A stretch of 64,000 nt of DNA from Clavaria fumosa. Taxonomy: Eukaryota > Basidiomycota > Agaricomycetes > Agaricales > Clavariaceae. The stretch lies in assembly GCA_951802425.1 (NCBI GenBank), contig OX637795.1, positions 2,274,501 through 2,338,500 on the forward strand, in the 5' to 3' direction. Of the stretch, positions 1 through 64,000 are shown piece after piece. Each line of letters opens with the position of its first letter. The first letter of the stretch is position 1. Under the pieces are notes generated by a model, which was given only the letters and a program-made list of their open reading frames with translations, searched no databases and was not told where the DNA came from. Position numbers and translations under genes: made by a program.

Positions 1-310
1 CACTGTTAGCTATGGGAAAGGTATTCGTGTACATCGACAATATTCTCATTGCAACAGAAACACTCGAAGAACACTGGCACTTGCTACACAAGGTATTCAA
101 AGTGCTCCAAGCCAATGACCTTTGTGTCCAAGAGTCAAAATGCAGGTTGGAACAGACTGAGGTCACATTCTTAGGGCTGTTAATCTCAGAAGGAAGTATT
201 CGCCACTCACCAAAGAAGTGTAAAGGCATAGCAGATTGGCCCATGCCAAAAGACAAACACACCCTACAATGAGGAATCAGATTGCTGAACTACTTCTGGA
301 GATTTATACA
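1..310 (+). pseudogene. gypsy-1 reverse transcriptase fragment (Ty3/gypsy)
   Basis: Translation from position 12 gives the palm and thumb part of a Ty3/gypsy reverse transcriptase: VYIDNILIA stands where the catalytic YIDDI/YVDDV box is expected, so the second Asp is replaced by Asn. It is followed by the conserved L..SKC...Q..V.FLG segment and, after a stop near 270, by LLNYFWRFI, the start of the connection to RNase H. The window opens inside the element, so its 5' half lies outside. The frame is broken by FB-1 at 311. It is a dead copy: catalytic residue changed, stop codon, no RNase H. The family call is firm; the element name is mine. Confidence 0.85.
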
Positions 311-1666
311 CCCTCAGGAACAGGTTACCAATCAGGCATAGCTGCTCTTGGTAAGCTGCTATGACCATGGAAAAATTTTTGCATGGCTTGCAAAATATGA
401 CCTTTTATACACCAAAAAATCAGCAAAAATCAGGAGATTCCAAATCTGGACAACCCACATTTGTATCTGCCTTGGTTCAGTGTCAATTTGCAAAATACAC
501 AGAAAATATTCATTTTTACACAATTCTGCAGTACTATGGCTTGAAAATGGATAATAGAGGATACACACACTACCTGTGGACATATGGGAAGTGTGTGGAT
601 TAGTTTAACACACCCACCATCTCTGCCACCTCCCTGGAATCCATTACTAGGAATTAGGGTGTTATTGGCCTGGGAGCATGACCATTTGTCAGATTGCAAA
701 TTCCAGCCATCAGACTACATCTTATGACATCTAATACAACCATGCAAAAGCCCATAATTTTTGGTGCAGAACTACAGATTCCCCATGTCCATTTTCCCAA
801 AGTTCTTAAAATCTCTCCCCAGACAGCCCTTTATGTCAAATCACATATTCCTGTTGTCTAATAGCTGACAATGTATGCATGAAAACATGTTCAAAGTTTG
901 GTGAAGTTAGGCCAAGTTCTCAGTAAGATAGCTCAGAATGTGTCTGTTGGAGGACAGTTTAACATGAAGGCAGAGACAAGGACATGAAGAGACAAGGACA
1001 TGACTTGCATAACCTTGCCTTGCACTCCAACAGACACATTCTGAGCTATCTTACTGAGAACTTGGCCTAACTTCACCAAACTTTGAACATGTTTTCATGC
1101 ATACATTGTCAGCTATTAGACAACAGGAATATGTGATTTGACATAAAGGGCTGTCTGGGGAGAGATTTTAAGAACTTTGGGAAAATGGACATGGGGAATC
1201 TGTAGTTCTGCACCAAAAATTATGGGCTTTTGCATGGTTGTATTAGATGTCATAAGATGTAGTCTGATGGCTGGAATTTGCAATCTGACAAATGGTCATG
1301 CTCCCAGGCCAATAACACCCTAATTCCTAGTAATGGATTCCAGGGAGGTGGCAGAGATGGTGGGTGTGTTAAACTAATCCACACACTTCCCATATGTCCA
1401 CAGGTAGTGTGTGTATCCTCTATTATCCATTTTCAAGCCATAGTACTGCAGAATTGTGTAAAAATGAATATTTTCTGTGTATTTTGCAAATTGACACTGA
1501 ACCAAGGCAGATACAAATGTGGGTTGTCCAGATTTGGAATCTCCTGATTTTTGCTGATTTTTTGGTGTATAAAAGGTCATATTTTGCAAGCCATGCAAAA
1601 ATTTTTCCATGGTCATAGCAGCTTACCAAGAGCAGCTATGCCTGATTGGTAACCTGTTCCTGAGGG
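311..1666. mobile_element. FB-1: foldback element with 642-bp inverted arms
   Basis: 311-952 and 1025-1666 are reverse complements over what appears to be the full 642 bp, with a 72-bp spacer. The spacer holds a short direct duplication of AGACAAGGACATGA. ORFs on the two arms mirror each other exactly, as a palindrome requires, and resemble no known protein. The core of the arms (about 640-950) is similar to the core of FB-2 at 6240-6560, so both belong to one family. No clear target duplication is seen at the outer ends. I read it as a non-autonomous foldback or MITE-like element inserted in gypsy-1. Confidence 0.85.
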
Positions 1667-2280
1667 ACCAGCCACAGGGCTGCTCAATTTCAAGTTTTTA
1701 TTTTTAGCATTCTTTATTTGCCTTTGTTTGTTCAGTCATTCCTATCTGGCAGGAGCATCTGCAATAGGCAGGGGCAGGCATGGGCAAGGACATGTATTGT
1801 AATTTATTATTGCAAGGGCCACATTGAGATAGGAGGATCACAGCTTTCACAGAGGGCTGTATTGTAATGCCTTGCAATATGCTGACAGTCATTCTTGCAA
1901 TGGCCACCTATTGCAATTACAATAGTTTATTGCAAGGAATCTACATCATTGACTGCAACAACAACAACAGCAACAACAACCTGTTGTACCTGTACTTGAA
2001 ATTTGGGTAGGAAATTTATCAGAAATTTATTGGAAATTTATCGGAAATTCATCAGAAATTCATTGGAAATTTATCAGAATGTCACTGTAACACTGATGGC
2101 CCATTCCAATCAGAATCCTATAGGATTCCAATCCATTCCTATCAGACTCTTAAGACTTTGATTCATTCCTATAGGATTCCTAGGAGTCCAATCATTCCAA
2201 TCAGACTCCTATAGGAATAGGTGGGGGAGTGAAAAGTACAGGACAAGTATGAAAAACCTACAGTACAAGTTTTCCCAGCC
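1667..2280. repeat. Non-coding stretch with simple repeats
   Basis: No gene is recognisable here. 1955-1982 is a CAA/CAG-type trinucleotide run. 2005-2080 repeats GGAAATTTATC / GAAATTCATC about six times. 2105-2215 repeats CCTATAGGATTCC and CCAATC-type words in imperfect copies. It separates the two broken halves of gypsy-1 pol, so it may be a further small insertion replacing the RNase H part. Confidence 0.5.
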
Positions 2281-3700
2281 CACCACCTTGCTACACTACT
2301 GATTCCTGAGCCAACCATTGACCAACTATTGCTGGAGGCACATACAAACACTATACTGCCCAAAATGATACCCTATGAAAAAGGCATGGATGGACTTTTC
2401 AGGCATGAAGGAAAGGTTTGGGTACCCCAAGACCTGGTACATAAAATCTTGATGGAGTTACATGACTCCCCACTTGGAGGACACCCTGGACCTGAAAAGA
2501 CCTTGGAAAGTGTCACCCAACAATTCACGTGGCTGGGAATGAAAGAAGATGTAAGGGAATATGTAGCCGGCTGTGAAAAATGCCAGAGATCAAAACCAGA
2601 CCATACAAAGCAATGTGCACCCCTACACCCACATGTGATCCTGCCTTGCCCATGGCACATGATCACTTGGGACCTTATTGGACCATTATCAAAATCAGCT
2701 ATGCACAATGCCATTCTTGTAATATGCAACAAGCTGACAAAAATGACCCTGCTGGAGGCAACTGACACAAAACTCACAGCACTGGGAGTGGCAAAGATTC
2801 TATGAGACTGAGTTCTTCACAGCCATGGAGTACCCTGCAAAGTAATAAGTGACCGAGGATCCCAATTCATATCAAACTTCATGGAAGAATTCTACAGAAT
2901 CATCAGTATAAAAGGAAACCCAAGTACAGCCTACCATCTGCAGACTGATGGACAAACTGAAAGGATGAACCAAGAAATTGAAATATACCTGTGATCCTAT
3001 GTAGACTTCATGCAAGATGACTGATCTGACTGGCTACCCACTGTGGAGTTTGCCCTAAACAACTGACAGCACTCGGCAACCAAGTACAGCCCCTTTTATC
3101 TAAATTATGGATTCCACCCCTGCATGGGAGACATTACCTTGCCTAACATGCCACATACCCCTGAGGCTTCCGATTTCGCTGCAAAGCTACAAAAAGCTAG
3201 AGAAAATGCAAAAAAGGCGATGGAGAAAGCTGCTCAATACATGAAGACTGCTTACAATAAACACAAAAATAAGAAAACACTGGATTACAAAAAGGGAAAC
3301 CTAGTATGGTTAGATGCAATGAATCTAAACACAGAATGGCCTTCGGAAAAGCTCGTGGATAAAAGGGTTGGCCCCTTCATCATGGTGGAAAAAGTTGGAC
3401 CTGCAGCATACTGACTGAACCTGCCAGTCGTGGAAAATCCACCCAGTGTTCAATGAGATGCTACTCATGCCATATGTGGAAGGAAAATTCCCTAATCAAA
3501 TCCCAGATGAACACCTGCCTCCCAAGTTGGTTGACGACCACCTACAGTATGACATAGAAGAAGTCTTGAAAAGTCGAAAACATAGATGAAAGCTGCAATG
3601 TCTGGTGAAGTGGGCAGGTTACCCCCACAAGGACAACATGTGGGAGCCGAAAGCAAACCTGAAAGATGCTGCAGACGCCATTGCAGACTTCCACTGCAAG
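2281..3700 (+). pseudogene. gypsy-1 integrase and chromodomain remnant
   Basis: 2329-2805 encodes the integrase zinc-binding HHCC domain (H..GHPG..., C..C around CEKCQRSKPDHTK) followed by WDLIGP, the first part of the integrase core. Reading continues through several stops: 2860-3120 still shows the second catalytic Asp region and the QTDGQTERMNQE motif, then a segment where expected Trp and Arg codons are TGA. 3124-3414 is the C-terminal integrase domain (LVWLDAMNL, KRVGPFIMVEKVGPAAY). 3530-3690 keeps chromodomain traces (YDIEEVL, then VKWAGYPHKDNMWEPKANL in a shifted frame). It is a chromovirus-type Ty3/gypsy pol, inactivated by stops and frameshifts. Confidence in the family is high; the exact end is uncertain. 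Confidence 0.85.
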
Positions 3701-4168
3701 CACCCACAAGCAGCATGGACCCTACTTTGCCTGCTGCTCCACTGGATGGCCACGAAACTTGCCACACCTGCCACCCCCTGAAACCACATGCCTGTGCCCT
3801 GACCCCAATGCACTCGAGGGTCCACCTTCCTCACCTGGCACCACTGCCTGCATGTGCCACATCGTGGACACAGTCCAAATCCCCCAGGCACATCAGAATC
3901 TAGGACTAGACCCTCCTCCACTCATGACAGACAACCTGCCTGCACAGATGCCGCAATTCCAACGAAACAGAGAGTTGCTCAAACCTGAGGATGATGTATG
4001 GCTATGCTGCATGGCTGAGTGGCTTAGCATGAGCTTTAGCCATGCAATGTGGTGTGAGCTACAGGGACTGGAGTTTGAACAACAGTGGTGCATCTTGCGT
4101 GCCTCTCCCATCCTCACCGAACTTTGGCTGAACTGCCAAAGTTCATGACTACGATTCAAAGTTCCTCT
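3701..4168 (+). pseudogene. gypsy-1 C-terminal tail, interrupted by gypsy-2
   Basis: After the chromodomain an open frame (about 3666-4148) encodes a Pro/His/Cys-rich tail without recognisable domains. It stops a few codons before the insertion site of gypsy-2 at 4174. The same tail appears to continue beyond gypsy-2 at 12109. Assignment to gypsy-1 rests on position and strand only. Confidence 0.45.
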
Positions 4169-4173
4169 ACCAC

Positions 4174-4462
4174 TGTTAGGATCACTTACATAAGCATCCA
4201 AAAAGAGGATTTGTGGAGAAACTGGGGAAGGTTGTTGGAAGGTCACATGACCTGTGGCTGTGTTCATGATTAGGTAATCAGAAGGTCACATGACCTGGGC
4301 CTGGGTGCATCACGTGATCCGAGGGTCCGAGCGTGGGAACGCCAGCAAATGCCGAAGCATTCGCTATATATACTGTGTCGTTTCCATTTTGTACTCTTTT
4401 CCCCTTATCTTAGTATTGTCGTCATGACCTTACGCTTAAGTTGTGTGAGACCCAGTCTGATA
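4174..4462 (+). repeat. gypsy-2 5' LTR
   Basis: Direct copy of 11819-12108. A TATATATA box at 4375-4382 lies about 200 bp into the LTR, the place of the element's promoter. The terminal TG...TA differs from the usual TG...CA. The sequence just downstream (TAATACTAAGATCC) is where the primer-binding site should be; I could not match it to a tRNA. Confidence 0.92.
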
Positions 4463-5004
4463 TAATACTAAGATCCACCTGTCCACCCTAGCCCTGTGTC
4501 CTAACCTGGCTAGCCTGGACCCCTAATTTCAAACTGTGACATGTTGTCACAGCTCAGCCCCTATCATCCTCTTCTTCTTTACCCTGCCCGCAGTGTGTAA
4601 CAGAACTGCGCAAAATTTTTACTGTGTGTAGATACACGTGACCAGACCCGGAGGAAGTCTACTGTGACCCTCCCCAAGTGATACCGAGTGCCCAAGACCT
4701 GGAACTTTGTTTTACAGCTACATACCAGTGAATTGTGTAGTGTACAGGGCATGGAAAGGCCCTCTACATAGTCTTTCTGTAGTTTCCTGGTCCAGTGGAC
4801 AGGGCCCTTGCTCTGTGACCATTGTCAGAAGGGCACACGGGCAACTCACTAGGAGTTGTGGAGTGACCACCTGGGACACCATTCAGGCCCCACATTAACA
4901 AAAGTTTCATAGAATAAGAGTTAGAATAAGAGTTCTATAGGTACATAAGTACTAGAAGAGCAGCCTGAGAGGACAGGACTGTTAAGAGATTGAAGAAATC
5001 CTGA
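4463..5004 (+). other. gypsy-2 leader between 5' LTR and gag
   Basis: The 540 bp between the LTR and gag hold no long open frame. It includes an inverted motif GTGACATGTTGTCAC near 4537 and otherwise looks like an untranslated leader. I see no other gene here. Confidence 0.6.
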
Positions 5005-5439
5005 GTGCCAAAGGCCCAGAATTTTATTTTACAGTGCTATAGAATGCTGGACCTAGCTGTTGCCCCCTTTGATGGGCAGAAAAGGAACTTCCATATGTTC
5101 CTCCAATCCCTACACCTCCTGTTTATGGCAAACCCGACTGTCTATGCTGTGGACCTGGTGAAGGTCCTCTTTGCTCTGAGCAAAATTGCTGGAGAAGGAT
5201 TTGCTGCTGAATGGGCAAATATGAAAGCAGAAGAGATCCTGGGTAGTGGCAAGGCTGGAACCTTGGCAGAGTTTGTGGAGGAGATGAAATGTGCATTCAA
5301 TGACCTGAATGACCATGCAACTGCCCTTGCCGATATTGCAGGGCTGAAACAGGGTGCTACAACAGCACTGGAGTTCTTCGCGAAATTCGAGATGCTGTTC
5401 CGACAGGTGAAGTTGAGTGCAGAGAAGGACTCAGGAATT
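5005..5439 (+). pseudogene. gypsy-2 gag, N-terminal part (split by FB-2)
   Basis: Retrotransposon capsid-type Gag: APFDGQKRNFHMFLQSLHLLF, then F.LSKIAGEGFAAEWANMKAEEIL and FVEEMKCAFNDLNDHATALADIAGLKQG...EFFAKFEMLF. It aligns along its length with the gag of gypsy-3 on the - strand at 46802-47380. Reading runs into FB-2 after DSGI and resumes with LVHWLELNL on the far side, so FB-2 is a clean insertion in the frame. Upstream of APFDG the frame has no convincing start; the Met at 5041 or 5005 could serve. Confidence 0.88.
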
Positions 5440-5639
5440 GGGGTAGGTCGCACGAGCCCGGCTGTGTAACCTATCATGTAAATAGGGCCAAATGAAAGTA
5501 CAGCCGGCTGTATTTGACTGTTTTCCCCACACCATATTGGCCATGTATAGTGTACACCCCACCATATCTTCAGCTCTCATATGGTAGGCTCCACACCATA
5601 TGGCCATGTATAGTGTACACCTCACCATATCTTCAGCTC

Positions 5640-5985
5640 TCATATGGTAGGCTCCACACCATATCAACTCAAGGTGGAAATATGGTGGGCCCTACACCAT
5701 TTTGGCTCAAGGTGGAAATATGGTAGGCTCCACACCATATCAACCCAAGGTGGAAATATGGTGGGCTCTACACCATTTTGACTCAAGGCACAAATATGGT
5801 AGGCTCCACACCATATCAACTCATGGTGGAAATATGGTGGGCTCTACACCATTTTGACTCAAGGCACAAATATGGTGGGCTCTACACCATATCAACTCAA
5901 GGTGGAAATATGGTAGGCTCTACACCATATCAACTCAAGGTGGAAATATGGTGGGCTCTACACCATTTTGACTCAACTTGTTTGC
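5640..5985. repeat. FB-2 left tandem array
   Basis: Alternating units of the form AAATATGGTGGGCTCTACACC followed by ATTTTGACTCAAGGCAC or ATATCAACTCAAGGTGG. Each unit repeats with small changes, about 59 bp for the pair. The right arm carries a longer inverted version at 7200-7690, so the arrays have expanded or contracted independently after the palindrome formed. Confidence 0.85.
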
Positions 5986-7199
5986 ATGGCTTGCAAACTA
6001 AACAAATTATATATCAAAAAATTGCTAAAATTCAGCAGATTCTGATTTTGGAAACTATATGTCTGTACCTCCTTTTGTTCAGCTGCAATTTGCAAAATAC
6101 ACAAAATATATTCATTTGTCCTCAGTTCTGCAGTACCCTGGCTTGAAAATGGATTAGATAACTGGAGGACCCACATACTACCTGTGGGTATATGGCAAGG
6201 GTGTGGATTAGTTTTAACTACCCACCCACCATCTCAATCCCCTCTCTGGAATACATTAATAGGAATCAGGGTATTATTGTCCTGGGAGAGTGACCATTGG
6301 TTGGATTGCAAATTCCAGCCATCAGATTACAGCTTATGACATCTAATACAGTCATGCAAAGGCCCATAATATTTGGTGCAGATCTACAGATTCCCCATAT
6401 CTATTTTCCAAAAATTCTCAAAATCCCTCCCCAGATAGCCCCCTTTGGCAACTCGCATATTCCTGCGGTCAAATAGCTGACAATGTATACATAAAGACAT
6501 GCGCAAAGTTTGGTGAAGTCAGGAAAGGTTCTCAGGAAGATAGCTCAGAATGTGTCTCTTGGGGGATACTCTGAAGTGAAGACAAAGACAAGGCATTACC
6601 TTGCCTTACACTCCAAAAGACACATTCTGAGCTATCTTCCTGAGAACTTTTCCTGACTTCACCAAACTTTGCACATGTCTTTATGTATACATTGTCAGCT
6701 ATTTGACTGCAGGAATATGCGAGTTGCCAAAGGGGGCTATCTGGGGAGGGATTTTGAGAATTTTTGGAAAATAGATATGGGGAATCTGTAGATCTGCACC
6801 AAATATTATGGGCCTTTGCATGACTGTATTAGATGTCATAAGCTGTAATCTGATGGCTGGAATTTGCAATCCAACCAATGGTCACTCTCCCAGGACAATA
6901 ATACCCTGATTCCTATTAATGTATTCCAGAGAGGGGATTGAGATGGTGGGTGGGTAGTTAAAACTAATCCACACCCTTGCCATATACCCACAGGTGGTAT
7001 GTGGGTCCTCCAGTTATCTAATCCATTTTCAAGCCAGGGTACTGCAGAACTGAGGACAAATGAATATATTTTGTGTATTTTGCAAATTGCAGCTGAACGA
7101 AAGGAGGTACAGACATATAGTTTCCAAAATCAGAATCTGCTGAATTTTAGCAATTTTTTGATATATAATTTGTTTAGTTTGCAAGCCATGCAAACAAGT

Positions 7200-7690
7200 T
7201 GAGTCAAAATGGTGTAGAGCCCACCATATTTCCACCTTGAGTTGATATGGTGTAGAGCCTACCATATTTCCACCTTGAGTTGATATGGTGTAGAGCCTAC
7301 CATATTTCCACCTTGAGCCAAAATGGTGTAGAGCCCACCATGTTTCCACCTTGAGTTGATATGGTGTAGAGCCTACCATATTTGTGCCTTGAGTCAAAAT
7401 GGTGTAGAGCCCACCATATTTCCACCTTGAGTTGATATGGTGTGGAGCCCACCATATTTGTGCCTTGAGTCAAAATGGTGTAGAGCCCACCATATTTCCA
7501 CCATGAGTTGATATGGTGTGGAGCCTACCATATTTGTGCCTTGAGTCAAAATGGTGTAGAGCTCACCATATTTCCACCTTGGGTTGATATGGTGGAGCCT
7601 ACCATATTTCCACCTTGAGCCAAAATGGTGTAGGGCCCACCATATTTCCACCTTGAGTTGATATGGTGTGGAGCCTACCATATGAGAGCT
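7200..7690. repeat. FB-2 right tandem array
   Basis: Inverted counterpart of 5640-5985, about 145 bp longer, with the same alternating TTGAGTTGATATGGTGTAG and TTGAGTCAAAATGGTGTAG units. The extra units explain why the two arms of FB-2 are unequal. Confidence 0.85.
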
Positions 7691-7885
7691 GAAGATATGG
7701 TGAGGTGTACACTATACATGGCCATATGGTGTGGAGCCTACCATATTAGAGCTGAAGATATGGTGGGGTGTACACTATACATGGCCAATATGGTGTGGGG
7801 AAAACAGTCAAATACAGCTGGCTGTACTTTCATTTGGCCCTATTTACATGATAGGTTACACAGCCGGGCTCGTGCGACCTATCCG

Positions 7886-8547
7886 CAGGAATCCTAGTCC
7901 ATTGGCTGGAGTTGAACCTGAGTAGGAGGTTGGTGGAGAGAATCTATGGTGTCTCCCCAATGCCAGAGACATATGGAGAATGGAAGCTGCTGGCTGAGAG
8001 GCTTGATGCCCAGCAAAGGCAACTGGATGGGATACTCGCAGAACGGACACCACGACCTGCCGCAACCCCCACACGACCTACTGCGACCCTACCGCGGCCT
8101 GCTGTGACCGTTCCACGACCTCTGGATGTGGCCATGGGCTGTGGATGTGCCCCTGTTGATGAGAGACGTTGTTTCCAATGCCACCAGACTGGCCATGCTG
8201 TCCGTTTCTGCCCCCTGCCCAATATGCATCTGCAGGTCCCAAGGGTCCAAACCTGTACAGTACCATGTGCCCCCCGAGTGGCAGAGGGATATGAGAAAGA
8301 GATTGCATGGCTCCGAGCCTGCATAGAGTTGAATGAGAGAGAGAGGAGGACTCCTGCTGGGGAGAAGAAGTGTGCCAGCCCCCTTTCTGTCCCTGTGCCA
8401 GCTGCAAAGATACCCCAGTATACAATCTTGCAGCAGAGACATACCCAAATTGGGGCTGAGGTGGAGGAGGAAGTGAGACTGGCTGAGCACCCATGTGTGG
8501 TGCAGCCAGAGGTGGGGAAATGTGTGCCATGAGAGCTGGCCATCCAG
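7886..8547 (+). pseudogene. gypsy-2 gag, C-terminal part with zinc knuckle
   Basis: Reading resumes with ILVHWLELNLSRRLVERIYGV and YGEWKLLAERLDAQQRQLDGI, matching the C-terminal capsid region of gypsy-3. A retroviral-type zinc knuckle follows at about 8166-8207 (CFQCHQTGHAVRFC, C-x2-C-x4-H-x4-C), which binds nucleic acid during packaging. The frame ends at a TGA at 8530-8532, just before the protease region, where gypsy-3 reads through to protease. Confidence 0.88.
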
Positions 8548-9110
8548 GTGCACTTAGAGGCTCTCAGCACAGGCAAGGGAACTACAATGAAGGCCCTTGT
8601 CGACTCAGGGTGCACCAACTGCTTCATGGATTTGGAGTGGGCAAAAAGAGTGGGACTGGAGCCATCTCCCCTGCTGAACCCAATCACCATGTATAACGTG
8701 GATGGGATGCAGAACAAGGATGGAAAGGTCTGATATGGGATAGAGGTGCTGGTGAGAGTTGGTGACCACCAGGAGCAGATACACTTTCTGCTAGGAAAGA
8801 CCCAGTCCCACAAGGTCATCCTTGGGCATGACTGGCTCAAGCGGCATAACCCAGATATCGACTGGCAGAAGGCAGAGCTGAGCCTTACCCACTGCCTCCC
8901 ACAGTGTTCCCCACCCCCACAAGCCCCTGCACCCCTGAAAACGAGTACCCTCACATCCGTGAGTATTTTGGACACCCATTTTCCCAACTCTGGCCCTACC
9001 CCCAATTGGCCCAGCCGCTACCCTTCAGTTTTCAGTGAAGCAAAGTGGGATGAACTTCCCCGCTCCCGACCAGACTTCAATATTAAGATTGAGTTCAAAA
9101 GGACCCTGAG
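8548..9110 (+). pseudogene. gypsy-2 aspartic protease region
   Basis: ALVDSGCTNCFMD shows the intact DSG active site of a retropepsin, followed by VILGHDWLKRHNPDIDW, the usual C-terminal part (ILGxDWL). An in-frame TGA at 8731-8733 sits where gypsy-3 encodes Trp (GPIWY), so TGG has become TGA. Near 9095-9110 the frame shifts relative to the following reverse transcriptase. Confidence 0.87.
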
Positions 9111-9932
9111 CACCTCTCCTCCAAGCTATACTCACTGACACGGCAGGAGATGGTGGAGATGAACTGTTGGGTGGATGAGCAGCTCGCTTCTGGACGAATC
9201 TGGCCCTCGAAATCCCCATATGCCAGGCCCTTCTTCTTCAAACACGAGAAGGACAAGCTGCAGCCAATTATTGACTACTCGAGACTGAATGAGCACCTGA
9301 TCAAGGACAAGTACCCCCTCCCTCACATCCGAGACACAGTGGATGTGCTTAAGGGAGCATTGATCTACTCTAAGATTGATGCAAAAGGAGGTTTCCCATC
9401 CATGCAGATATGGCCAGAGCACCAGCACCACTGTGCCTTCTTGACACCTTGTGGACTCTTTGAACCAGCAGTCATGTGGTTTGGACTGCAGAATGCACCG
9501 GCCACCTTCCAACATTTCATGAACCATGTGCTGAGGGAGGAGATTGCAGGAGGGCATGTCCGAGCCTATGTGGATGACGTGATTGTGTTTGCAGAGGATT
9601 TGGCAACACACCAGTATTGGATGGATCGGGTCCTGAGGAAGTTTGGAGAGAATGGGTTGTGTCTCAAACTCAGTAAATGCGAGTTTGAGAAGAGTGAGAT
9701 CATCTTCCTAGGGATGAAGATCTCTCACAACCGGCTAGAGCATGACCCAGCAAAGGGTGCGGCAGTCCGAGATTGGCCACATCCTAGGAATGTGAAGGAT
9801 GTCCAGAGGTTCAATGGGATGTTGAACTACCTCTGCTGACACATCCCAAATCTTTCTGCCTGGGCAAAGCCACTCTTCTGGCTGACTGGGAATGTTCCTT
9901 GGAAATGGGAGGAGGAGGAGGAAGCAGCCTTC
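9111..9932 (+). pseudogene. gypsy-2 reverse transcriptase
   Basis: Ordered RT motifs are visible: SGRIWPSKSPYARPFFFKHEKD, LQPIIDYSRLN, SKIDAKGGFPSM, FEPAVMWFGLQNAPATFQ and the catalytic AYVDDVIVFAED (both Asp present). SKCEFEKSEIIFLG and VQRFNGMLNY close the domain. A TGA at 9837-9839 interrupts NYLC-RHIPNLS and another at 9933-9935 interrupts the run into RNase H; both fit CGA to TGA changes. The catalytic core itself is intact in sequence. Confidence 0.9.
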
Positions 9933-9935
9933 TGA

Positions 9936-10380
9936 GATCTCTGCCAGGCACTCGTATTGGCCCCAGTCTTGGCTCTGCCTCAGGACAAAGGGAGATGGAA
10001 GGTAGAGACAGATGCAAGTAACCTGGCAACTGGTGGAGTGCTCTCACAGCAGCAGACAGATGGAACCTGGAGAGTGGTTGACTATATCTCCAAAGCCCTC
10101 ACTGCAGCTGAGAAGAACTACGATGTGTATGACAAGGAGTTCTTGGCTGTGATTCGGGCACTTCACGAGTGGCGGGCGTACCTCATTGGGGTGGATGAGA
10201 CAATTGAGATCTGGACAGACCATGCGAACCTCCAGTACTTCCGGAAGCCCCAGAAGTTGAAACTGAGACAGGTTCGTTGGGTTGGGGAGCTCCAGTGCTT
10301 TGACTTTGAGATAAAGTATTGCACTGGCAAGTCAAACACAAAGGCAGATGCACTCTCCTGGAGACCAGACTATGGAGAGA
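9936..10380 (+). pseudogene. gypsy-2 RNase H domain
   Basis: APVLALPQDKGRWKVETDASNLATGGVLSQ carries the first catalytic Asp of the Ty3-type RNase H, followed by YDVYDKEFLAVIRALHEWR, IEIWTDHANLQYF and CTGKSNTKADALSW. All expected acidic residues are present. The frame is open through to the integrase zinc finger. In gypsy-3 this same domain is split by the nested solo LTRs. Confidence 0.9.
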
Positions 10381-11560
10381 TGGTGGAGGAGGATGCACCA
10401 GTGCAGGTTTTCCCAGAAATGGGAGTCTGTGTGTCATTCACATTGGAAATGGAGACACTACTCCAGAAAAATAGTGCAGTACACATACAGAAGCTGGAGG
10501 AGCTTGATGATGAGTGGACACGAGATCGTGCTGGACTCTGGCAAAAGGGGACAGTCACTTGGGTCCCCCTAGGAGCTTGTGAGGCCGTCCTCGAGTTTGA
10601 GCATGACCTCCCTGCTGCTGGACACCCTGGGCCCTGGAAGTTGAGAGCAGCACTAGTGAAGGGTTATTGGTGGCCGGATATGGTGAAAGATGCAGATTGG
10701 TATGCCCAGGGGTGCAAGACATGCCAGTGGACAAAGCCCGACCATACCAAGCGTGCTGCCCCACTGCACCCCCATCCGGTTCCTGATGGCCCCTGGTTGG
10801 TGATCTCATGGGACATAGTTGGTCCCCTCCCCCTCTCCTGTGGACATAATGCCATCCTTGTCATTGTCGACAAGTTCACAAAATGGACACTGCTTGAAGC
10901 AATCAGGCTCGACCTCACAGGACTTGGAGTGGCATGTCTCCTCCAGGATTGAGTGTTTCGTGACCATGGAGTCCCTCACAAGGTTGTGAGTGACCGGGGG
11001 TCCCAGTTCGTGTCCTGCTTCATGAAGGAGTTCTACTCCATGATCTGGGTAAAGGCACAGGCCTATGTGGACCACCTCCAGGATGATTGGGCCGAGTGGT
11101 TGTCAACTGCTGAGTTTGCTCTTAACAATCATGAGCACTCTGCAACAGGACAGATGCCTTTCTTCCTTGACTATGGACAACACCCATGGAATGGGGGACT
11201 CCACCCACCTTCTGAGGTGAACCCAGTGGTGGATGAGTGGATGGCTAAGCTCACAGAGTCCCAAAGAGCAGCCAAGGAGGCAATGGAGAAAGTGGCGGCA
11301 GTGATGAAGAAGAGCTACAATAAGGGGAAACGCCCAAGTCAGGAGTACTCTGAGGGAGATCTGGTCTGGCTGGATACTAGAAACTTGAAGATGGACCAGC
11401 CCTCTAAAAAGCTTGACAACAAGAGAGCAGGCCCCTTTGCAGTTGAGGAGAAGGTGGGACCTGCTGGGTATCGCCTCAAGCTCCCTCAGGCCTGGCGCAT
11501 CCATCAGGTCTTCAATGAGTTGCTGTTGACACCATACCATCCCCCTTCCTTCCCTTCTCA
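10381..11560 (+). pseudogene. gypsy-2 integrase with deleted catalytic segment
   Basis: The HHCC zinc-binding domain (AAGHPGPWK..., CKTCQWTKPDHTKRAAPLH) is followed by WDIVGPLPLS with the first catalytic Asp. A TGA at 10950-10952 interrupts before VFRDHGVPHKVVSDRGSQF, which carries the second Asp. At about 11055 the protein jumps from MIWVKA to QAYVDHLQDDWAEWL. Gypsy-3 has about 27 extra residues there, including HPQTDRQTERVNQE with the third catalytic residue (Glu). So the DDE triad is incomplete and this copy cannot integrate by itself. The C-terminal GPFAVEEKVGPAGYRLKLP domain is intact. Confidence 0.9.
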
Positions 11561-11807
11561 GAACCTGCCTCCCCCTCCACCCCCTACTATTGATGATGAC
11601 CACCTGGAGTATGATGTGGAGGCGATCCTTGATGTTAAGAAGGTGGGGCGTGGGGTGAAGTACTTGGTGAAGTGGTTGGGATATCCAGTGGAGGAAAACA
11701 CTTGGGAGCCCCATAGGAACCTCACTAACGTAATGTTGCTTCTCCGGGACTTCTTCCTCTCCCACCCTGACAAGGCCAAGCTAGCTGGTTGGGATGCCCA
11801 GCCTTAA
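11561..11807 (+). pseudogene. gypsy-2 chromodomain at the integrase C-terminus
   Basis: After a proline run (PPPPPPTIDDDH) the sequence reads [40 protein letters not shown], a full chromodomain with the aromatic positions (Y, W, W). In chromoviruses this domain reads histone marks and steers integration to heterochromatin. The stop at 11805-11807 is followed directly by the purine tract and 3' LTR. Confidence 0.92.
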
Positions 11808-11818
11808 GAGGGGGGTGA

Positions 11819-12108
11819 TGTTAGGATTGCTTACATAAGCATCCAAAAAGAGGATTTGTGGAGAAACTGGGGAGGGTTGTTGGAAGGTCACATGACCTGT
11901 GGCTGTGTTCATGATTAGGTAATCAGAAGGTCACATGACCTGGGCCTGGGCGCATCACGTGATCCGAGGGTCCGAGCGTGGGAACGCCAGCAAATGCCGA
12001 AGCGTTCGCTATATATACTGCGTCGTTTCCATTTTTGTACTCTTTTCCCCTTATCTTAGTATTGTCATCATGACCTTACGCTTAAGTTGTGTAAGACCCA
12101 GTCTGATA
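11819..12108 (+). repeat. gypsy-2 3' LTR
   Basis: Direct copy of 4174-4462 with a few substitutions and one single-base length difference; TATATATA at 12010-12017. The next five bases repeat the 5' flanking ACCAC. Confidence 0.93.
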
Positions 12109-12262
12109 ACCACCCAAACCAGTTCTACAAGAAGAATGGGCCATACACCACCAACGTGGAGGCCCCCCCTGGGTCACACCAGTTACCACGGACGTCATAA
12201 GCCCATGGATTGTACCTACTGACAATTATGAACACCCTTTCATCCCAGACACATGTGACACC
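12109..12262 (+). pseudogene. gypsy-1 tail between gypsy-2 and the KDZ element
   Basis: An open stretch reads NYEHPFIPDTCDT up to the border of the large transposon. The far side of that transposon (38197 onward) continues in the same frame with SIDPLTETEPLP. This piece, 3701-4168 and 38197-38326 therefore look like one interrupted sequence. No domain is recognisable. Confidence 0.5.
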
Positions 12263-12529
12263 ACCCCCTTCAGCACACCCACCCCCTATCCAAAAGGCCT
12301 AGCCAATTTTGACTGATGCCCTTTTTATGGGCCCAGCCGATCGTCAGCCGAGATATAGCTTTATAGGCTTGGCCAATCAACTTGATATACCAAAATCCTG
12401 CCAGGCATACAGGGATCCCATGGTAATGATGATACCCTTTCAAAAGGGCTGGCCGACACCCATTTTAGGAACCAGTGTAAAGGGTCTGAAGCACCCTATT
12501 CAAACATTTCTCTCACTTACATGACAAAT

Positions 12530-13550
12530 TAGATCAAAAAGCTGGGGATAAAGCATATGCACAAGATTAGGAAGCAAAGATCAGATGTGCTATTTGATAG
12601 ACATGTAAATTACAAGGTCATCTGCATCATTTGAGACTCCTTATCATCTGAGACTCCTCCATGACAACTTAACACAGTTGGGTGAGATGAAAACAAATAT
12701 GCCTTCCAATAGGTCTTCAAAGGGTAGAAGCAAATGTACCAATTGAATATGCAATGGAGCCATTATAAACTAGAGTGAAATGTGGTTGTCAACTGAGTCA
12801 GGATATTCTTTGGAAAAGGATGGGCCTTAATATCCTTTCTGAAGAGTATTCAAATCCACTTTGAATACGTGTTCTAAAGGAGAATGTATTGTTATTGTTC
12901 AAATATTCTTGCAATGTAGAAGTTGTGCATGTGAGTCTGTTATCACACCTTGTGATTATATCATTCTGTGGCTGTGCCCGGGATCCCGGGTGTGACAGTC
13001 ACACTGTGACCAACTCTGCATAAGAGTATTCAAATCCACTTTGAATATGTGTTCTAAAGAAGAGGAGAATGTATTAGAATTGTTCAGGATGAGCCTTTGT
13101 ACATAAAAATGATCCATTGTGGTCTAGAATTAAATTGAGGAAGTGATGCAAGGCAGTATATAATCTGATATTCCTTATAAAGAGACAAACCATTATAAAA
13201 GGACCCACATATGTGGTTCAATGGGGCACAATCCACCTTCAACAATCCAGTGGGAATAATGAAGGAGGATATTATTATCAGATATTGCTTATAAAGGTAT
13301 GAATCTTCTGAACAACATGATGCATCTAATAACAAGACTCAAATATGCTTTCTGATAGGCACAGGTTCTTCAATGATCTGATGCAAAGCTGACTGATTCA
13401 GGAAGTGGATCATTATCTGAAATTCCTTAGAAAGGGCCAAACTATAGGCACCACAAAAGGACAGATTGCAAAGAATTATTAGGACCTAGTGAGACATCAT
13501 GCAGATTGATATGCACTACAAATGACTGTCACCAGTGTCAAGGATGATTT
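12530..13550. other. Non-coding outer part of the left inverted repeat
   Basis: No gene is visible. Short related words recur, such as ATTCAAATCCACTTTGAATA with GTGTTCTAAAG (12850 and 13026), and GATATTCCTTATAAAG / GATATTGCTTATAAAG. At 12977-12990 a perfect 14-bp palindrome CCCGGGATCCCGGG is followed by GTGTGACAGTCACAC. Such subterminal motifs are candidates for transposase binding. Confidence 0.55.
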
Positions 13551-15657
13551 TCAGTGCTTCACCCTTGGTCGCAGTACCCGCTTCTTGGCATCCATGGAAG
13601 CCCTCTCTCTAGCCCTGGTCCTATATTGCTTAGACCTCTCCTCCTCCTCTTCATCATGGTATACCCTTTTCCTCTTGGGCAGGCTGGGCCCTGCCTCCTT
13701 GTGGATCTGAACTGCCATATGAGCAACAAGGCCATGAACATCTCTATGCACACCCACATCATCCCACATCCCTTGTTCTCCTGTCCAAAATTCCATTATC
13801 TGTATTGTATTTATGCTGGACTGGAAAATTCTCACCTGGATGTTGCCTGTCATGGTCACCTTCTAACCCATTCCCCTCAATACCATCACCCCTTCGCATA
13901 TCCACCTGCTTGCTCAGACAGGATTCTTCTGCATCACTATCAGAGGGAACAGAAGCCTCAACCCTATCATCATTATCCCCATCATAGATGCACCCCGAAT
14001 CACTGTCTGACTCATCTGAGCCAATGTCCTCACTATGTGCATTTCAAATGTGCATTGATGATGATGATGATGATGATAATGATGATATGAGAACACTCAC
14101 TCAGTACTGATATGGACAGGCTGGACCTCTCGTTCTTTCCCCTTCTTGAGGGAGAGCCTCTTCACCTCTTTGTCAGATGACAATGATGGCTCTTGTTCAG
14201 GTTGCTGGTGATAGTTGACTAGATGCCTTGATGGCTTCCCTCTCTGGTGCTGTGGGAGAACATATTGAAACTGTAATATTTTCTGGCCCAAAGTCTGTCG
14301 GTGATGCAGGAAATCACAGAGCCTTCTGACATCGACATATTGCATTTTTGAAGGCTCGCGAATTTGCATTCCCTCTGGAAGGTATTCATGAGGAATAAAC
14401 TTGTGTGGAGCATCAGCTATCAGTTGCCAAGGGACAGCAACCTTCTTGTTTTTTGTTGTATTGCCTACATGTTGGAAGTAACTTGTCAGACTTGGACTAT
14501 TGAGCAAGACAGACTCACAATAAGTGATAGTAAAAAATGACCACAAAATTTCTTTGAGTTGTGCGAGTGGTAGGTTGAGTTCCAAAGGAAGAATGGGCCA
14601 TCCCTCATGATCTGTTAGCAAATCCCATGGCACACTAATATCTCTTCCTTTCCTTGATAGCATCTCCTCTTCATCAACAAAAGGCTTCCTTTGTAACTCA
14701 TCTGAAATCCTGTCAGTACTTCCCCAACCTTGGCTTCACATCATTTTCTCACCATTCCATGTCTCAGCCAAATATTTATCCCACTCCTCCCACACCTCAC
14801 AACCAACTTTGTGAAATTGTACCTTGAACCCACTAGTCACAGGTCCAGGGGTCTGAATCCTGGAGCATGTATACAGAGAATTAATCTGATGGACCAGTGG
14901 GCATGCAATTGAGACTCACTTTGTCTTCTTTATATTCCCTTTCTCATCTTGCCAGCCAGTCAACATAAATAATTCAACACCCATCTGCTCCTTTGCAAAA
15001 CGGGCAAACTTCAGGGCCTCATGCATAAATTTGCAAGAAGCCAATCTCCAAGCAACATTTCAGCCATTCTACTGGTTGAGAAAGGTAAATTAAAATACTC
15101 ACTCTCTCTGCACAGGAACTGGGACAGGCTCCCTATTCCATTTCTCCACCAACCCCATGTATTTCTGATGCTCCTCTTGTGTTAGCTCTTGACAAATCTC
15201 AGTCCTAGCATGACGATATGAGCTGAGGAACTGGACTGATCCCCTCTCAGCATTTGACAACTCCTGGGCCCTGGCATTGATAATCCCCTTCTTGCACTGC
15301 TCCACAACATGCTGGAGGGTCCACCTCTGTCGTTTGCTGAACTGAAGGCCTTGGTTGCCATCATCTTCTGAACCAGAAGACTCCTCCCCTCCACTGACAG
15401 CCCTGCGGTTATTGTGGAGCCAATTGCGAATTTCTATGAACAGACAAACATCAAATCAACTCAGGAGACACATAAAATGCATAGGTTACGGTGCTAAGAT
15501 CCTCTGGGACACATTTGTTGTCCTGCTCAGCTGAATCCTTGATTTTCGCTTTGATTTGCTTGACAATTTTGAGGCAGTCTTTTGAGTTTGCCTGTCTGTA
15601 GGCTACAAGACTTTCTGTGAGTATTTTGGTATACTCTGGGGTCATCCACCGTGTCAT
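13551..15657 (-). CDS. Arm-borne gene, left copy (homeodomain-like N-terminus, acidic and basic tail)
   Basis: Multi-exon gene on the - strand, mirror of 34818-36925. The start is probably the ATG of MTRWMTPEYTK. After a short intron the second exon begins KIRNWLHNNRRAVSG, resembling the recognition helix of a homeodomain (K-I-x-x-W-x-x-N-x-R). Later exons encode RWTLQHVVEQCKKGIINARAQEL, a segment with KFMHEALKFARFAKEQMGVELFMLTGWQDEKG, then a 160-residue exon (ISVPWDLLTDHEGWPILPLELNLPLAQLKEIL...), an Asp/Ser-rich stretch and a basic C-terminus with DEEEEERSKQYRTRARERA. A DNA-binding role is inferred only from the motif. One junction near 15030 does not splice cleanly, so the copy may be damaged. 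Confidence 0.6.
14056..14092. repeat. GAT microsatellite in the left arm
   Basis: An imperfect (GAT)n run, about ten units with one AAT, lies in an intron of the arm-borne gene. The right arm has the same run at about 36384-36420 as ATC units. Confidence 0.85.
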
Positions 15658-15918
15658 TTTCTTTGCTAGCCTAACTGATAAAGCAGTGGCATTGTTGGGA
15701 AACAAGAAGTGGTGTGTCACGTGAGAAAATAACTTGGCTCATGTGAGTCACTTGTCACACATTTTGACTGTGACTTGCTGAGGCTGTGCCTGGGACCCCG
15801 GGTGTGACAGTCACACTGTGACCGTAACTCTCCATAACAATATGCAAAATGTCCTTTGAATATGTGAGCCTTGTGTATTTTTTTAATGTACGAAATTCCA
15901 CAGCAGTCACATCTTACA

Positions 15919-16735
15919 GAGTGATGACAAAGGTTCGGCTAACGGTCTATCTGAAAGAGGACTAGTACGTTTAGTTTAAACTCCTATTGGTTACGTGCTT
16001 GCCAGCGCAGCGGCCTCAGGGCCCTGAGGATTTTTTGTACCGCCGTATCTGGAGCTTCACGTCTTGGTTATGTGCTTGCCAGCGCAGCGGCCTCAGGGCC
16101 CTGAGGATTTTTCGTACCGCCATATCTGGAGCTTCACATCTCTCGCGTGAACTCTAGGTATGTGCTATCCTTGTGATCTTTATTACACTACTGAATACAC
16201 TACGTCTCTTGCGTGAACTCCAGTCCTCTTGATCCGAAGCCTTCTCTGCATTATATATATACCATATTGCTTCTGAAGTGAAGCAATGGCACATTTTCAT
16301 GCAAAATAACATAGCTTTGCTCATGTGAATTGTGTGTTGGGAGATGTGACTGTGACTTGTTGTGGCTATGCCCAGGATTACGGGTGTGACTCACACTGTG
16401 ACCATAGCTTGGCATCAGAATATCCAAATGCTCTTTGAATATGTGTGTTCTGGGTAAGAGGAGAATGTATTGCTATTATTGCAGAAACTAGGAAAAGCTG
16501 ACTAACGTCAGCAGAACCTTTGCTTGAATATCTTTGCATAAATTTGTGATACAACTATGGCTCACAATTGTGGTACCAGACAATGTCAGATAGTCATGCT
16601 GGTCCACAGGGGTTGTGAACAACACTGTATTTTCCAAAAGATTACCCACTCATAAAGTTAGTGTGGCTGTGCTGATGCTGTGATAACAGATGTCACATAG
16701 TGTGACTGTCGCATACACTTTTGTCAATATCCACC
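15919..16735. other. Region between left arm and protease gene, with a possible copia LTR relic
   Basis: No gene is visible. 15989-16142 is a 77-bp unit in two tandem copies. 16136-16230 repeats TCTCTCGCGTGAACTC and CTCTTGCGTGAACTCCAG, close to TCTCTCTTACCGCGTGAACTCCAG in the copia LTRs at 50486 and 63367, so a degraded copia LTR is likely. ATTATATATATACC at 16250 could be a TATA box. About 16345-16410 is a further copy of the GGGTGTGACTCACACTGTGACC motif found in the arms. Confidence 0.5.
15989..16142. repeat. 77-bp tandem duplication with 16-bp palindromes
   Basis: Two near-identical units start at 15989 and 16066. Each contains the perfect palindrome CCTCAGGGCCCTGAGG (16014-16029 and 16091-16106). 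The two units differ at about three positions, two of them CpG/TpG or CpG/CpA differences. Confidence 0.85.
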
Positions 16736-18487
16736 ATGTCTGCCCCAATCATCCTTCCTTGTGCTGCTGTCCGTGTGGGTGGAAACACCAGCAACCCCAA
16801 ATCCTTGGTTGCCTCGTTTCAAGTCCAGGGTGCCATGTAAGTACTTTTGTTCTTGTCCATTCAATCTCCTCACTGAGTTGTGAAAGGGCCGCAATGACTT
16901 TGACAGGCATGGGGTTTCCCCAAGTACAAGTTCACTTAGAAAGGGATTCATCAGCTTGTAAAGTGAGTCTCCCCAAACTGCAGGATAGGCGTTACTAATG
17001 ACATTAGATGAGTCACCCTAATAAGAAAGGGCGTCATGTGGTCATGGTCCTCCATGTCAATCTGGTTCGACCTTTGAAACCCCAATTAGCACAGTTCTGG
17101 GGCAAGACTAAAGGTATGTACTTTTGAAAGCTTGCTCCATGTCTGTCTGAGAGGATCTAGGACGGGTACTGTTTCCAAAACTATTTCTCCTTTTTGACCA
17201 AGAATCAAGTCTCTGGAGTCAACAAACATACGAAGCGTTTGTTCAATCTGTCAAGCCTAACTTTCTGGGAGACACATGGCAATATCTTAGGTATGTGGCT
17301 TGTTTTGAAAGCTAAATTTCAACATTAATGATTGGCAATATCATAAGACCTGAGGAATCCGAAGCTGCATGGGTATCTGGTGGGACAACATCAGGGTAGA
17401 TCAATAACCTCATGTAATCAATATATTTGACATATTTTTCTCATTCTAGTGTTGGGAGCACACATATGCTTCTAGGTCCAGTTCAATTGAAAGATATTGA
17501 ACTTGACCAACTCAAGGCTGGTCAATGGATAGGAGGAGATATTGTCAACTTTGCACTTCAGTACGTCAACCAATGTTCAATTGTTAACAATGCTCAAGGT
17601 GGACAGAGAGACATACAAAGCATTGGAAACAGGGGCATCTGGAATATGGCTTGCAAATACATATTTCCTTCCAGTACTGAGGTAATTTCACCCCTTAATG
17701 ATGTGGGTGAAAGCTGATCATTTATTAGAAGAAAGGATGGCACCAGAGATATTATCGCATGGCTTCCAGAATCTGCACACAAATGCAGATACTGGATTAT
17801 TCCTGGGTTCAGTGAGGAACTGTACATGGCTGATATCTTGTTGGAATTTATGGGGATGCTATACCTATTACAGGAAGCATTGGTTTACCATAATTGTGGC
17901 AAACCCAGGCCATTGCTTTCTAGTCGATCAGCCAGATGGTAACTGGGGATGGTGAGTGTACCATTTCTTGCAATATTTTTGGTACTAACATCTTTACAGT
18001 ACCATTGTCATACTTGACAGCTTTTTTCGTGACAGGGTGCATTCCAAAGACGCAAAGGCAATCCAAGACCTCTTCCGAGAGCTTGGGCATCAACAGGGCC
18101 TAAAGTACACCAAGGACCCAAAGGTTATCCAACCAAAGGTTTGTGGCAAATTGTGCAAAAAAGGGTGCTTCATATATTTTCATATGTTCTTGCTTAGGTT
18201 CCAAAACAGAAAAACGGAGATGATTGTGGCATATATGTGATCCATTTTGCAAGGCTGTGGTTGCATGAAGGTGACAGATTAATGGATGTGGTGCTGGTAA
18301 TTGGATATTTCTTTTCTTCTTCTAATGTCATTTCAACATCCCTTAGAACCCCTTGATGTCTCAACAAGACATTGAACAAGCATGGAAGTGCTGGAGGATT
18401 GGTGGGCTTCGGACAAGGCTACAAGAAGAGATCCTCACTGTTGCAGAGAAGAGTTGGTTTGAGCATGAAAAACAAAGGATAGTCTGA
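16736..18487 (+). CDS. Ulp1/SENP-type cysteine protease (peptidase family C48)
   Basis: A multi-exon gene with clean GT-AG introns. Exon 1 starts at an ATG in good context (CCACCATGTC) and ends at a GTAAGT donor at 16837. The exon from about 17450 gives the substrate-binding start of the fold (LDQLKAGQWIGGDIVNFALQYVN). The catalytic set is complete: His in KHWFTIIV (CAT 17878-17880), Asp in VILDSFF (GAC 18016-18018), then Gln and Cys in PKQKNGDDCGIYV (TGT 18225-18227). The last exon ends EKSWFEHEKQRIV. Family members cut ubiquitin-like modifiers such as SUMO from proteins; transposon-borne versions are common in eukaryotic DNA transposons. It lies directly upstream of and parallel to the KDZ transposase. 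No stop was found in the catalytic exons; exon borders at 16960-17440 are uncertain. Confidence 0.82.
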
Positions 18488-18583
18488 TTGCCATTTACAG
18501 GCCTTTCCTCTTGTAATTCTACTGCCACTGGAATTTTATTGTATCTTGTATTTGTATTACTCTAACACTTTGCAACATAGAAG

Positions 18584-18677
18584 TTGCATATGTGAGTTTT
18601 TCAGTCAGCCCAATCACATGACACAACACTTTGCATATGTGAGTTTTTCAGTCAGCCCAATCACATGACACAACACT
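18584..18677. repeat. 47-bp tandem duplication upstream of the transposase start
   Basis: Two exact-looking copies (18584-18630 and 18631-18677) of a unit containing TTGCATATGTGAG and CCAATCACATGAC lie in the 210-bp gap between the protease stop and the transposase ATG. The CCAAT word and the CACATGAC box are promoter-like, so the duplication may double a regulatory site. Confidence 0.75.
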
Positions 18678-18698
18678 TTGTCCACTGCAACCTCCGCC

Positions 18699-21600
18699 AT
18701 GCCAATCACTAAACGAAAAGAACATGCCCAGGAGGTTGAATTTGTTTCAATTTACAATAAACGACTGCGGAAATCCTTTTTGAAGTCTCGAAATGTCTAC
18801 AAACAACCTGCTCAACCATACAACGTTCTACATAGCAAGCTTTGGTCTGGGACCTGCTCCAATGATTCCCTACTCCCCCAAACACCCCATAGCGAGGCCA
18901 AACAGACTCTGCCCTTTACATTTAATGCAGATGGTGACCCTGAGTGCATACTGGATTCTGATGCCCAACGGATTTCACATAAGAAAAAGCAAGGAAAGGT
19001 GAGGACTCCAAGTTATTCTCTGTATGCTGAAGTATCTGAAAATGTACACATTCAGACTCAGAATGAATTCCTTGAGGATTGGCTTCCTTTAAGAACAGCT
19101 TACCTGAGGGAAATCTTGGAATTAGAAGCTCCACCCCCTTCCAAAATTTGTCAGGTCTGCAATCAGAACAACTTCAAGTTTCGATGCCATGATTGTTTCT
19201 ATCGGCCTGCAACTTGCTCCTCATGCTGCGCCAAATCTCACATCAATATCCCATTCCATTCCATTGACATTTGGAATGGAGTTTGTTTCCTGCCATCTGA
19301 TCTCCTACATGTTGGACTGGCGATTCACTTAGGGCATCAAGGCTCACCATGTCCAGAATTCAAAGAGGAAGGGTACAGGGAGAAGGATCAATGGGAGCAA
19401 GATACCAGAAATGAACCTAATTTGGATAGGCCAGGTGCAAGTCTGCTTCTAGTTGTACACTCAAATGGAGTGTGCCGACGGAGCATCTATTACTGCCAAT
19501 GCTCAAATGCTCCTTCCCACCATATACAGCTGCTTCAACACTGTCTGTTTCCTGCCAGCTATACGAAACCTCAAACAGTGTTCACATTTGAAGTCCTTGG
19601 TCACTTCCATATTGAGGCTATGGAGTGTAAAACCTCAGCAGGCGCCTTTTACTCCAAACTAAAGAGATTTACCTCTAATGCTTTCCCAGACACTGTACCA
19701 GTTAGTATCCTCCTCTCCTTTTCCCTCCATTTGTATTGACAAGCTGCTGGCATTAGGATCGATACCGTGAACTAATGAGAGTATCTCGTCAATGGCAAGA
19801 CTTGACAAATAGAAAATGATTTGGTTTTGGGCACAACTTGGATAGGAAAACAGGAAATGGGGACCTAGCACTGTTTTGTCCTGCTTGCCCTCAACCTGGC
19901 ATTAATCTTCCTAACAACTGGCAAAGTCAACCAGATCAGTAAGTCTTGTTTTCATTGAATGCATGTGAAACCTGATAAAGAAATGCCAGATGGCTTTTCC
20001 GCAGATCCCTGGTTGTTGATGGAAATTTCTCAGCAGAACACTTGAAAATGCGAAGAGCAGAGAAAGATGTTAGGTTAGCAAATGGAGAGGCATATATTGT
20101 AGAGGAAGTGAATTATCAACATCACCTCTCTGAGGGCTTAGAGATTCAAGATGTAGGTGTCTAACTTGGACTGGTCACCTGAGATTCACTCCTACAACAG
20201 AAATCAAAATGCTCAAATCACAGGGCTATAAGCCAGTCAAATGCTCACTCAAGTCACCTGGAAGCCATGGGAATAGGGGCATGTGCCTGCTCACGGCATG
20301 GGTGTTTCGTGCCACATTCTGTGGTTGATTTCCAGAAGGGCAAGCGGTGAGCTGAAAATGTCTGTATATTTGAATTTGGTTGCAAATACTTGTTGCTTTT
20401 TCTTCCAGTCACATCAACATTGACTATGCAATTTGCCAAGCTATCAAATATAGGACAGAAGGGATGACAGAGACTTTAGTCATCTATGATATCTGTTGTC
20501 AGTGGATTTGCAATTTCGACAAGAGGGTCCAGGGGAGCCAGTATCTGTCTGTGCACCCTTCAACAACAACAATCATACCTGCAGTGGGTAAATTTCACTT
20601 GGGGGCACACATTCGTTCCTGTTTCCCACTGTTCTCCTTGAACTTTGTTCATGGTGCTGGCCAACAAGATGGAGAGATTTTGGAGACTCTGTGGTCAAAC
20701 CTGAACAAGGTCTCCAGCAGCATATGGGCCATGAGCAAGGCACATCGGCACGAAATATTAGACGACTACATGCGAGATTCAAACTGGAAGAAAACAGTGG
20801 GTATTGGTGGGTATCAAAACTTTCTAAGCGAATTTGGGATAACTGAATATGCAATCTAGTGAAGGCCCTCCTGGCGAAGTACAATGCTGCAACAGAAGGT
20901 CTTCAACAAACCAAGATTGCATTCAATGATTTGAATGAAGGGATTGGATTAGAAGCAAGAGAAGAATGGATGAATTTAGAGCAGATTGCTCTGCAAAATC
21001 GAGGGGAAGCCCTCAAAATATACGATATACAACTGGAAAAGAGTGAGTTGATATTCCTCACTTCATCACTAGAGACAGAAATCTGAAAATTTTAATATGA
21101 AGCACCAACTCTTGCAGATATCAGGCTAACTCTCTCAGCTAGGGAAAAAGAAACTGGATTACCTTCAGGGATTACATCATTCCTGACTCAAGGCATGGAT
21201 CTGGAACATATTCAGTAAGTGACATCCAAGATGCTAAGCCTACACACATGCCAATGAGCCTCCAGATGTTCAATTGACCTAACCCGGAAGAGGAGACTCA
21301 CAGCAGCTCAGAAGCAAAGCATTATTGATAAACAGAATGCACTTCAATCCAAAATTGAAAATTTCAACCAACAAGTCTATACTGTTCTGGGAGATTTCGA
21401 GTGGGATGACCAACACCAGGAGACCATGCCAGAAGACACTGGACCTAGAGAAGAAACACAGGATGATCCTCAAGATGGTGACGTGGAAGACCTGGACATG
21501 GACGAGCAGAATTTCATACAGAACAGGCTTTGGATGCCTTCTATGTTTGGCCACGACTTCTGCTTGAAAAATGGGTGGGAAAAATTTGTGGATCAAGAAA

Positions 21601-22302
21601 TACAGCTGCGGGTGGTACAAGCAGAGGAGTCACTTGAAGGGCTCAGACTGGCAATCGGACACAAGTCGTTGCTTTACAAGATACAAATTCAAAAATCCAA
21701 AACCCAGGCAAGCAAGACCAGGAGCCGCTCAGAACTCCTCCAAGTGAATGACAAGATCAAGGAGTATACTGGGAGGTACAAGTGTGCTAGGTCTGCCTTG
21801 ATAAGCCTGGGAGCACCTGCACATGTACTTGAGAAGTTTCAAGTTCTCCAAGACACAGACTTGAAAGTTAACACAGATGTGGCAGAGGAAAACCGGATTG
21901 GGCAGCGAAATGATGCATTACCCTGGTTCTGGAGGATTGGGACTGGGGGGAATGCCGGGAACCCTTTGATGAATGAAAGTGAGTTCTTCGATATGTTAGC
22001 TTCCTCATATGTTTCTATGCTGACTGAAATAAGTATTGAGGGTGAACTGGCTGAGAGCAAAGGCTCGATATGACAGGTGGGAAGAAGAGATGTTATTGGT
22101 GAGACACGAAATGACATGGGCATTGGCATGGTATTCACACCAACAAAGGGAATGGGAGAGGAGGAGAGTCTGGGCAGAAACACAGTGCTTGCATGGTCAC
22201 AGAAGCTATGCTGAGAAGCAGGCTATGGTATGGAAGTGGATGAAGGAGGCTGCATCTACTGCCTGGGGTGATATTTTGAGTCTACCACAAGTCAAATCTT
22301 AG
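18699..22302 (+). pseudogene. KDZ transposase with CxC2 cysteine cluster, one in-frame stop
   Basis: The start ATG at 18699 is in CCGCCATGCC context. Exon 1 (18699-19700) holds the CxC2 cluster associated with KDZ transposases: CQVCNQNNFKFRCHDCFYRPATCSSCCAKSH, HSIDIWNGVCF, LAIHLGHQGSPCP. Exon 2 (19757-19938) encodes DRYRELMRVSRQWQDL and FCPACPQPGINLP. Further exons give LVVDGNFSAEHLKMR, GIGACACSRHGCFVPHSVVDFQKGKR, VIYDICCQW, VGKFHLGAHI and GAGQQDGEILETLWSNLN, the KDZ catalytic core with its acidic residues. The C-terminus reads VNWLRAKARYDRWEEEMLLVRHEM. In exon 2 a TGA (19817-19819) stands where Trp is expected before FGFGH. Everything else reads as intact, so inactivation looks recent. Product: the recombinase that moves the element. 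Confidence 0.88.
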
Positions 22303-22413
22303 CTAGCCACATCAATTGTGGGGATACAAAGCACTGCAATTTCACCCAGACAGAAGCTCTTTTCCTGGAGTTCAGCAACAGTGATGAAGTGACCAGTTTC
22401 TATATAAATGTAC

Positions 22414-23581
22414 TTAGGTCAACAATTGCATGTATGTATTTTGAGTTGGGTAAGTTGGTCGTGGTATCTGTAGACGGTCATGAACAGAATCTTTCATGAA
22501 ATGAGCAATGCACAATCGTTCGCCACCCTCCCAATCCATCACTTCATGCAGAAAAACTTTACCCGCAAATACAAGGACAGTTCCAGGAAAATTGACCACC
22601 AAGTTCCTGGAGTGTCATGTGTGCCTGCTTGTGAGTTCCAGCACTAACCAAAAGATTGTAGTGAGCCAGGCAGCCTCCCTTGTCGCGATGTGCAGGAGTC
22701 TTCCTGTTCACGATGACTTCCATTGCCGTAAAGATTGAGGGCCAAAGCTGCACATTCTTGTATGTTTTTGCCATTGCCACCCCAGATTGCACTTGGTCAA
22801 TGGCTGAGCTCCCAAAGTCATATTGTTCTGGTGCGACCAAGGCCATAATTGAATTGCACAGCTTCTCTGCATGTGCAATTCCTCGAATGAAGGAGGAACC
22901 ATATGCAGTCTGCAAGCTGGTCGAAGCATGCAGTTTATCACTGAGCTGTTGACATTGAGACAGTAAAACAAGGTAGTTATGTGACAGCATTACCTGTTGC
23001 TGGCCTTGCATAAACCAGCCAGGAGAGAAGGACTTGATTCTGGCACCAAAATGACCTCCGCCTTCAGGTTCGACAAATCCCGTAGTACGCCCAGCATTAC
23101 TTGGCAAGTCTCTGTCCAGATGCTTGCTAATGTGCTCACACCCTCTGTTGTACTGCTCCTGTAAATTGGTTAGAAAATATGGTTCAAAATTGATTGCCTT
23201 ATCTCACCACTCTAGCACTAGAAAGAATTCCAGGCAGAGCCCACAGCAAGATATGACCGTGCTTATCAATTATTGTGCAGGGTTCCTCTTGAACACCGAG
23301 GTCTTGAGGCTGCTTGAAATGCTTGCTGAATTTCACCAAGGCTGCATCGAAATTATTGCTGCGTTTGGCTATGAGATTGATATGTTTCACACTGTCTGCA
23401 AACCGATCTATGTCCCATTCCGTTTGAACTGAATGGTCAAAGTGTTCAGCTGATTGTTGCAAGTCATTTAAGCTAACGCACTTGGGTTGAAGAGGGCATA
23501 GGCCACAGTTAGAACTACATGTTGTAGTTCTTCTTGAGTCACAGGTTGGTCGTCAGCATTACTCTTGTTGCTGGAATCCAT
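22414..23581 (-). pseudogene. Fungal TET/JBP-family 2-oxoglutarate/Fe(II) dioxygenase, one-base frameshift
   Basis: The gene converges on the transposase, 111 bp apart. Exon 1 starts MDSSNKSNADDQPV; the next gives FADSVKHINLIAKRSNNFDAALVKF and IIDKHGHILLWALPGIL, a signature of basidiomycete TET/JBP proteins. After two more introns come VEPEGGGHFGARIKSFSPGWF and VIVNRKTPAHRDKGGCLAHYNLLVSAGTH, with the HxD iron ligands at 22682-22690, then GTVLVFAGKVFLHEV and ERLCIAHFMKDSVHDRL. Family members oxidise 5-methylcytosine in DNA to hydroxymethyl, formyl and carboxyl forms. Between LQELGGQF and PGTV the frame slips by one base in a run of four T (22588-22591 on +). Unless an unusual splice covers it, this copy would lose the second part of the catalytic fold. 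Confidence 0.87.
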
Positions 23582-23968
23582 GGCAACTCTCAATTCCTCA
23601 AGTTCGCCCCAAATTTTCAACCTTCCTTCAATTTTAGATGGCTTAACAGGATTAAAAATTGATGACTTGCCTTGTCTTGAGTGGCTTTTGCATTTTATGA
23701 GTTACGTGCTTGCGTATCGTAGTGCGTAAGGGGCTCCACATGGTGCCTTTCAAAGTAGATGGCCTTGGGTGGGCATTAGACATCAACTCAGCTCAGTTAG
23801 ACAATACATACGCATCACAAGGAGCATAATTGGTCCTCTTGTTTGAGCCAGATAAGTCAGTCTCTTGATGCTTCCTTTTGGCCATTGGATGAGCTGAATT
23901 CGCAAATCTATGTTAGGGTGTTTGACAGTCAACAAGGTCACATGACTCCTTTTTTTTCTATTCTTCTT
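23582..23968. other. Divergent spacer upstream of the TET/JBP gene
   Basis: No gene recognised. It holds the presumed promoter side of the TET/JBP gene. A GAGTTACGTGCTTGCG word at 23698 echoes the start of the 77-bp repeat at 15989. Confidence 0.4.
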
Positions 23969-24390
23969 TTGAATCAGCATTTATATACTGCAACATTGGC
24001 AAAGACAAAGACGTGGTTGTACGTATGGTACATATTTATGAGATAAAGGATGAATTGGGGACGGAGGTATGTGGCATGGGTTTGTAGGTTATATTGCCAT
24101 CATTTAGTGTGGGTCAGGCGGGTTTGTTGGGTATGATGCAGTATCGAAGAGGTTAAGGCTGGGTAGTTCTGGTGGGATAGGGGGTTTGAGCGGCTCTCTG
24201 GTTGAGGTGAATACTCCGGAGATTTGTAAGAATTTCGCGATGGTGAGTAGTCCTTTGGTACCGCTGAGCGGGATTGGCGGAGAGTGGTCGCGATGCACTT
24301 CCGATAGTATGTGTTGGTGTTCGTCGTATGCTCGGCAATTATGGAATATATGGTCTATGTATCTCGTCGCTGGAGTTGTTGGGATCATGT
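23969..24390 (-). pseudogene. LINE fragment, 3' end (copy 1)
   Basis: On the - strand, 24388-24104 encodes RYIDHIFHNCRAYDEHQHILSEV...PIPLSGTKGLLTIAKFLQISGVF, which resembles the C-terminal end of fungal LINE ORF2 products (after reverse transcriptase and RNase H). It is followed by about 135 bp (24103-23969) of presumed 3' UTR. That UTR and the last codons recur at 24775-24927 in the same orientation. Two copies cut at different 5' points and sharing one 3' end are typical of LINE insertions. Confidence 0.6.
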
Positions 24391-24774
24391 CTCAGCAGAG
24401 GCATTCGGGCTCGTGAGGTATTTTCATATATTGTGATGCTATCTTATGACAGGTGCACAGTACAGCATTGATGGCAGAGGATAGTCATTTAGAGAAGTTC
24501 AATCAGAGTAGCTGGTAACAAGGCAATGTGAGAGCCAGTGTCATCTAGGCCTTTATGTTGGCCCTGATATATGCCTCATTAATTGATGAATGGGCCATTG
24601 AGCAATGTATTAGCCACAGTTATGTAGGCCTATATGTTCATTACTACAAATTTACAATTCGGCCAACATGCAGTCTTCGCAGGTAATACATTTTTCAGGC
24701 TGGGCCTACACATTTGCCCAATGATGTCTCTTGATCAGCCCTCACGTATGCCTCATTAATTGATGATTGGGCTG
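24391..24774. other. Spacer between the two LINE ends
   Basis: No gene. The word TATGCCTCATTAATTGATGA occurs twice (about 24570 and 24746) with related flanks (TGGGCCATTGA, TGGGCTGTTGA), a small internal duplication. Confidence 0.45.
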
Positions 24775-24927
24775 TTGAATCAGCATTTATATACTGCAAC
24801 ATTGGCAAAGACAAAGACACGGTTGTATGTATGGTATGTATTTATGAGATAAAGGATGAATTGGGGACAGAGGTATGTGGCATGGGTTTGTAGGTTATAT
24901 TGCCATCATTTAGTGTGGGTCAGGCGG
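24775..24927 (-). repeat. LINE 3' end (copy 2), 153-bp direct repeat of 23969-24121
   Basis: Same length as 23969-24121 and differing at a few sites, mostly C/T or A/G. It contains the presumed 3' UTR and only the last few codons of the LINE product. Confidence 0.75.
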
Positions 24928-24978
24928 TTAGGTCAGATATCCATGTTCCTTCATATGTGAAGGAACAGATGCTTTACA

Positions 24979-26556
24979 CTACTGTTGATTTATAATTAGC
25001 CAGCGCCCTCCAAAAATTTCGCCTCCCAGCCAAACTTTCTCCTCAGGTGCATTGAAGATAAGTTTGTTGGTGCACTGCGGATTTCGACAAGCAAATATTC
25101 TCGCCCCAGCATTACCAGTAGATGAGACCCAGGAGCGGATGCAGCCACAAGCCTTGCACTGCACTGGGAGCTGATTTCCCCAAGGGCGAAGCTCAGGGTG
25201 AACCCACATATAACGAGCACCACGTATTTGTCCCTCTCTTGCCTGGAGATGGACGATGTCGGTGTGGCGACAAATTGCTGATGTCGCAGGTAGGAGCCTC
25301 CGGAGACAGTCCTCCAGAGGGAATCCCTCCACCAGAACTTGCTGGGCATAGCCAACTACAAACCCTGCTGTAAGGCAAGGTTGCAGCTCAGCGGCTGTGA
25401 ATGCAATGACATCCGAAATCAAAAGGCTGGAAATTTTGATTAATTAGCAAATTGAGAGTGCTAGTTATTGTCTTACCGCTTGGTTGCCTCTGCTAGCTCT
25501 GAATAACTATGGAAGTTCTTGACTAATGTTCCACAGGACATCATCCACAATGTGACCTCTGCCCCTTTGAGAAATGTCAAGTGGGCAGGTGGGAGGAGGA
25601 CATCGAGAAACTAAGGCTTCAAATTAGCTGGAGGCAGATGCATTGTAAACAAACTCACGGGTTTGACCTGGGTGCATAACCCAGGTGAAAGAAAGAGGTC
25701 GCTAGTGTCATCATGAGAATGATTCATAATAAAAATTACGACACAAGGATGTTTATTTCTGTGAAAATGGTTAGTACAATATGATATGAAACAGAAAGCT
25801 CATACTGAATCTTATGCACCAAGCTCTTTATGTACTCTGCGTGCAAATTGATAAGGATGTCATTGGCAAGATCGAACACAACCTCTTCATACTGCAACGC
25901 CTCATCTCCAAGATACGACCGCATATAGTCGGCGAGAAGTCTTGCCAGCGTTCCAGCATGATCCATTCCTTTGAGGAGAAAGTGCAAGACAAGTAGTCCC
26001 TTGTTGCTGACACGAGAATTTGCAGTCATTTGAAAATTGCCTACTACCTTGAGAGGTTGTGCAAACACTGGTCACAATCTTGCCGTGTCGGGCTTCCCGT
26101 CGATGATGTCGAGGCCCTTTGTCAAATAGAACCCCTACAATGCAAAGATAAGAGAACGAAACAGAATAAGTAAATCAATGCTCACATAATATGGGCTGAG
26201 GGTGGGTCCTTTGAAAGACCGAGCATGGCAGGTGAGACACATGAACTTGAGGTGTTCGGTGTTGATCAAAGTCAGGACAGTGAGGCATTTTGTGCATAGC
26301 GCCCAAGCACAGTAATCACAGACAAAAAGAAAACCACCATTAAGGCACATGTAGCAGAACTGTGGAAAAAGTTTATTGTTTTGTACCAGTGCTCAGAGCA
26401 AAGGCGAATACTCACATTTTCACCCTCACTAGCAAATTCTGGTCTAACCAGCACTGTAGAAGTAGCTGTCATTCTTGTGGATACAGCTGACCCTGGGACA
26501 ATGCGGAGAGCGTGACCGCCGGTACTTCTCTGTGCTGTTTGTTTGTTTCGAGCCAT
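24979..26556 (-). CDS. Histone H3-tail mimic with PHD-like zinc finger
   Basis: The first exon begins MARNKQTAQRSTGGHALRI, a near copy of the histone H3 N-terminus: Lys4 and Ser10 are kept, Thr3, Arg8, Lys9 and Lys14 are changed to Asn, Gln, Arg and His. After an intron (GTGAGT...CAG) comes a zinc finger of PHD type (FCYMCLNGGFLFVCDYCAWALCTKC, then FMCLTCH). Later exons give LLVLHFLLKGMDHAGTLARLLADYM, EEVVFDLANDIL and a C-terminal exon with CKACGCIRSW and CRNPQCTN zinc-ribbon-like pairs. PHD fingers read H3 tails, so it may compete for or present an H3-like tail to chromatin enzymes; that is inference. The exon joints at 26050-26110 and 25430-25740 are only partly resolved and contain one possible stop. 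Confidence 0.65.
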
Positions 26557-27309
26557 TGTGAGGGGGATAAGCACTAAGAGAGAGTGAGGGTCATGCATAT
26601 ATAATGTTTTCCAGATCACCTTGACTACAACAATACAAGACTACATCTCTTGAATAGGGGAGGTTCAGTTGACAGTGGTACCACACAACGATTAGACAGA
26701 GGGGAGAACAAGGTGTGAAGCGACAAGAAGGAAGTTTCTATAACTACCAGGGTAGGCAAGTACAATGATTGGACAAAGGGGGAACAAGACATGTTCAGAC
26801 CAGGAAGGACTACTGTATGTGTAATTACAAAGGCACAACAAGAATATATCCAAGGCTGGGACAAAGCATCAAGAGAGCGTGATGAGTGTTGAGAAGGGCT
26901 AATGCTCAAATGTTCTCTCGTTTACTTGTGTCTATAATAGTTCTCATTCACTTGTTTATAGTTGTCCCTTTGTGTCTACCTGCTCTCCTCTCCTTGTATT
27001 TACCTACTGGTGCCGTCGTGCCCTCTTGGCATTCGTGCTATGGCCCTGTAGCAGATACTTGCAGAGACAAGACCTTGTGCATGCCTGCCACCTGCCGCCT
27101 GCTCTTCTGCCACTACTTGCTGCCTGCTCCCTGCCATGCTGTCCCGCCCTGCCCTGCTGCCACTGCTGCTCCCTTTCCCCACCCTGACGCTCTGCTTCTG
27201 CCCTGTCCCTGCTGCCATTGCTGCCGCATGCTGCAGCCGCAGCCGCCACCACTGTCATTGCCGCCACATACAAATGGCGTAAACTGATGAAAAACACTCC
27301 CTTCACAGG
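26557..27309. other. AT-rich then C-rich low-complexity spacer
   Basis: No gene supported. 26745-26785 (ACTACCAGGGTAGGCAAGTAC and following ATTGGAC) recurs at 52706-52750. 27060-27260 is rich in CTGCC/TGCCG words and gives long Cys/Leu/Pro frames that look like composition artefacts. Confidence 0.5.
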
Positions 27310-28490
27310 ATGTGTGATGACAGCAGAGGGTGCATGGCTTCGAAGCCACTAGCCCTGCTTAGGATTAGGGTTAGGGCTGCAAAACTGCATAAGTTACAGT
27401 ATGATTTCTTTATATCATCTTCATTTCAAAAAAAGCGCCAAGTACAAATAATTTACAAGTCTAGTGTAAAACGTATCAAAAAGAAAACCATGTCAGGCAT
27501 TTACATCAGAGGATGGGTGGCCAAATCCACCTCTGACTAGCCATTCACATCGCAATATATGCTTCATTGCAAAGAGGGCACTGCAATCTAAGCAGTGCCC
27601 CACTTCGCTGAAGCAAGAGTTCCCCCCAGTCTCAAGTAGATAAAAAAAACGGACTTACTGATTGTTGTCCATAAGAGAGGGAATCTGTAAGAAACTGGGG
27701 TGGGAGGACGCTAACCACATGGCGGCTAGCAGTCCATCCCGGAGCCCATATGGCAACCCCCCATGTATGAGTGGGGTGAGAGGACACTAACCACATGGCA
27801 GCTAGCAGTCCATCTCGGAGCCCATACGGCAACCCCAGGGTATGAGCGCAAGCAAAGCAAAATCACTTACAATGATGAGGGGTTGGGGGAGGTCGTCTGC
27901 ATAATAGACAACACTCACATCCTTGGCCCAATTGGCCACCCCAGGTGGGTATGAATGAGGGTTGGTTGGGGCCGGCTCACATCTAAGCCGCCACCAAACC
28001 AAAAGGCCCATACGGCCACCCTCTTCACATAAAATTCTGAAAAACCACATCAACGAGCACCACATCGACCAATAATGAGTCGCATTGGAATACACACACC
28101 TCTGCAGGTGTCGAGCTAAGAGACACCTGATGACAGACAAGGGCAGCATTCCCTGTGCAGCACTGCAGTTGCCACACAGAGAATGCTGTCCCTGTCCATC
28201 ACAAACCATAAAATAGATGTCCCAGGCGGCGTGGCAGGAGGCTCGGTGGGCGGGTAGACAGGGGAAACAAGGCGGACAAGAGCGACGAGGCGGACAAGAG
28301 CGATGAGGCGGACGAGAGTGACAAGGCGGACGAGAGTGATGAGGCAGATGAGAGCGAGGTGATGGAGCGGAAGACAAAAGATGGTGCGACCATCTTTGTT
28401 TGTTTGTTTTATATATAAGGCGATTCAACGTTTGGCTCTGTTTGTTTATATTGATATGTCACATGATCTCAATAAATTACACGATCACGT
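27310..28490 (-). repeat. Repeat family R, copy A (inside the KDZ element)
   Basis: A diverged copy of the sequence at 52870-54186 (-) and 61615-62983 (+). In family orientation it starts with a TGACATATCAAYATRAACAAACAGAGCC block and a TTATATATA box (28413-28421), runs through a variable GC-rich stretch, a conserved GTGGCAACTGCAGTG-like segment and a segment reading GVANWAKDVSVVYYADDLPQP, and ends near telomere-like TTAGGATTAGGGTTAGGG (27359-27376 on +). GT/AG-like borders suggest an intron-bearing gene, but I recognise no protein family. Confidence 0.6.
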
Positions 28491-29860
28491 GTTGCCTTCT
28501 CACTGCCCTGCTCACTCCTGCTATTCCTCACCCGCTCGCTCCTCGCTCTGCCGCGTCTGACCCGCTTCTCGACCACCCGCTCTCTGCTCTGCTAATTTCA
28601 GTGCACCCAGTGCCCTGCTTCTGCCGCTTAGTGCACCCTGCACCCTGCCTACACCGCTTAGCACACCCTGCACTCCATCCACAACACCTGGCGCACCCCG
28701 CGTTCCATCCACACTGCCTGGGCCCTGCATATGCCATCTGGTGCACCCTGTACTCTGCCTACACCAACCCCGCCTTACTGCCCACTCCCCACCTCATGTC
28801 AGCAATGGTGCGTTGTTATCCCATCCCCCTTCTCCCCTTGCTACTCTTTCAGCCTCACGGCAACCACGGCGGCAGCATCAACGACAATGACAACGATGGT
28901 TGCATGGCCAGCAACCACGGCGGTGATGACAGTGGTGGTGGCGGCAGCTGCATGGCCAGTGACGACGACAACGGGGCAGCAGCAGCGGCCAGCGATGACG
29001 ACAGCGGCGGCGGTGGCGGCACAGCAGCATGCGGCAGAAATGGCCCAAGCCCCCAACAGTGGTCATAGACCAATGTCAGGTACTGGGGCCATTGCGGCAG
29101 CGGCAGCAGCAGCAACAATGATGGCTACGTGGCCAGCGACGACAACGACGACGACAGCAGCGGCCATCAATAGTGACGATCGTGACGGCTGCATGGCCAG
29201 CAATGACGACGGTGGCGGCAGCGCAGCAGCAGCAGCATTGGCACGGCCAGCAAGGACGACGAGGACGGCGGCAGCAGCGGTGGCGTGGCAGCATGCAGTG
29301 ATAATGGCCCAAGCCCCCAACAGTGGTCATAGACCAATGGCAGGGACTGGGGCCATTGGGCAAGGAGCGGCTGGGCGGAGAGTGGCAGTAGGAGCAGCAG
29401 GGCAGGGAATGGCAGCAGGGTGTGGAATGTGGAACCGGGGTGGCAGCAGGGCGGGGAATGGGTGGGCGACGAGCAGGTCACAGAATTGGTTGGCGACAAG
29501 CAGGTCAGGATGGGAAGCGGGTCAGGGATCAGGGACGGTAGCAAGGCATGGAGGAACAGAGGTGGCAGCAGGGAGGAGGGAGCAGGGGCAGCAGCACGGC
29601 GGTGATGCATGACAGATCGAGGGTGGCAGCAGGGCGGGGAGCGCGACCGGGCAGGGAGTGTGGCAGATGAGGAGCATGGCAGGGCGGGGACCATGGCGGG
29701 GCAAGGAGCAGGCCGTTCCCTGCCCCATCAGACACATGATGAAGCAGACCAATCAGGGGTGGCGGCAGGGCAGGGAGTGATGAGATGGGGGTGATGTAAC
29801 GCAACAGGGGATGGCGGTGGTCAGGAGGTGGAGGAAGTCTCCAAGGACAGGAAGGTGTCA
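28491..29860. repeat. GC-rich trinucleotide and minisatellite-like block
   Basis: Long runs of GGC/GCA/ACG-type triplets produce Ala/Thr/Gly-rich frames on every strand. A unit containing ATGGCCCAAGCCCCCAACAG occurs at 29040 and 29304, about 264 bp apart, each preceded by the triplet-rich part, so a 264-bp segment is tandemly duplicated. From 29420 on, GTGGCAGCAGGGCGGGGA-type words repeat. I do not support a protein gene here. Confidence 0.65.
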
Positions 29861-30165
29861 TCCAGTGGGGATGCCTAGTGCTGATATCGCTGAAAATTGT
29901 ACTACAAATGACATTATTTTTCTCATGTTACCTTTCCTTTCATTTCGGAGCCTTCTGTGCTCATACACTTCCATGTCATTAGAGGGAGACCACCTGGATT
30001 GTGCTACATTCAGATTTCAAGCAGAAGCACAAGAGCAGAGGCCCGTGACAGTGTAACAGGTGTGACATGTAACAGTGGGGATCCCGGGCACTGCCACCGT
30101 CAATTTCATCCTTCTTTAGTACTTGAATCCTTGTTACTTGAACTCACTCCCAAACCACACTTTCA
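29861..30165. other. Upstream region of the JmjC gene
   Basis: No gene. 30050-30105 holds a degenerate form of the arm motif (CAGGTGTGACATGTAACAG followed by GGGGATCCCGGGCACTGCC). This is the presumed promoter side of the JmjC gene. Confidence 0.4.
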
Positions 30166-33100
30166 ATGTCTACTTTGATGAACAAATCCTCTTCCTCGAC
30201 AAGCAAAATGTCGACTTCAGCATTGCTCACCATCTTCGATCCCCAAACAGTCCGCACGAGTGCTGTTTTCCAAAACTATCCTTGGTTGACTGACATCATC
30301 ATGAAGCCTGGACTTCTGGAAAGCAACATTGCTACTTGGCTGGGACAGCACCACAACTTAGGAGAGGAGCAAGTTTCCCTCTGCAAGGTTCAATTCAAAC
30401 TTATAAACTTAGGATTATTTGCTTATCAAAGCTAATCGTCTAGTCGATCGCTCAGTCTTTGGATCGTTTTGGACCTGGAAGCACAGCACTGAAGAAGAAA
30501 AGAGCAGTCAACAAATACTTCTGGGCATCATACAGTGACTTGGTTAGCAGAGAGAAATGGGAGAAACATGACACATCAGCTCTCATGAGCACTGCTCATT
30601 TCGTTTTTCGTCATGCCCTTTTGGACCGCTTGGCATTTTCGATTGTTGAGGCTCCTCCATCCCAGTTAACGTCTCGATCTGAATTGCCTAAGATGCCCAA
30701 GAAGTTTAGTGATGTGCATTAAATTTCTTTCCCTTATTCCAAGTTTCTTATCTTTCATAGTATATTGGTACCATTAAGGATTGGCTCAAGCCCATTGAAA
30801 AAGCACAGGGGTCTCAAAGCTTTCAAGCCATGGATCCATTGACGAATTCTGCAGCATATTTTGGCACCTCCCTTCCTGCACACCCTTCGCCAAAGCAGGA
30901 ACAACTGATCAAAGCTGTAAAGTTCCTTGGTGGGGGCCTGGAACGAATGCGAGACATCCAGGTCAAGTCTGTACTTCTAAACTTTGAGATGATGGCATTT
31001 GCCATCACTTGGTTTGGCATGGTTTGTGTCCAGCAATTTTTTTGTTGGGAATTATAACTAACATTCTCTCAGAATAATGCCACAGGTTTTGCTGAGTCGA
31101 CCCAGGACTGGGTCAATATTTTAAATGAGTGAGAGCAACATAGTTTGCCTTATCCACATTTCCAACTAAGTTTTTTCACACAGACAATTAGAAAGCGAGG
31201 GTCTTCCTCTGTCTTCCAGCCTTGTCTCAAGGCTCACAGATCCACGTCTTGGCCCGATGCTCTTCGAGCATGTGCGCAGACTCTTCCACTACTGCCTCTC
31301 TGTCAGTCCCCTTTTTACCCTGACAACAAGGGCATTTGACCAGTTGCAACTGCGACGAAGTTTCTTGGTATCGGTGAGTGCCTCATTTTTATGTCAGATT
31401 GTGTTTACGAAACAGGCAATATAGACTGCAATGTACTTGGGTAACGAAAAGCCTGCGTTTTTGGGATTGACGGAGAAAGCACTGTGGAGAGCCCTGATGC
31501 AAACAAGCATCACCGGCGACTCATCAGCGGCCCTGAATGGCTTCCTTCCAGAGTTTCAAGACCTTCAGGTGCAGTTCAAGGGGCCAGAAATTCAGATGGA
31601 TTGGTATTCTCCATCCCGTATGTTATTTTGATCTTTTCGTCCCTGAATGAAACTGACTGCAAAGAAAGGGCAAGTCCAACGTGTCATCACAGCTCCCGAA
31701 CCATGTTCCATCGAAGAAGAAGCAGAGCCCATCATTGCTCCTGAAGCTGGTCCTCCGGAGCATGTCGAAGACATCATTCCTGCTCTGGAACCAGATCCCC
31801 AGGGCATCACTTCTGCTCATGAAGCAGGTCTGATTGAGCAAACACCAATTTTCCCCATGCTCGAATATGACCAGCAGGAGCTCTCAGACACTCAAGACGC
31901 TGAAGAAGCTGAAGGTGCATTGGAGAAGCCACTGAAACACGAGGTTCATCATCCAACGCGAAGGGCAGCAAAGAGACTCCGGCATGAATCAGACCAGGAG
32001 AATAAGGATGACGAGTTGATCCCCAATGAGGAAGCTGTGACGAGGAAAGGGAAAGGAAAGGCGACACAGGATACACATGTGGGCCAAGGCAAGACAAAGC
32101 CACCTGGACCCATCCACCAGGGTAGAAAGGCTGCCTTGAAGCCAATTCGGAGTATCATTGACCTGATGGTTAAGGTATGACTTATATTGACACCCCAACA
32201 AATGCTGATTGAATTGTTTTATTTAGCACGTAGAGAAAGTGGAGGAGCTCTCCTCTTTACCCCTCCCCAAGGTAAGCAAAATCTCAACTACTGCGTAATA
32301 TTTTAATTCACACAATGCAGATGGAGAATCACTCCATCAAAGTCAAAATGTATGATGCAAATCCTGATACCGAGCCAACTGTCTATGAGCATTTCACGAC
32401 TTCAGATTCAGTACGTTTAACACTTTTTTTCATGGATATCTCTCAAAATAAAGCAGGCATTCTGCGAGTATCCTGTCCTAACAGACATAATAGAAATGGT
32501 CGAAGAGGAATATGTCAATCAGGTCCCTAAGCATCGTCTTCCAACTGCCAGGTCGTGAACATTCCATCCAGATGCGTCTGCGATATTTGTCACAACCTGG
32601 ACTGAGTTCATGAAGATGACTAGTCTGGAAATTCAAGAGGTGTTCCGTCGTCGACATATTCTTATTACGAATACGCCAATTTCAACCCTCAACTTTGATG
32701 AGGAGGGATTATCGACGTTGGCTCCTCTACATCAGGAATGTGTGTTCCAAGGTGAGTCTAAAATATTTTTCAAGTTGATTCATCTAAGTCAGCTTCTATA
32801 GTTGCAGAGATGCGAAAGCACTCTGATGCAAATCTGCTCCGCACTGGGACACTCCACGATTTGCTGGAGTCAACATGTGATGTTACAAAACGACGGATTT
32901 TGAATGGCCTTGACTTCCCGATGAGAAGCCTCAGCCTCCCTCCACCACCTCGATTCAGGCATGTCCCATTTGTTGCTCTGACACATGACAACTGAAACAA
33001 TAACTAAATCAGCGCTTTTGCAACTCATGAGTGGGCATGCCACCAAACCCAAAAGATGGATGGCTTCGCAAACCAACCTGACAAAGACGACCTGATCTGG

Positions 33101-34423
33101 GGCATTGCAGCCACTGGTGGGACCATCAGCATGCCCCATATTGATGATGTTGGCCTTGCAGTTGTTTCGACTGTCATGTCAGGGTCAAAGTGGTGGGTGG
33201 TGATGCGCCGCCGTACAGACGCAGAAGACTACAACTATTGTGGCAATATCTTTTCGACGCATGCCTTCCCCCTCAGTTGGGGTGATTGTAGCACCGGAAA
33301 AGAATTTTTATGTGCGGAGGCTATACACCTGAAGACAGGAGATATTTTGTGAGTTGCAATAATTATCACGTGCAATATTTACTGACAATCCTACAGTTTC
33401 ATGCATCCTGGCACACTCCATTTTGTGCTTGGCCCAGAGCCGACAATTGTTTACGGCCGGCACTTTTATTCCGCATCCACGATAGCTCGCAGCTGTGCTT
33501 CAGCCCTGCATACGTTTGTGCTCAACCCAATAATCACCAATCAAGAGCACCAATCGACAACCACATACTTGTGCAAGATGATGGTGGTCTGGGTTGAGCA
33601 CTATGTCATGGGGAAATCCAAATATGGTAGAATCTCTCCATCATTATGTATGTCATCTGATAATTGTTTTAGCATTTGGTGAGGCACTTGCCCACATCCC
33701 CGATGTCACAACAAGACATGGACTCCTCGATATTATCATGGTGGGGAACATGCTTGAATTTGCGATAGCCCTTGGCCTCAAGTCACATGGGAGGAAACCA
33801 CTGCCTGAAATACTTGAAGAGCAAAACGTTGCGATGTGGCGATACCGCATCTTCCAGAGCTGGTTCATTGAACAATACATTCTTGAGATTGGTGGTCAAG
33901 GGGTGAACCCATCATATCTCTTCTACAAATTGCTCATCCAGTTTGGCGCGGCACTTTGTTCTTACATGAAAAGGTGGGAGAAAAGGCACCACTCACAATC
34001 ACTGCACAGCAGGTGATTGCAGCAGTGCTTGAGCACCTTCGGAAAGACTGGCAAGACCTTCTGGATGCCTTCCAGAAGTTGCTCCATGATGATACCAGTG
34101 CTGGTAATTGGTTCTCCTGGGATGGCCCTGACTTCCACATATTTCCCTGCAACAATACTCAGGTTTGGACGGAGCTGGAAGATTTGCTGGACGATCCAAT
34201 TTATGAACAGGTCTCTGAAGAAGAGCAAGAGGACAGTGATGCAGGAGATGACCGTTCTGAGTTGGGGACAATACGTTCTAAGAGGCCCCTCTCCCCGCAT
34301 GATGGTATGTGTTTCATTATATACTTTCATCTAGACGCAGCAGATTTTCTAATCAATACAACAGATAATTCAGACATGGAATCAATGGCCCGTGTGAGAC
34401 AGAGGCATGGTTTCAATGCCTGA
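30166..34423 (+). CDS. JmjC-domain protein, multi-exon
   Basis: Many short exons with GT-AG borders. N-terminal exons (30166-31620) encode a helical region without a family call (LTIFDPQTVRTSAVFQNYPW; KKKRAVNKYFWASYSDLVSREKW). 31647-32170 is an acidic and basic linker (EEEAEPIIAPEAGPP; RKGKGKATQ). The catalytic part is in 32580-33600: IWGIAATGGTISMPHIDDVGLAVV with the HxD iron ligands (His 33137-33139, Asp 33143-33145), GSKWWVVMRRR, GDIL/FMHPGTLHFVLGPEP and VYGRHFYSAS with the third ligand His (33461-33463). This is the JmjC fold of 2-oxoglutarate/Fe(II) oxygenases, mostly histone demethylases or hydroxylases. A C-terminal region with acidic EEEQEDSDAGDD closes the gene. It may be two genes joined; some joints around 31420 and 32540 are unresolved. 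Confidence 0.68.
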
Positions 34424-34817
34424 CCCTAGCCATTGATTTTGATTAGACATAGAATAGAGCACATGTACTAGGAAGCACCGACCGAGTCATCGGAACCCTT
34501 GCTTGATGTATATATGCATTTACTTTTTTTGAAAGAAACTAACAGTTCGTAATGGCTGTGAGATGTGACTGCTGTGGAATTTCATACATTAAAAAAATAC
34601 ACAAGGCTCACATACTCAAAGGACATTTTGCATATTGTTATGGAGAGTTACGGTCACAGTGTGACTGTCACACCCGGGGTCCCAGGCACAGCCTCAGCAA
34701 GTCACAGTCAAAACGTGTGACAAGTGACTCACGTGAGCCAAGTTATTTTCTCACGCGACACACCACTTCTTGCTTCCCAACAACGCCACTGCTTTATCAG
34801 TTAGGCTAGCAAAGAAA

Positions 34818-36925
34818 ATGACATGGTGGATGACCCCAGAGTATACCAAAATACTCACAGAAAGTCTTGTAGCCTACAGACAGGCAAACTCAAAAGACCG
34901 CCTCAAAATTGTCAAGCAAATCAAAGCAAAAATCAAGGATTCAGCTGAGCAGGACAACAAATGTGTCCCAGAGGATCTTAGCACCGTAACCTATGCATTT
35001 TATGTGTCTCCTGAGTTGATTTGATGTTTGTCTGTTCATAGAAAATTCGCAATTGGCTCCACAATAACCGCAGGGCTGTCAGTGGAGGGGAGGAGTCTTC
35101 TGGTTCAGAAGATGATGGCAACCAAGGCCTTCAGTTCAGCAAACGACAGAGGTGGACCCTCCAGCATGTTGTGGAGCAGTGCAAGAAGGGGATTATCAAT
35201 GCCAGGGCCCAGGAGTTGTCAAATGCTGAGAGGGGATCAGTCCAGTTCCTCAGCTCATATCGTCATGCTAGGACTGAGATTTGTCAAGAGCTAACACAAG
35301 AGGAGCATCAGAAATACATGGGGTTGGTGGAGAAATGGAATAGGGAGCCTGTCCCAGTTCCTGTGCAGAGAGAGTGAGTATTTTAATTTACCTTTCTCAA
35401 CCAGTAGAATGGCTGAAATGTTGCTTGGAGATTGGCTTCTTGCAAATTTATGCATGAGGCCCTGAAGTTTGCCCGTTTTGCAAAGGAGCAGATGGGTGTT
35501 GAATTATTTATGTTGACTGGCTGGCAAGATGAGAAAGGGAATATAAAGAAGACAAAGTGAGTCTCAATTGCATGCCCACTGGTCCATCAGATTAATTCTC
35601 TGTATACATGCTCCAGGATTCAGACCCCTGGACCTGTGACTAGTGGGTTCAAGGTACAATTTCACAAAGTTGGTTGTGAGGTGTGGGAGGAGTGGGATAA
35701 ATATTTGGCTGAGACATGGAATGGTGAGAAAATGATGTGAAGCCAAGGTTGGGGAAGTACTGACAGGATTTCAGATGAGTTACAAAGGAAGCCTTTTGTT
35801 GATGAAGAGGAGATGCTATCAAGGAAAGGAAGAGATATTAGTGTGCCATGGGATTTGCTAACAGATCATGAGGGATGGCCCATTCTTCCTTTGGAACTCA
35901 ACCTACCACTCGCACAACTCAAAGAAATTTTGTGGTCATTTTTTACTATCACTTATTGTGAGTCTGTCTTGCTCAATAGTCCAAGTCTGACAAGTTACTT
36001 CCAACATGTAGGCAATACAACAAAAAACAAGAAGGTTGCTGTCCCTTGGCAACTGATAGCTGATGCTCCACACAAGTTTATTCCTCATGAATACCTTCCA
36101 GAGGGAATGCAAATTCGCGAGCCTTCAAAAATGCAATATGTCGATGTCAGAAGGCTCTGTGATTTCCTGCATCACCGACAGACTTTGGGCCAGAAAATAT
36201 TACAGTTTCAATATGTTCTCCCACAGCACCAGAGAGGGAAGCCATCAAGGCATCTAGTCAACTATCACCAGCAACCTGAACAAGAGCCATCATTGTCATC
36301 TGACAAAGAGGTGAAGAGGCTCTCCCTCAAGAAGGGGAAAGAACGAGAGGTCCAGCCTGTCCATATCAGTACTGAGTGAGTGTTCTCATATCATCATTAT
36401 CATCATCATCATCATCATCAATGCACATTTGAAATGCACATAGTGAGGACATTGGCTCAGATGAGTCAGACAGTGATTCGGGGTGCATCTATGATGGGGA
36501 TAATGATGATAGGGTTGAGGCTTCTGTTCCCTCTGATAGTGATGCAGAAGAATCCTGTCTGAGCAAGCAGGTGGATATGCGAAGGGGTGATGGTATTGAG
36601 GGGAATGGGTTAGAAGGTGACCATGACAGGCAACATCCAGGTGAGAATTTTCCAGTCCAGCATAAATACAATACAGATAATGGAATTTTGGACAGGAGAA
36701 CAAGGGATGTGGGATGATGTGGGTGTGCATAGAGATGTTCATGGCCTTGTTGCTCATATGGCAGTTCAGATCCACAAGGAGGCAGGGCCCAGCCTGCCCA
36801 AGAGGAAAAGGGTATACCATGATGAAGAGGAGGAGGAGAGGTCTAAGCAATATAGGACCAGGGCTAGAGAGAGGGCTTCCATGGATGCCAAGAAGCGGGT
36901 ACTGCGACCAAGGGTGAAGCACTGA
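34818..36925 (+). CDS. Arm-borne gene, right copy (homeodomain-like N-terminus)
   Basis: Second copy of the gene at 13551-15657, reading outward. Exon 1 is 34818-34985 (MTWWMTPEYTKILTESLVAYRQAN), the intron is GTAACC...CATAG, and exon 2 starts at 35042 with KIRNWLHNNRRAVSGGEESS and runs to GTGAGT at about 35375. Exons at 35440-35560, 35620-35730 and 35813-36379 follow. The last exon region (36430-36925) has a Ser/Asp-rich segment and a basic end (KKRVLRPRVKH). Differences from the left copy include Trp for Arg and Arg for Cys in exon 1, both from CpG-type changes. Being in the arms, the gene is always present twice per element. Confidence 0.6.
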
Positions 36926-38196
36926 AAATCATCCTTGACACTGGTGACAGTCATTTGTAGTGCATATCAATCTGCATGATGTCTCACTAGGTCCTAATAA
37001 TTCTTTGCAATCTGTCCTTTTGTGGTGCCTATAGTTTGGCCCTTTCTAAGGAATTTCAGATAATGATCCACTTCCTGAATCAGTCAGCTTTGCATCAGAT
37101 CATTGAAGAACCTGTGCCTATCAGAAAGCATATTTGAGTCTTGTTATTAGATGCATCATGTTGTTCAGAAGATTCATACCTTTATAAGCAATATCTGATA
37201 ATAATATCCTCCTTCATTATTCCCACTGGATTGTTGAAGGTGGATTGTGCCCCATTGAACCACATATGTGGGTCCTTTTATAATGGTTTGTCTCTTTATA
37301 AGGAATATCAGATTATATACTGCCTTGCATCACTTCCTCAATTTAATTCTAGACCACAATGGATCATTTTTATGTACAAAGGCTCATCCTGAACAATTCT
37401 AATACATTCTCCTCTTCTTTAGAACACATATTCAAAGTGGATTTGAATACTCTTATGCAGAGTTGGTCACAGTGTGACTGTCACACCCGGGATCCCGGGC
37501 ACAGCCACAGAATGATATAATCACAAGGTGTGATAACAGACTCACATGCACAACTTCTACATTGCAAGAATATTTGAACAATAACAATACATTCTCCTTT
37601 AGAACACGTATTCAAAGTGGATTTGAATACTCTTCAGAAAGGATATTAAGGCCCATCCTTTTCCAAAGAATATCCTGACTCAGTTGACAACCACATTTCA
37701 CTCTAGTTTATAATGGCTCCATTGCATATTCAATTGGTACATTTGCTTCTACCCTTTGAAGACCTATTGGAAGGCATATTTGTTTTCATCTCACCCAACT
37801 GTGTTAAGTTGTCATGGAGGAGTCTCAGATGATAAGGAGTCTCAAATGATGCAGATGACCTTGTAATTTACATGTCTATCAAATAGCACATCTGATCTTT
37901 GCTTCCTAATCTTGTGCATATGCTTTATCCCCAGCTTTTTGATCTAATTTGTCATGTAAGTGAGAGAAATGTTTGAATAGGGTGCTTCAGACCCTTTACA
38001 CTGGTTCCTAAAATGGGTGTCGGCCAGCCCTTTTGAAAGGGTATCATCATTACCATGGGATCCCTGTATGCCTGGCAGGATTTTGGTATATCAAGTTGAT
38101 CGGCCAAGCCTATAAAGCTATATCTCGGCTGACGATCGGCTGGGCCCATAAAAAGGGCATCAGTCAAAATCGGCTAGGCCTTTTGGATAGGGGGTG
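36926..38196. other. Non-coding outer part of the right inverted repeat
   Basis: Mirror of 12279-13550. Holds the CCCGGGATCCCGGG palindrome at about 37486-37499 and the terminal GGATAGGGGGTG. No gene. Confidence 0.55.
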
Positions 38197-38326
38197 GTGA
38201 CACGAGCATTGACCCCCTGACTGAAACTGAGCCCCTGCCAGCTGAGCCACACACACAACATGAGTGTGAAGGGAGCATGGAGGTCTAAGCAGCCTGCTGA
38301 GATGTCGGACCACAGGAGGGGGACTA
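38197..38326 (+). pseudogene. gypsy-1 C-terminus and polypurine tract
   Basis: Reads SIDPLTETEPLPAEPHTQHECEGSMEV then a stop, continuing the frame of 12109-12262 across the KDZ element. CACAGGAGGGGGAC at about 38311-38324 looks like a polypurine tract, and the LTR-like TGTAAGAG follows at 38327. Confidence 0.55.
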
Positions 38327-38667
38327 TGTAAGAGTTCCATCACATGATCCCTCTATGCACATCACACCCCCCCTTTTCTCCTCCACACCATGTGGACACC
38401 CTTCCCTCTCACATATCACATACCCTCATGCTGCCCCCCCCTCCACCCTATCATGCATGACTCATCCCTTGCCTCGCTGTTTACACATGTCACCTCCCCT
38501 TCCTGTGACTCATTATGACTCATGTACTTGTAGTATACAAGTAGTCACCAATGTAACAACCCTCCTCAGGTTGTTACTTCCTATCACATTTGCTTTCTGC
38601 TCCTTTCTGGCCAACTTCAACCCAAGTCCCTCAGAAACTCAGGAGTCAGACTCGCTTGTTATTGACA
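38327..38667 (+). repeat. Putative LTR (gypsy-1 or a tandem neighbour)
   Basis: About 341 bp beginning TGTAAGAG after a purine tract and ending TTATTGACA, with the next bases GGCTCTGATC resembling a primer-binding position. It contains a perfect 9-bp stem with 7-bp loop, GTAACAACC...GGTTGTTAC (about 38552-38576). There is no second copy in the window, so the borders are inferred. Confidence 0.5.
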
Positions 38668-39316
38668 GGCTCTGATCTTGGTGCTCCACCTTCCCCTCCA
38701 CCCAGGAGTGATCTGCTGGCGGAAGACAAGAGACTGATGTTGCCATCGATCCACATCCACGTCTGGAACCCGCTGGGGACTACCCCGGCTTTCTTCCCCA
38801 TCGCAGGTATGACCTCTCGAGGAAGGCCCAGGTCTGCCTCGGGGTCTCCCCCACCTGAGGCAGGGAGAGGGGCCGGGAGGAAGAAGGCCCGCCACGAGCT
38901 GTTGGCCACCGTCACACAATCCACGCCGGGGGGTCCGTCATCCATCACCGATCTGGGAGGACGTCAAGATGCGCCTCCCCCTCCCCCCCCACAGGAACTC
39001 TCCTCTCGGCCTTCGCCTCGCCGTCAACCCCCAACCACGCCCTCTTCTTCCCTCAGGGGGGGACCGTGCGCCGGTCCTGTTGGTCCAGCCGTCAATTTGG
39101 GTCCCTCTGGGCCTACCCTGACTGCACGACCGGCTCTGGCCTCACCTACCCCCCAGAGCCCGCCTCACGCTGTCCCCACAGCTCCAGCGAACCGTTTGTC
39201 CTCGGAAAGGCCCATGCCCCCAAGCTCCTTACTGGGAGGCCCTGTATTTCTGGGAAGCAGCCCTTGTCAGTCCAGGGTCCTCACAGAAAATGAGAGGGGA
39301 AGTAACTCGATTTCAA
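38668..39316 (+). pseudogene. Proline-rich gag-like ORF, cut by gypsy-3
   Basis: The open frame from 38590 (with an internal Met at about 38812, MTSRGRPRSASGSPPPEAG) is rich in Pro, Ser and Arg and has no domain. Directly downstream of an LTR-like sequence it fits the N-terminal part of a gag whose remainder was displaced when gypsy-3 inserted at 39317. GC content is clearly above the neighbours. It could also be an unrelated disordered protein. Confidence 0.4.
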
Positions 39317-39844
39317 TGTGAGGGACTACACCTATTACACGAGTACTATATATACAAGGGGGAAGGCAGTGCTCAGGGTGTGAGTCATATAAGAGGGAAT
39401 GAGGCTACGTGCACTGAGTCATGAGGAGAAGGGGAGGATGGTATAAGGAAAGGGGACTACCAAAAGGAGAAGGTAATGGTGAGGCACAAGCAAGGGGAGA
39501 TGACAGAGGGAATGCTTGGCACAGTCTTGGCTGTCTGAGGGGAGACCTCAATTAGGCTCATTTAGGCTAGATTGTTTGATGGGAGATGTCAGAGCCCTTA
39601 TCGCTGATCCACCTCCATCACAAATTGCAAAGTGTGGGAAGGCACAGGGAATGTGGGTGGGAGCACGTGACAGGTGCTTATAGCAGACTGGTAGATGCCT
39701 AAGGGGGGTCATGGAGGTAGGTCCAAGGTTGCAAGTAGGTGTCTAAGGATGTGGTGGTCACATGACTCTGTACTTGTTCCTCATCACAAGTTCCTAGCAC
39801 AGTGTGGGGTTCAGTGGTGGTGGCTTATGTAAGCAATCCTGACA
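39317..39844 (-). repeat. gypsy-3 3' LTR
   Basis: On the - strand it runs from TGTCAGGATTGC at 39844 to CCCTCACA at 39317 (TG...CA). TATATATA at 39347-39354 is the likely promoter box. The flanking bases TTCAA (39312-39316) are the presumed target site; the partner copy was not found. Confidence 0.7.
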
Positions 39845-39849
39845 TGGCC

Positions 39850-40373
39850 CCCTCCTCAAGGCTGGGTGTCTTGACTGGCTAACCATGCCTTGTCTGGGTG
39901 CTTGAGGAAGAAGTCACAGAGGAGTATCGTGACATTGGTGAGGTTCTGATGGGGCTCCCAAGTGTTTTCTTCAATGGGGTATCCTTGCCACTTCACCAAG
40001 TACTTCACTCCTCATCCTACTTTCTTCACATCCAGGATTTCTTCAATGTTGTACTCCAAATGGTCATCATCGATGGTAGGGGAGGAGGTTGGGATTGTGA
40101 GGCGAAGGAGGGTGGGACAAATGGGGTTAGCAGGGCCTCATTGAATATGTTGTGGATACACCAGGCTGGGGGTAGTTTGAGGCGATATCCAGCAGGTCCC
40201 ACCTTTTCCACCATAGCAAAAGGTCCAGCACACTTGTTATCAAGCTTCTTATTCAGGCGATCCATCTTCAGATTATGCATGTCTAGCCATACAAGATTGC
40301 CTTTCTCGTATTCATGCCTGGGTTGCTTCCCACTGTCATAGCTCCTTTTCATCACCAGTGCAGCTTTCTCCAT
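39850..40373 (-). pseudogene. gypsy-3 integrase C-terminus and chromodomain
   Basis: 40373-40026 gives KGNLVWLDMHNLKMDRLNKKLDNKCAGPFAMVEKVGPAGYRLKLP, the C-terminal integrase domain, and 40060-39850 in another frame gives chromodomain motifs ([24 protein letters not shown]). A frame change within the repeat of Pro codons separates them. Confidence 0.85.
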
Positions 40374-40391
40374 AGCCTCTTTGGCAGCCCG

Positions 40392-41354
40392 TCACAACTC
40401 TTCCAACTTCGCCATCCACTCATCCACTGCTGGGTTTACCTCCATCTGAGGGAGGATACCTCCATTCCAGGGATGTCGCCCATAGTCCAAGAAGAAATGG
40501 GTGTAGCCAGTCATGGAATGTTCCTGGTTGTTCAGTGTGAACTCCACTGTGCTTAGCCACTCTGCCCAATCATCCTGGAGATGGTCCACATACTCCTGTA
40601 GGTAGGTCTCTATCTCTTGGTTCACCCGTTCTGTTTGTCTGTCAGTCTGGGGGTGGAAGGCAGTGCTTGGGTTGGCCTTCATCCCAATCATCCAGTAAAA
40701 CTCCTTCATGAACTGTGAGACAAATTGCAGACTGCAATCACTGACAACCTTTTGGGGGACACCATGGTTCCAGAACACCTGATCACATAAAATCCTTGCT
40801 GCTCCTAGGCTTGTCAAGTCAAACCTGATCGCTTCGATGAGTGTGTGTTTGGTAAATTTGTTGATGATGATGAGGATGGAATCAAACCCACAGGACTGTG
40901 GCAGTGGTCCTACTATATCCCAACTGATTGCCCACCATGGACCATTCAGGACTGGGTGTATGTACAGGGGAGCCACATGTTTAGTCCAGTCTGGCTTAGT
41001 TCTCTGGCAGCCTTTGCATCCAGCCACATAGCATTCCACATCCTTTACCATCTCCGGCCACCAGTAGGCCTTGAGCATTGCAGCTTTCATTTTCTTAGCT
41101 CTGGGGTGTCCTGCGATAGGGAGGTTGTGTTTGTAGTTGAGGACCACCTTGCGCACATCCCAGGGTATCCATATGGTGTTGTTCTTCCACCACAGCCCGA
41201 AACGGTCCCGTGTCCAGCTGTCATCGATCTCCTCGGGTTTCGTGACATGTTCTGCACTCTTTTTCTGGAGGAGCATCTCCATTTCTGAAGTAAAACTGGT
41301 GTGTACATTCATGTCAGGGGGGAGCATCTGGACAGGAGCATCTTCCTCAGCCAC
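40392..41354 (-). pseudogene. gypsy-3 integrase zinc finger and core
   Basis: AGHPRAKKMKAAMLKAYWWPEM and CKGCQRTKPDWTKH form the HHCC finger; WDIVGPLPQ, VVSDCSLQF and HPQTDRQTERVNQEIETYL give the DDE core with all three acidic residues. In the second motif the usual RG is replaced by CS, two changes compatible with C-to-T and G-to-A mutation. This is the most complete integrase in the window and the reference for the deletion in gypsy-2. Confidence 0.9.
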
Positions 41355-41372
41355 ATCTCCATAATCTGGCCT

Positions 41373-41701
41373 TCAAGAGAGAGTATTGGCTTTGGTGTTG
41401 CTTTTGCCAGTTTGATACTTGATCTCAAAGTCAAAGCTTTGGAGTTCTCTGTACCAGTGTATTTGCCATGGCTTCAGTTTCTGGGGCTTCCTGAAGTATT
41501 GCAAGTTGGCATGGTCAGTCCAGACTTCAAAGGTTTCATCCACTCTTACCAGGTATGCTCTCCATTCTCTCAGTGCCCTGATGATCACGAGGAGCTCTTT
41601 GTCATAGATATCATAATTCTTTTTGGCAGCCGTGAGGGCTTCGGAGATGTAATCGACCAGTCTCCAAGTACCATCAGGTTGCATCTGAGAGAGGACTCCA
41701 C
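41373..41701 (-). pseudogene. gypsy-3 RNase H, downstream half
   Basis: GVLSQMQPDGTWRLVDYISEALTAAKKNYDIYDKELLVIIRALREWR and FEVWTDHANLQYFRKPQKL match RNase H of gypsy-2 directly after the point TGG/V. The other half lies at 44659-44872; the nested solo LTRs split the domain. Confidence 0.9.
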
Positions 41702-44653
41702 TGTCAGGACCCATTCATTTTTCCTTTACCCAAGCCGACTCCATCGACATCTACGGCCCTCCTGACAACCCTCTACCACCTCGCGTACCCCTCTACCCAC
41801 TTCCAAAACCCGCTATCTCCTTCCGGAAACCTCTCCAATCTCCCCCGCGCTCACACGACACTCGCGACCACCATGCGGTACTCGCGACGCTTCCTACTAC
41901 TTCACCCTACGCACATACTTCGCCCGGATCCACCAATCCTACGCGCGACACACTGATACGTGTCTACTTCCACCAGCACGTGACTTGCCGAGCGGCACCC
42001 CTGGCGCTACCACTACCAGCGCCAATACGTTACCAGCGTTACCCACATGACTACCCGCCCGTAGGTCACCTGCATCATGTTAGGGCCTGTCCCGTCTCGA
42101 TAGTAGTGCCGGAGATCGACTTGTTGGTGACCTGTGCTGGAAACTTGCTAAGACCAATCAACTGTTGAGCACAGTCGAGAATGCTCGGTCCCGGAAAGTC
42201 GCGAAGACGTCTGAGGAGATGTAAGAGCGAGGAAAGACAAGTATAGAAGAGGAAGACGTCGTTGGGAAGGTCGCGAAGTCGGTAAACTAAGTGTAAAGGA
42301 GGTAATTGATGAGGAGGGGGGAAATGGGTGACGCTGAGAGGGTCGCGAAGTCGACCGACGAAGCGTGAAGAAAGGAATAGACAAAGTGGGAGAAAGTGAC
42401 AATGCAGAGAAGGTCGCGAGATCGACCGACGAAGCGTAGAGAAGGAAAAAGATGAGGTGGAGGAAATAGACAATGTTGGAAGGGTCGCGGTGGTTGCGAC
42501 GGTGTTGAGAAATGTGTCGGTGAAGGCGATGACTTTGCCAACCGATGGGTGAACCTGTAGGGTTCCAAGATCAGTACCAAGACGATTAATAGAGAATACT
42601 TAGATCATGCGAGTTGTAGGAGTGCAGAGGGTGAGTTAGAACAGAGTAGAGTGTGTCTTGGCGATCTTGTGGTCACCAAGAGAGACAAGACCTATCAATC
42701 GCGATGGTTCCAAGCTCAAAGGGCGTACTAGCCTCAAGCTTAAACCAATGTGCATCAATATCAAGTCTGGAGTACCATAAGTACATGCAAGACCTTATAT
42801 ACGTACGTAGAGAGAGTATAACAAAAAAGGGAAAGTACAGAGGTTGCCAGGCGACAAGACTATGGTAGTACGGGGTATGTTTAGTCGTAAAGTGACTAGG
42901 CGCGTGTTCTACTAAGGTCGCGAGGGGTTAGGTATGCATAGGTAAGGTCGCGAAGATGACCTGTCACAGGTCGCGACCTAGTTAAATAAGTATATATGTC
43001 GCTATAACTACAGAGGGATTCTCGGATCATAAGTAACATAATTATAGACGACTGAGGAGAAGAAGGGACGCATATTTGAAGTGTTCATACAGCTGACCAT
43101 TGGTGGCGTGTTTGAGTGTTAAGGTCGCGAGGTCATAAGAGCGATCACGTGGGTGACGCTAGTGATGCAGGTGACCTACGGGCAGGTAGTCACGTGGGTA
43201 ACGCTGGTAACGCAAGTAACGGTCGTAACGCTGGTAACGTATTGGCGCCGGTAGTGGTAGCGCCGGGGGTGCCATGCGGCAAGTCACGTGCTGGTGGAAG
43301 TAGACGCGTATCGGTGTGTCACGCATAGGATTGGTGGGTCTGGGTGAAGTATGCGCATAGGATGAAGTACTAGGAAGCGTCGCGAGTACAGCATGGTGGT
43401 TGCGAGTATCATGTAAGCACGGGGGAGGTTGGAGAGGCTTCCGGAAGGAGACAGCGGGTCCCGGAAGTGTGTAGAGGGACTCGCGAGGTTGTAGAGGGTC
43501 GTCGAGAAGCTCGTGGATGTGGGTGAAGTCGGCTTGGGCAAGGAAAAATGAATGGGTCCTGACACATCACTAGCGCCACCCACGTGATCGCTCTTATGAC
43601 CTCACGACCTTAACACTCAAACATGCCACCAATGGTCAGCTGTATGAACACTTCAAATATGCGTCCCTTCTTCTCCTCAGTCGTCTATAATTATGTTACT
43701 TATGATCCGAGAATCCCTCCGTAGTTATAGCGACGTATATACTTATTTAACTAGGTCGCGACCCGTGACAGGTCATCTTCGCGACCTTACCTATGCATAC
43801 CTAACCCCTCGCGACCTTAGTAGAACACGCGCCTAGTCACTTTACGACTAAACATACTCCGTACTACCATAGTCTTGTCGCCTGGCGACCTCTGTACTTT
43901 CCCTTTTTCGTTATACTCTCTGTATGCACGTATATAAGTCTCGCATGTACTTCTCATACTGTAGACTTGATATTGATGCACATTGGTTTAAGCTTGAGGC
44001 TAGTACGCCCTTTGAGCTTGGAACCATCGCGATTGATAGGTCTTGTCTCTCTTGGTGACCACAAGATCGCCAAGACACACTCTATTCTGTCCTAACTCAC
44101 CCTCTGCGCTCCTACAACTCGCGCGATCTAAGTATTCTCTATTATTCGTCTTGGTACTGATCTTGGAACCCTACAGGTTCACCCGTCGGTTGGCAAAGTC
44201 ATCGCCTTCACCAACACATTCCTCAACACCGTCGCGACCACCACGACCCTTCCAACATTGTCTATTTCTTTCACCTTGTCTTTTTCCTTCTCTACGCTTC
44301 GTCGGTCGACCTCGTGACCTTCTCAGCATTGTCACTTTCTCCCACCTCGTCTATTCCTTTCTTTATGCTTCGTCGGTCGACTTTGCGACCCTCTCAGCGT
44401 CACCCATTTCCCCCCTCCTCGTCAATTACCTCCTTTACGCTTCGTTTACCGACTTCGCGACCTTCCCAACGACGTCTTCCTCCTCTATACTTGTCTTTCT
44501 TCGCTCTTACATCTTCTCAGACGTCTTCGCGACCTTCCGGGACCGAGCATTCTTGACTGTGCTCAACAGTTGATTGGTCTTAGCGAGTTTCCAGCATAGG
44601 TCACCAACAAGTCAATCTCCGACACTATTATCGAGATGGGACAGGCCCTAACA
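41702..44653 (+). mobile_element. Outer solo LTR (family Z), interrupted by an inverted copy
   Basis: The first 376 bp (41702-42077, starting TGTCAGGACCC) and 43570-44653 (ending GGGCCTAACA) together form one LTR of about 1.46 kb with TG...CA ends. It is flanked by the direct repeat TCCAC (41697-41701 and 44654-44658) inside the gypsy-3 RNase H, an integrase-type 5-bp duplication. No internal region remains, as after LTR-LTR recombination. The GTCGCGA/TCGCGACC word is strikingly frequent throughout. Confidence 0.87.
42078..43564 (-). mobile_element. Inner solo LTR (family Z), inverted
   Basis: Reverse complement of the outer LTR: starts TGTTAGGGCCTG at 42078 and ends GGGTCCTGACA at 43564. 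It is flanked by CATCA (42073-42077 and 43565-43569), its own target duplication. The result is a Y-X-Y'-X' order of inverted blocks that could be mistaken for a complex palindrome. Confidence 0.87.
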
Positions 44654-44658
44654 TCCAC

Positions 44659-45600
44659 CTGTAGTGAGATTGTTCACATCTGTTTCTACCTTCCATTTAC
44701 CCATGTCCTGGGGTAGAGCGAGGACAGGGGCCGAAATGAGTGCCATTTTCAGGTCCAGGAAGGCTGCAACCTGTTTGCTCTGCCAGTACCAGGGGATGTT
44801 GCTGGTGAGCTTAAACAGGGGTTTAGCCTGTGAGGACAGGTTAGGGATGAACCTCTGTAAGTGGTTGACCATTCCCAGGAAGTGCTGGAGTTCTTTAACA
44901 TTCTGGGGCTCTGGCCAGCTTCGGATAGCCTCTGCCTTTGCCAGGTCATGTTCAAGCTGATTGTGCGAGAGCCTGAGTCCAAGGTAGAATACCCCAACCT
45001 TCTCGAACTCACATTTACTAAGTCAGAGGCACAGCCCATTGTTGCGGAATCTCTGCAGGACTCAGTCCATCCAATAACAGTGGGTTGTGAGGTCATTGGC
45101 GAAGATGATGATGTCATCAATGTACACGAGTACATGTCCACCGGCAATTTCTTCCCTCAGTATGTGGTTCATAAATCTCTGGAAAGTTGCAGGGGCATTC
45201 TGGAGCCCGAACCACATCACTGTAGGTTCAAACAAGCCTTGCGACGTCAAAAAGGCACATCTCTCCTGATGACCCTTCCACAATCTCATTGATGGAAATC
45301 TTCCTTTCGCATCAATCTTGGAGAAGATTCTTGCTCCATGCAGTTTGTCTACACAGTCGCAGATGCATGGCAGCAGGAACTTGTCCTTGATCAGAAACGA
45401 GTTGAGGCATGAGTAGTCGATGATAGGTTGGAGCTTGTCTTTCTCTTGCTTGAAAAAGAACAGGCTGGCATAGGGGGACTTGGAGGGCCTTATCCTTCCC
45501 TGAAGCCAGCTGCTCATCAATCCACTAGTTCATTTCTGCCATTTCCTCCCTAGTCAGCAAGTATAGCTTAGAGGATAAGTGCCCTGGGTCCTTGTGGAAC
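44659..45600 (-). pseudogene. gypsy-3 reverse transcriptase and RNase H start
   Basis: 45520-45062 encodes IRPSKSPYASLFFFKQEKDKLQPIIDYSCLN, SKIDAKGRFPSM, GLFEPTVMWFGLQNAPATFQ and LVYIDDIIIFAND with the catalytic YIDD box intact. After a frame change, 45060-44872 continues with the thumb region, and 44872-44659 reads LQRFIPNLSSQAKPLFKLT and ALPQDMGKWKVETDVNNLTTGG, the start of RNase H up to the insertion point. Confidence 0.9.
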
Positions 45601-45623
45601 TCAATCTTGATGTCAAAATCGGG

Positions 45624-46355
45624 TCACGGTTTGGGTAGCTCATCCCACTTAGCCTCACTGAAGACTGTCAGGTACAGTGTTGGCCAGTCTGGCATAGTCA
45701 TGGTGTCTGGGAAACAGTTGTTCATGACAGTTTGGAAGGCATTGTTGTAGTCATGGGTTTTGGGGTAGCAGTGGCTGGGGTTGAGACCTGGTAATGGGAA
45801 GCAGTTCTGGGGGCAGTATTTGAACGAGACCTTCCCATGGGTCCATTCTATGTCAGGGTTGAGTTTCATTAGCCAGTCATGTCCCAGGATCACCTTATGC
45901 GACTTCATTGTGGCCAGCAAGAAATGGATTCACTCCTGGTGATTGCCTATCACCAGGATAAGGTTTATTGCATACCAGATGGGGCCATTTCTATTCACAG
46001 TGCCATCAATGTTGTAGACCTGGATTGGTGTCAGCAAGGCTGTCAGTTCCAGTCCAAGGTCTTTGCACCAGTCAAGGTCCATGAAACAGTTGGTACATCC
46101 CAAGTCTACCAGGACTCTGGCACTCCCCCATTGTGCAGTGGTGAGCATCTCAAAGTGGGCTGGCAGAGTCAGTTCTCTCTTTTGTTTCCTTGGCTTCTCT
46201 TCTGCAACCTTTACTGTGTTGTTGTCCTCAAGTTCGTTCGTGCTCTGGGCATGTTTCCATTGCAAGATCATATATTTGGGTATACTTGCTATGGGTACAG
46301 GGGCAGGGGTGGGAACATGGCTTGTACTATTACAGAGGCATGAGTTCGGACTCAC
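45624..46355 (-). pseudogene. gypsy-3 aspartic protease region
   Basis: ARVLVDLGCTNCFMDLDW aligns with ALVDSGC of gypsy-2, but the active-site DSG reads DLG, so the protease would be dead. It continues with TPIQVYNIDGTVNRNGPIWYAINL, a stop after NHQE, and HKVILGHDWLMKLNPDIEW. Confidence 0.85.
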
Positions 46356-47380
46356 TGTGCCTCTTCTCCAAAACCCTGCTCCTGTGTAGGAGCCAGCAGA
46401 AGCTGTTGTTGTTGCTGTTTCTGGGCCTGTGGGGCACCAGCCATCTACCTTTCTCTCTTGTAAATCACAAGCCTGTCGCAGAGCAGCACAAGTTCATTCT
46501 CATACTCTTTCACCTCCAGGGGCATAGGGGCCATCATGTGGATCTGTGGCCTCGGGACATATGGTCATGTGTCCGGGAGGTGGCAGTTCCAGGCAATGTG
46601 ACCTACTTGGCCACATTGGAAGCATTGATGTTCAGCTGCAGGGGCTTGTGTCTGGTCCACGATCATCCAGTCACTGGCACCAGCAGGACGGGGCATGATC
46701 TGCGGAGCAGGAGTGCATTGCTGCTGCTGCAGAATGGAAGGGAAGCGAGGAGCGGGTCATGGGGGGTATGGGTTCGGGTAGCGGGGCAGCATGGGGAGTG
46801 GTCACGACTGTTGGATTTGGGGAGGGGCAGGGCGGCTGGCATTTTGCTCACATATGATCGTGTCAAGCCTCCTCTGCTGGGCGTCCAATGTCTTGACCAA
46901 TCCTTTCCACTTGGCATAGGTGCTTGGCATAGGGTTGACATCATAAACCCATGTGGTCAACCTCCGGTTGAGGTTTGATTCCAGCCAGTGGATCAATATG
47001 TCCAAGTCTCCAACTGGGTCCAGGTCTGCCTTGCACATCAGGGTCTCAAACAGTGTGAAGTACTCTGCAGCCAGTGTGCCCTGCTTCAACTTCGCAATGT
47101 CGTTCAGGGCCGTTGCAGTGATATTGGGGTCATTGAAGGCTCTTTGCAGGTCCACTACAAAGTCCTCCCAGGTTCCTGCAACTCCAGCATTCAAGATCTC
47201 ATTAGCTCTCATGTTTGCCCATTCTGTGGCAAACCCTTCTCCTGTAATCTTACTCAATGCAAACAAGATCTTGTTGAGGTCATTGGTGTAGAGTCCCTGG
47301 TTTCCCAGGAATTGTAGTTGGAGGGACCTGAGAAAAGTCTGGAAATTCTTCTTGTTCCCATCAAAGGGTGCGAATGACAT
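46356..47380 (-). pseudogene. gypsy-3 gag with zinc knuckle
   Basis: MSFAPFDGNKKNFQTFLRSLQLQFL, FALSKITGEGFATEWANMRANEIL and LIHWLESNLNRRLTTWVYDVNPMPSTYAKWKGL are the capsid region shared with gypsy-2. After an in-frame TGA at about 46803 (QQS-stop-PLP, fitting CGA to TGA) the zinc knuckle CFQCGQVGHIAWNC lies at about 46580-46620. Confidence 0.88.
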
Positions 47381-47383
47381 GTA

Positions 47384-48427
47384 CTATTGATTGAACAAAA
47401 TCAGGACAAAAATTGTGCCCACTGATTGTCTTTGACTTGAAGGCATTGGTGGTTGGATGACAGCCTGGTCTGCTCCCCTTGATCGCGGTGTAGGGGGTTG
47501 GGCCACCAGCTGTGGAATTATCTCTGTGTGCAGATGTTGAATGTGAACGGGTTCTAGTAGGGGACTTTGCACAGATGGAGGCGTCGTGGATCTTGGTACA
47601 GGTAGCGTTGTGGCTGGTGGCACCAGCATCGGGGGTGGTTCAAAAGTGCTTGGTGTATGCTGTGGGAAGTCAGGGTGGTTTTTACTGAGAAAGAGTAATG
47701 TACCACTCCATGAATGTGTTGATAATTAGTTGTCGCCATTCCGCTGCAACTCGGGGCAGGGGACTGGGACTATTACCTTCCGGGATGATGCTTAGTCTTG
47801 ATGTGCTTCCCAGAGGAGGGTGGGTGACGATATCAATGTCTAGTTGAGAGAGTGTGCTTGCCTGGGATGATGTGGAGGATTGATGGCATCTGTGTAGCAT
47901 AGGAGATGCTTGAGTCTCAGGAGCCGGCAGAACAGGCATAGGGTCTGGCATGAGAATCGTGGGTGCAGGGTCAGGTATATGTACAGGGATAACGAAGGTG
48001 GTCGGATTCATTGTCGTTGATTTGTGCCATTGGCCAAGCAAGGGCGGTCCAGCTTGCATTTGAGGATGGGCTGTTGGGAGCAGGGAGGGATATTTGGGGA
48101 TGGGTGGGAGTGCCACTGGTGTTGCAGCTGCAGAAGGTGATGAGGTAGAAGGGGGAGGCATCGAATGGGATGAAGGTTGTGACGCCGGGACAGGTCGCTG
48201 TGGGAGGTTGAGGATTTGTCCCAGGTTTTCATCAACAAAGTGAAAGCATGATGATGTTCGGGCCTGATGAACAAGAGCAGTTGCAGTCGAAGAGCTGTGC
48301 GTTTGCATCCCTCCTTCTCCTGTTCCTCTTCGTGCTGCTGCTGCTGCTGCTGCTCAAGACTCTGCTCCATCAATTCCTTGCCTCTCTGCAAGCCCCTTTG
48401 CCTGCCTTCCTTGAAGCCAACTTCCAA
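47384..48427 (-). pseudogene. gypsy-3 gag N-terminal extension
   Basis: Upstream of MSFAPFDG and in the same frame, one TAG (47384-47386) separates a Pro/Gln-rich region (MLVPPATTLPVPRSTTPPS). Further upstream lie RVAAEWRQLIINTFMEWYITLSQ and a charged, Gln-rich segment (GKELMEQSLEQQQQQQHEEEQEKEG) coded by a CTG/CAG run near 48335-48355. These look like a long gag N-terminus with several frame changes; no domain confirms it. Confidence 0.5.
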
Positions 48428-48430
48428 CCC

Positions 48431-48940
48431 TTCCTTCTCTCATGCTTCCCTTCGACCCTCTTCTCTGGCTTCATGGATCAGCCTGTCCTCCATCATCTTT
48501 TGTGTGGATGTCTGAAGAAGAGCCAGAGTCGCATTCCATTTCTGCACTGTCCAAGAACCAAGCAGTGTGTGTTGGGGTTTGTTTGGAGCTTCAAGGCATG
48601 GGAAGAGGTAATGTCATGTGACTCCACCTTGCAACTCAACAAAGGATGAGCATGAGACCAACATCTCAAACAAAGCCATATTTCCAACTCCGACCAATCC
48701 AGCACTCCTTTCCCTTATCCATCCATCTTCCTGTGCCTCACTTAGGGTGCCTCATGCCCCTATTAGTAAAATTTCCTCATGCCCCTATCAACCCATTTGT
48801 GATGAATGATATTGTTATGGCTCTCCACAACCACATCCTTCCAGTCTTGAGGCCCAGGGAGCCCAGCAACACCTTGCCCATTTCACTCCCACTTTCCCTA
48901 TTGCCTTGGTCGAGTGAACTTTGATCACACACTGTAGGCC
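48431..48940. other. No recognisable gene
   Basis: AT/CT-rich sequence, where the 5' LTR of gypsy-3 would be expected. I could not align it with the 3' LTR at 39317-39844. Confidence 0.4.
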
Positions 48941-49275
48941 CCAAGTTGGGTGAAAATCACCACACAAAGAACCCTGAAATGTGGTGAATATCAATGGTTT
49001 CCTAAGTGAAATCACCATGACTAGTTGATAATCAAGTGTTTATTGGGTACAGAGAATGGGTGATTTTCACTACTTTATGTCTGAATTCACCCACTGTTCT
49101 TTGGGTGAATATCACTACAATACAAGCATCTTTTAAGCTAATCTCTAATAGGTGAATTTCACTCTATCACAGGTGCCTTTTTAAGCTGATCTAATAGGTG
49201 AATTTTATGTTAGTTTTTGGGTCATCTTAGCCATGATCTTGGGTGTTTTTCACCAGCTTTCACCACAAGAAATTG
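48941..49275. repeat. Cluster of GTGAATATCAC-like palindromic motifs
   Basis: At least eight variants of GGTGAAWWTCAC occur in 330 bp on both strands (GGGTGAAAATCACC, GGTGAATATCAA, GGGTGATTTTCAC, GGGTGAATATCAC, AGGTGAATTTCAC, GGGTGTTTTTCACC). Spacing is irregular. It may be a small MITE-like element or a binding-site cluster. Confidence 0.6.
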
Positions 49276-49439
49276 CACAAAATTAAGTTACAGTAACCTG
49301 GGAATCAACAAATCCCTTCAAAATCAAGCCATCCATAGTCTATCAAACACCTCACCTCTCTGCAACCTGTGTGTTTCTGTACACAGCATTGAACCTTGCC
49401 AGATTTACAAGTTTAGGCTTCACACCAACATCTACTACA

Positions 49440-50480
49440 GCATATATGGAAGTCAAGGCGAGGCTCTTTACAATGCAGATGGCATCGCATGTCGCGGTAT
49501 GCTCGTTCTGATGGGCTTTCGTACAACCGCACATGCTTCGGAAATGCTAGCGATCAAACTATCATATCCGTCAGTGCCATGGGCAACTCAGTTCCCTTAC
49601 GAAGCAGACTACACAGCTGGTACCTGGGAATTCGAGTGGCTATTGGAGTGGCAGGTCTTGCGGTTGCTGAAAGCGTGCGGGGTCCGCAATGTTCCGGAAT
49701 TAATTGATCACATCGAGCATAATGTTTCTACCAAATCAGTTTGCGAAGCTGTTGGATTGCAAGACAATCGATATCGAACGCGCACCATTCTTATTACCCA
49801 GCCTCTTGCGCAGGGTACCCTCTGAGCAATCGAAAATGACATAGAATTGTCAATGTTGGTGCAGGTGATGAAGGATGTCATTGATGGTACGTCTGTGGCT
49901 CTTCAAGTCACCGAGTAGACATATGAATGAACGGCTGCGCAGCTCATGAGGATGCATGGCTAAAAGCTGCGATTGCACATTGTGATATCAGCCTGGGAAA
50001 CATTCAAATCCTCGAAGGCCGAGGAATCCTCGCAGACTGGGAGTTCGGGACTCCTGTATCTCAGCTTTCTACAGACTGTGCTATCAACTCCGCAAGCCTT
50101 GCTCTGTTTACTGCCCTTGTGCCCACATTGACTTTGAAATATAGGGAACACTCGATACCATGCCACCGCGGCTTGCTTACCATAGGCTCAAGTCATCATC
50201 GTCAGTGCTGAACAGGACAATATGGGACGAAGTGTGCTCAATATTTATATGCTTCATTTCTCCCCTGATCGCAAGGGATGAGATTCGAGCGGTTGACTCA
50301 GCAGGCTTATTGTTTAAGCTTCTCAATTGTATGATGCTGCTGTGCGACGTGGACGCCTCTCTTATCCTGCAGCCTCGGTATCAATCTACTCCCACTATCG
50401 TTGCGGCCATGCGCAATGCCCCAGCCATACTATTTCCGAGCCTACAGTGGCGGTCACCACCAGAAAATGCTAATTCACTA
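49440..50480 (+). pseudogene. FunK1-type fungal protein kinase remnant
   Basis: Reads SEMLAIKLSYPSVPWATQFPYE (Lys of the VAIK-like motif), LLKACGVRNVPELIDHIEH, RTRTILITQPLAQGTL, then after stops AAIAHCDISLGNIQILEGRGILADWEF. HCDISLGNI fits the catalytic loop HRDISxxN of basidiomycete FunK1 kinases, and ADW stands for the DFG motif. A stop after QGTL and others near 49917 break the frame. The C-terminal part is cut by a copia solo LTR at 50486. Substrates of these kinases are unknown; no partner is visible here. Confidence 0.6.
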
Positions 50481-50485
50481 GATTG

Positions 50486-50815
50486 TGACGAAGTGAGTAT
50501 GCTTCGCCGTCGCACTGCTACCCATTCGCTTCGCCTCGGCTCGCTACATAGGACAGCGGCACACGATGCGCTGCATTGTTGTGCCACCATTCCTCCTTCG
50601 TTTCTTATGAACAATGACCTGTAGTTTACCTGTAGTAGTACTTATACAGTTGATTCGTCTCTGTAGGAGTTCACGCATTCTCTCTCTTACCACGTGAACT
50701 CCAGGTTAGTTATTCTGTCTACTTTACAACTTATCTTACACTAATATCATGCATTCTCTCTCTTACCGTGTGAACTCCAGCTTTGCTATTGGTGTACCTG
50801 CACTGTTGTAAGATT
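50486..50815 (+). mobile_element. Ty1/copia solo LTR
   Basis: Very similar over its whole length to 63367-63695, which directly follows a copia pol end. Starts TGACGAAGTGAGTA, includes two copies of the CTCTCTCTTACC..GTGAACTCCAG word, and ends near CTGTTGTAAGATT. AGATT occurs on both sides (50480-50484 and 50811-50815), but the other copy also shows AGATT at its end, so this may be LTR sequence and not a target duplication. Confidence 0.82.
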
Positions 50816-51240
50816 ATGAGACCTGGCAATGGACAGCTGGACTCGGCTACAATGGATGCTTTCAGATTTCCGAAATTGAACAGGCAAAACTACCACACCC
50901 TTCAGCATACCCAAACCCCATCTTATAGGGCCAGCCAATTTTGACTGGTGGCCATCTTATAGGCCCAGCCGAGTGTCAGCCGAGATATTGCATAATAGGC
51001 TGGGCCGAGATCTTAGGTCACCCAAAATTGGTAACTAGAGGTTCAGATGACTGGATATGCATGGGGCCCTTAAAATAGGCTTGGCCCAGGTCAGTAGGGC
51101 TTGGCTCAGAATAATATTCTTCAACCTGCATTCCAGGTCTAATATCACTACCTTACATCTGGTAGCACCCATATTATGATTTTCCAGCCCTAATGCACTG
51201 CTCACTCATCTAAATTACCAGATACTGTAGTAATACCAAT
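50816..51240. repeat. Diverged KDZ-element terminus
   Basis: 50896-51010 (CCCTTCAGCATACCCA, then CATCTTATAGGGCCAGCC and AATTTTGACTGG) resembles the first 120 bp of the KDZ element's left end (12266-12390) and of 51778-51900. The rest to 51240 has no visible gene. Confidence 0.6.
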
Positions 51241-51442
51241 GTACCTGAGCAAGAAGAGCTTAGCCCAGACAATTATTCTGCATCCAACATCCTATATCAA
51301 ATGTCCCTTTATTTAATATGACACCCTACAATAAATTGTTCATTATTGAATGTTAGGTGTGACATGTCACAGTGTGACTAGCAGCGAAGTACTTCGTCAC
51401 TAGTCACATTGTGACACATTGTCACACTTGAAATCTGGGTTA
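51241..51442. repeat. 202-bp direct repeat, copy 1
   Basis: Repeated at 51572-51773 with almost no change; the interval between starts is 331 bp. Each copy ends in a palindromic block: GTGTGACATGTCACAG, then GTGACTAG...AAGTACTT...CTAGTCAC, then GACACATTGTCACAC. Confidence 0.85.
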
Positions 51443-51571
51443 ACTGTAACTGAAGCAGCTATGGAAGTGCAGTAAATATATTGTCCATGTTCTAATATAG
51501 CTGCATCAGAGGTCTCTGTATAGCTGCAAAGGAATATTGGACTTGGCACATTAAAACCACCAGATATTGAT

Positions 51572-51773
51572 GTACCTGAGCAAGAAGAGCTTAGCCCAGA
51601 CAATTATTCTGCATCCAACATCCTATTATCAAATGTCCCTTTATTTAATATGACACCCTACAATAAATTGTTCATTATTGAATGTTAGGTGTGACATGTC
51701 ACAGTGTGACTAGCAGTGAAGTACTTCGTCACTAGTCACATTGTGACACATTGTCACACTTGAAATCTGGGTT
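51572..51773. repeat. 202-bp direct repeat, copy 2
   Basis: Second copy of 51241-51442. It directly abuts the KDZ-terminus copy that begins near 51778. Confidence 0.85.
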
Positions 51774-52700
51774 CACTCCCTTCAGCACACCCACCCCCTA
51801 TCCAAAAGGCCTAGCCAATTTTGACTGATGCCCTTTTCATGGGCCCAGCTGATCATCAGCTGAGATATTGCTTTATAGGCTTGGCCAATCAACTTGATGT
51901 ACCAAAATCACACTAGGCATACAGGGATCCCATGGTACTGAAGATGCCCTTTCAAAAGGGCTGGCCAATACACATTTTAGAAACCAGTGTAGAGGGCCTG
52001 AAGCACCCTATTGAAACACTTTTTGCACATACATGACAAATTAGACCAAAGAAGCTTAGGTTATGGAGGCCTGAGAGGTGTTCGGAAGTTGATAGCGGGT
52101 TTCGGAAGAGTGTAGGGGGGTTCGCGAGGTGGTAGGGGAATGTCGGGAGGTCCATGAGTGGTGATAGAGTTGTTAGGTTGAGGAAAAATGGATGGGTCCT
52201 GACAAGAAGCTGGGGATAGCATACACAGATTATGAAGCCAAAGATCAGAGATGCTATTTGATAGATGCATAAATTGTAAGGTCATCTTCCATTATCTAAG
52301 GCTCCTGATCAGTGTATATAAATGAGATATTATAACTTCACATAACTGGGTGAGATGAAAACAAATATGCCTTCCAATAGGCTTCCAATTGGTAAGAGCA
52401 AATGCAACCTTCAAATATCCAATGGAACCATCACAAGCTAGGGTGAAAGGTGGTGTGTCAACTGATTCAGGATATTCTTTGGGAAAGGATGGGCCTTAAT
52501 ATCCTTTCTGGAGGGTATTCAAAGTGGTTTGAATATGTGTTCTAAAGAAGAGGAGAATGTATTAGTATTGTCCAGATATTCTTGCATTGTAGAAGTTGTG
52601 CATGTGAGTCTGTTATTACACCTTGTGATTATGTCATTTTGTGGCTGTGCCTGGAATCCCAGGTGTGACAGTCACACTGTGACCACAACTCTGGATCTGC
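51774..52700. repeat. Diverged copy of the outer KDZ inverted repeat
   Basis: CCCTTCAGCACACCCACCCC, then CCAAAAGGCCTAGCC and the following sequence match 12266 onward through the GGTGTGACAGTCACACTGTGACC motif (52660-52685, equal to about 12992-13012). About 780 bp of the arm are represented, clearly more diverged than the two arms are from each other. It is interrupted by 148 bp at 52057-52204. No transposase follows, so it is an old fragment or a solo end. Confidence 0.85.
52057..52204. mobile_element. Deleted family Z LTR inserted in the KDZ relic
   Basis: Ends with GGAAAAATGGATGGGTCCTGACA, like the family Z LTR end at 43564, and contains TCGGAAG...GGTTCGCGAGGTGGTAG as in that LTR. It interrupts the KDZ-arm copy and is flanked by AGAAGCT (52050-52056 and 52205-52211; an LTR insertion would account for AAGCT). 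Only 148 bp remain of about 1.46 kb. Confidence 0.75.
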
Positions 52701-52869
52701 AAATTGTATCCATAACTACCAGGGCAGGGCAAGTACAATGATTGGACAGAGGGGACATCATATACACCCTGGGGCTCTTGAGCATGAACCAGGGATCACT
52801 TTATGACTTATTGCACATGGACAGCACAACATAGGATGATTTGACACTAGGGATTATTTGAAAGGATGC
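52701..52869. other. Spacer sharing a block with 26745-26785
   Basis: 52706-52750 matches 26745-26785 inside the KDZ element. In both places the block lies before a copy of repeat family R, so it may belong to that family's 3' side. Confidence 0.45.
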
Positions 52870-54186
52870 TGCTGGCCCACATAGGGTTAGGGTTAGGGCA
52901 GATAAACTGCAATAGATTCAGGGTGATCTCTTATACCATATCCATTTGTCAAAGCTAATCTACAAGTACAAATTAATTACAACAAATCTAAAGAAAAACA
53001 TGTCTGGCATTTACATCAGAGGATGGGTGGCCAAATCCACCTCTGACAAGCCATTCATATGATAATATGTGCTTCATTGCAAAGGGGGCACTGCAATCTA
53101 GGCAAGCCCCACTTCACCAAAGCAAGAGTCCCCAGTCTCAAGTAGATAAGAAAACAAGAAGATGATCTGTAAGAAACTAGGGTGGGAGGACACTAACCAC
53201 ATGGCAGTCAGCAGTCCATCCCAGAACCCATACAGCAACCCCAAAGTATGAGCAGCAGATAGCACAAAAAAACTTACAAAGATGGGGTTGGGGGAGGTTG
53301 TCTGCATAATAGACCACACTCACATCCTTGGCCCATTTGGCCACCCCAGGTGCAGGTATGAATGAGGGTTGGTTGGGGCCAGCCTGCATATAAGCAGCCA
53401 CCAAACCAAAAGGCCCATATGGCCACCCTCTTCACATAATATTCTGAAAAGCAACATCAACGAGCACCATACCAGTAAAAAGTGTGAATAGTAATAAAAC
53501 CCACATACCTCTGCAGGTATCAAGCTCATACAGACACCTGAAGGCAGACAAGAGCAGCATTCCCTGTATGGCACTGCAGTTGCCACACAGAGAATGCTGC
53601 CCTTGTCTGCCACAAACCATAAGGTGGACATGGCAGCACAGGAAGAGCAGCGGGCAGGCGCAGGCGGGGCTGCTGGTGGGCAGGGCTGCGAGGCAGTGGG
53701 TGGGCAGGCGAGGCAGCGGGTGGGCAGGCGGGGTAGCGGGCAGGTGGGGCAGCGGGTGTAGAGGCGGGGCAGCGGGCGGGCAGGCGGGGCAGCAGGAGGG
53801 CAGGGCGGGGCTGCGGGGGGCCAGGGCTGTAGGCAGGCAGGGCGAAGTAGCAGGCAGGCAGGGCAGGGCTGCGGGTGGGGAGGCGGGGCTGCGGGCAGGC
53901 AGGGCAGCAGGCAGGGCAGCAGGCAGGGCAGCATGGCATGGCTGTCGGGCAGCAGAGCAGCAGCTCGGCAGGCAGCAGTGTGGCGTGCAGCAGCGCGACG
54001 TGGTGATGGGACGATGGGGCGACAGGGAGGTGGGGCGACAGGGAGGTGGGGCGATAGGGCAGCTGGACAGGCAGTAGAGCAGAGGGGGCAAGGGAGGCAG
54101 TGGCAAGGGGAGAGGGAGGGGAGAGGACTGCAAGGCTCTGAGGGTGCAAGGCAGAGAGGTGACAGCAATATGAGAAAGAAAAAAAA
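52870..54186 (-). repeat. Repeat family R, copy B
   Basis: In reverse orientation to copy C (61615-62983) and nearly identical to it over 52900-53700. The 3' end carries TAGGGTTAGGGTTAGGG (52882-52898). In family orientation a GC-rich stretch with CCCGCCTGCC / GCCGCTGCC words precedes a conserved part with GT/AG-like splice borders (GGTATGTGGGTTTTATT...TTTCAG and GTAAGTTTTTTTG...GGTTAG). Possible coding words are YMQAGPNQPSFIPAPGVAKWAKDVSVVYYADNLPQP. The 5' side ends at the Ngaro element. I do not recognise the family. Confidence 0.65.
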
Positions 54187-54611
54187 AGGTCGCAGCAATT
54201 GCCAAACGCTGCAAGCGTAAGGGCAATTTCTCAGGCCTCGGCACTCCAAGCAGAACCCCCAACTGGGTCATCTCGTATGTCACCCATTGTGGCCTCGCCG
54301 CTCCCACTTTTGCCCGCACTTTGTCTCACCTAGACGCTATTGATTTAGCGGAGGTCTAGGATGAGGCAGCTACAAATGCGCCGCCATACACCCGCCGTTC
54401 CCCTGCTCTTGCCTCCTCCCATTACTGCCAAGAGCAGGTAAGCGCTCCCAGCGTCACCACCCAGCTTCTCAAAAAGCTGACGCAGCCCACCTTTGCAGCT
54501 TCGCATGCCCTGTCGTCTTCAGACACTCCGCTCCTACCAAGCACCCCACTCCCTCAACTCGCAATCACGACACGCTCCTCGACACCCATCTCAACCTATT
54601 CTCTTAGTTCA
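54187..54611 (+). repeat. Ngaro A1 repeat
   Basis: 425 bp, direct copy of 58100-58524 with a few substitutions (for example a TAG where A2 has TGG, and CAT where A2 has TGT). Contains frames also present in A2 (CKRKGNFSGLGTPSR...), which are shared non-functional translations. Confidence 0.92.
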
Positions 54612-54656
54612 TACTTTACTCGATCTACATCGACATCTATCGATCACTGACAAAGG

Positions 54657-56039
54657 ATGACTGATGATGCGGAGACTACGCGAATTAGAGCTGCGAGTCT
54701 TCAGACTGCGACGGACGAATTCACAAAAGGACATATCAGTGTCGAAGTGTTTGTCGAACGTCTTAGAAAGGCAGGAGCGAATGCCGAAGAAGCAGAAGAC
54801 TACCTCCGGCAAGCAGCAGGGATGGCAAAAGGAGGAAACCGGGATACAGATCTCGACGGGCTTGGGAGGAACGAAGATTTGCCGTCTCAGGAAGATGGGA
54901 ACGGAGGACCCGGAGCTAGTAGACCTGGGGGTAATGCCGAAAGTGGTCGAAGTGTTACAGACGCAACCGGAGAGACTAACGCACCGAGGGATGTCAATGC
55001 TCGAGAGATACCGCCAAGGGAGGATCCCCGAGCAGAGAATGGAGATGGAGAGAGCTCGGAAGCACTTGAGGCTGCAGCGTGGGCTATTTTGCAGGCCAGG
55101 TATCGGTCTAAGAAGATTGCTGAACCTAAGGGAATCGGAGAGAGCACCGAGGATGATGTCAGGACTGGGACTTCGTTTGAGTGTCCTCTATCTGCAGCTA
55201 TCTTGGCCGGTGCTCCACATCTTGGGAGGCTCCTGGTCACGGAGGTCGATCCTTTCCTTAAAGAAACATATCGATTACGAAGACTCTTTGATGGAGAAAA
55301 GAACCGGGAAGAAGTTGTGGAACTACTGCAGCGGCAAAAGCTGCAGGAACCACTTCCTTGGTCAATTTGGCGTGACCTCGTTCAGGACAAGATGGTGTCT
55401 TTCGAGAAGATTAACGGGACTTTCGATCGAGGATACGACCTTGCGGAAGGACCTCAGGACGTCGGAGGAGGATACTCGCTCATCCGGAATGAGCATGTGC
55501 TCTCGAAGAAATCACTGCGGAATGAATCAGAATGGATCCGGTGTTTTGACGCATGGGCTGTGGGTGTTGGGATGGTGTACCCGCATCGGAAAGATGAGCT
55601 GGTGGAGTATAAACAGATTGTTTGCGAGATTTTTCACAAGGTACCAGAGGACCCAGGATTGGGAATTCAGTTCGACATGGAAATACGCGAACGATATGCG
55701 AAGAACCCATTTAGACTCGACAACCGTTTGGAACATCACTCGTCATTTTTGGGTCAAATTGTCTCAGCAGCTCGAACTATCGGGTCTTTCAACAAACGGG
55801 CTTCGAGCAGTCAAGGTCCATCTCCAAAACGCATTTCTATCATTTGCGAAAACTGGAATCTGGGAAAGTGTGAAGAACTACCTTGTAAAGGTCGGAGGAA
55901 GCATGGTGTTTGCAGCGAATGCGGTGAAAACCATCGAGCCGCAGACATTACAAGCTGTTCCAACAAGCTCAAAGGACGGCGCAAAAGATCCTATGCTGAA
56001 CACGAGTCAAGCAGCGGGAACTTTGGAAACAAGAACTAG
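54657..56039 (+). CDS. Ngaro gag-like protein with zinc fingers (460 aa)
   Basis: Open over 460 codons from MTDDAETTR. The first 200 residues are charged and low in order (GGPGASRPGGNAESGR). The middle (LVTEVDPFLKETYRLRRLF; SWIRCFDAWAVGVGMVYPHR-like segment; DMEIRERYAKNP) matches the type of ORF found upstream of RT in Ngaro/DIRS elements. The C-terminus has CENWNLGKCEELPCKGRRKH (C-x7-C-x4-C-x5-H) and CSECGENH, a nucleic-acid-binding finger. It likely packages the RNA. It appears intact. A 512-codon frame overlapping it (54664-56202) is a shadow. Confidence 0.72.
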   Translation: MTDDAETTRIRAASLQTATDEFTKGHISVEVFVERLRKAGANAEEAEDYLRQAAGMAKGGNRDTDLDGLGRNEDLPSQEDGNGGPGASRPGGNAESGRSVTDATGETNAPRDVNAREIPPREDPRAENGDGESSEALEAAAWAILQARYRSKKIAEPKGIGESTEDDVRTGTSFECPLSAAILAGAPHLGRLLVTEVDPFLKETYRLRRLFDGEKNREEVVELLQRQKLQEPLPWSIWRDLVQDKMVSFEKINGTFDRGYDLAEGPQDVGGGYSLIRNEHVLSKKSLRNESEWIRCFDAWAVGVGMVYPHRKDELVEYKQIVCEIFHKVPEDPGLGIQFDMEIRERYAKNPFRLDNRLEHHSSFLGQIVSAARTIGSFNKRASSSQGPSPKRISIICENWNLGKCEELPCKGRRKHGVCSECGENHRAADITSCSNKLKGRRKRSYAEHESSSGNFGNKN

Positions 56040-56881
56040 ATCCTTAAGTCTAACGGTAAAAAGAAAAGCTGCAGACACTCTTTCTCCCCCTTCCTTCGTC
56101 GTGGGCTGGCTTGGACCCATCTTTCTTCAGACAATACTTCCCCTTCTGCTATTTACACTTTATCCGCTCATCCCCTCCCCAATCCTCCTGAACATCTTTT
56201 GAAAGACCCTTCTATCCAAGACGCTTTACTTACCTACAGTAATCATATTAAAGTCGAAACTCCTTTTGATGTGGACAAACTCGAACTAGTACTCCAAACC
56301 CATCCGAACCAGCCTTTTGTTGACTCTGTGATTCGAGGTTTACGTACAGGATTCTGGCCGCTGGATGATGGGGAATGGAAGATGGAATCAGGGAAGCCTA
56401 CAGAGAACTACGCTACTGAGGAATCTGGACCGACGCCAGCCTACGCCTCGCCCTGTCTTACGTCTTCGCAGGAAATGGCTTCGTATACCAACTCCGTGAA
56501 CCCCCCACAGGGATCCCCATTGACATCTTCTTCCTAGAATTAGTTGCCATCATGTCTGCCATCAACCACACCGCATCGTTACCCCACCCACCACAACGCC
56601 TTCTCATTTGGACCGACAGCCTAGACTCTGTAGGGGCATTCAACTCCCTTCGTGTCAATAACCCGATCCACAATGGACCACTCCTAGCAGTCGCCTCCCT
56701 CGTCCTCAGATCAGGAATCGATCTACGAGTCAGACACATCCCAGGGAAAGAAAATGTCCGTGCAGACCTCCTTTCCCGCCTGTTATTTAGCGACTTCACA
56801 CGTCTTTTCCCCGGTTACCGCGTCCGCACATTCGAGCCCCCAAGAGAGCTTTTGCCGGCGCGATGGAAGGAAAGCTTTTGA
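56040..56881 (+). pseudogene. Ngaro reverse transcriptase/RNase H with deleted RT core
   Basis: 56199-56400 encodes the segment just before the RT palm (LELVLQTHPNQPFVDSVIRGLRTGFWPLDDG). Reading then jumps, in another frame, to RLALSYVFAGNGFVYQLREPP, IDIFFLELVAIMSAINH, LLIWTDSLDSVGAFN and VRHIPGKENVRADLLSRL, the RNase H domain. The palm with the YxDD box, some hundreds of residues, is missing. The element cannot copy itself. Confidence 0.8.
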
Positions 56882-57861
56882 GTCCGGTGGGCGGGCCTTC
56901 GTCCAAAGCCCGTCCACCTCTTAGCCTGAAGGAATTAGACAACAGGGTGCGATTCCTTCAAGCCAACGCAATCGAGACCTCCACTCACAGACACTACACA
57001 ACCGGAGCAAGAGACTATATCAAGTTTTGCCGCTCCCACAACCTTTCCATTGAACCTACCCCATCTACCCTTGCACGTTACATCGCCTACTCTTCTTTGT
57101 ACATCTCCTCTGCTCCAAAGTATCTTTCCGGTGCCAAACACTTCCTATCCAATCTATACCCTGACTTCGAGAGCAATCGCGCACACCCTACAGTACAGTC
57201 AACAATCGCTGGTGCCCGTAAGATTCGCGCAGACCCCGTGAGACGCAAAGGACCCCTCCGCCTATCACATCTCGAGTCCTTCCGAAGCTTTGCCTTATCC
57301 TCTGGCAAATACGACGATCTCCTGTTCGCAACAATCATGTCCTGTGCATTTTATGCCTGTCACAGGATGGGAGAACTTGTATTTCGAAATGAGCGTTCCT
57401 TTCGAGACTGGAAGAAAATCATAAAAAGAGGAAGTCTCTCCTTCACTGGGCACCGTGCTACTTACACTCTACCATATCACAAAAGCGACAGATTCTATCG
57501 CGGGACTGAGATCATGTTCATGCAACAAGACATCGCCTGCCCTGTCCGCCTACTTCGCTCCTTCACATCCCGACGAGACACAATTCATGGTGCAAAAGCA
57601 GCTCTCTTCATCAAGGAAGATGGCTCCTTCCCGACAAGATCCTGGTTTGAGAAGAAGTTCTACAACCTCATCGATCGTTCCTTCGGAGGCCACTCGGTGT
57701 GTTCAGGCGGAGCGACATTCTATGCCTCACTTGGTCTATCTGAAGATGTCATCCAAGCCCTAGGCAGGTGGACCTCGCAGGCATGGAAAATCTACATCTG
57801 CGACAACCCTACAGTACGTGCCGAAGCTCAATTGGCTGCTCACCGCCTAGGCCAACAATAA
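56863..57861 (+). pseudogene. Ngaro tyrosine recombinase with changed active site
   Basis: 332 codons, overlapping the RNase H end. The core-binding part reads THRHYTTGARDYIKFCRSHNL and PSTLARYIAYSS; the catalytic part has Arg in FYACHRMGELVF, then GGHSVCSGGATFYASLGLSEDVIQALGRWTSQAWKIYI. In this family the box is HSxR; here Arg is Cys (TGT at 57700-57702), one C-to-T step at a CpG from CGT. His and Tyr are kept. The enzyme would join circular cDNA to the genome without a target duplication; this copy probably cannot. Confidence 0.87.
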
Positions 57862-57983
57862 TCAACCACACGCACAAACAACCAGCGCCCCAACGCCCCT
57901 ACCACAACTCGCTCGTCCTCCGCACTCTCACCTTTCTTCTCACCGCCACCTTCCCCCTCACACACACAACTCATACGCAAATA

Positions 57984-58102
57984 GCTCCTCTGTTCGCCCT
58001 CGGACTCGTACTCAGACAAATAGATCCAACCCTGGGAGGGGGAGGCCTACCTTAAGGCCCCCCCCTCTGATTTGCGCTATATCTCGCTTAGAGCGGCCGA
58101 GG
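57984..58102 (+). repeat. Ngaro B1 repeat
   Basis: 119 bp identical, as far as I can read, to 58662-58780. Includes CCCTGGGAGGGGGAGGCC and ends GCGGCCGAGG. Confidence 0.93.
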
Positions 58103-58524
58103 TCGCAGCAATTGCCAAACGCTGCAAGCGTAAGGGCAATTTCTCAGGCCTCGGCACTCCAAGCAGAACCCCCAACCGGGTCATCTCGTATGTCACCCAT
58201 TGCGGCCTCGCCGCTCCCACTTTTGCCCGCACTTTGTCTCACCTAGACGCTATTGATTTAGCGGAGGTCTGGGATGAGGCAGCTACAAATGCGCCGCCAT
58301 ACACCCGCCGTTCCCCTGCTCTTGCCTCCTCCCATTACTGCCAAGAGCAGGTAAGCGCTCCCAGCGTCACCACCCAGCTTCTCAAAAAGCTGACGCAGCC
58401 CACCTTTGCAGCTTCGTGTGCCCTGTCGTCTTCAGACACTCCGCTCCTACCAAGCACCCCACTCCCTCAACTCGCAATCACGACACGCTCCTCGACACCC
58501 ATCTCAACCTATTCTCTTAGTTCA
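58100..58524 (+). repeat. Ngaro A2 repeat
   Basis: Direct copy of 54187-54611, beginning within the last bases of B1 as in Ngaro termini. Confidence 0.92.
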
Positions 58525-58661
58525 CCCTCCCACCTCTCCCTTATTTCAGACATTTTAGATAGACTTACAACTAGTTGCTGCTCTTTCAGATGTCTTAGAT
58601 AGACTTAGAACTAGTTGCTGCTCCTCTATTCTTACTCTCGGACCCATACTTAGACCCTCGG

Positions 58662-58780
58662 GCTCCTCTGTTCGCCCTCGGACTCGTACTCAGACAAATA
58701 GATCCAACCCTGGGAGGGGGAGGCCTACCTTAAGGCCCCCCCCTCTGATTTGCGCTATATCTCGCTTAGAGCGGCCGAGG
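58662..58780 (+). repeat. Ngaro B2 repeat
   Basis: Terminal copy of 57984-58102; the element ends at GCCGAGG and is followed by CTTGTGATCATG of repeat family R copy D. Confidence 0.92.
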
Positions 58781-58880
58781 CTTGTGATCATGTCATTGCT
58801 GAGTCACATGACATATCAACATGAACAAACAGAGCAAAATGTTGAAACAGTGAGCACCAAACAAACACCGTCCCCTGCTC
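58781..58880 (+). repeat. Repeat family R, copy D (5' end only)
   Basis: CTTGTGATCATGTCATTGCTGAGTCACATG and the following AACATGAACAAACAGAGC match the start of copy C at 61622. It stops at the terminal CAGTGTTGGGC of the hAT element, so D was cut by that insertion. Confidence 0.75.
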
Positions 58881-59228
58881 AGTGTTGGGCAGTCAATGAC
58901 TTTGGTGAAAAGTCAAGTCACTGACTTTGCTGACTAGTCATTGACAGTCAATGACAGTCAAAGGATCCTTGACTTGGCCAGACCCTGATTAGTTCTGGGT
59001 CATGTGCCAAATTCCCTTATATGGATGTACCATTTGCATGATGCAGTCATGGCATGTCACACAGCAGACACATGTGAATCTTGTCTCCTGCTTGCTGTGC
59101 TTTGGCTACATGCACTTAATATCACTCCATTTCACATACTACAGCTGCACTGTGCATCAAGAGTGTGCTTCAACCCTATAGCAACACCTGTTACCCATCA
59201 CCTTGTCTCAACTTGTCTCAACTGCAGC

Positions 59229-61537
59229 CATGACAAGAGCAAATGCATGCAAATGGTGGCAAGATCATTTCACTGACCATCCATCTATAAAGCTTCATCT
59301 ACCTGAGGGCATGACTGGCACAGGCTTGTCAGCAAAGGACAAGGTTTATTGCACAAAATGCTTGGACAATCACATTGTGGCTGTTCAAGAGGAGGACTGA
59401 GCTGGTGTCAAATCTGGACTGCAACAGGCCACTCATGGGGTTGATGCTATAGAAGTGTACCTTATGTGCTCGCATGCATTCTTATGTCTGTTTTGACTCT
59501 GTCCACTAGTCTGGACTTTGAAATCTGGACCACATATGCCCCATGGTTGGCTTTGTGGTGTTCCAACAACAATGTTGTGTCATCTCTGCTACTGCCAATT
59601 GCAGCTCACAGAGACAATTGAGTGAGCAAGGAATGACCACATCCAGCATGGTGGGACACCATCTCCAGGCCAGGGTTCATGCCACATGAACAATCAAATG
59701 GGACTTCAAACAGGTGCAGAAAGAGCCTTATATGCAACTCAACCTCTCCTCTTTTACATTCCAGGCCCTATGCCTCATGTTGGGGCTTCTTCAAATAGTG
59801 GTACAAGCTTCTCAGCAACACAACCCTCAGACTCATGACCACCACCTTCATCATCTGTGCCACCTTCACCCACTGTACCATTTTTATCACCTCCCTTCTT
59901 GAACTCACCAATCCTTCCAAATTTCAGCCCTGCTCCATCAGAAGCTGGTTTTTTGATGACTGGCCAAGCATCAAGTGCATGGCATTCTCAAAATCATTCC
60001 CTTTCAGGACTCCGATGCACTTCCTCTTGGTTCAGTCCAGGTGAAACTACTGATGCATGGACTGTGGCCCACCAACACAGTTTTGAGAACCATATGGCTT
60101 GAATAACAGCCTCAGTGGGATTCTCATTGTCATGGCTTGAATAACAGCCTCAGCAGGATTCTCATTGTCATGGATTGATAATCCTGCATGGCTCGATTTC
60201 TTGGATGAATTTTTACCCACTGCAAGATCCCCATCTTGAAAGTCCTCACCAATCATATTGTTCCAGCTGCTCTTGCTATGTATCAGGCTGAAGCAAAGGC
60301 TTCTGCCAAAGGTCATGATGTGACAATCCAAGCAGATGTGTGGACTGGTGTTAATCATCACCGCCTTATTGCATTTATGATTACTGTGGATGGAAAGGTA
60401 TGCATTTGCCATTTCATATACTCTTCATATGTACTGATATGTTGATAGATTCAAACTGTAAAGGGTCCATGATGTGTCTGCAGAGTGCAAAACAGCTGAA
60501 AATCTGATCCCACTCCTTGAGGAAGTCATCAAGCTGGTCAAAATTGAGAGGGGTGCAGTTGTTGTGGCAATTGTCACTGATGCCTCTGGTGAATGTCATA
60601 AGGCTCAACATATAGTTGGACAGAAATATCTGAACATCATTGTCCTTGACTGCTATGCACACCAGGTTTGTGTAATTTCTACTCAGGCATAATTATGGAC
60701 TGATAATTTTGTAGATAAACCTTGTTGTCAGTGATTATTTCAAGTCTGGATCTGCCCTTCTTTTCTATACTACCATGGCAAATGAGGTTATAACATGGCT
60801 TTGCAGCAAGACATATGTGCTTGCTCTACTCCAGACAGCTCATCTCAATGCAACAGGCACTGTGAAGACAGTCATTCATGCAGTTCTCACTTGCTGGACA
60901 GCTCATTATCAGGCATATAGACACCTGCTTGAGCTGCAGGCATCTCTTCTTTGTATCTGCTCAGCTGATGCTGCAAGGCTTCCTGCAAAAAAGCAGATTG
61001 TTACTGGTGATGGAGTGGCCAAAGCACATGCTCAAAAGATGATTAGCATCATCATGAATCCTGTGTTCTGGCACTCCCTGCTCTGGTTTATATCCTGCTG
61101 TTATGGTTGGCTTCAAGTCCTAATGACTGCATTGCCACAGTATTAAATGACACCTAGAGCCCCTTGCAATTGCTGCAAACATTACACAAGCTTCATTCTG
61201 CTGCCTCAACACTGTGCTGACATTTGGCTTTCTGATGATGCAATATCATGGGTTTACTGATGAAGAGGATCTGCCTGGGTGCTGTGCCATTATGGACAGT
61301 CTAGAAAAGTGCTGGATTGTTGCTGACCAGGAGATCTTCATTGCTGCAGTAGTCCTCAATCCCTTCTATCGATGTGCACCCTTTGCAGCACACCCCTTTC
61401 TCAACAATGCTGGGATTCACACTCTCATGCACCACCTCTGGATCTGGTTCTATGCAACTGAGCCTTCACAACTCTTCTTTTCAGAGCTTCATGATTATCT
61501 GAATCAAACTGGGTTGTACATGCTCACCCACATCTAG
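59229..61537 (+). pseudogene. hAT transposase
   Basis: N-terminal TRANACKWWQDHFTDHPSIK...KVYCTKCLDNHI looks like a BED-type zinc finger (C-x2-C). After Ser/Pro-rich sequence comes RITASAGFSLSWIDNPAWLDFLDEFLP, KVLTNHIVPAALAMYQAEAKASAKGHDVTIQADVWTGVNHHRLIAFMI, then VVVAIVTDASGECHKAQHIV and IIVLDCYAHQ, the hAT catalytic core (the Asp of VTDASGE). 60775-61146 and 61214-61537 give helical insertion-domain sequence (LLQTAHLNATGTVKTVIHAVLTCWTAHY). The C-terminal dimerisation region is missing. The stop after LPQY, the lack of clean joints and a 38-bp duplication at 60094-60169 show it is dead. Confidence 0.85.
60094..60169 (+). repeat. 38-bp tandem duplication in the hAT transposase
   Basis: Two copies (60094-60131 and 60132-60169) of ATGGCTTGAATAACAGCCTC and the following GATTCTCATTGTC differ at two bases. 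The unit encodes the ITASAGFSLSW stretch, so the duplication shifts the frame. Confidence 0.85.
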
Positions 61538-61614
61538 ACTCTAGCTTATCACATCATATAGAACCTAGTGCATAAAATCCTCCCATTCTAGCCTGGCCTG
61601 AGTACAGGGCCAAG

Positions 61615-62983
61615 AAAAGGCTTGTGAGTGTGTCATTGGGCTGAGTCACATGACATATCAACATGAACAAACAGAGCCAAATGTTGAAACACTTTATATA
61701 GTGAGCACCAAACAAACATGGTGCATACAACGTCCTCTGCTGCCCCACTGCCCCCATTGCCTGCCACCCCGTTGCCTCACCACCCCGCTTTCCCAGCATC
61801 CCGCCCTCCCCTCCTGCCAAGCTGCCCCTGCTCCGCTGCCCGCCACCCTGCTGCCCTGACACCCCCAATCCGCTGCCTCGCAGCCCCGCCTGCCCCACCC
61901 TGCCCACCTGCTGCCCCGCCTGCCCGCAGCCCTGCCCACAGCCCCGCCAGCCCACCCGCAGCCCCGCCCTGCCCGCCTGCCCGCCCGCTGCCCTGCCTGC
62001 CCGCCACCCTGCTGCCCTGACGCCCCACTCCGCTGCCTCGCAGCCCCGCCTGCCCCACCCTGCCCACCCGCTGCCCCACACCGCCTGCCCGCAGCCCCGC
62101 CCTGCCCTCCTGCTGCCCTGCCTGCCCGCCCGCTGCCCCGCCTCTACACCCGCTGCCCCACCTGCCCGCTACCCCGCCTGCCCACCCGCTGCCTCGCCTG
62201 CCCACCCACTGCCTCGCAGCCCTGCCCACCCGCAGCCCCGCCTGCGCCTGCCCGCTGCTCTTCCTGTGCTGCCATGTCCACCTTATGGTTTGTGGCAGAC
62301 AAGGGCAGCATTCTCTGTGTGGCAACTGCAGTGCCATACAGGGAATGCTGCTCTTGTCTGCCTTCAGGTGTCTGTATGAGCTTGATACCTGCAGAGGTAT
62401 GTGGGTTTTATTACTATTCACACTTTTTACTGGTATGGTGCTCGTTGATGTTGCTTTTCAGAATATTATGTGAAGAGGGTGGCCATATGGGCCTTTTGGT
62501 TTGGTGGCTGCTTATATGCAGGCTGGCCCCAACCAACCCTCATTCATACCTGCACCTGGGGTGGCCAAATGGGCCAAGGATGTGAGTGTGGTCTATTATG
62601 CAGACAACCTCCCCCAACCCCATCTTTGTAAGTTTTTTTGTGCTATCTGCTGCTCATACTTTGGGGTTGCTGTATGGGTTCTGGGATGGACTGCTGACTG
62701 CCATGTGGTTAGTGTCCTCCCACCCTAGTTTCTTACAGATCATCTTCTTGTTTTCTTATCTACTTGAGACTGGGGACTCTTGCTTTGGTGAAGTGGGGCT
62801 TGCCTAGATTGCAGTGCCCCCTTTGCAATGAAGCACATATTATCATATGAATGGCTTGTCAGAGGTGGATTTGGCCACCCATCCTCTGATGTAAATGCCA
62901 GACATGTTTTTCTTTAGATTTGTTGTAATTAATTTGTACTTGTAGATTAGCTTTGACAAATGGATATGGTATAAGAGATCCCT
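61615..62983 (+). repeat. Repeat family R, copy C
   Basis: Starts CTTGTGAGTGTGTCATTGGG with GAGTCACATGACATATCAAC, a TTTATATAG box at about 61691, then a 500-bp C-rich stretch of GCCCGC / CTGCCC words in a degenerate tandem pattern, and the conserved part also seen at 53700-52900. It is cut at 62983, before the telomere-like end found in copies A and B, where the copia fragment begins. Confidence 0.7.
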
Positions 62984-63366
62984 CGAAGAAACAGCCTACC
63001 GTTGTGTTGTCCACTGTGGAAGCTGAGTACATGGCATTGGCGAATGCGACTAAAGAAGCCATCTGGCTGCACTCTCTACTTTCTGACTTAGGATTCCCCC
63101 AGCCCACCGCTACTGTCATCCACGCCGACAATCAAGGCTGTATCGCGCTCACAAAGAACCCCATGGCCCATTTGTGAGCGAAACACATCGATATTCGTCA
63201 TCACTTCCTTTGCGAATGGATTGCCAACAATGAGATTTCATTCAAATATTGTCCAACCACAAGAATGATTGCGGATATCCTTACAAAACCGCTCCCCTGA
63301 GATCTGTTCAAGCAGTTTCGTACTGTGATTGGGGTCATTGAAGAGCAATGGCTCGACAAGTGGGAG
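62984..63366 (+). pseudogene. Ty1/copia RNase H, C-terminal end
   Basis: KKQPTVVLSTVEAEYMALANATKEAIWLHSLL is the classic copia RNase H segment (SSTEAEYxA), followed by IHADNQGCIALTKNP, a stop where a codon is expected before KHIDIRHHFL, and ADILTKPLP with another stop. It reads directly into the LTR at 63367. Everything upstream is missing. Confidence 0.92.
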
Positions 63367-63695
63367 TGACGAAGTGAGTACGCTTCGCCGTCGCACCGCT
63401 ACCCATTCGCTTCGCCTCGGCTCGCTACATAGGACAGCAGCACACGATGCGCCACATCATTGTGCCACCATTCCTCCTTCATTTCTTATGAACAATGACC
63501 TGTAGTTTACCTGTAGTAGTACTTATACAGTTGATTCGTCCCTGTAGGAGTTCACATGTTCTCTCTCTTACCGCGTGAACTCCAGGTTAGTTATTCTGTC
63601 TACTTTACAACTTATCTTACACTAATATCATGCGTTCTCTCTCTTACCGCGTGAACTCCAGCTTCACTATTGGTGTACCTGTGCTGTTGTAAGAT
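63367..63695 (+). repeat. Ty1/copia 3' LTR
   Basis: Follows the pol stop without gap and matches the solo LTR at 50486-50815. The two differ mainly by C/T and G/A changes. Confidence 0.87.
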
Positions 63696-64000
63696 TGGTG
63701 GAACACATTGCGTGGCATTCTCAATTCATTTGTTACCGGATGACATCGGACCCGAGCCTCGCGTAGGTATATTTGTCTGCAAGTGGAAGATGATGCAGTA
63801 TAAAACCACCAGGGTCAACTCGTGCATGCGTGCATACGCCTACTTTATGATAATCAATATTGCAGTGTACAGTTGTGCCCGTTTTCATCATTCTCCGATA
63901 TGCCCATCCGCCGAGTTATTACTTAGGCGTTTCAACTCTGAAAGGGCCACGCAACATCCTGTAAGAACGCCGTTCCGAATCTGAGAGGGCCTCGAGCTTC
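63696..64000. other. Flanking sequence, no gene recognised
   Basis: A short open frame (63670-63984) starts inside the LTR and has no recognisable domain. The sequence has mixed composition without repeats I can identify. Confidence 0.4.

Follow-up and report, generated by a model that had tools for sequence, protein, structure and literature searches.

We find that positions 12262-38196 of a 64,000-nucleotide stretch of the Clavaria fumosa genome (contig OX637795.1, positions 2,274,501 to 2,338,500; hereafter the window) form a single transposon with CA..TG ends, a 7-bp target site duplication (TSD) and inverted arms of ~3.64 kb. We consider it probable that this is a Kyakuja-like KDZ DNA transposon whose 3.6-kb inverted arms bear genes and whose cargo acts against silencing, the anti-silencing role appearing to us as the best explanation of the gene content.

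Insertion of the whole unit

The window element is flanked on either side by a perfect 7-bp TSD, GTGACAC, and its termini are CACCCCC..GGGGGTG (Table 1). Its right end is the one originally predicted, while the left end lies one base further out, at 12262 instead of 12263. The 3.64-kb inverted repeats of the original prediction were borne out: the segments 12279-15433 and 35043-38197 are complementary at 100%, and 15431-15919 and 34556-35044 at 98%.

Table 1. Features of the window element (positions in the window)
Feature	Position	Strand	Remarks
Left TSD	12255..12261	.	GTGACAC
Left inverted arm	12262..15919	+	3.66 kb; terminus CACCCCCTTCAG
Arm gene, left copy	13551..15657	-	7 exons (own gene model); no Pfam family
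Ulp1/C48-type SUMO protease gene	17400..18485	+	DDCG motif; approximate exon bounds
KDZ transposase with CxC2 cluster	18699..22073	+	9-exon model, open in window copy
TET/JBP dioxygenase, CcTET-like	22414..23885	-	hand-spliced; start tentative
H3-tail/PHD protein	24979..26556	-	hand-spliced; H3 tail, PHD-like finger and a conserved C-terminal domain whose C-rich end is ribbon-like
GC-rich low-complexity stretch	26886..29930	.	differs in length between two copies compared
JmjC-type dioxygenase gene	31647..34420	+	model limits approximate
Right inverted arm	34556..38196	-	3.64 kb; without outermost 16 nt of left arm
Arm gene, right copy	34818..36925	+	mirror of left model
Right TSD	38197..38203	.	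GTGACAC

Does the unit move as a whole? As the original prediction proposed, we looked for other genomic copies with the same arms and gene order, and the host genome gave 13 arm pairs, paired and read by hand. In all 13, the Ulp1/KDZ, TET/H3-mimic and JmjC blocks are enclosed in identical order, a recurrence that exceeds chance. An exact 7-bp TSD was found at nine of the 13 pairs; 6 of 7 positions match at two others, and the last two have none. Insertions interrupt four of the 13 cargo-bearing pairs, where all three probe blocks are still found, with 1.8 kb of the Ulp1/KDZ probe missing in one of the four (C2:570603). These outer-end duplications, together with the same cargo in every pair, support the predicted architecture, that is, one KDZ unit spanning both arms and carrying the TET/JBP, H3-mimic, JmjC and arm genes. 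Insertion thus involves the entire unit and duplicates 7 bp of the target.

The genes between the arms

The predicted KDZ transposase and Ulp1 protease were both recovered. In the window copy, the former matches PF18758 (6.8e-29) and, in its CxC2 cluster, PF18803 (1.8e-26), both above the Pfam cut-offs. The Ulp1 assignment is well supported by a match to PF02902 (6.2e-12) of exons stitched from the C11 copy of the element.

The simple gene finder gave no minus-strand model for the TET and H3-tail/PHD genes, and both were therefore spliced by hand. Tet_JBP is matched exactly at the cut-off in the window copy (34.9 bits, 1.1e-8) and at 3e-18 in the C11 copy, whose product aligns with CcTET at 8e-25 and retains the HxD and Asp337 positions (HRD..D). 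The predicted TET/JBP gene can thus be assigned, with good support from these alignments, to the CcTET type. Compared to the C11 copy, the window copy carries an 8-nt deletion and a D-to-N change at the position aligned to the catalytic Asp337 of CcTET; better-scoring TET copies occur elsewhere in the host genome. The JmjC assignment, which also agrees with the original prediction, is fairly supported: the HxD..GxKxW..H residues are invariant in all four paralogues, two of which match PF02373 (best 3.6e-4), the protein of the element itself giving no Pfam match. PDB searches for JmjC, by single sequence and by profile, returned nothing credible. The JmjC dN/dS is 0.08 against L053, and a 1-nt frame difference separates the window and C11 copies near 33980.

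The H3-like tail of the H3-tail/PHD protein, MARNKQTAQRSTGGHALR, begins at 26556 on the minus strand (the host H3 exon sequence, for comparison, is MARTKQTARKSTGG). The N-terminal ARxKQT..STGG is conserved beyond drift, and between the diverged families G1 and G2 the tail has a dN/dS of 0.08, against 0.58 for the linker next to it. G3-type relatives are devoid of the tail, which is therefore not required in all families. The finger is PHD-like by profile, and this is well supported: profile A1 matches the PHD of CHD4 (1.6e-4), PHF21A (1.2e-3) and AIRE (0.018), and also FYVE (1.1e-3), rabphilin and LIM fingers. The Pfam PHD model reached only 0.023, in one of four members. A further profile match (6.3e-4) is to chain 2l43, named H3.3-linker-BRD1, with its parts in the same order as in the natural H3-tail/PHD protein. 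The predicted H3-tail mimic with a PHD-like finger is therefore upheld by the constrained tail and the CHD4 match. A search of a set of 5.8 billion proteins with this one as query gave no homologue at E<=0.001 among 7995 scored candidates. In its C-terminal half, groups G1 and G2, which have the H3 tail, share HSH and SCG motifs that are altered in G3 and G4; a caspase-like reading of these motifs found no Pfam, NCBIfam or PDB support and is noted here in passing.

Relative to the C11 copy, the TET, H3-mimic and JmjC genes are each disrupted in the window copy, the H3-mimic gene having a TGA at the position of an Arg codon, and the window copy is thus unable to run the full toolkit alone. Between the two copies compared, 182 of the 249 transitions fall at CpG: their decay is mostly C-to-T at CpG, as would be expected of a methylated target. 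CpG is also low outside the arms (observed/expected 0.21 in positions 1-12254 of the window), and C5-methylase-type matches are found at two places in the host genome. In view of this decay, any anti-silencing would be partial or transient at best, and the copies seem to become methylated before long.

Gene-bearing arms and known systems

The gene predicted within each arm is real and conserved. Its description as homeodomain-like did not hold up, a homeodomain finding no support in either Pfam or the PDB. Diverged relatives of the arm gene, likewise in inverted orientation, flank 11 further KDZ loci of the host genome, so gene-bearing arms are not a one-off; in these relatives too they enclose the same kinds of cargo. 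One such element, of 40.6 kb and from a diverged family (C10:2448685-2489236), has its own 7-bp TSD outside arms that are 99.8% identical. An 8.8-kb relative (L056) has the same termini and the TSD CCTCCCA, and the reported complementarity of its 2.3-kb arms is 100%. The two arms of an element were reciprocal nearest neighbours in 7 of the 10 pairs tested, and their near-identity within an element probably results from gene conversion between them.

An expansion of associated KDZ and TET/JBP genes in basidiomycetes was reportedly described by Iyer and colleagues in PNAS in 2014, work to which Kojima 2025 also refers. Kilobase inverted repeats are known from foldback elements, which the window element and L056 resemble by their long arms; however, the window element has a transposase of its own, together with the cargo genes. 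Maverick/Polinton elements, with a protein-primed DNA polymerase and a 6-bp TSD, were rejected on the 7-bp TSD found here, and so were Zisupton and Dileera, for which 8 bp is expected and not the 7 bp of this family. We class the element as Kyakuja-like from its KDZ domain, TSD length and termini. The TET+ Kyakuja elements, as the main text of Kojima 2025 (PMC12730594) presents them, combine a KDZ transposase with a TET/JBP gene of the AG-type, CcTET-like dioxygenases, 5'-CA..TG-3' termini and a 7-bp TSD, and the window element shares the KDZ and CcTET-like genes, the termini and the TSD length. That main text makes no mention of JmjC, Ulp1 or PHD and describes two Laccaria families without TIRs, whereas the window element is 26 kb long and has 3.6-kb gene-bearing arms, JmjC, Ulp1 and the H3-tail/PHD protein. 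The passages on Cryptococcus neoformans KDZ1 (PMC12810828) report an element of ~11 kb with 241-bp TIRs and an 8-bp TSD; a KDZ transposase with a CxC-type cluster and TIRs are common to both elements, but these passages include no TET or JmjC cargo.

Cargo function and rival explanations

What could such a cargo do? We propose that copies are silenced by host methylation, and that the TET of the element would oxidise 5mC, its JmjC enzyme would strip a methyl mark, on a histone or elsewhere, and Ulp1 could possibly remove SUMO. The H3-tail/PHD protein may bind its own tail through the PHD pocket, either in cis or from one molecule to another, or it may expose the tail as a decoy for the host proteins that read and write the H3 tail. 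More speculatively, and with rather more doubt than confidence, one can picture a clade of 26-41-kb KDZ transposons with an inverted version of LTR-like biology. Their arms would be homogenised per element and enclose a multi-enzyme epigenetic escape kit, with an H3-tail-linker-PHD centrepiece that docks its own or a neighbour's tail and, as a decoy, engages the readers and writers of H3K4/K9 in the host.

Other readings of the locus differ in how far they account for these observations. The host genome is very rich in KDZ matches (at least 185, with 150 of 248 candidates scored) and Tet_JBP matches (64, with 65 of 65 scored), as one might expect if a short KDZ element with ends of its own were nested within a longer inverted duplication, with the TET, H3 and JmjC genes as bystanders. 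Yet the TSDs flank the arms on their outer side, in the diverged 40.6-kb element as well, and the gene order recurs in every arm pair. A KDZ gene with short ends of its own and the cargo outside them, the arrangement that the original prediction set against itself, was looked for among the genome copies and not found. The composite reading is thus largely refuted, and we regard it as extremely improbable. Only slightly less improbable is that host genes were caught by chance and travel passively, with no benefit to the element. The disruption of three cargo genes in the window copy would fit this, but the low dN/dS of JmjC and H3 tail across diverged families, the recurrence of the same gene kinds at other KDZ loci, again enclosed by inverted arm genes, and the better-scoring TET copies elsewhere all speak against it.

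A real transposon whose cargo serves transposition or DNA binding deserves more weight, although we think it unlikely. JmjC-fold enzymes can use non-histone substrates, and the JmjC of the element could act on a non-histone protein while Ulp1 and the PHD protein regulate the transposase. However, an H3-tail copy under purifying selection points to chromatin, and a CcTET-like enzyme to DNA methylation, and the anti-silencing reading remains our preferred one.

If the cargo works as this preferred reading supposes, one element would attack silencing through DNA, histone marks, SUMO and histone recognition together, and would also bear a histone-tail mimic kept by selection. The many near-identical copies within one genome allow intact and broken copies to be compared. 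Finally, the concerted gene-bearing inverted arms raise the mechanistic question of how DNA transposons homogenise kilobase ends.

Element ends and copies in the genome

Self-comparison of the window (C2:2274501-2338500) bears out the kilobase-long inverted arms of the original prediction, and the element boundaries are fixed exactly (see table), with termini CACCCCC..GGGGGTG. Compared with the left arm, the right one lacks 16 nt at its outer end, yet it still terminates in CACCCCCT. Judging from these arm ends and from the left end at C10:2740081, the element may be able to use either of two terminal motifs.

The host genome (48.76 Mb, 17 contigs) is taken to be that of a basidiomycete fungus on the strength of its KDZ/CxC and CcTET-like genes. 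When it was searched with the left-arm DNA, at least 69 matches were obtained (40 of 176 candidates scored), from which we assembled by hand 13 arm pairs, the window's included, single or truncated arm copies being excluded. From one outer end to the other, these paired elements span 25.8-44.2 kb. Comparison of the outer flanks of all 13 revealed an exact 7-bp target-site duplication (TSD) in nine and a 6-of-7 match, each with one C/T difference, in two; the two pairs without a TSD are listed in the table. In one of the latter, the 30 nt compared outside each arm mirror each other as an inverted repeat, and this element may lie within a larger palindrome.

The internal probes, Ulp1+KDZ (25 of 222 candidates scored), TET+H3 mimic (40 of 156) and JmjC (40 of 78), are all enclosed, in constant order, in 13/13 arm pairs, and for these pairs the check for copies with the same arms and gene order came out in agreement. 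An insertion splits a probe block in four of them. In the unpaired arm copy C1:1863682 the KDZ and TET blocks adjoin, with no JmjC match alongside among the JmjC-probe matches listed (40 of 78 candidates scored). We regard the structure and mobility of the element as demonstrated. Among the papers listed in searches of the open-access literature, from which subscription papers are mostly absent, none was seen to describe a KDZ element that carries JmjC, an H3-tail protein or kilobase arms with genes in them.

Coordinates of the element, of other features of the window and of selected loci elsewhere (C1, C2..., contigs)
Feature	Location	Observation
Element	window 12262-38196	GTGACAC flanks both sides
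Retroelement ORF	window 10953-11807	Tf2-1-type SH3 and chromodomain; a short way left of the element
Other large palindromes	window 311-1666, 5441-7884, 41719-44654	
Arm-end-like sequence	window 51791-52050, 52551-52685	
Telomere-like repeats	window ~52885	Two internal TTAGGG, immediately left of the 893-nt repeat
Second long inverted repeat	window 52925-53817 / 62088-62980	893 nt, 100%, 8.3 kb apart; translated GC-rich stretch partly common to L056; probably a related decayed foldback element enclosing other sequence
ORFs inside the 893-nt pair	window 54651-57858	No Pfam match above cut-off
Paired element	C2:570603-601807	No TSD (4 of 7); probe block split; lacks first 1.8 kb of Ulp1/KDZ probe
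Paired element	C1:4638394-4664360	No TSD; inverted outer flanks
Paired elements	C1:4433525, C4:1528139, C10:2500991	Probe block split
Related arm-gene pair	C10:2448685-2489236	40.6 kb; terminus CACACCC, TSD GCTGAGG
JmjC-type relatives	C1:94546, C5:43141, C12:45884, C11:2699207, C4:4498845	~72% DNA; mostly near contig ends; KDZ matches ~40-50 kb away; possibly a subtelomeric giant KDZ family

Cargo proteins and the H3 tail

Three predicted identities hold at the domain level. The KDZ and CxC2 domains of the transposase are both above the Pfam cut-off, Ulp1 is matched by PF02902 (6.2e-12 on stitched exons), and Tet_JBP, exactly at cut-off in the window copy, reaches 3e-18 in the copy on contig C11 (C11 copy), whose TET aligns to CcTET (7vpn, 8e-25). 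The element's JmjC-type gene alone gave no match in the Pfam search; of the four paralogues aligned for JmjC (A2), two match PF02373, the better one at 3.6e-4, and in all four HxD, GxKxW and the second H are invariant. Its dN/dS is 0.08 against the related locus L053, dS being saturated against L055.

The H3-mimic protein starts with MARNKQTAQRSTGG, and a host H3 exon begins MARTKQTARKSTGG. Both families with an H3 tail retain R2 and K4, bar one decayed copy (L050), and both have R at the K14 position, except for H in the window copy and C in the G2-type copies L046 and L050. Between the C11 copy and a second KDZ family at C5:1745700, for which synonymous sites are near saturation, dN/dS is 0.08 over the 18 codons of the tail (pS 0.64, pN 0.10; a small sample), 0.58 over 23 aligned linker codons (pN 0.55), and 0.08 (C-terminal) and 0.20 in the remaining segments with a finite estimate. 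A profile built from four relatives of the protein had CHD4 as its top PHD matches in the PDB (6ryr 1.3e-4, 2l5u 1.6e-4), and it also matched PHF21A, ATRX, AIRE and a chain that bears the name H3.3-linker-BRD1 (2l43, 6.3e-4); the matches are mixed, as FYVE, rabphilin and LIM fingers are found too. Several of the PHDs in this set (CHD4, PHF21A, ATRX, AIRE, BRD1) read unmodified H3K4. The biochemical roles of the cargo proteins are inferred.

Relatives of the H3/PHD protein form groups G2 (~68%), G3 (~45%) and G4. Of the G2 loci read, the three whose exon is open (L042, L046, L052) all carry the tail, L050 has a decayed tail-like exon, and the tail is absent from all four G3 loci read (L041, L047, L048, L049). 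The G4 locus L051, its first exon not identified, is outside this count; it and the four G3 loci lack the SCG motif seen in the groups with an H3 tail. Among 25 further loci, one of which (C8:992133) is perhaps a fragment of the window element's family, at least 19 have a listed KDZ match within 15 kb (random points, ~9%), at least 18 a listed TET match within 15 kb (~2%) and at least five a listed JmjC match within 20 kb.

Decay of the window copy

Between the window and C11 interiors there are 283 substitutions, and transitions account for 249. CpG sites, about a tenth of CN dinucleotides, hold 182 of these transitions. The arms have a CpG observed/expected ratio of 0.17-0.20 and the element interior one of 0.37-0.55; in the window's own first 12 kb the ratio is 0.21, and low CpG is therefore not confined to the arms. 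The host genome has two places that match PF00145. Enrichment of 5hmC and 5fC is reported in TIR-type transposons of Laccaria and Coprinopsis (PMC8889193).

In the window copy KDZ is open in the gene model. Its TET is missing 8 nt and has N in place of the D that aligns with CcTET Asp337, a residue that activity on 5mC reportedly requires (Kojima 2025, PMC12730594; PMC11040006); compared with C11, the H3-mimic gene is interrupted by TGA and JmjC shows a 1-nt frame difference. Better preserved TET genes exist, since eight family copies score 2.3e-17 (seven) or 1.5e-17 (one) for Tet_JBP, against 2.5e-7 for the window copy in the same scan. Mobilisation in trans is suggested by L056, a non-autonomous relative of 8.8 kb with 2.3-kb, 100% complementary arms, the element's termini and a TSD (CCTCCCA).

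Similarity of the arms and related families

In 7 of the 10 pairs compared (out of 13), the two arms of an element are each other's nearest neighbour. The other three show a one-way relation with higher divergence; in these, one arm is truncated and the slice compared extends beyond its end. All 13 substitutions between the window's two arms are transitions, and 11 of them fall in the inner 490 nt. Since simple cut-and-paste transposition would not on its own render arms identical, we infer gene conversion or hairpin pairing between them.

Among the matches listed (95 of 307 candidates scored), we typed 50 places that hold a relative of the arm gene, at 52-74% identity. These relatives form at least 11 neighbouring minus/plus pairs, spaced 19-42 kb, and one plus/minus pair, situated between two elements; no other orientation occurs among the 50. 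Strand shuffling (5000 rounds) gave a mean of 3.1 pairs and a maximum of 10, against 11 observed. KDZ lies inside all 11 minus/plus pairs, with TET in 10, a PHD-type gene in nine and JmjC in five. In the pair on C10 read at sequence level, the arms share 99.8% identity across the 1,580 and 2,322 nt compared; they align to the window's arm in two parts only (555 and 444 nt, ~67%). Together, the arm-gene pairs around KDZ and this C10 element show that the arms of one element evolve in concert and that inverted arms with genes in them are an old feature common to related families.
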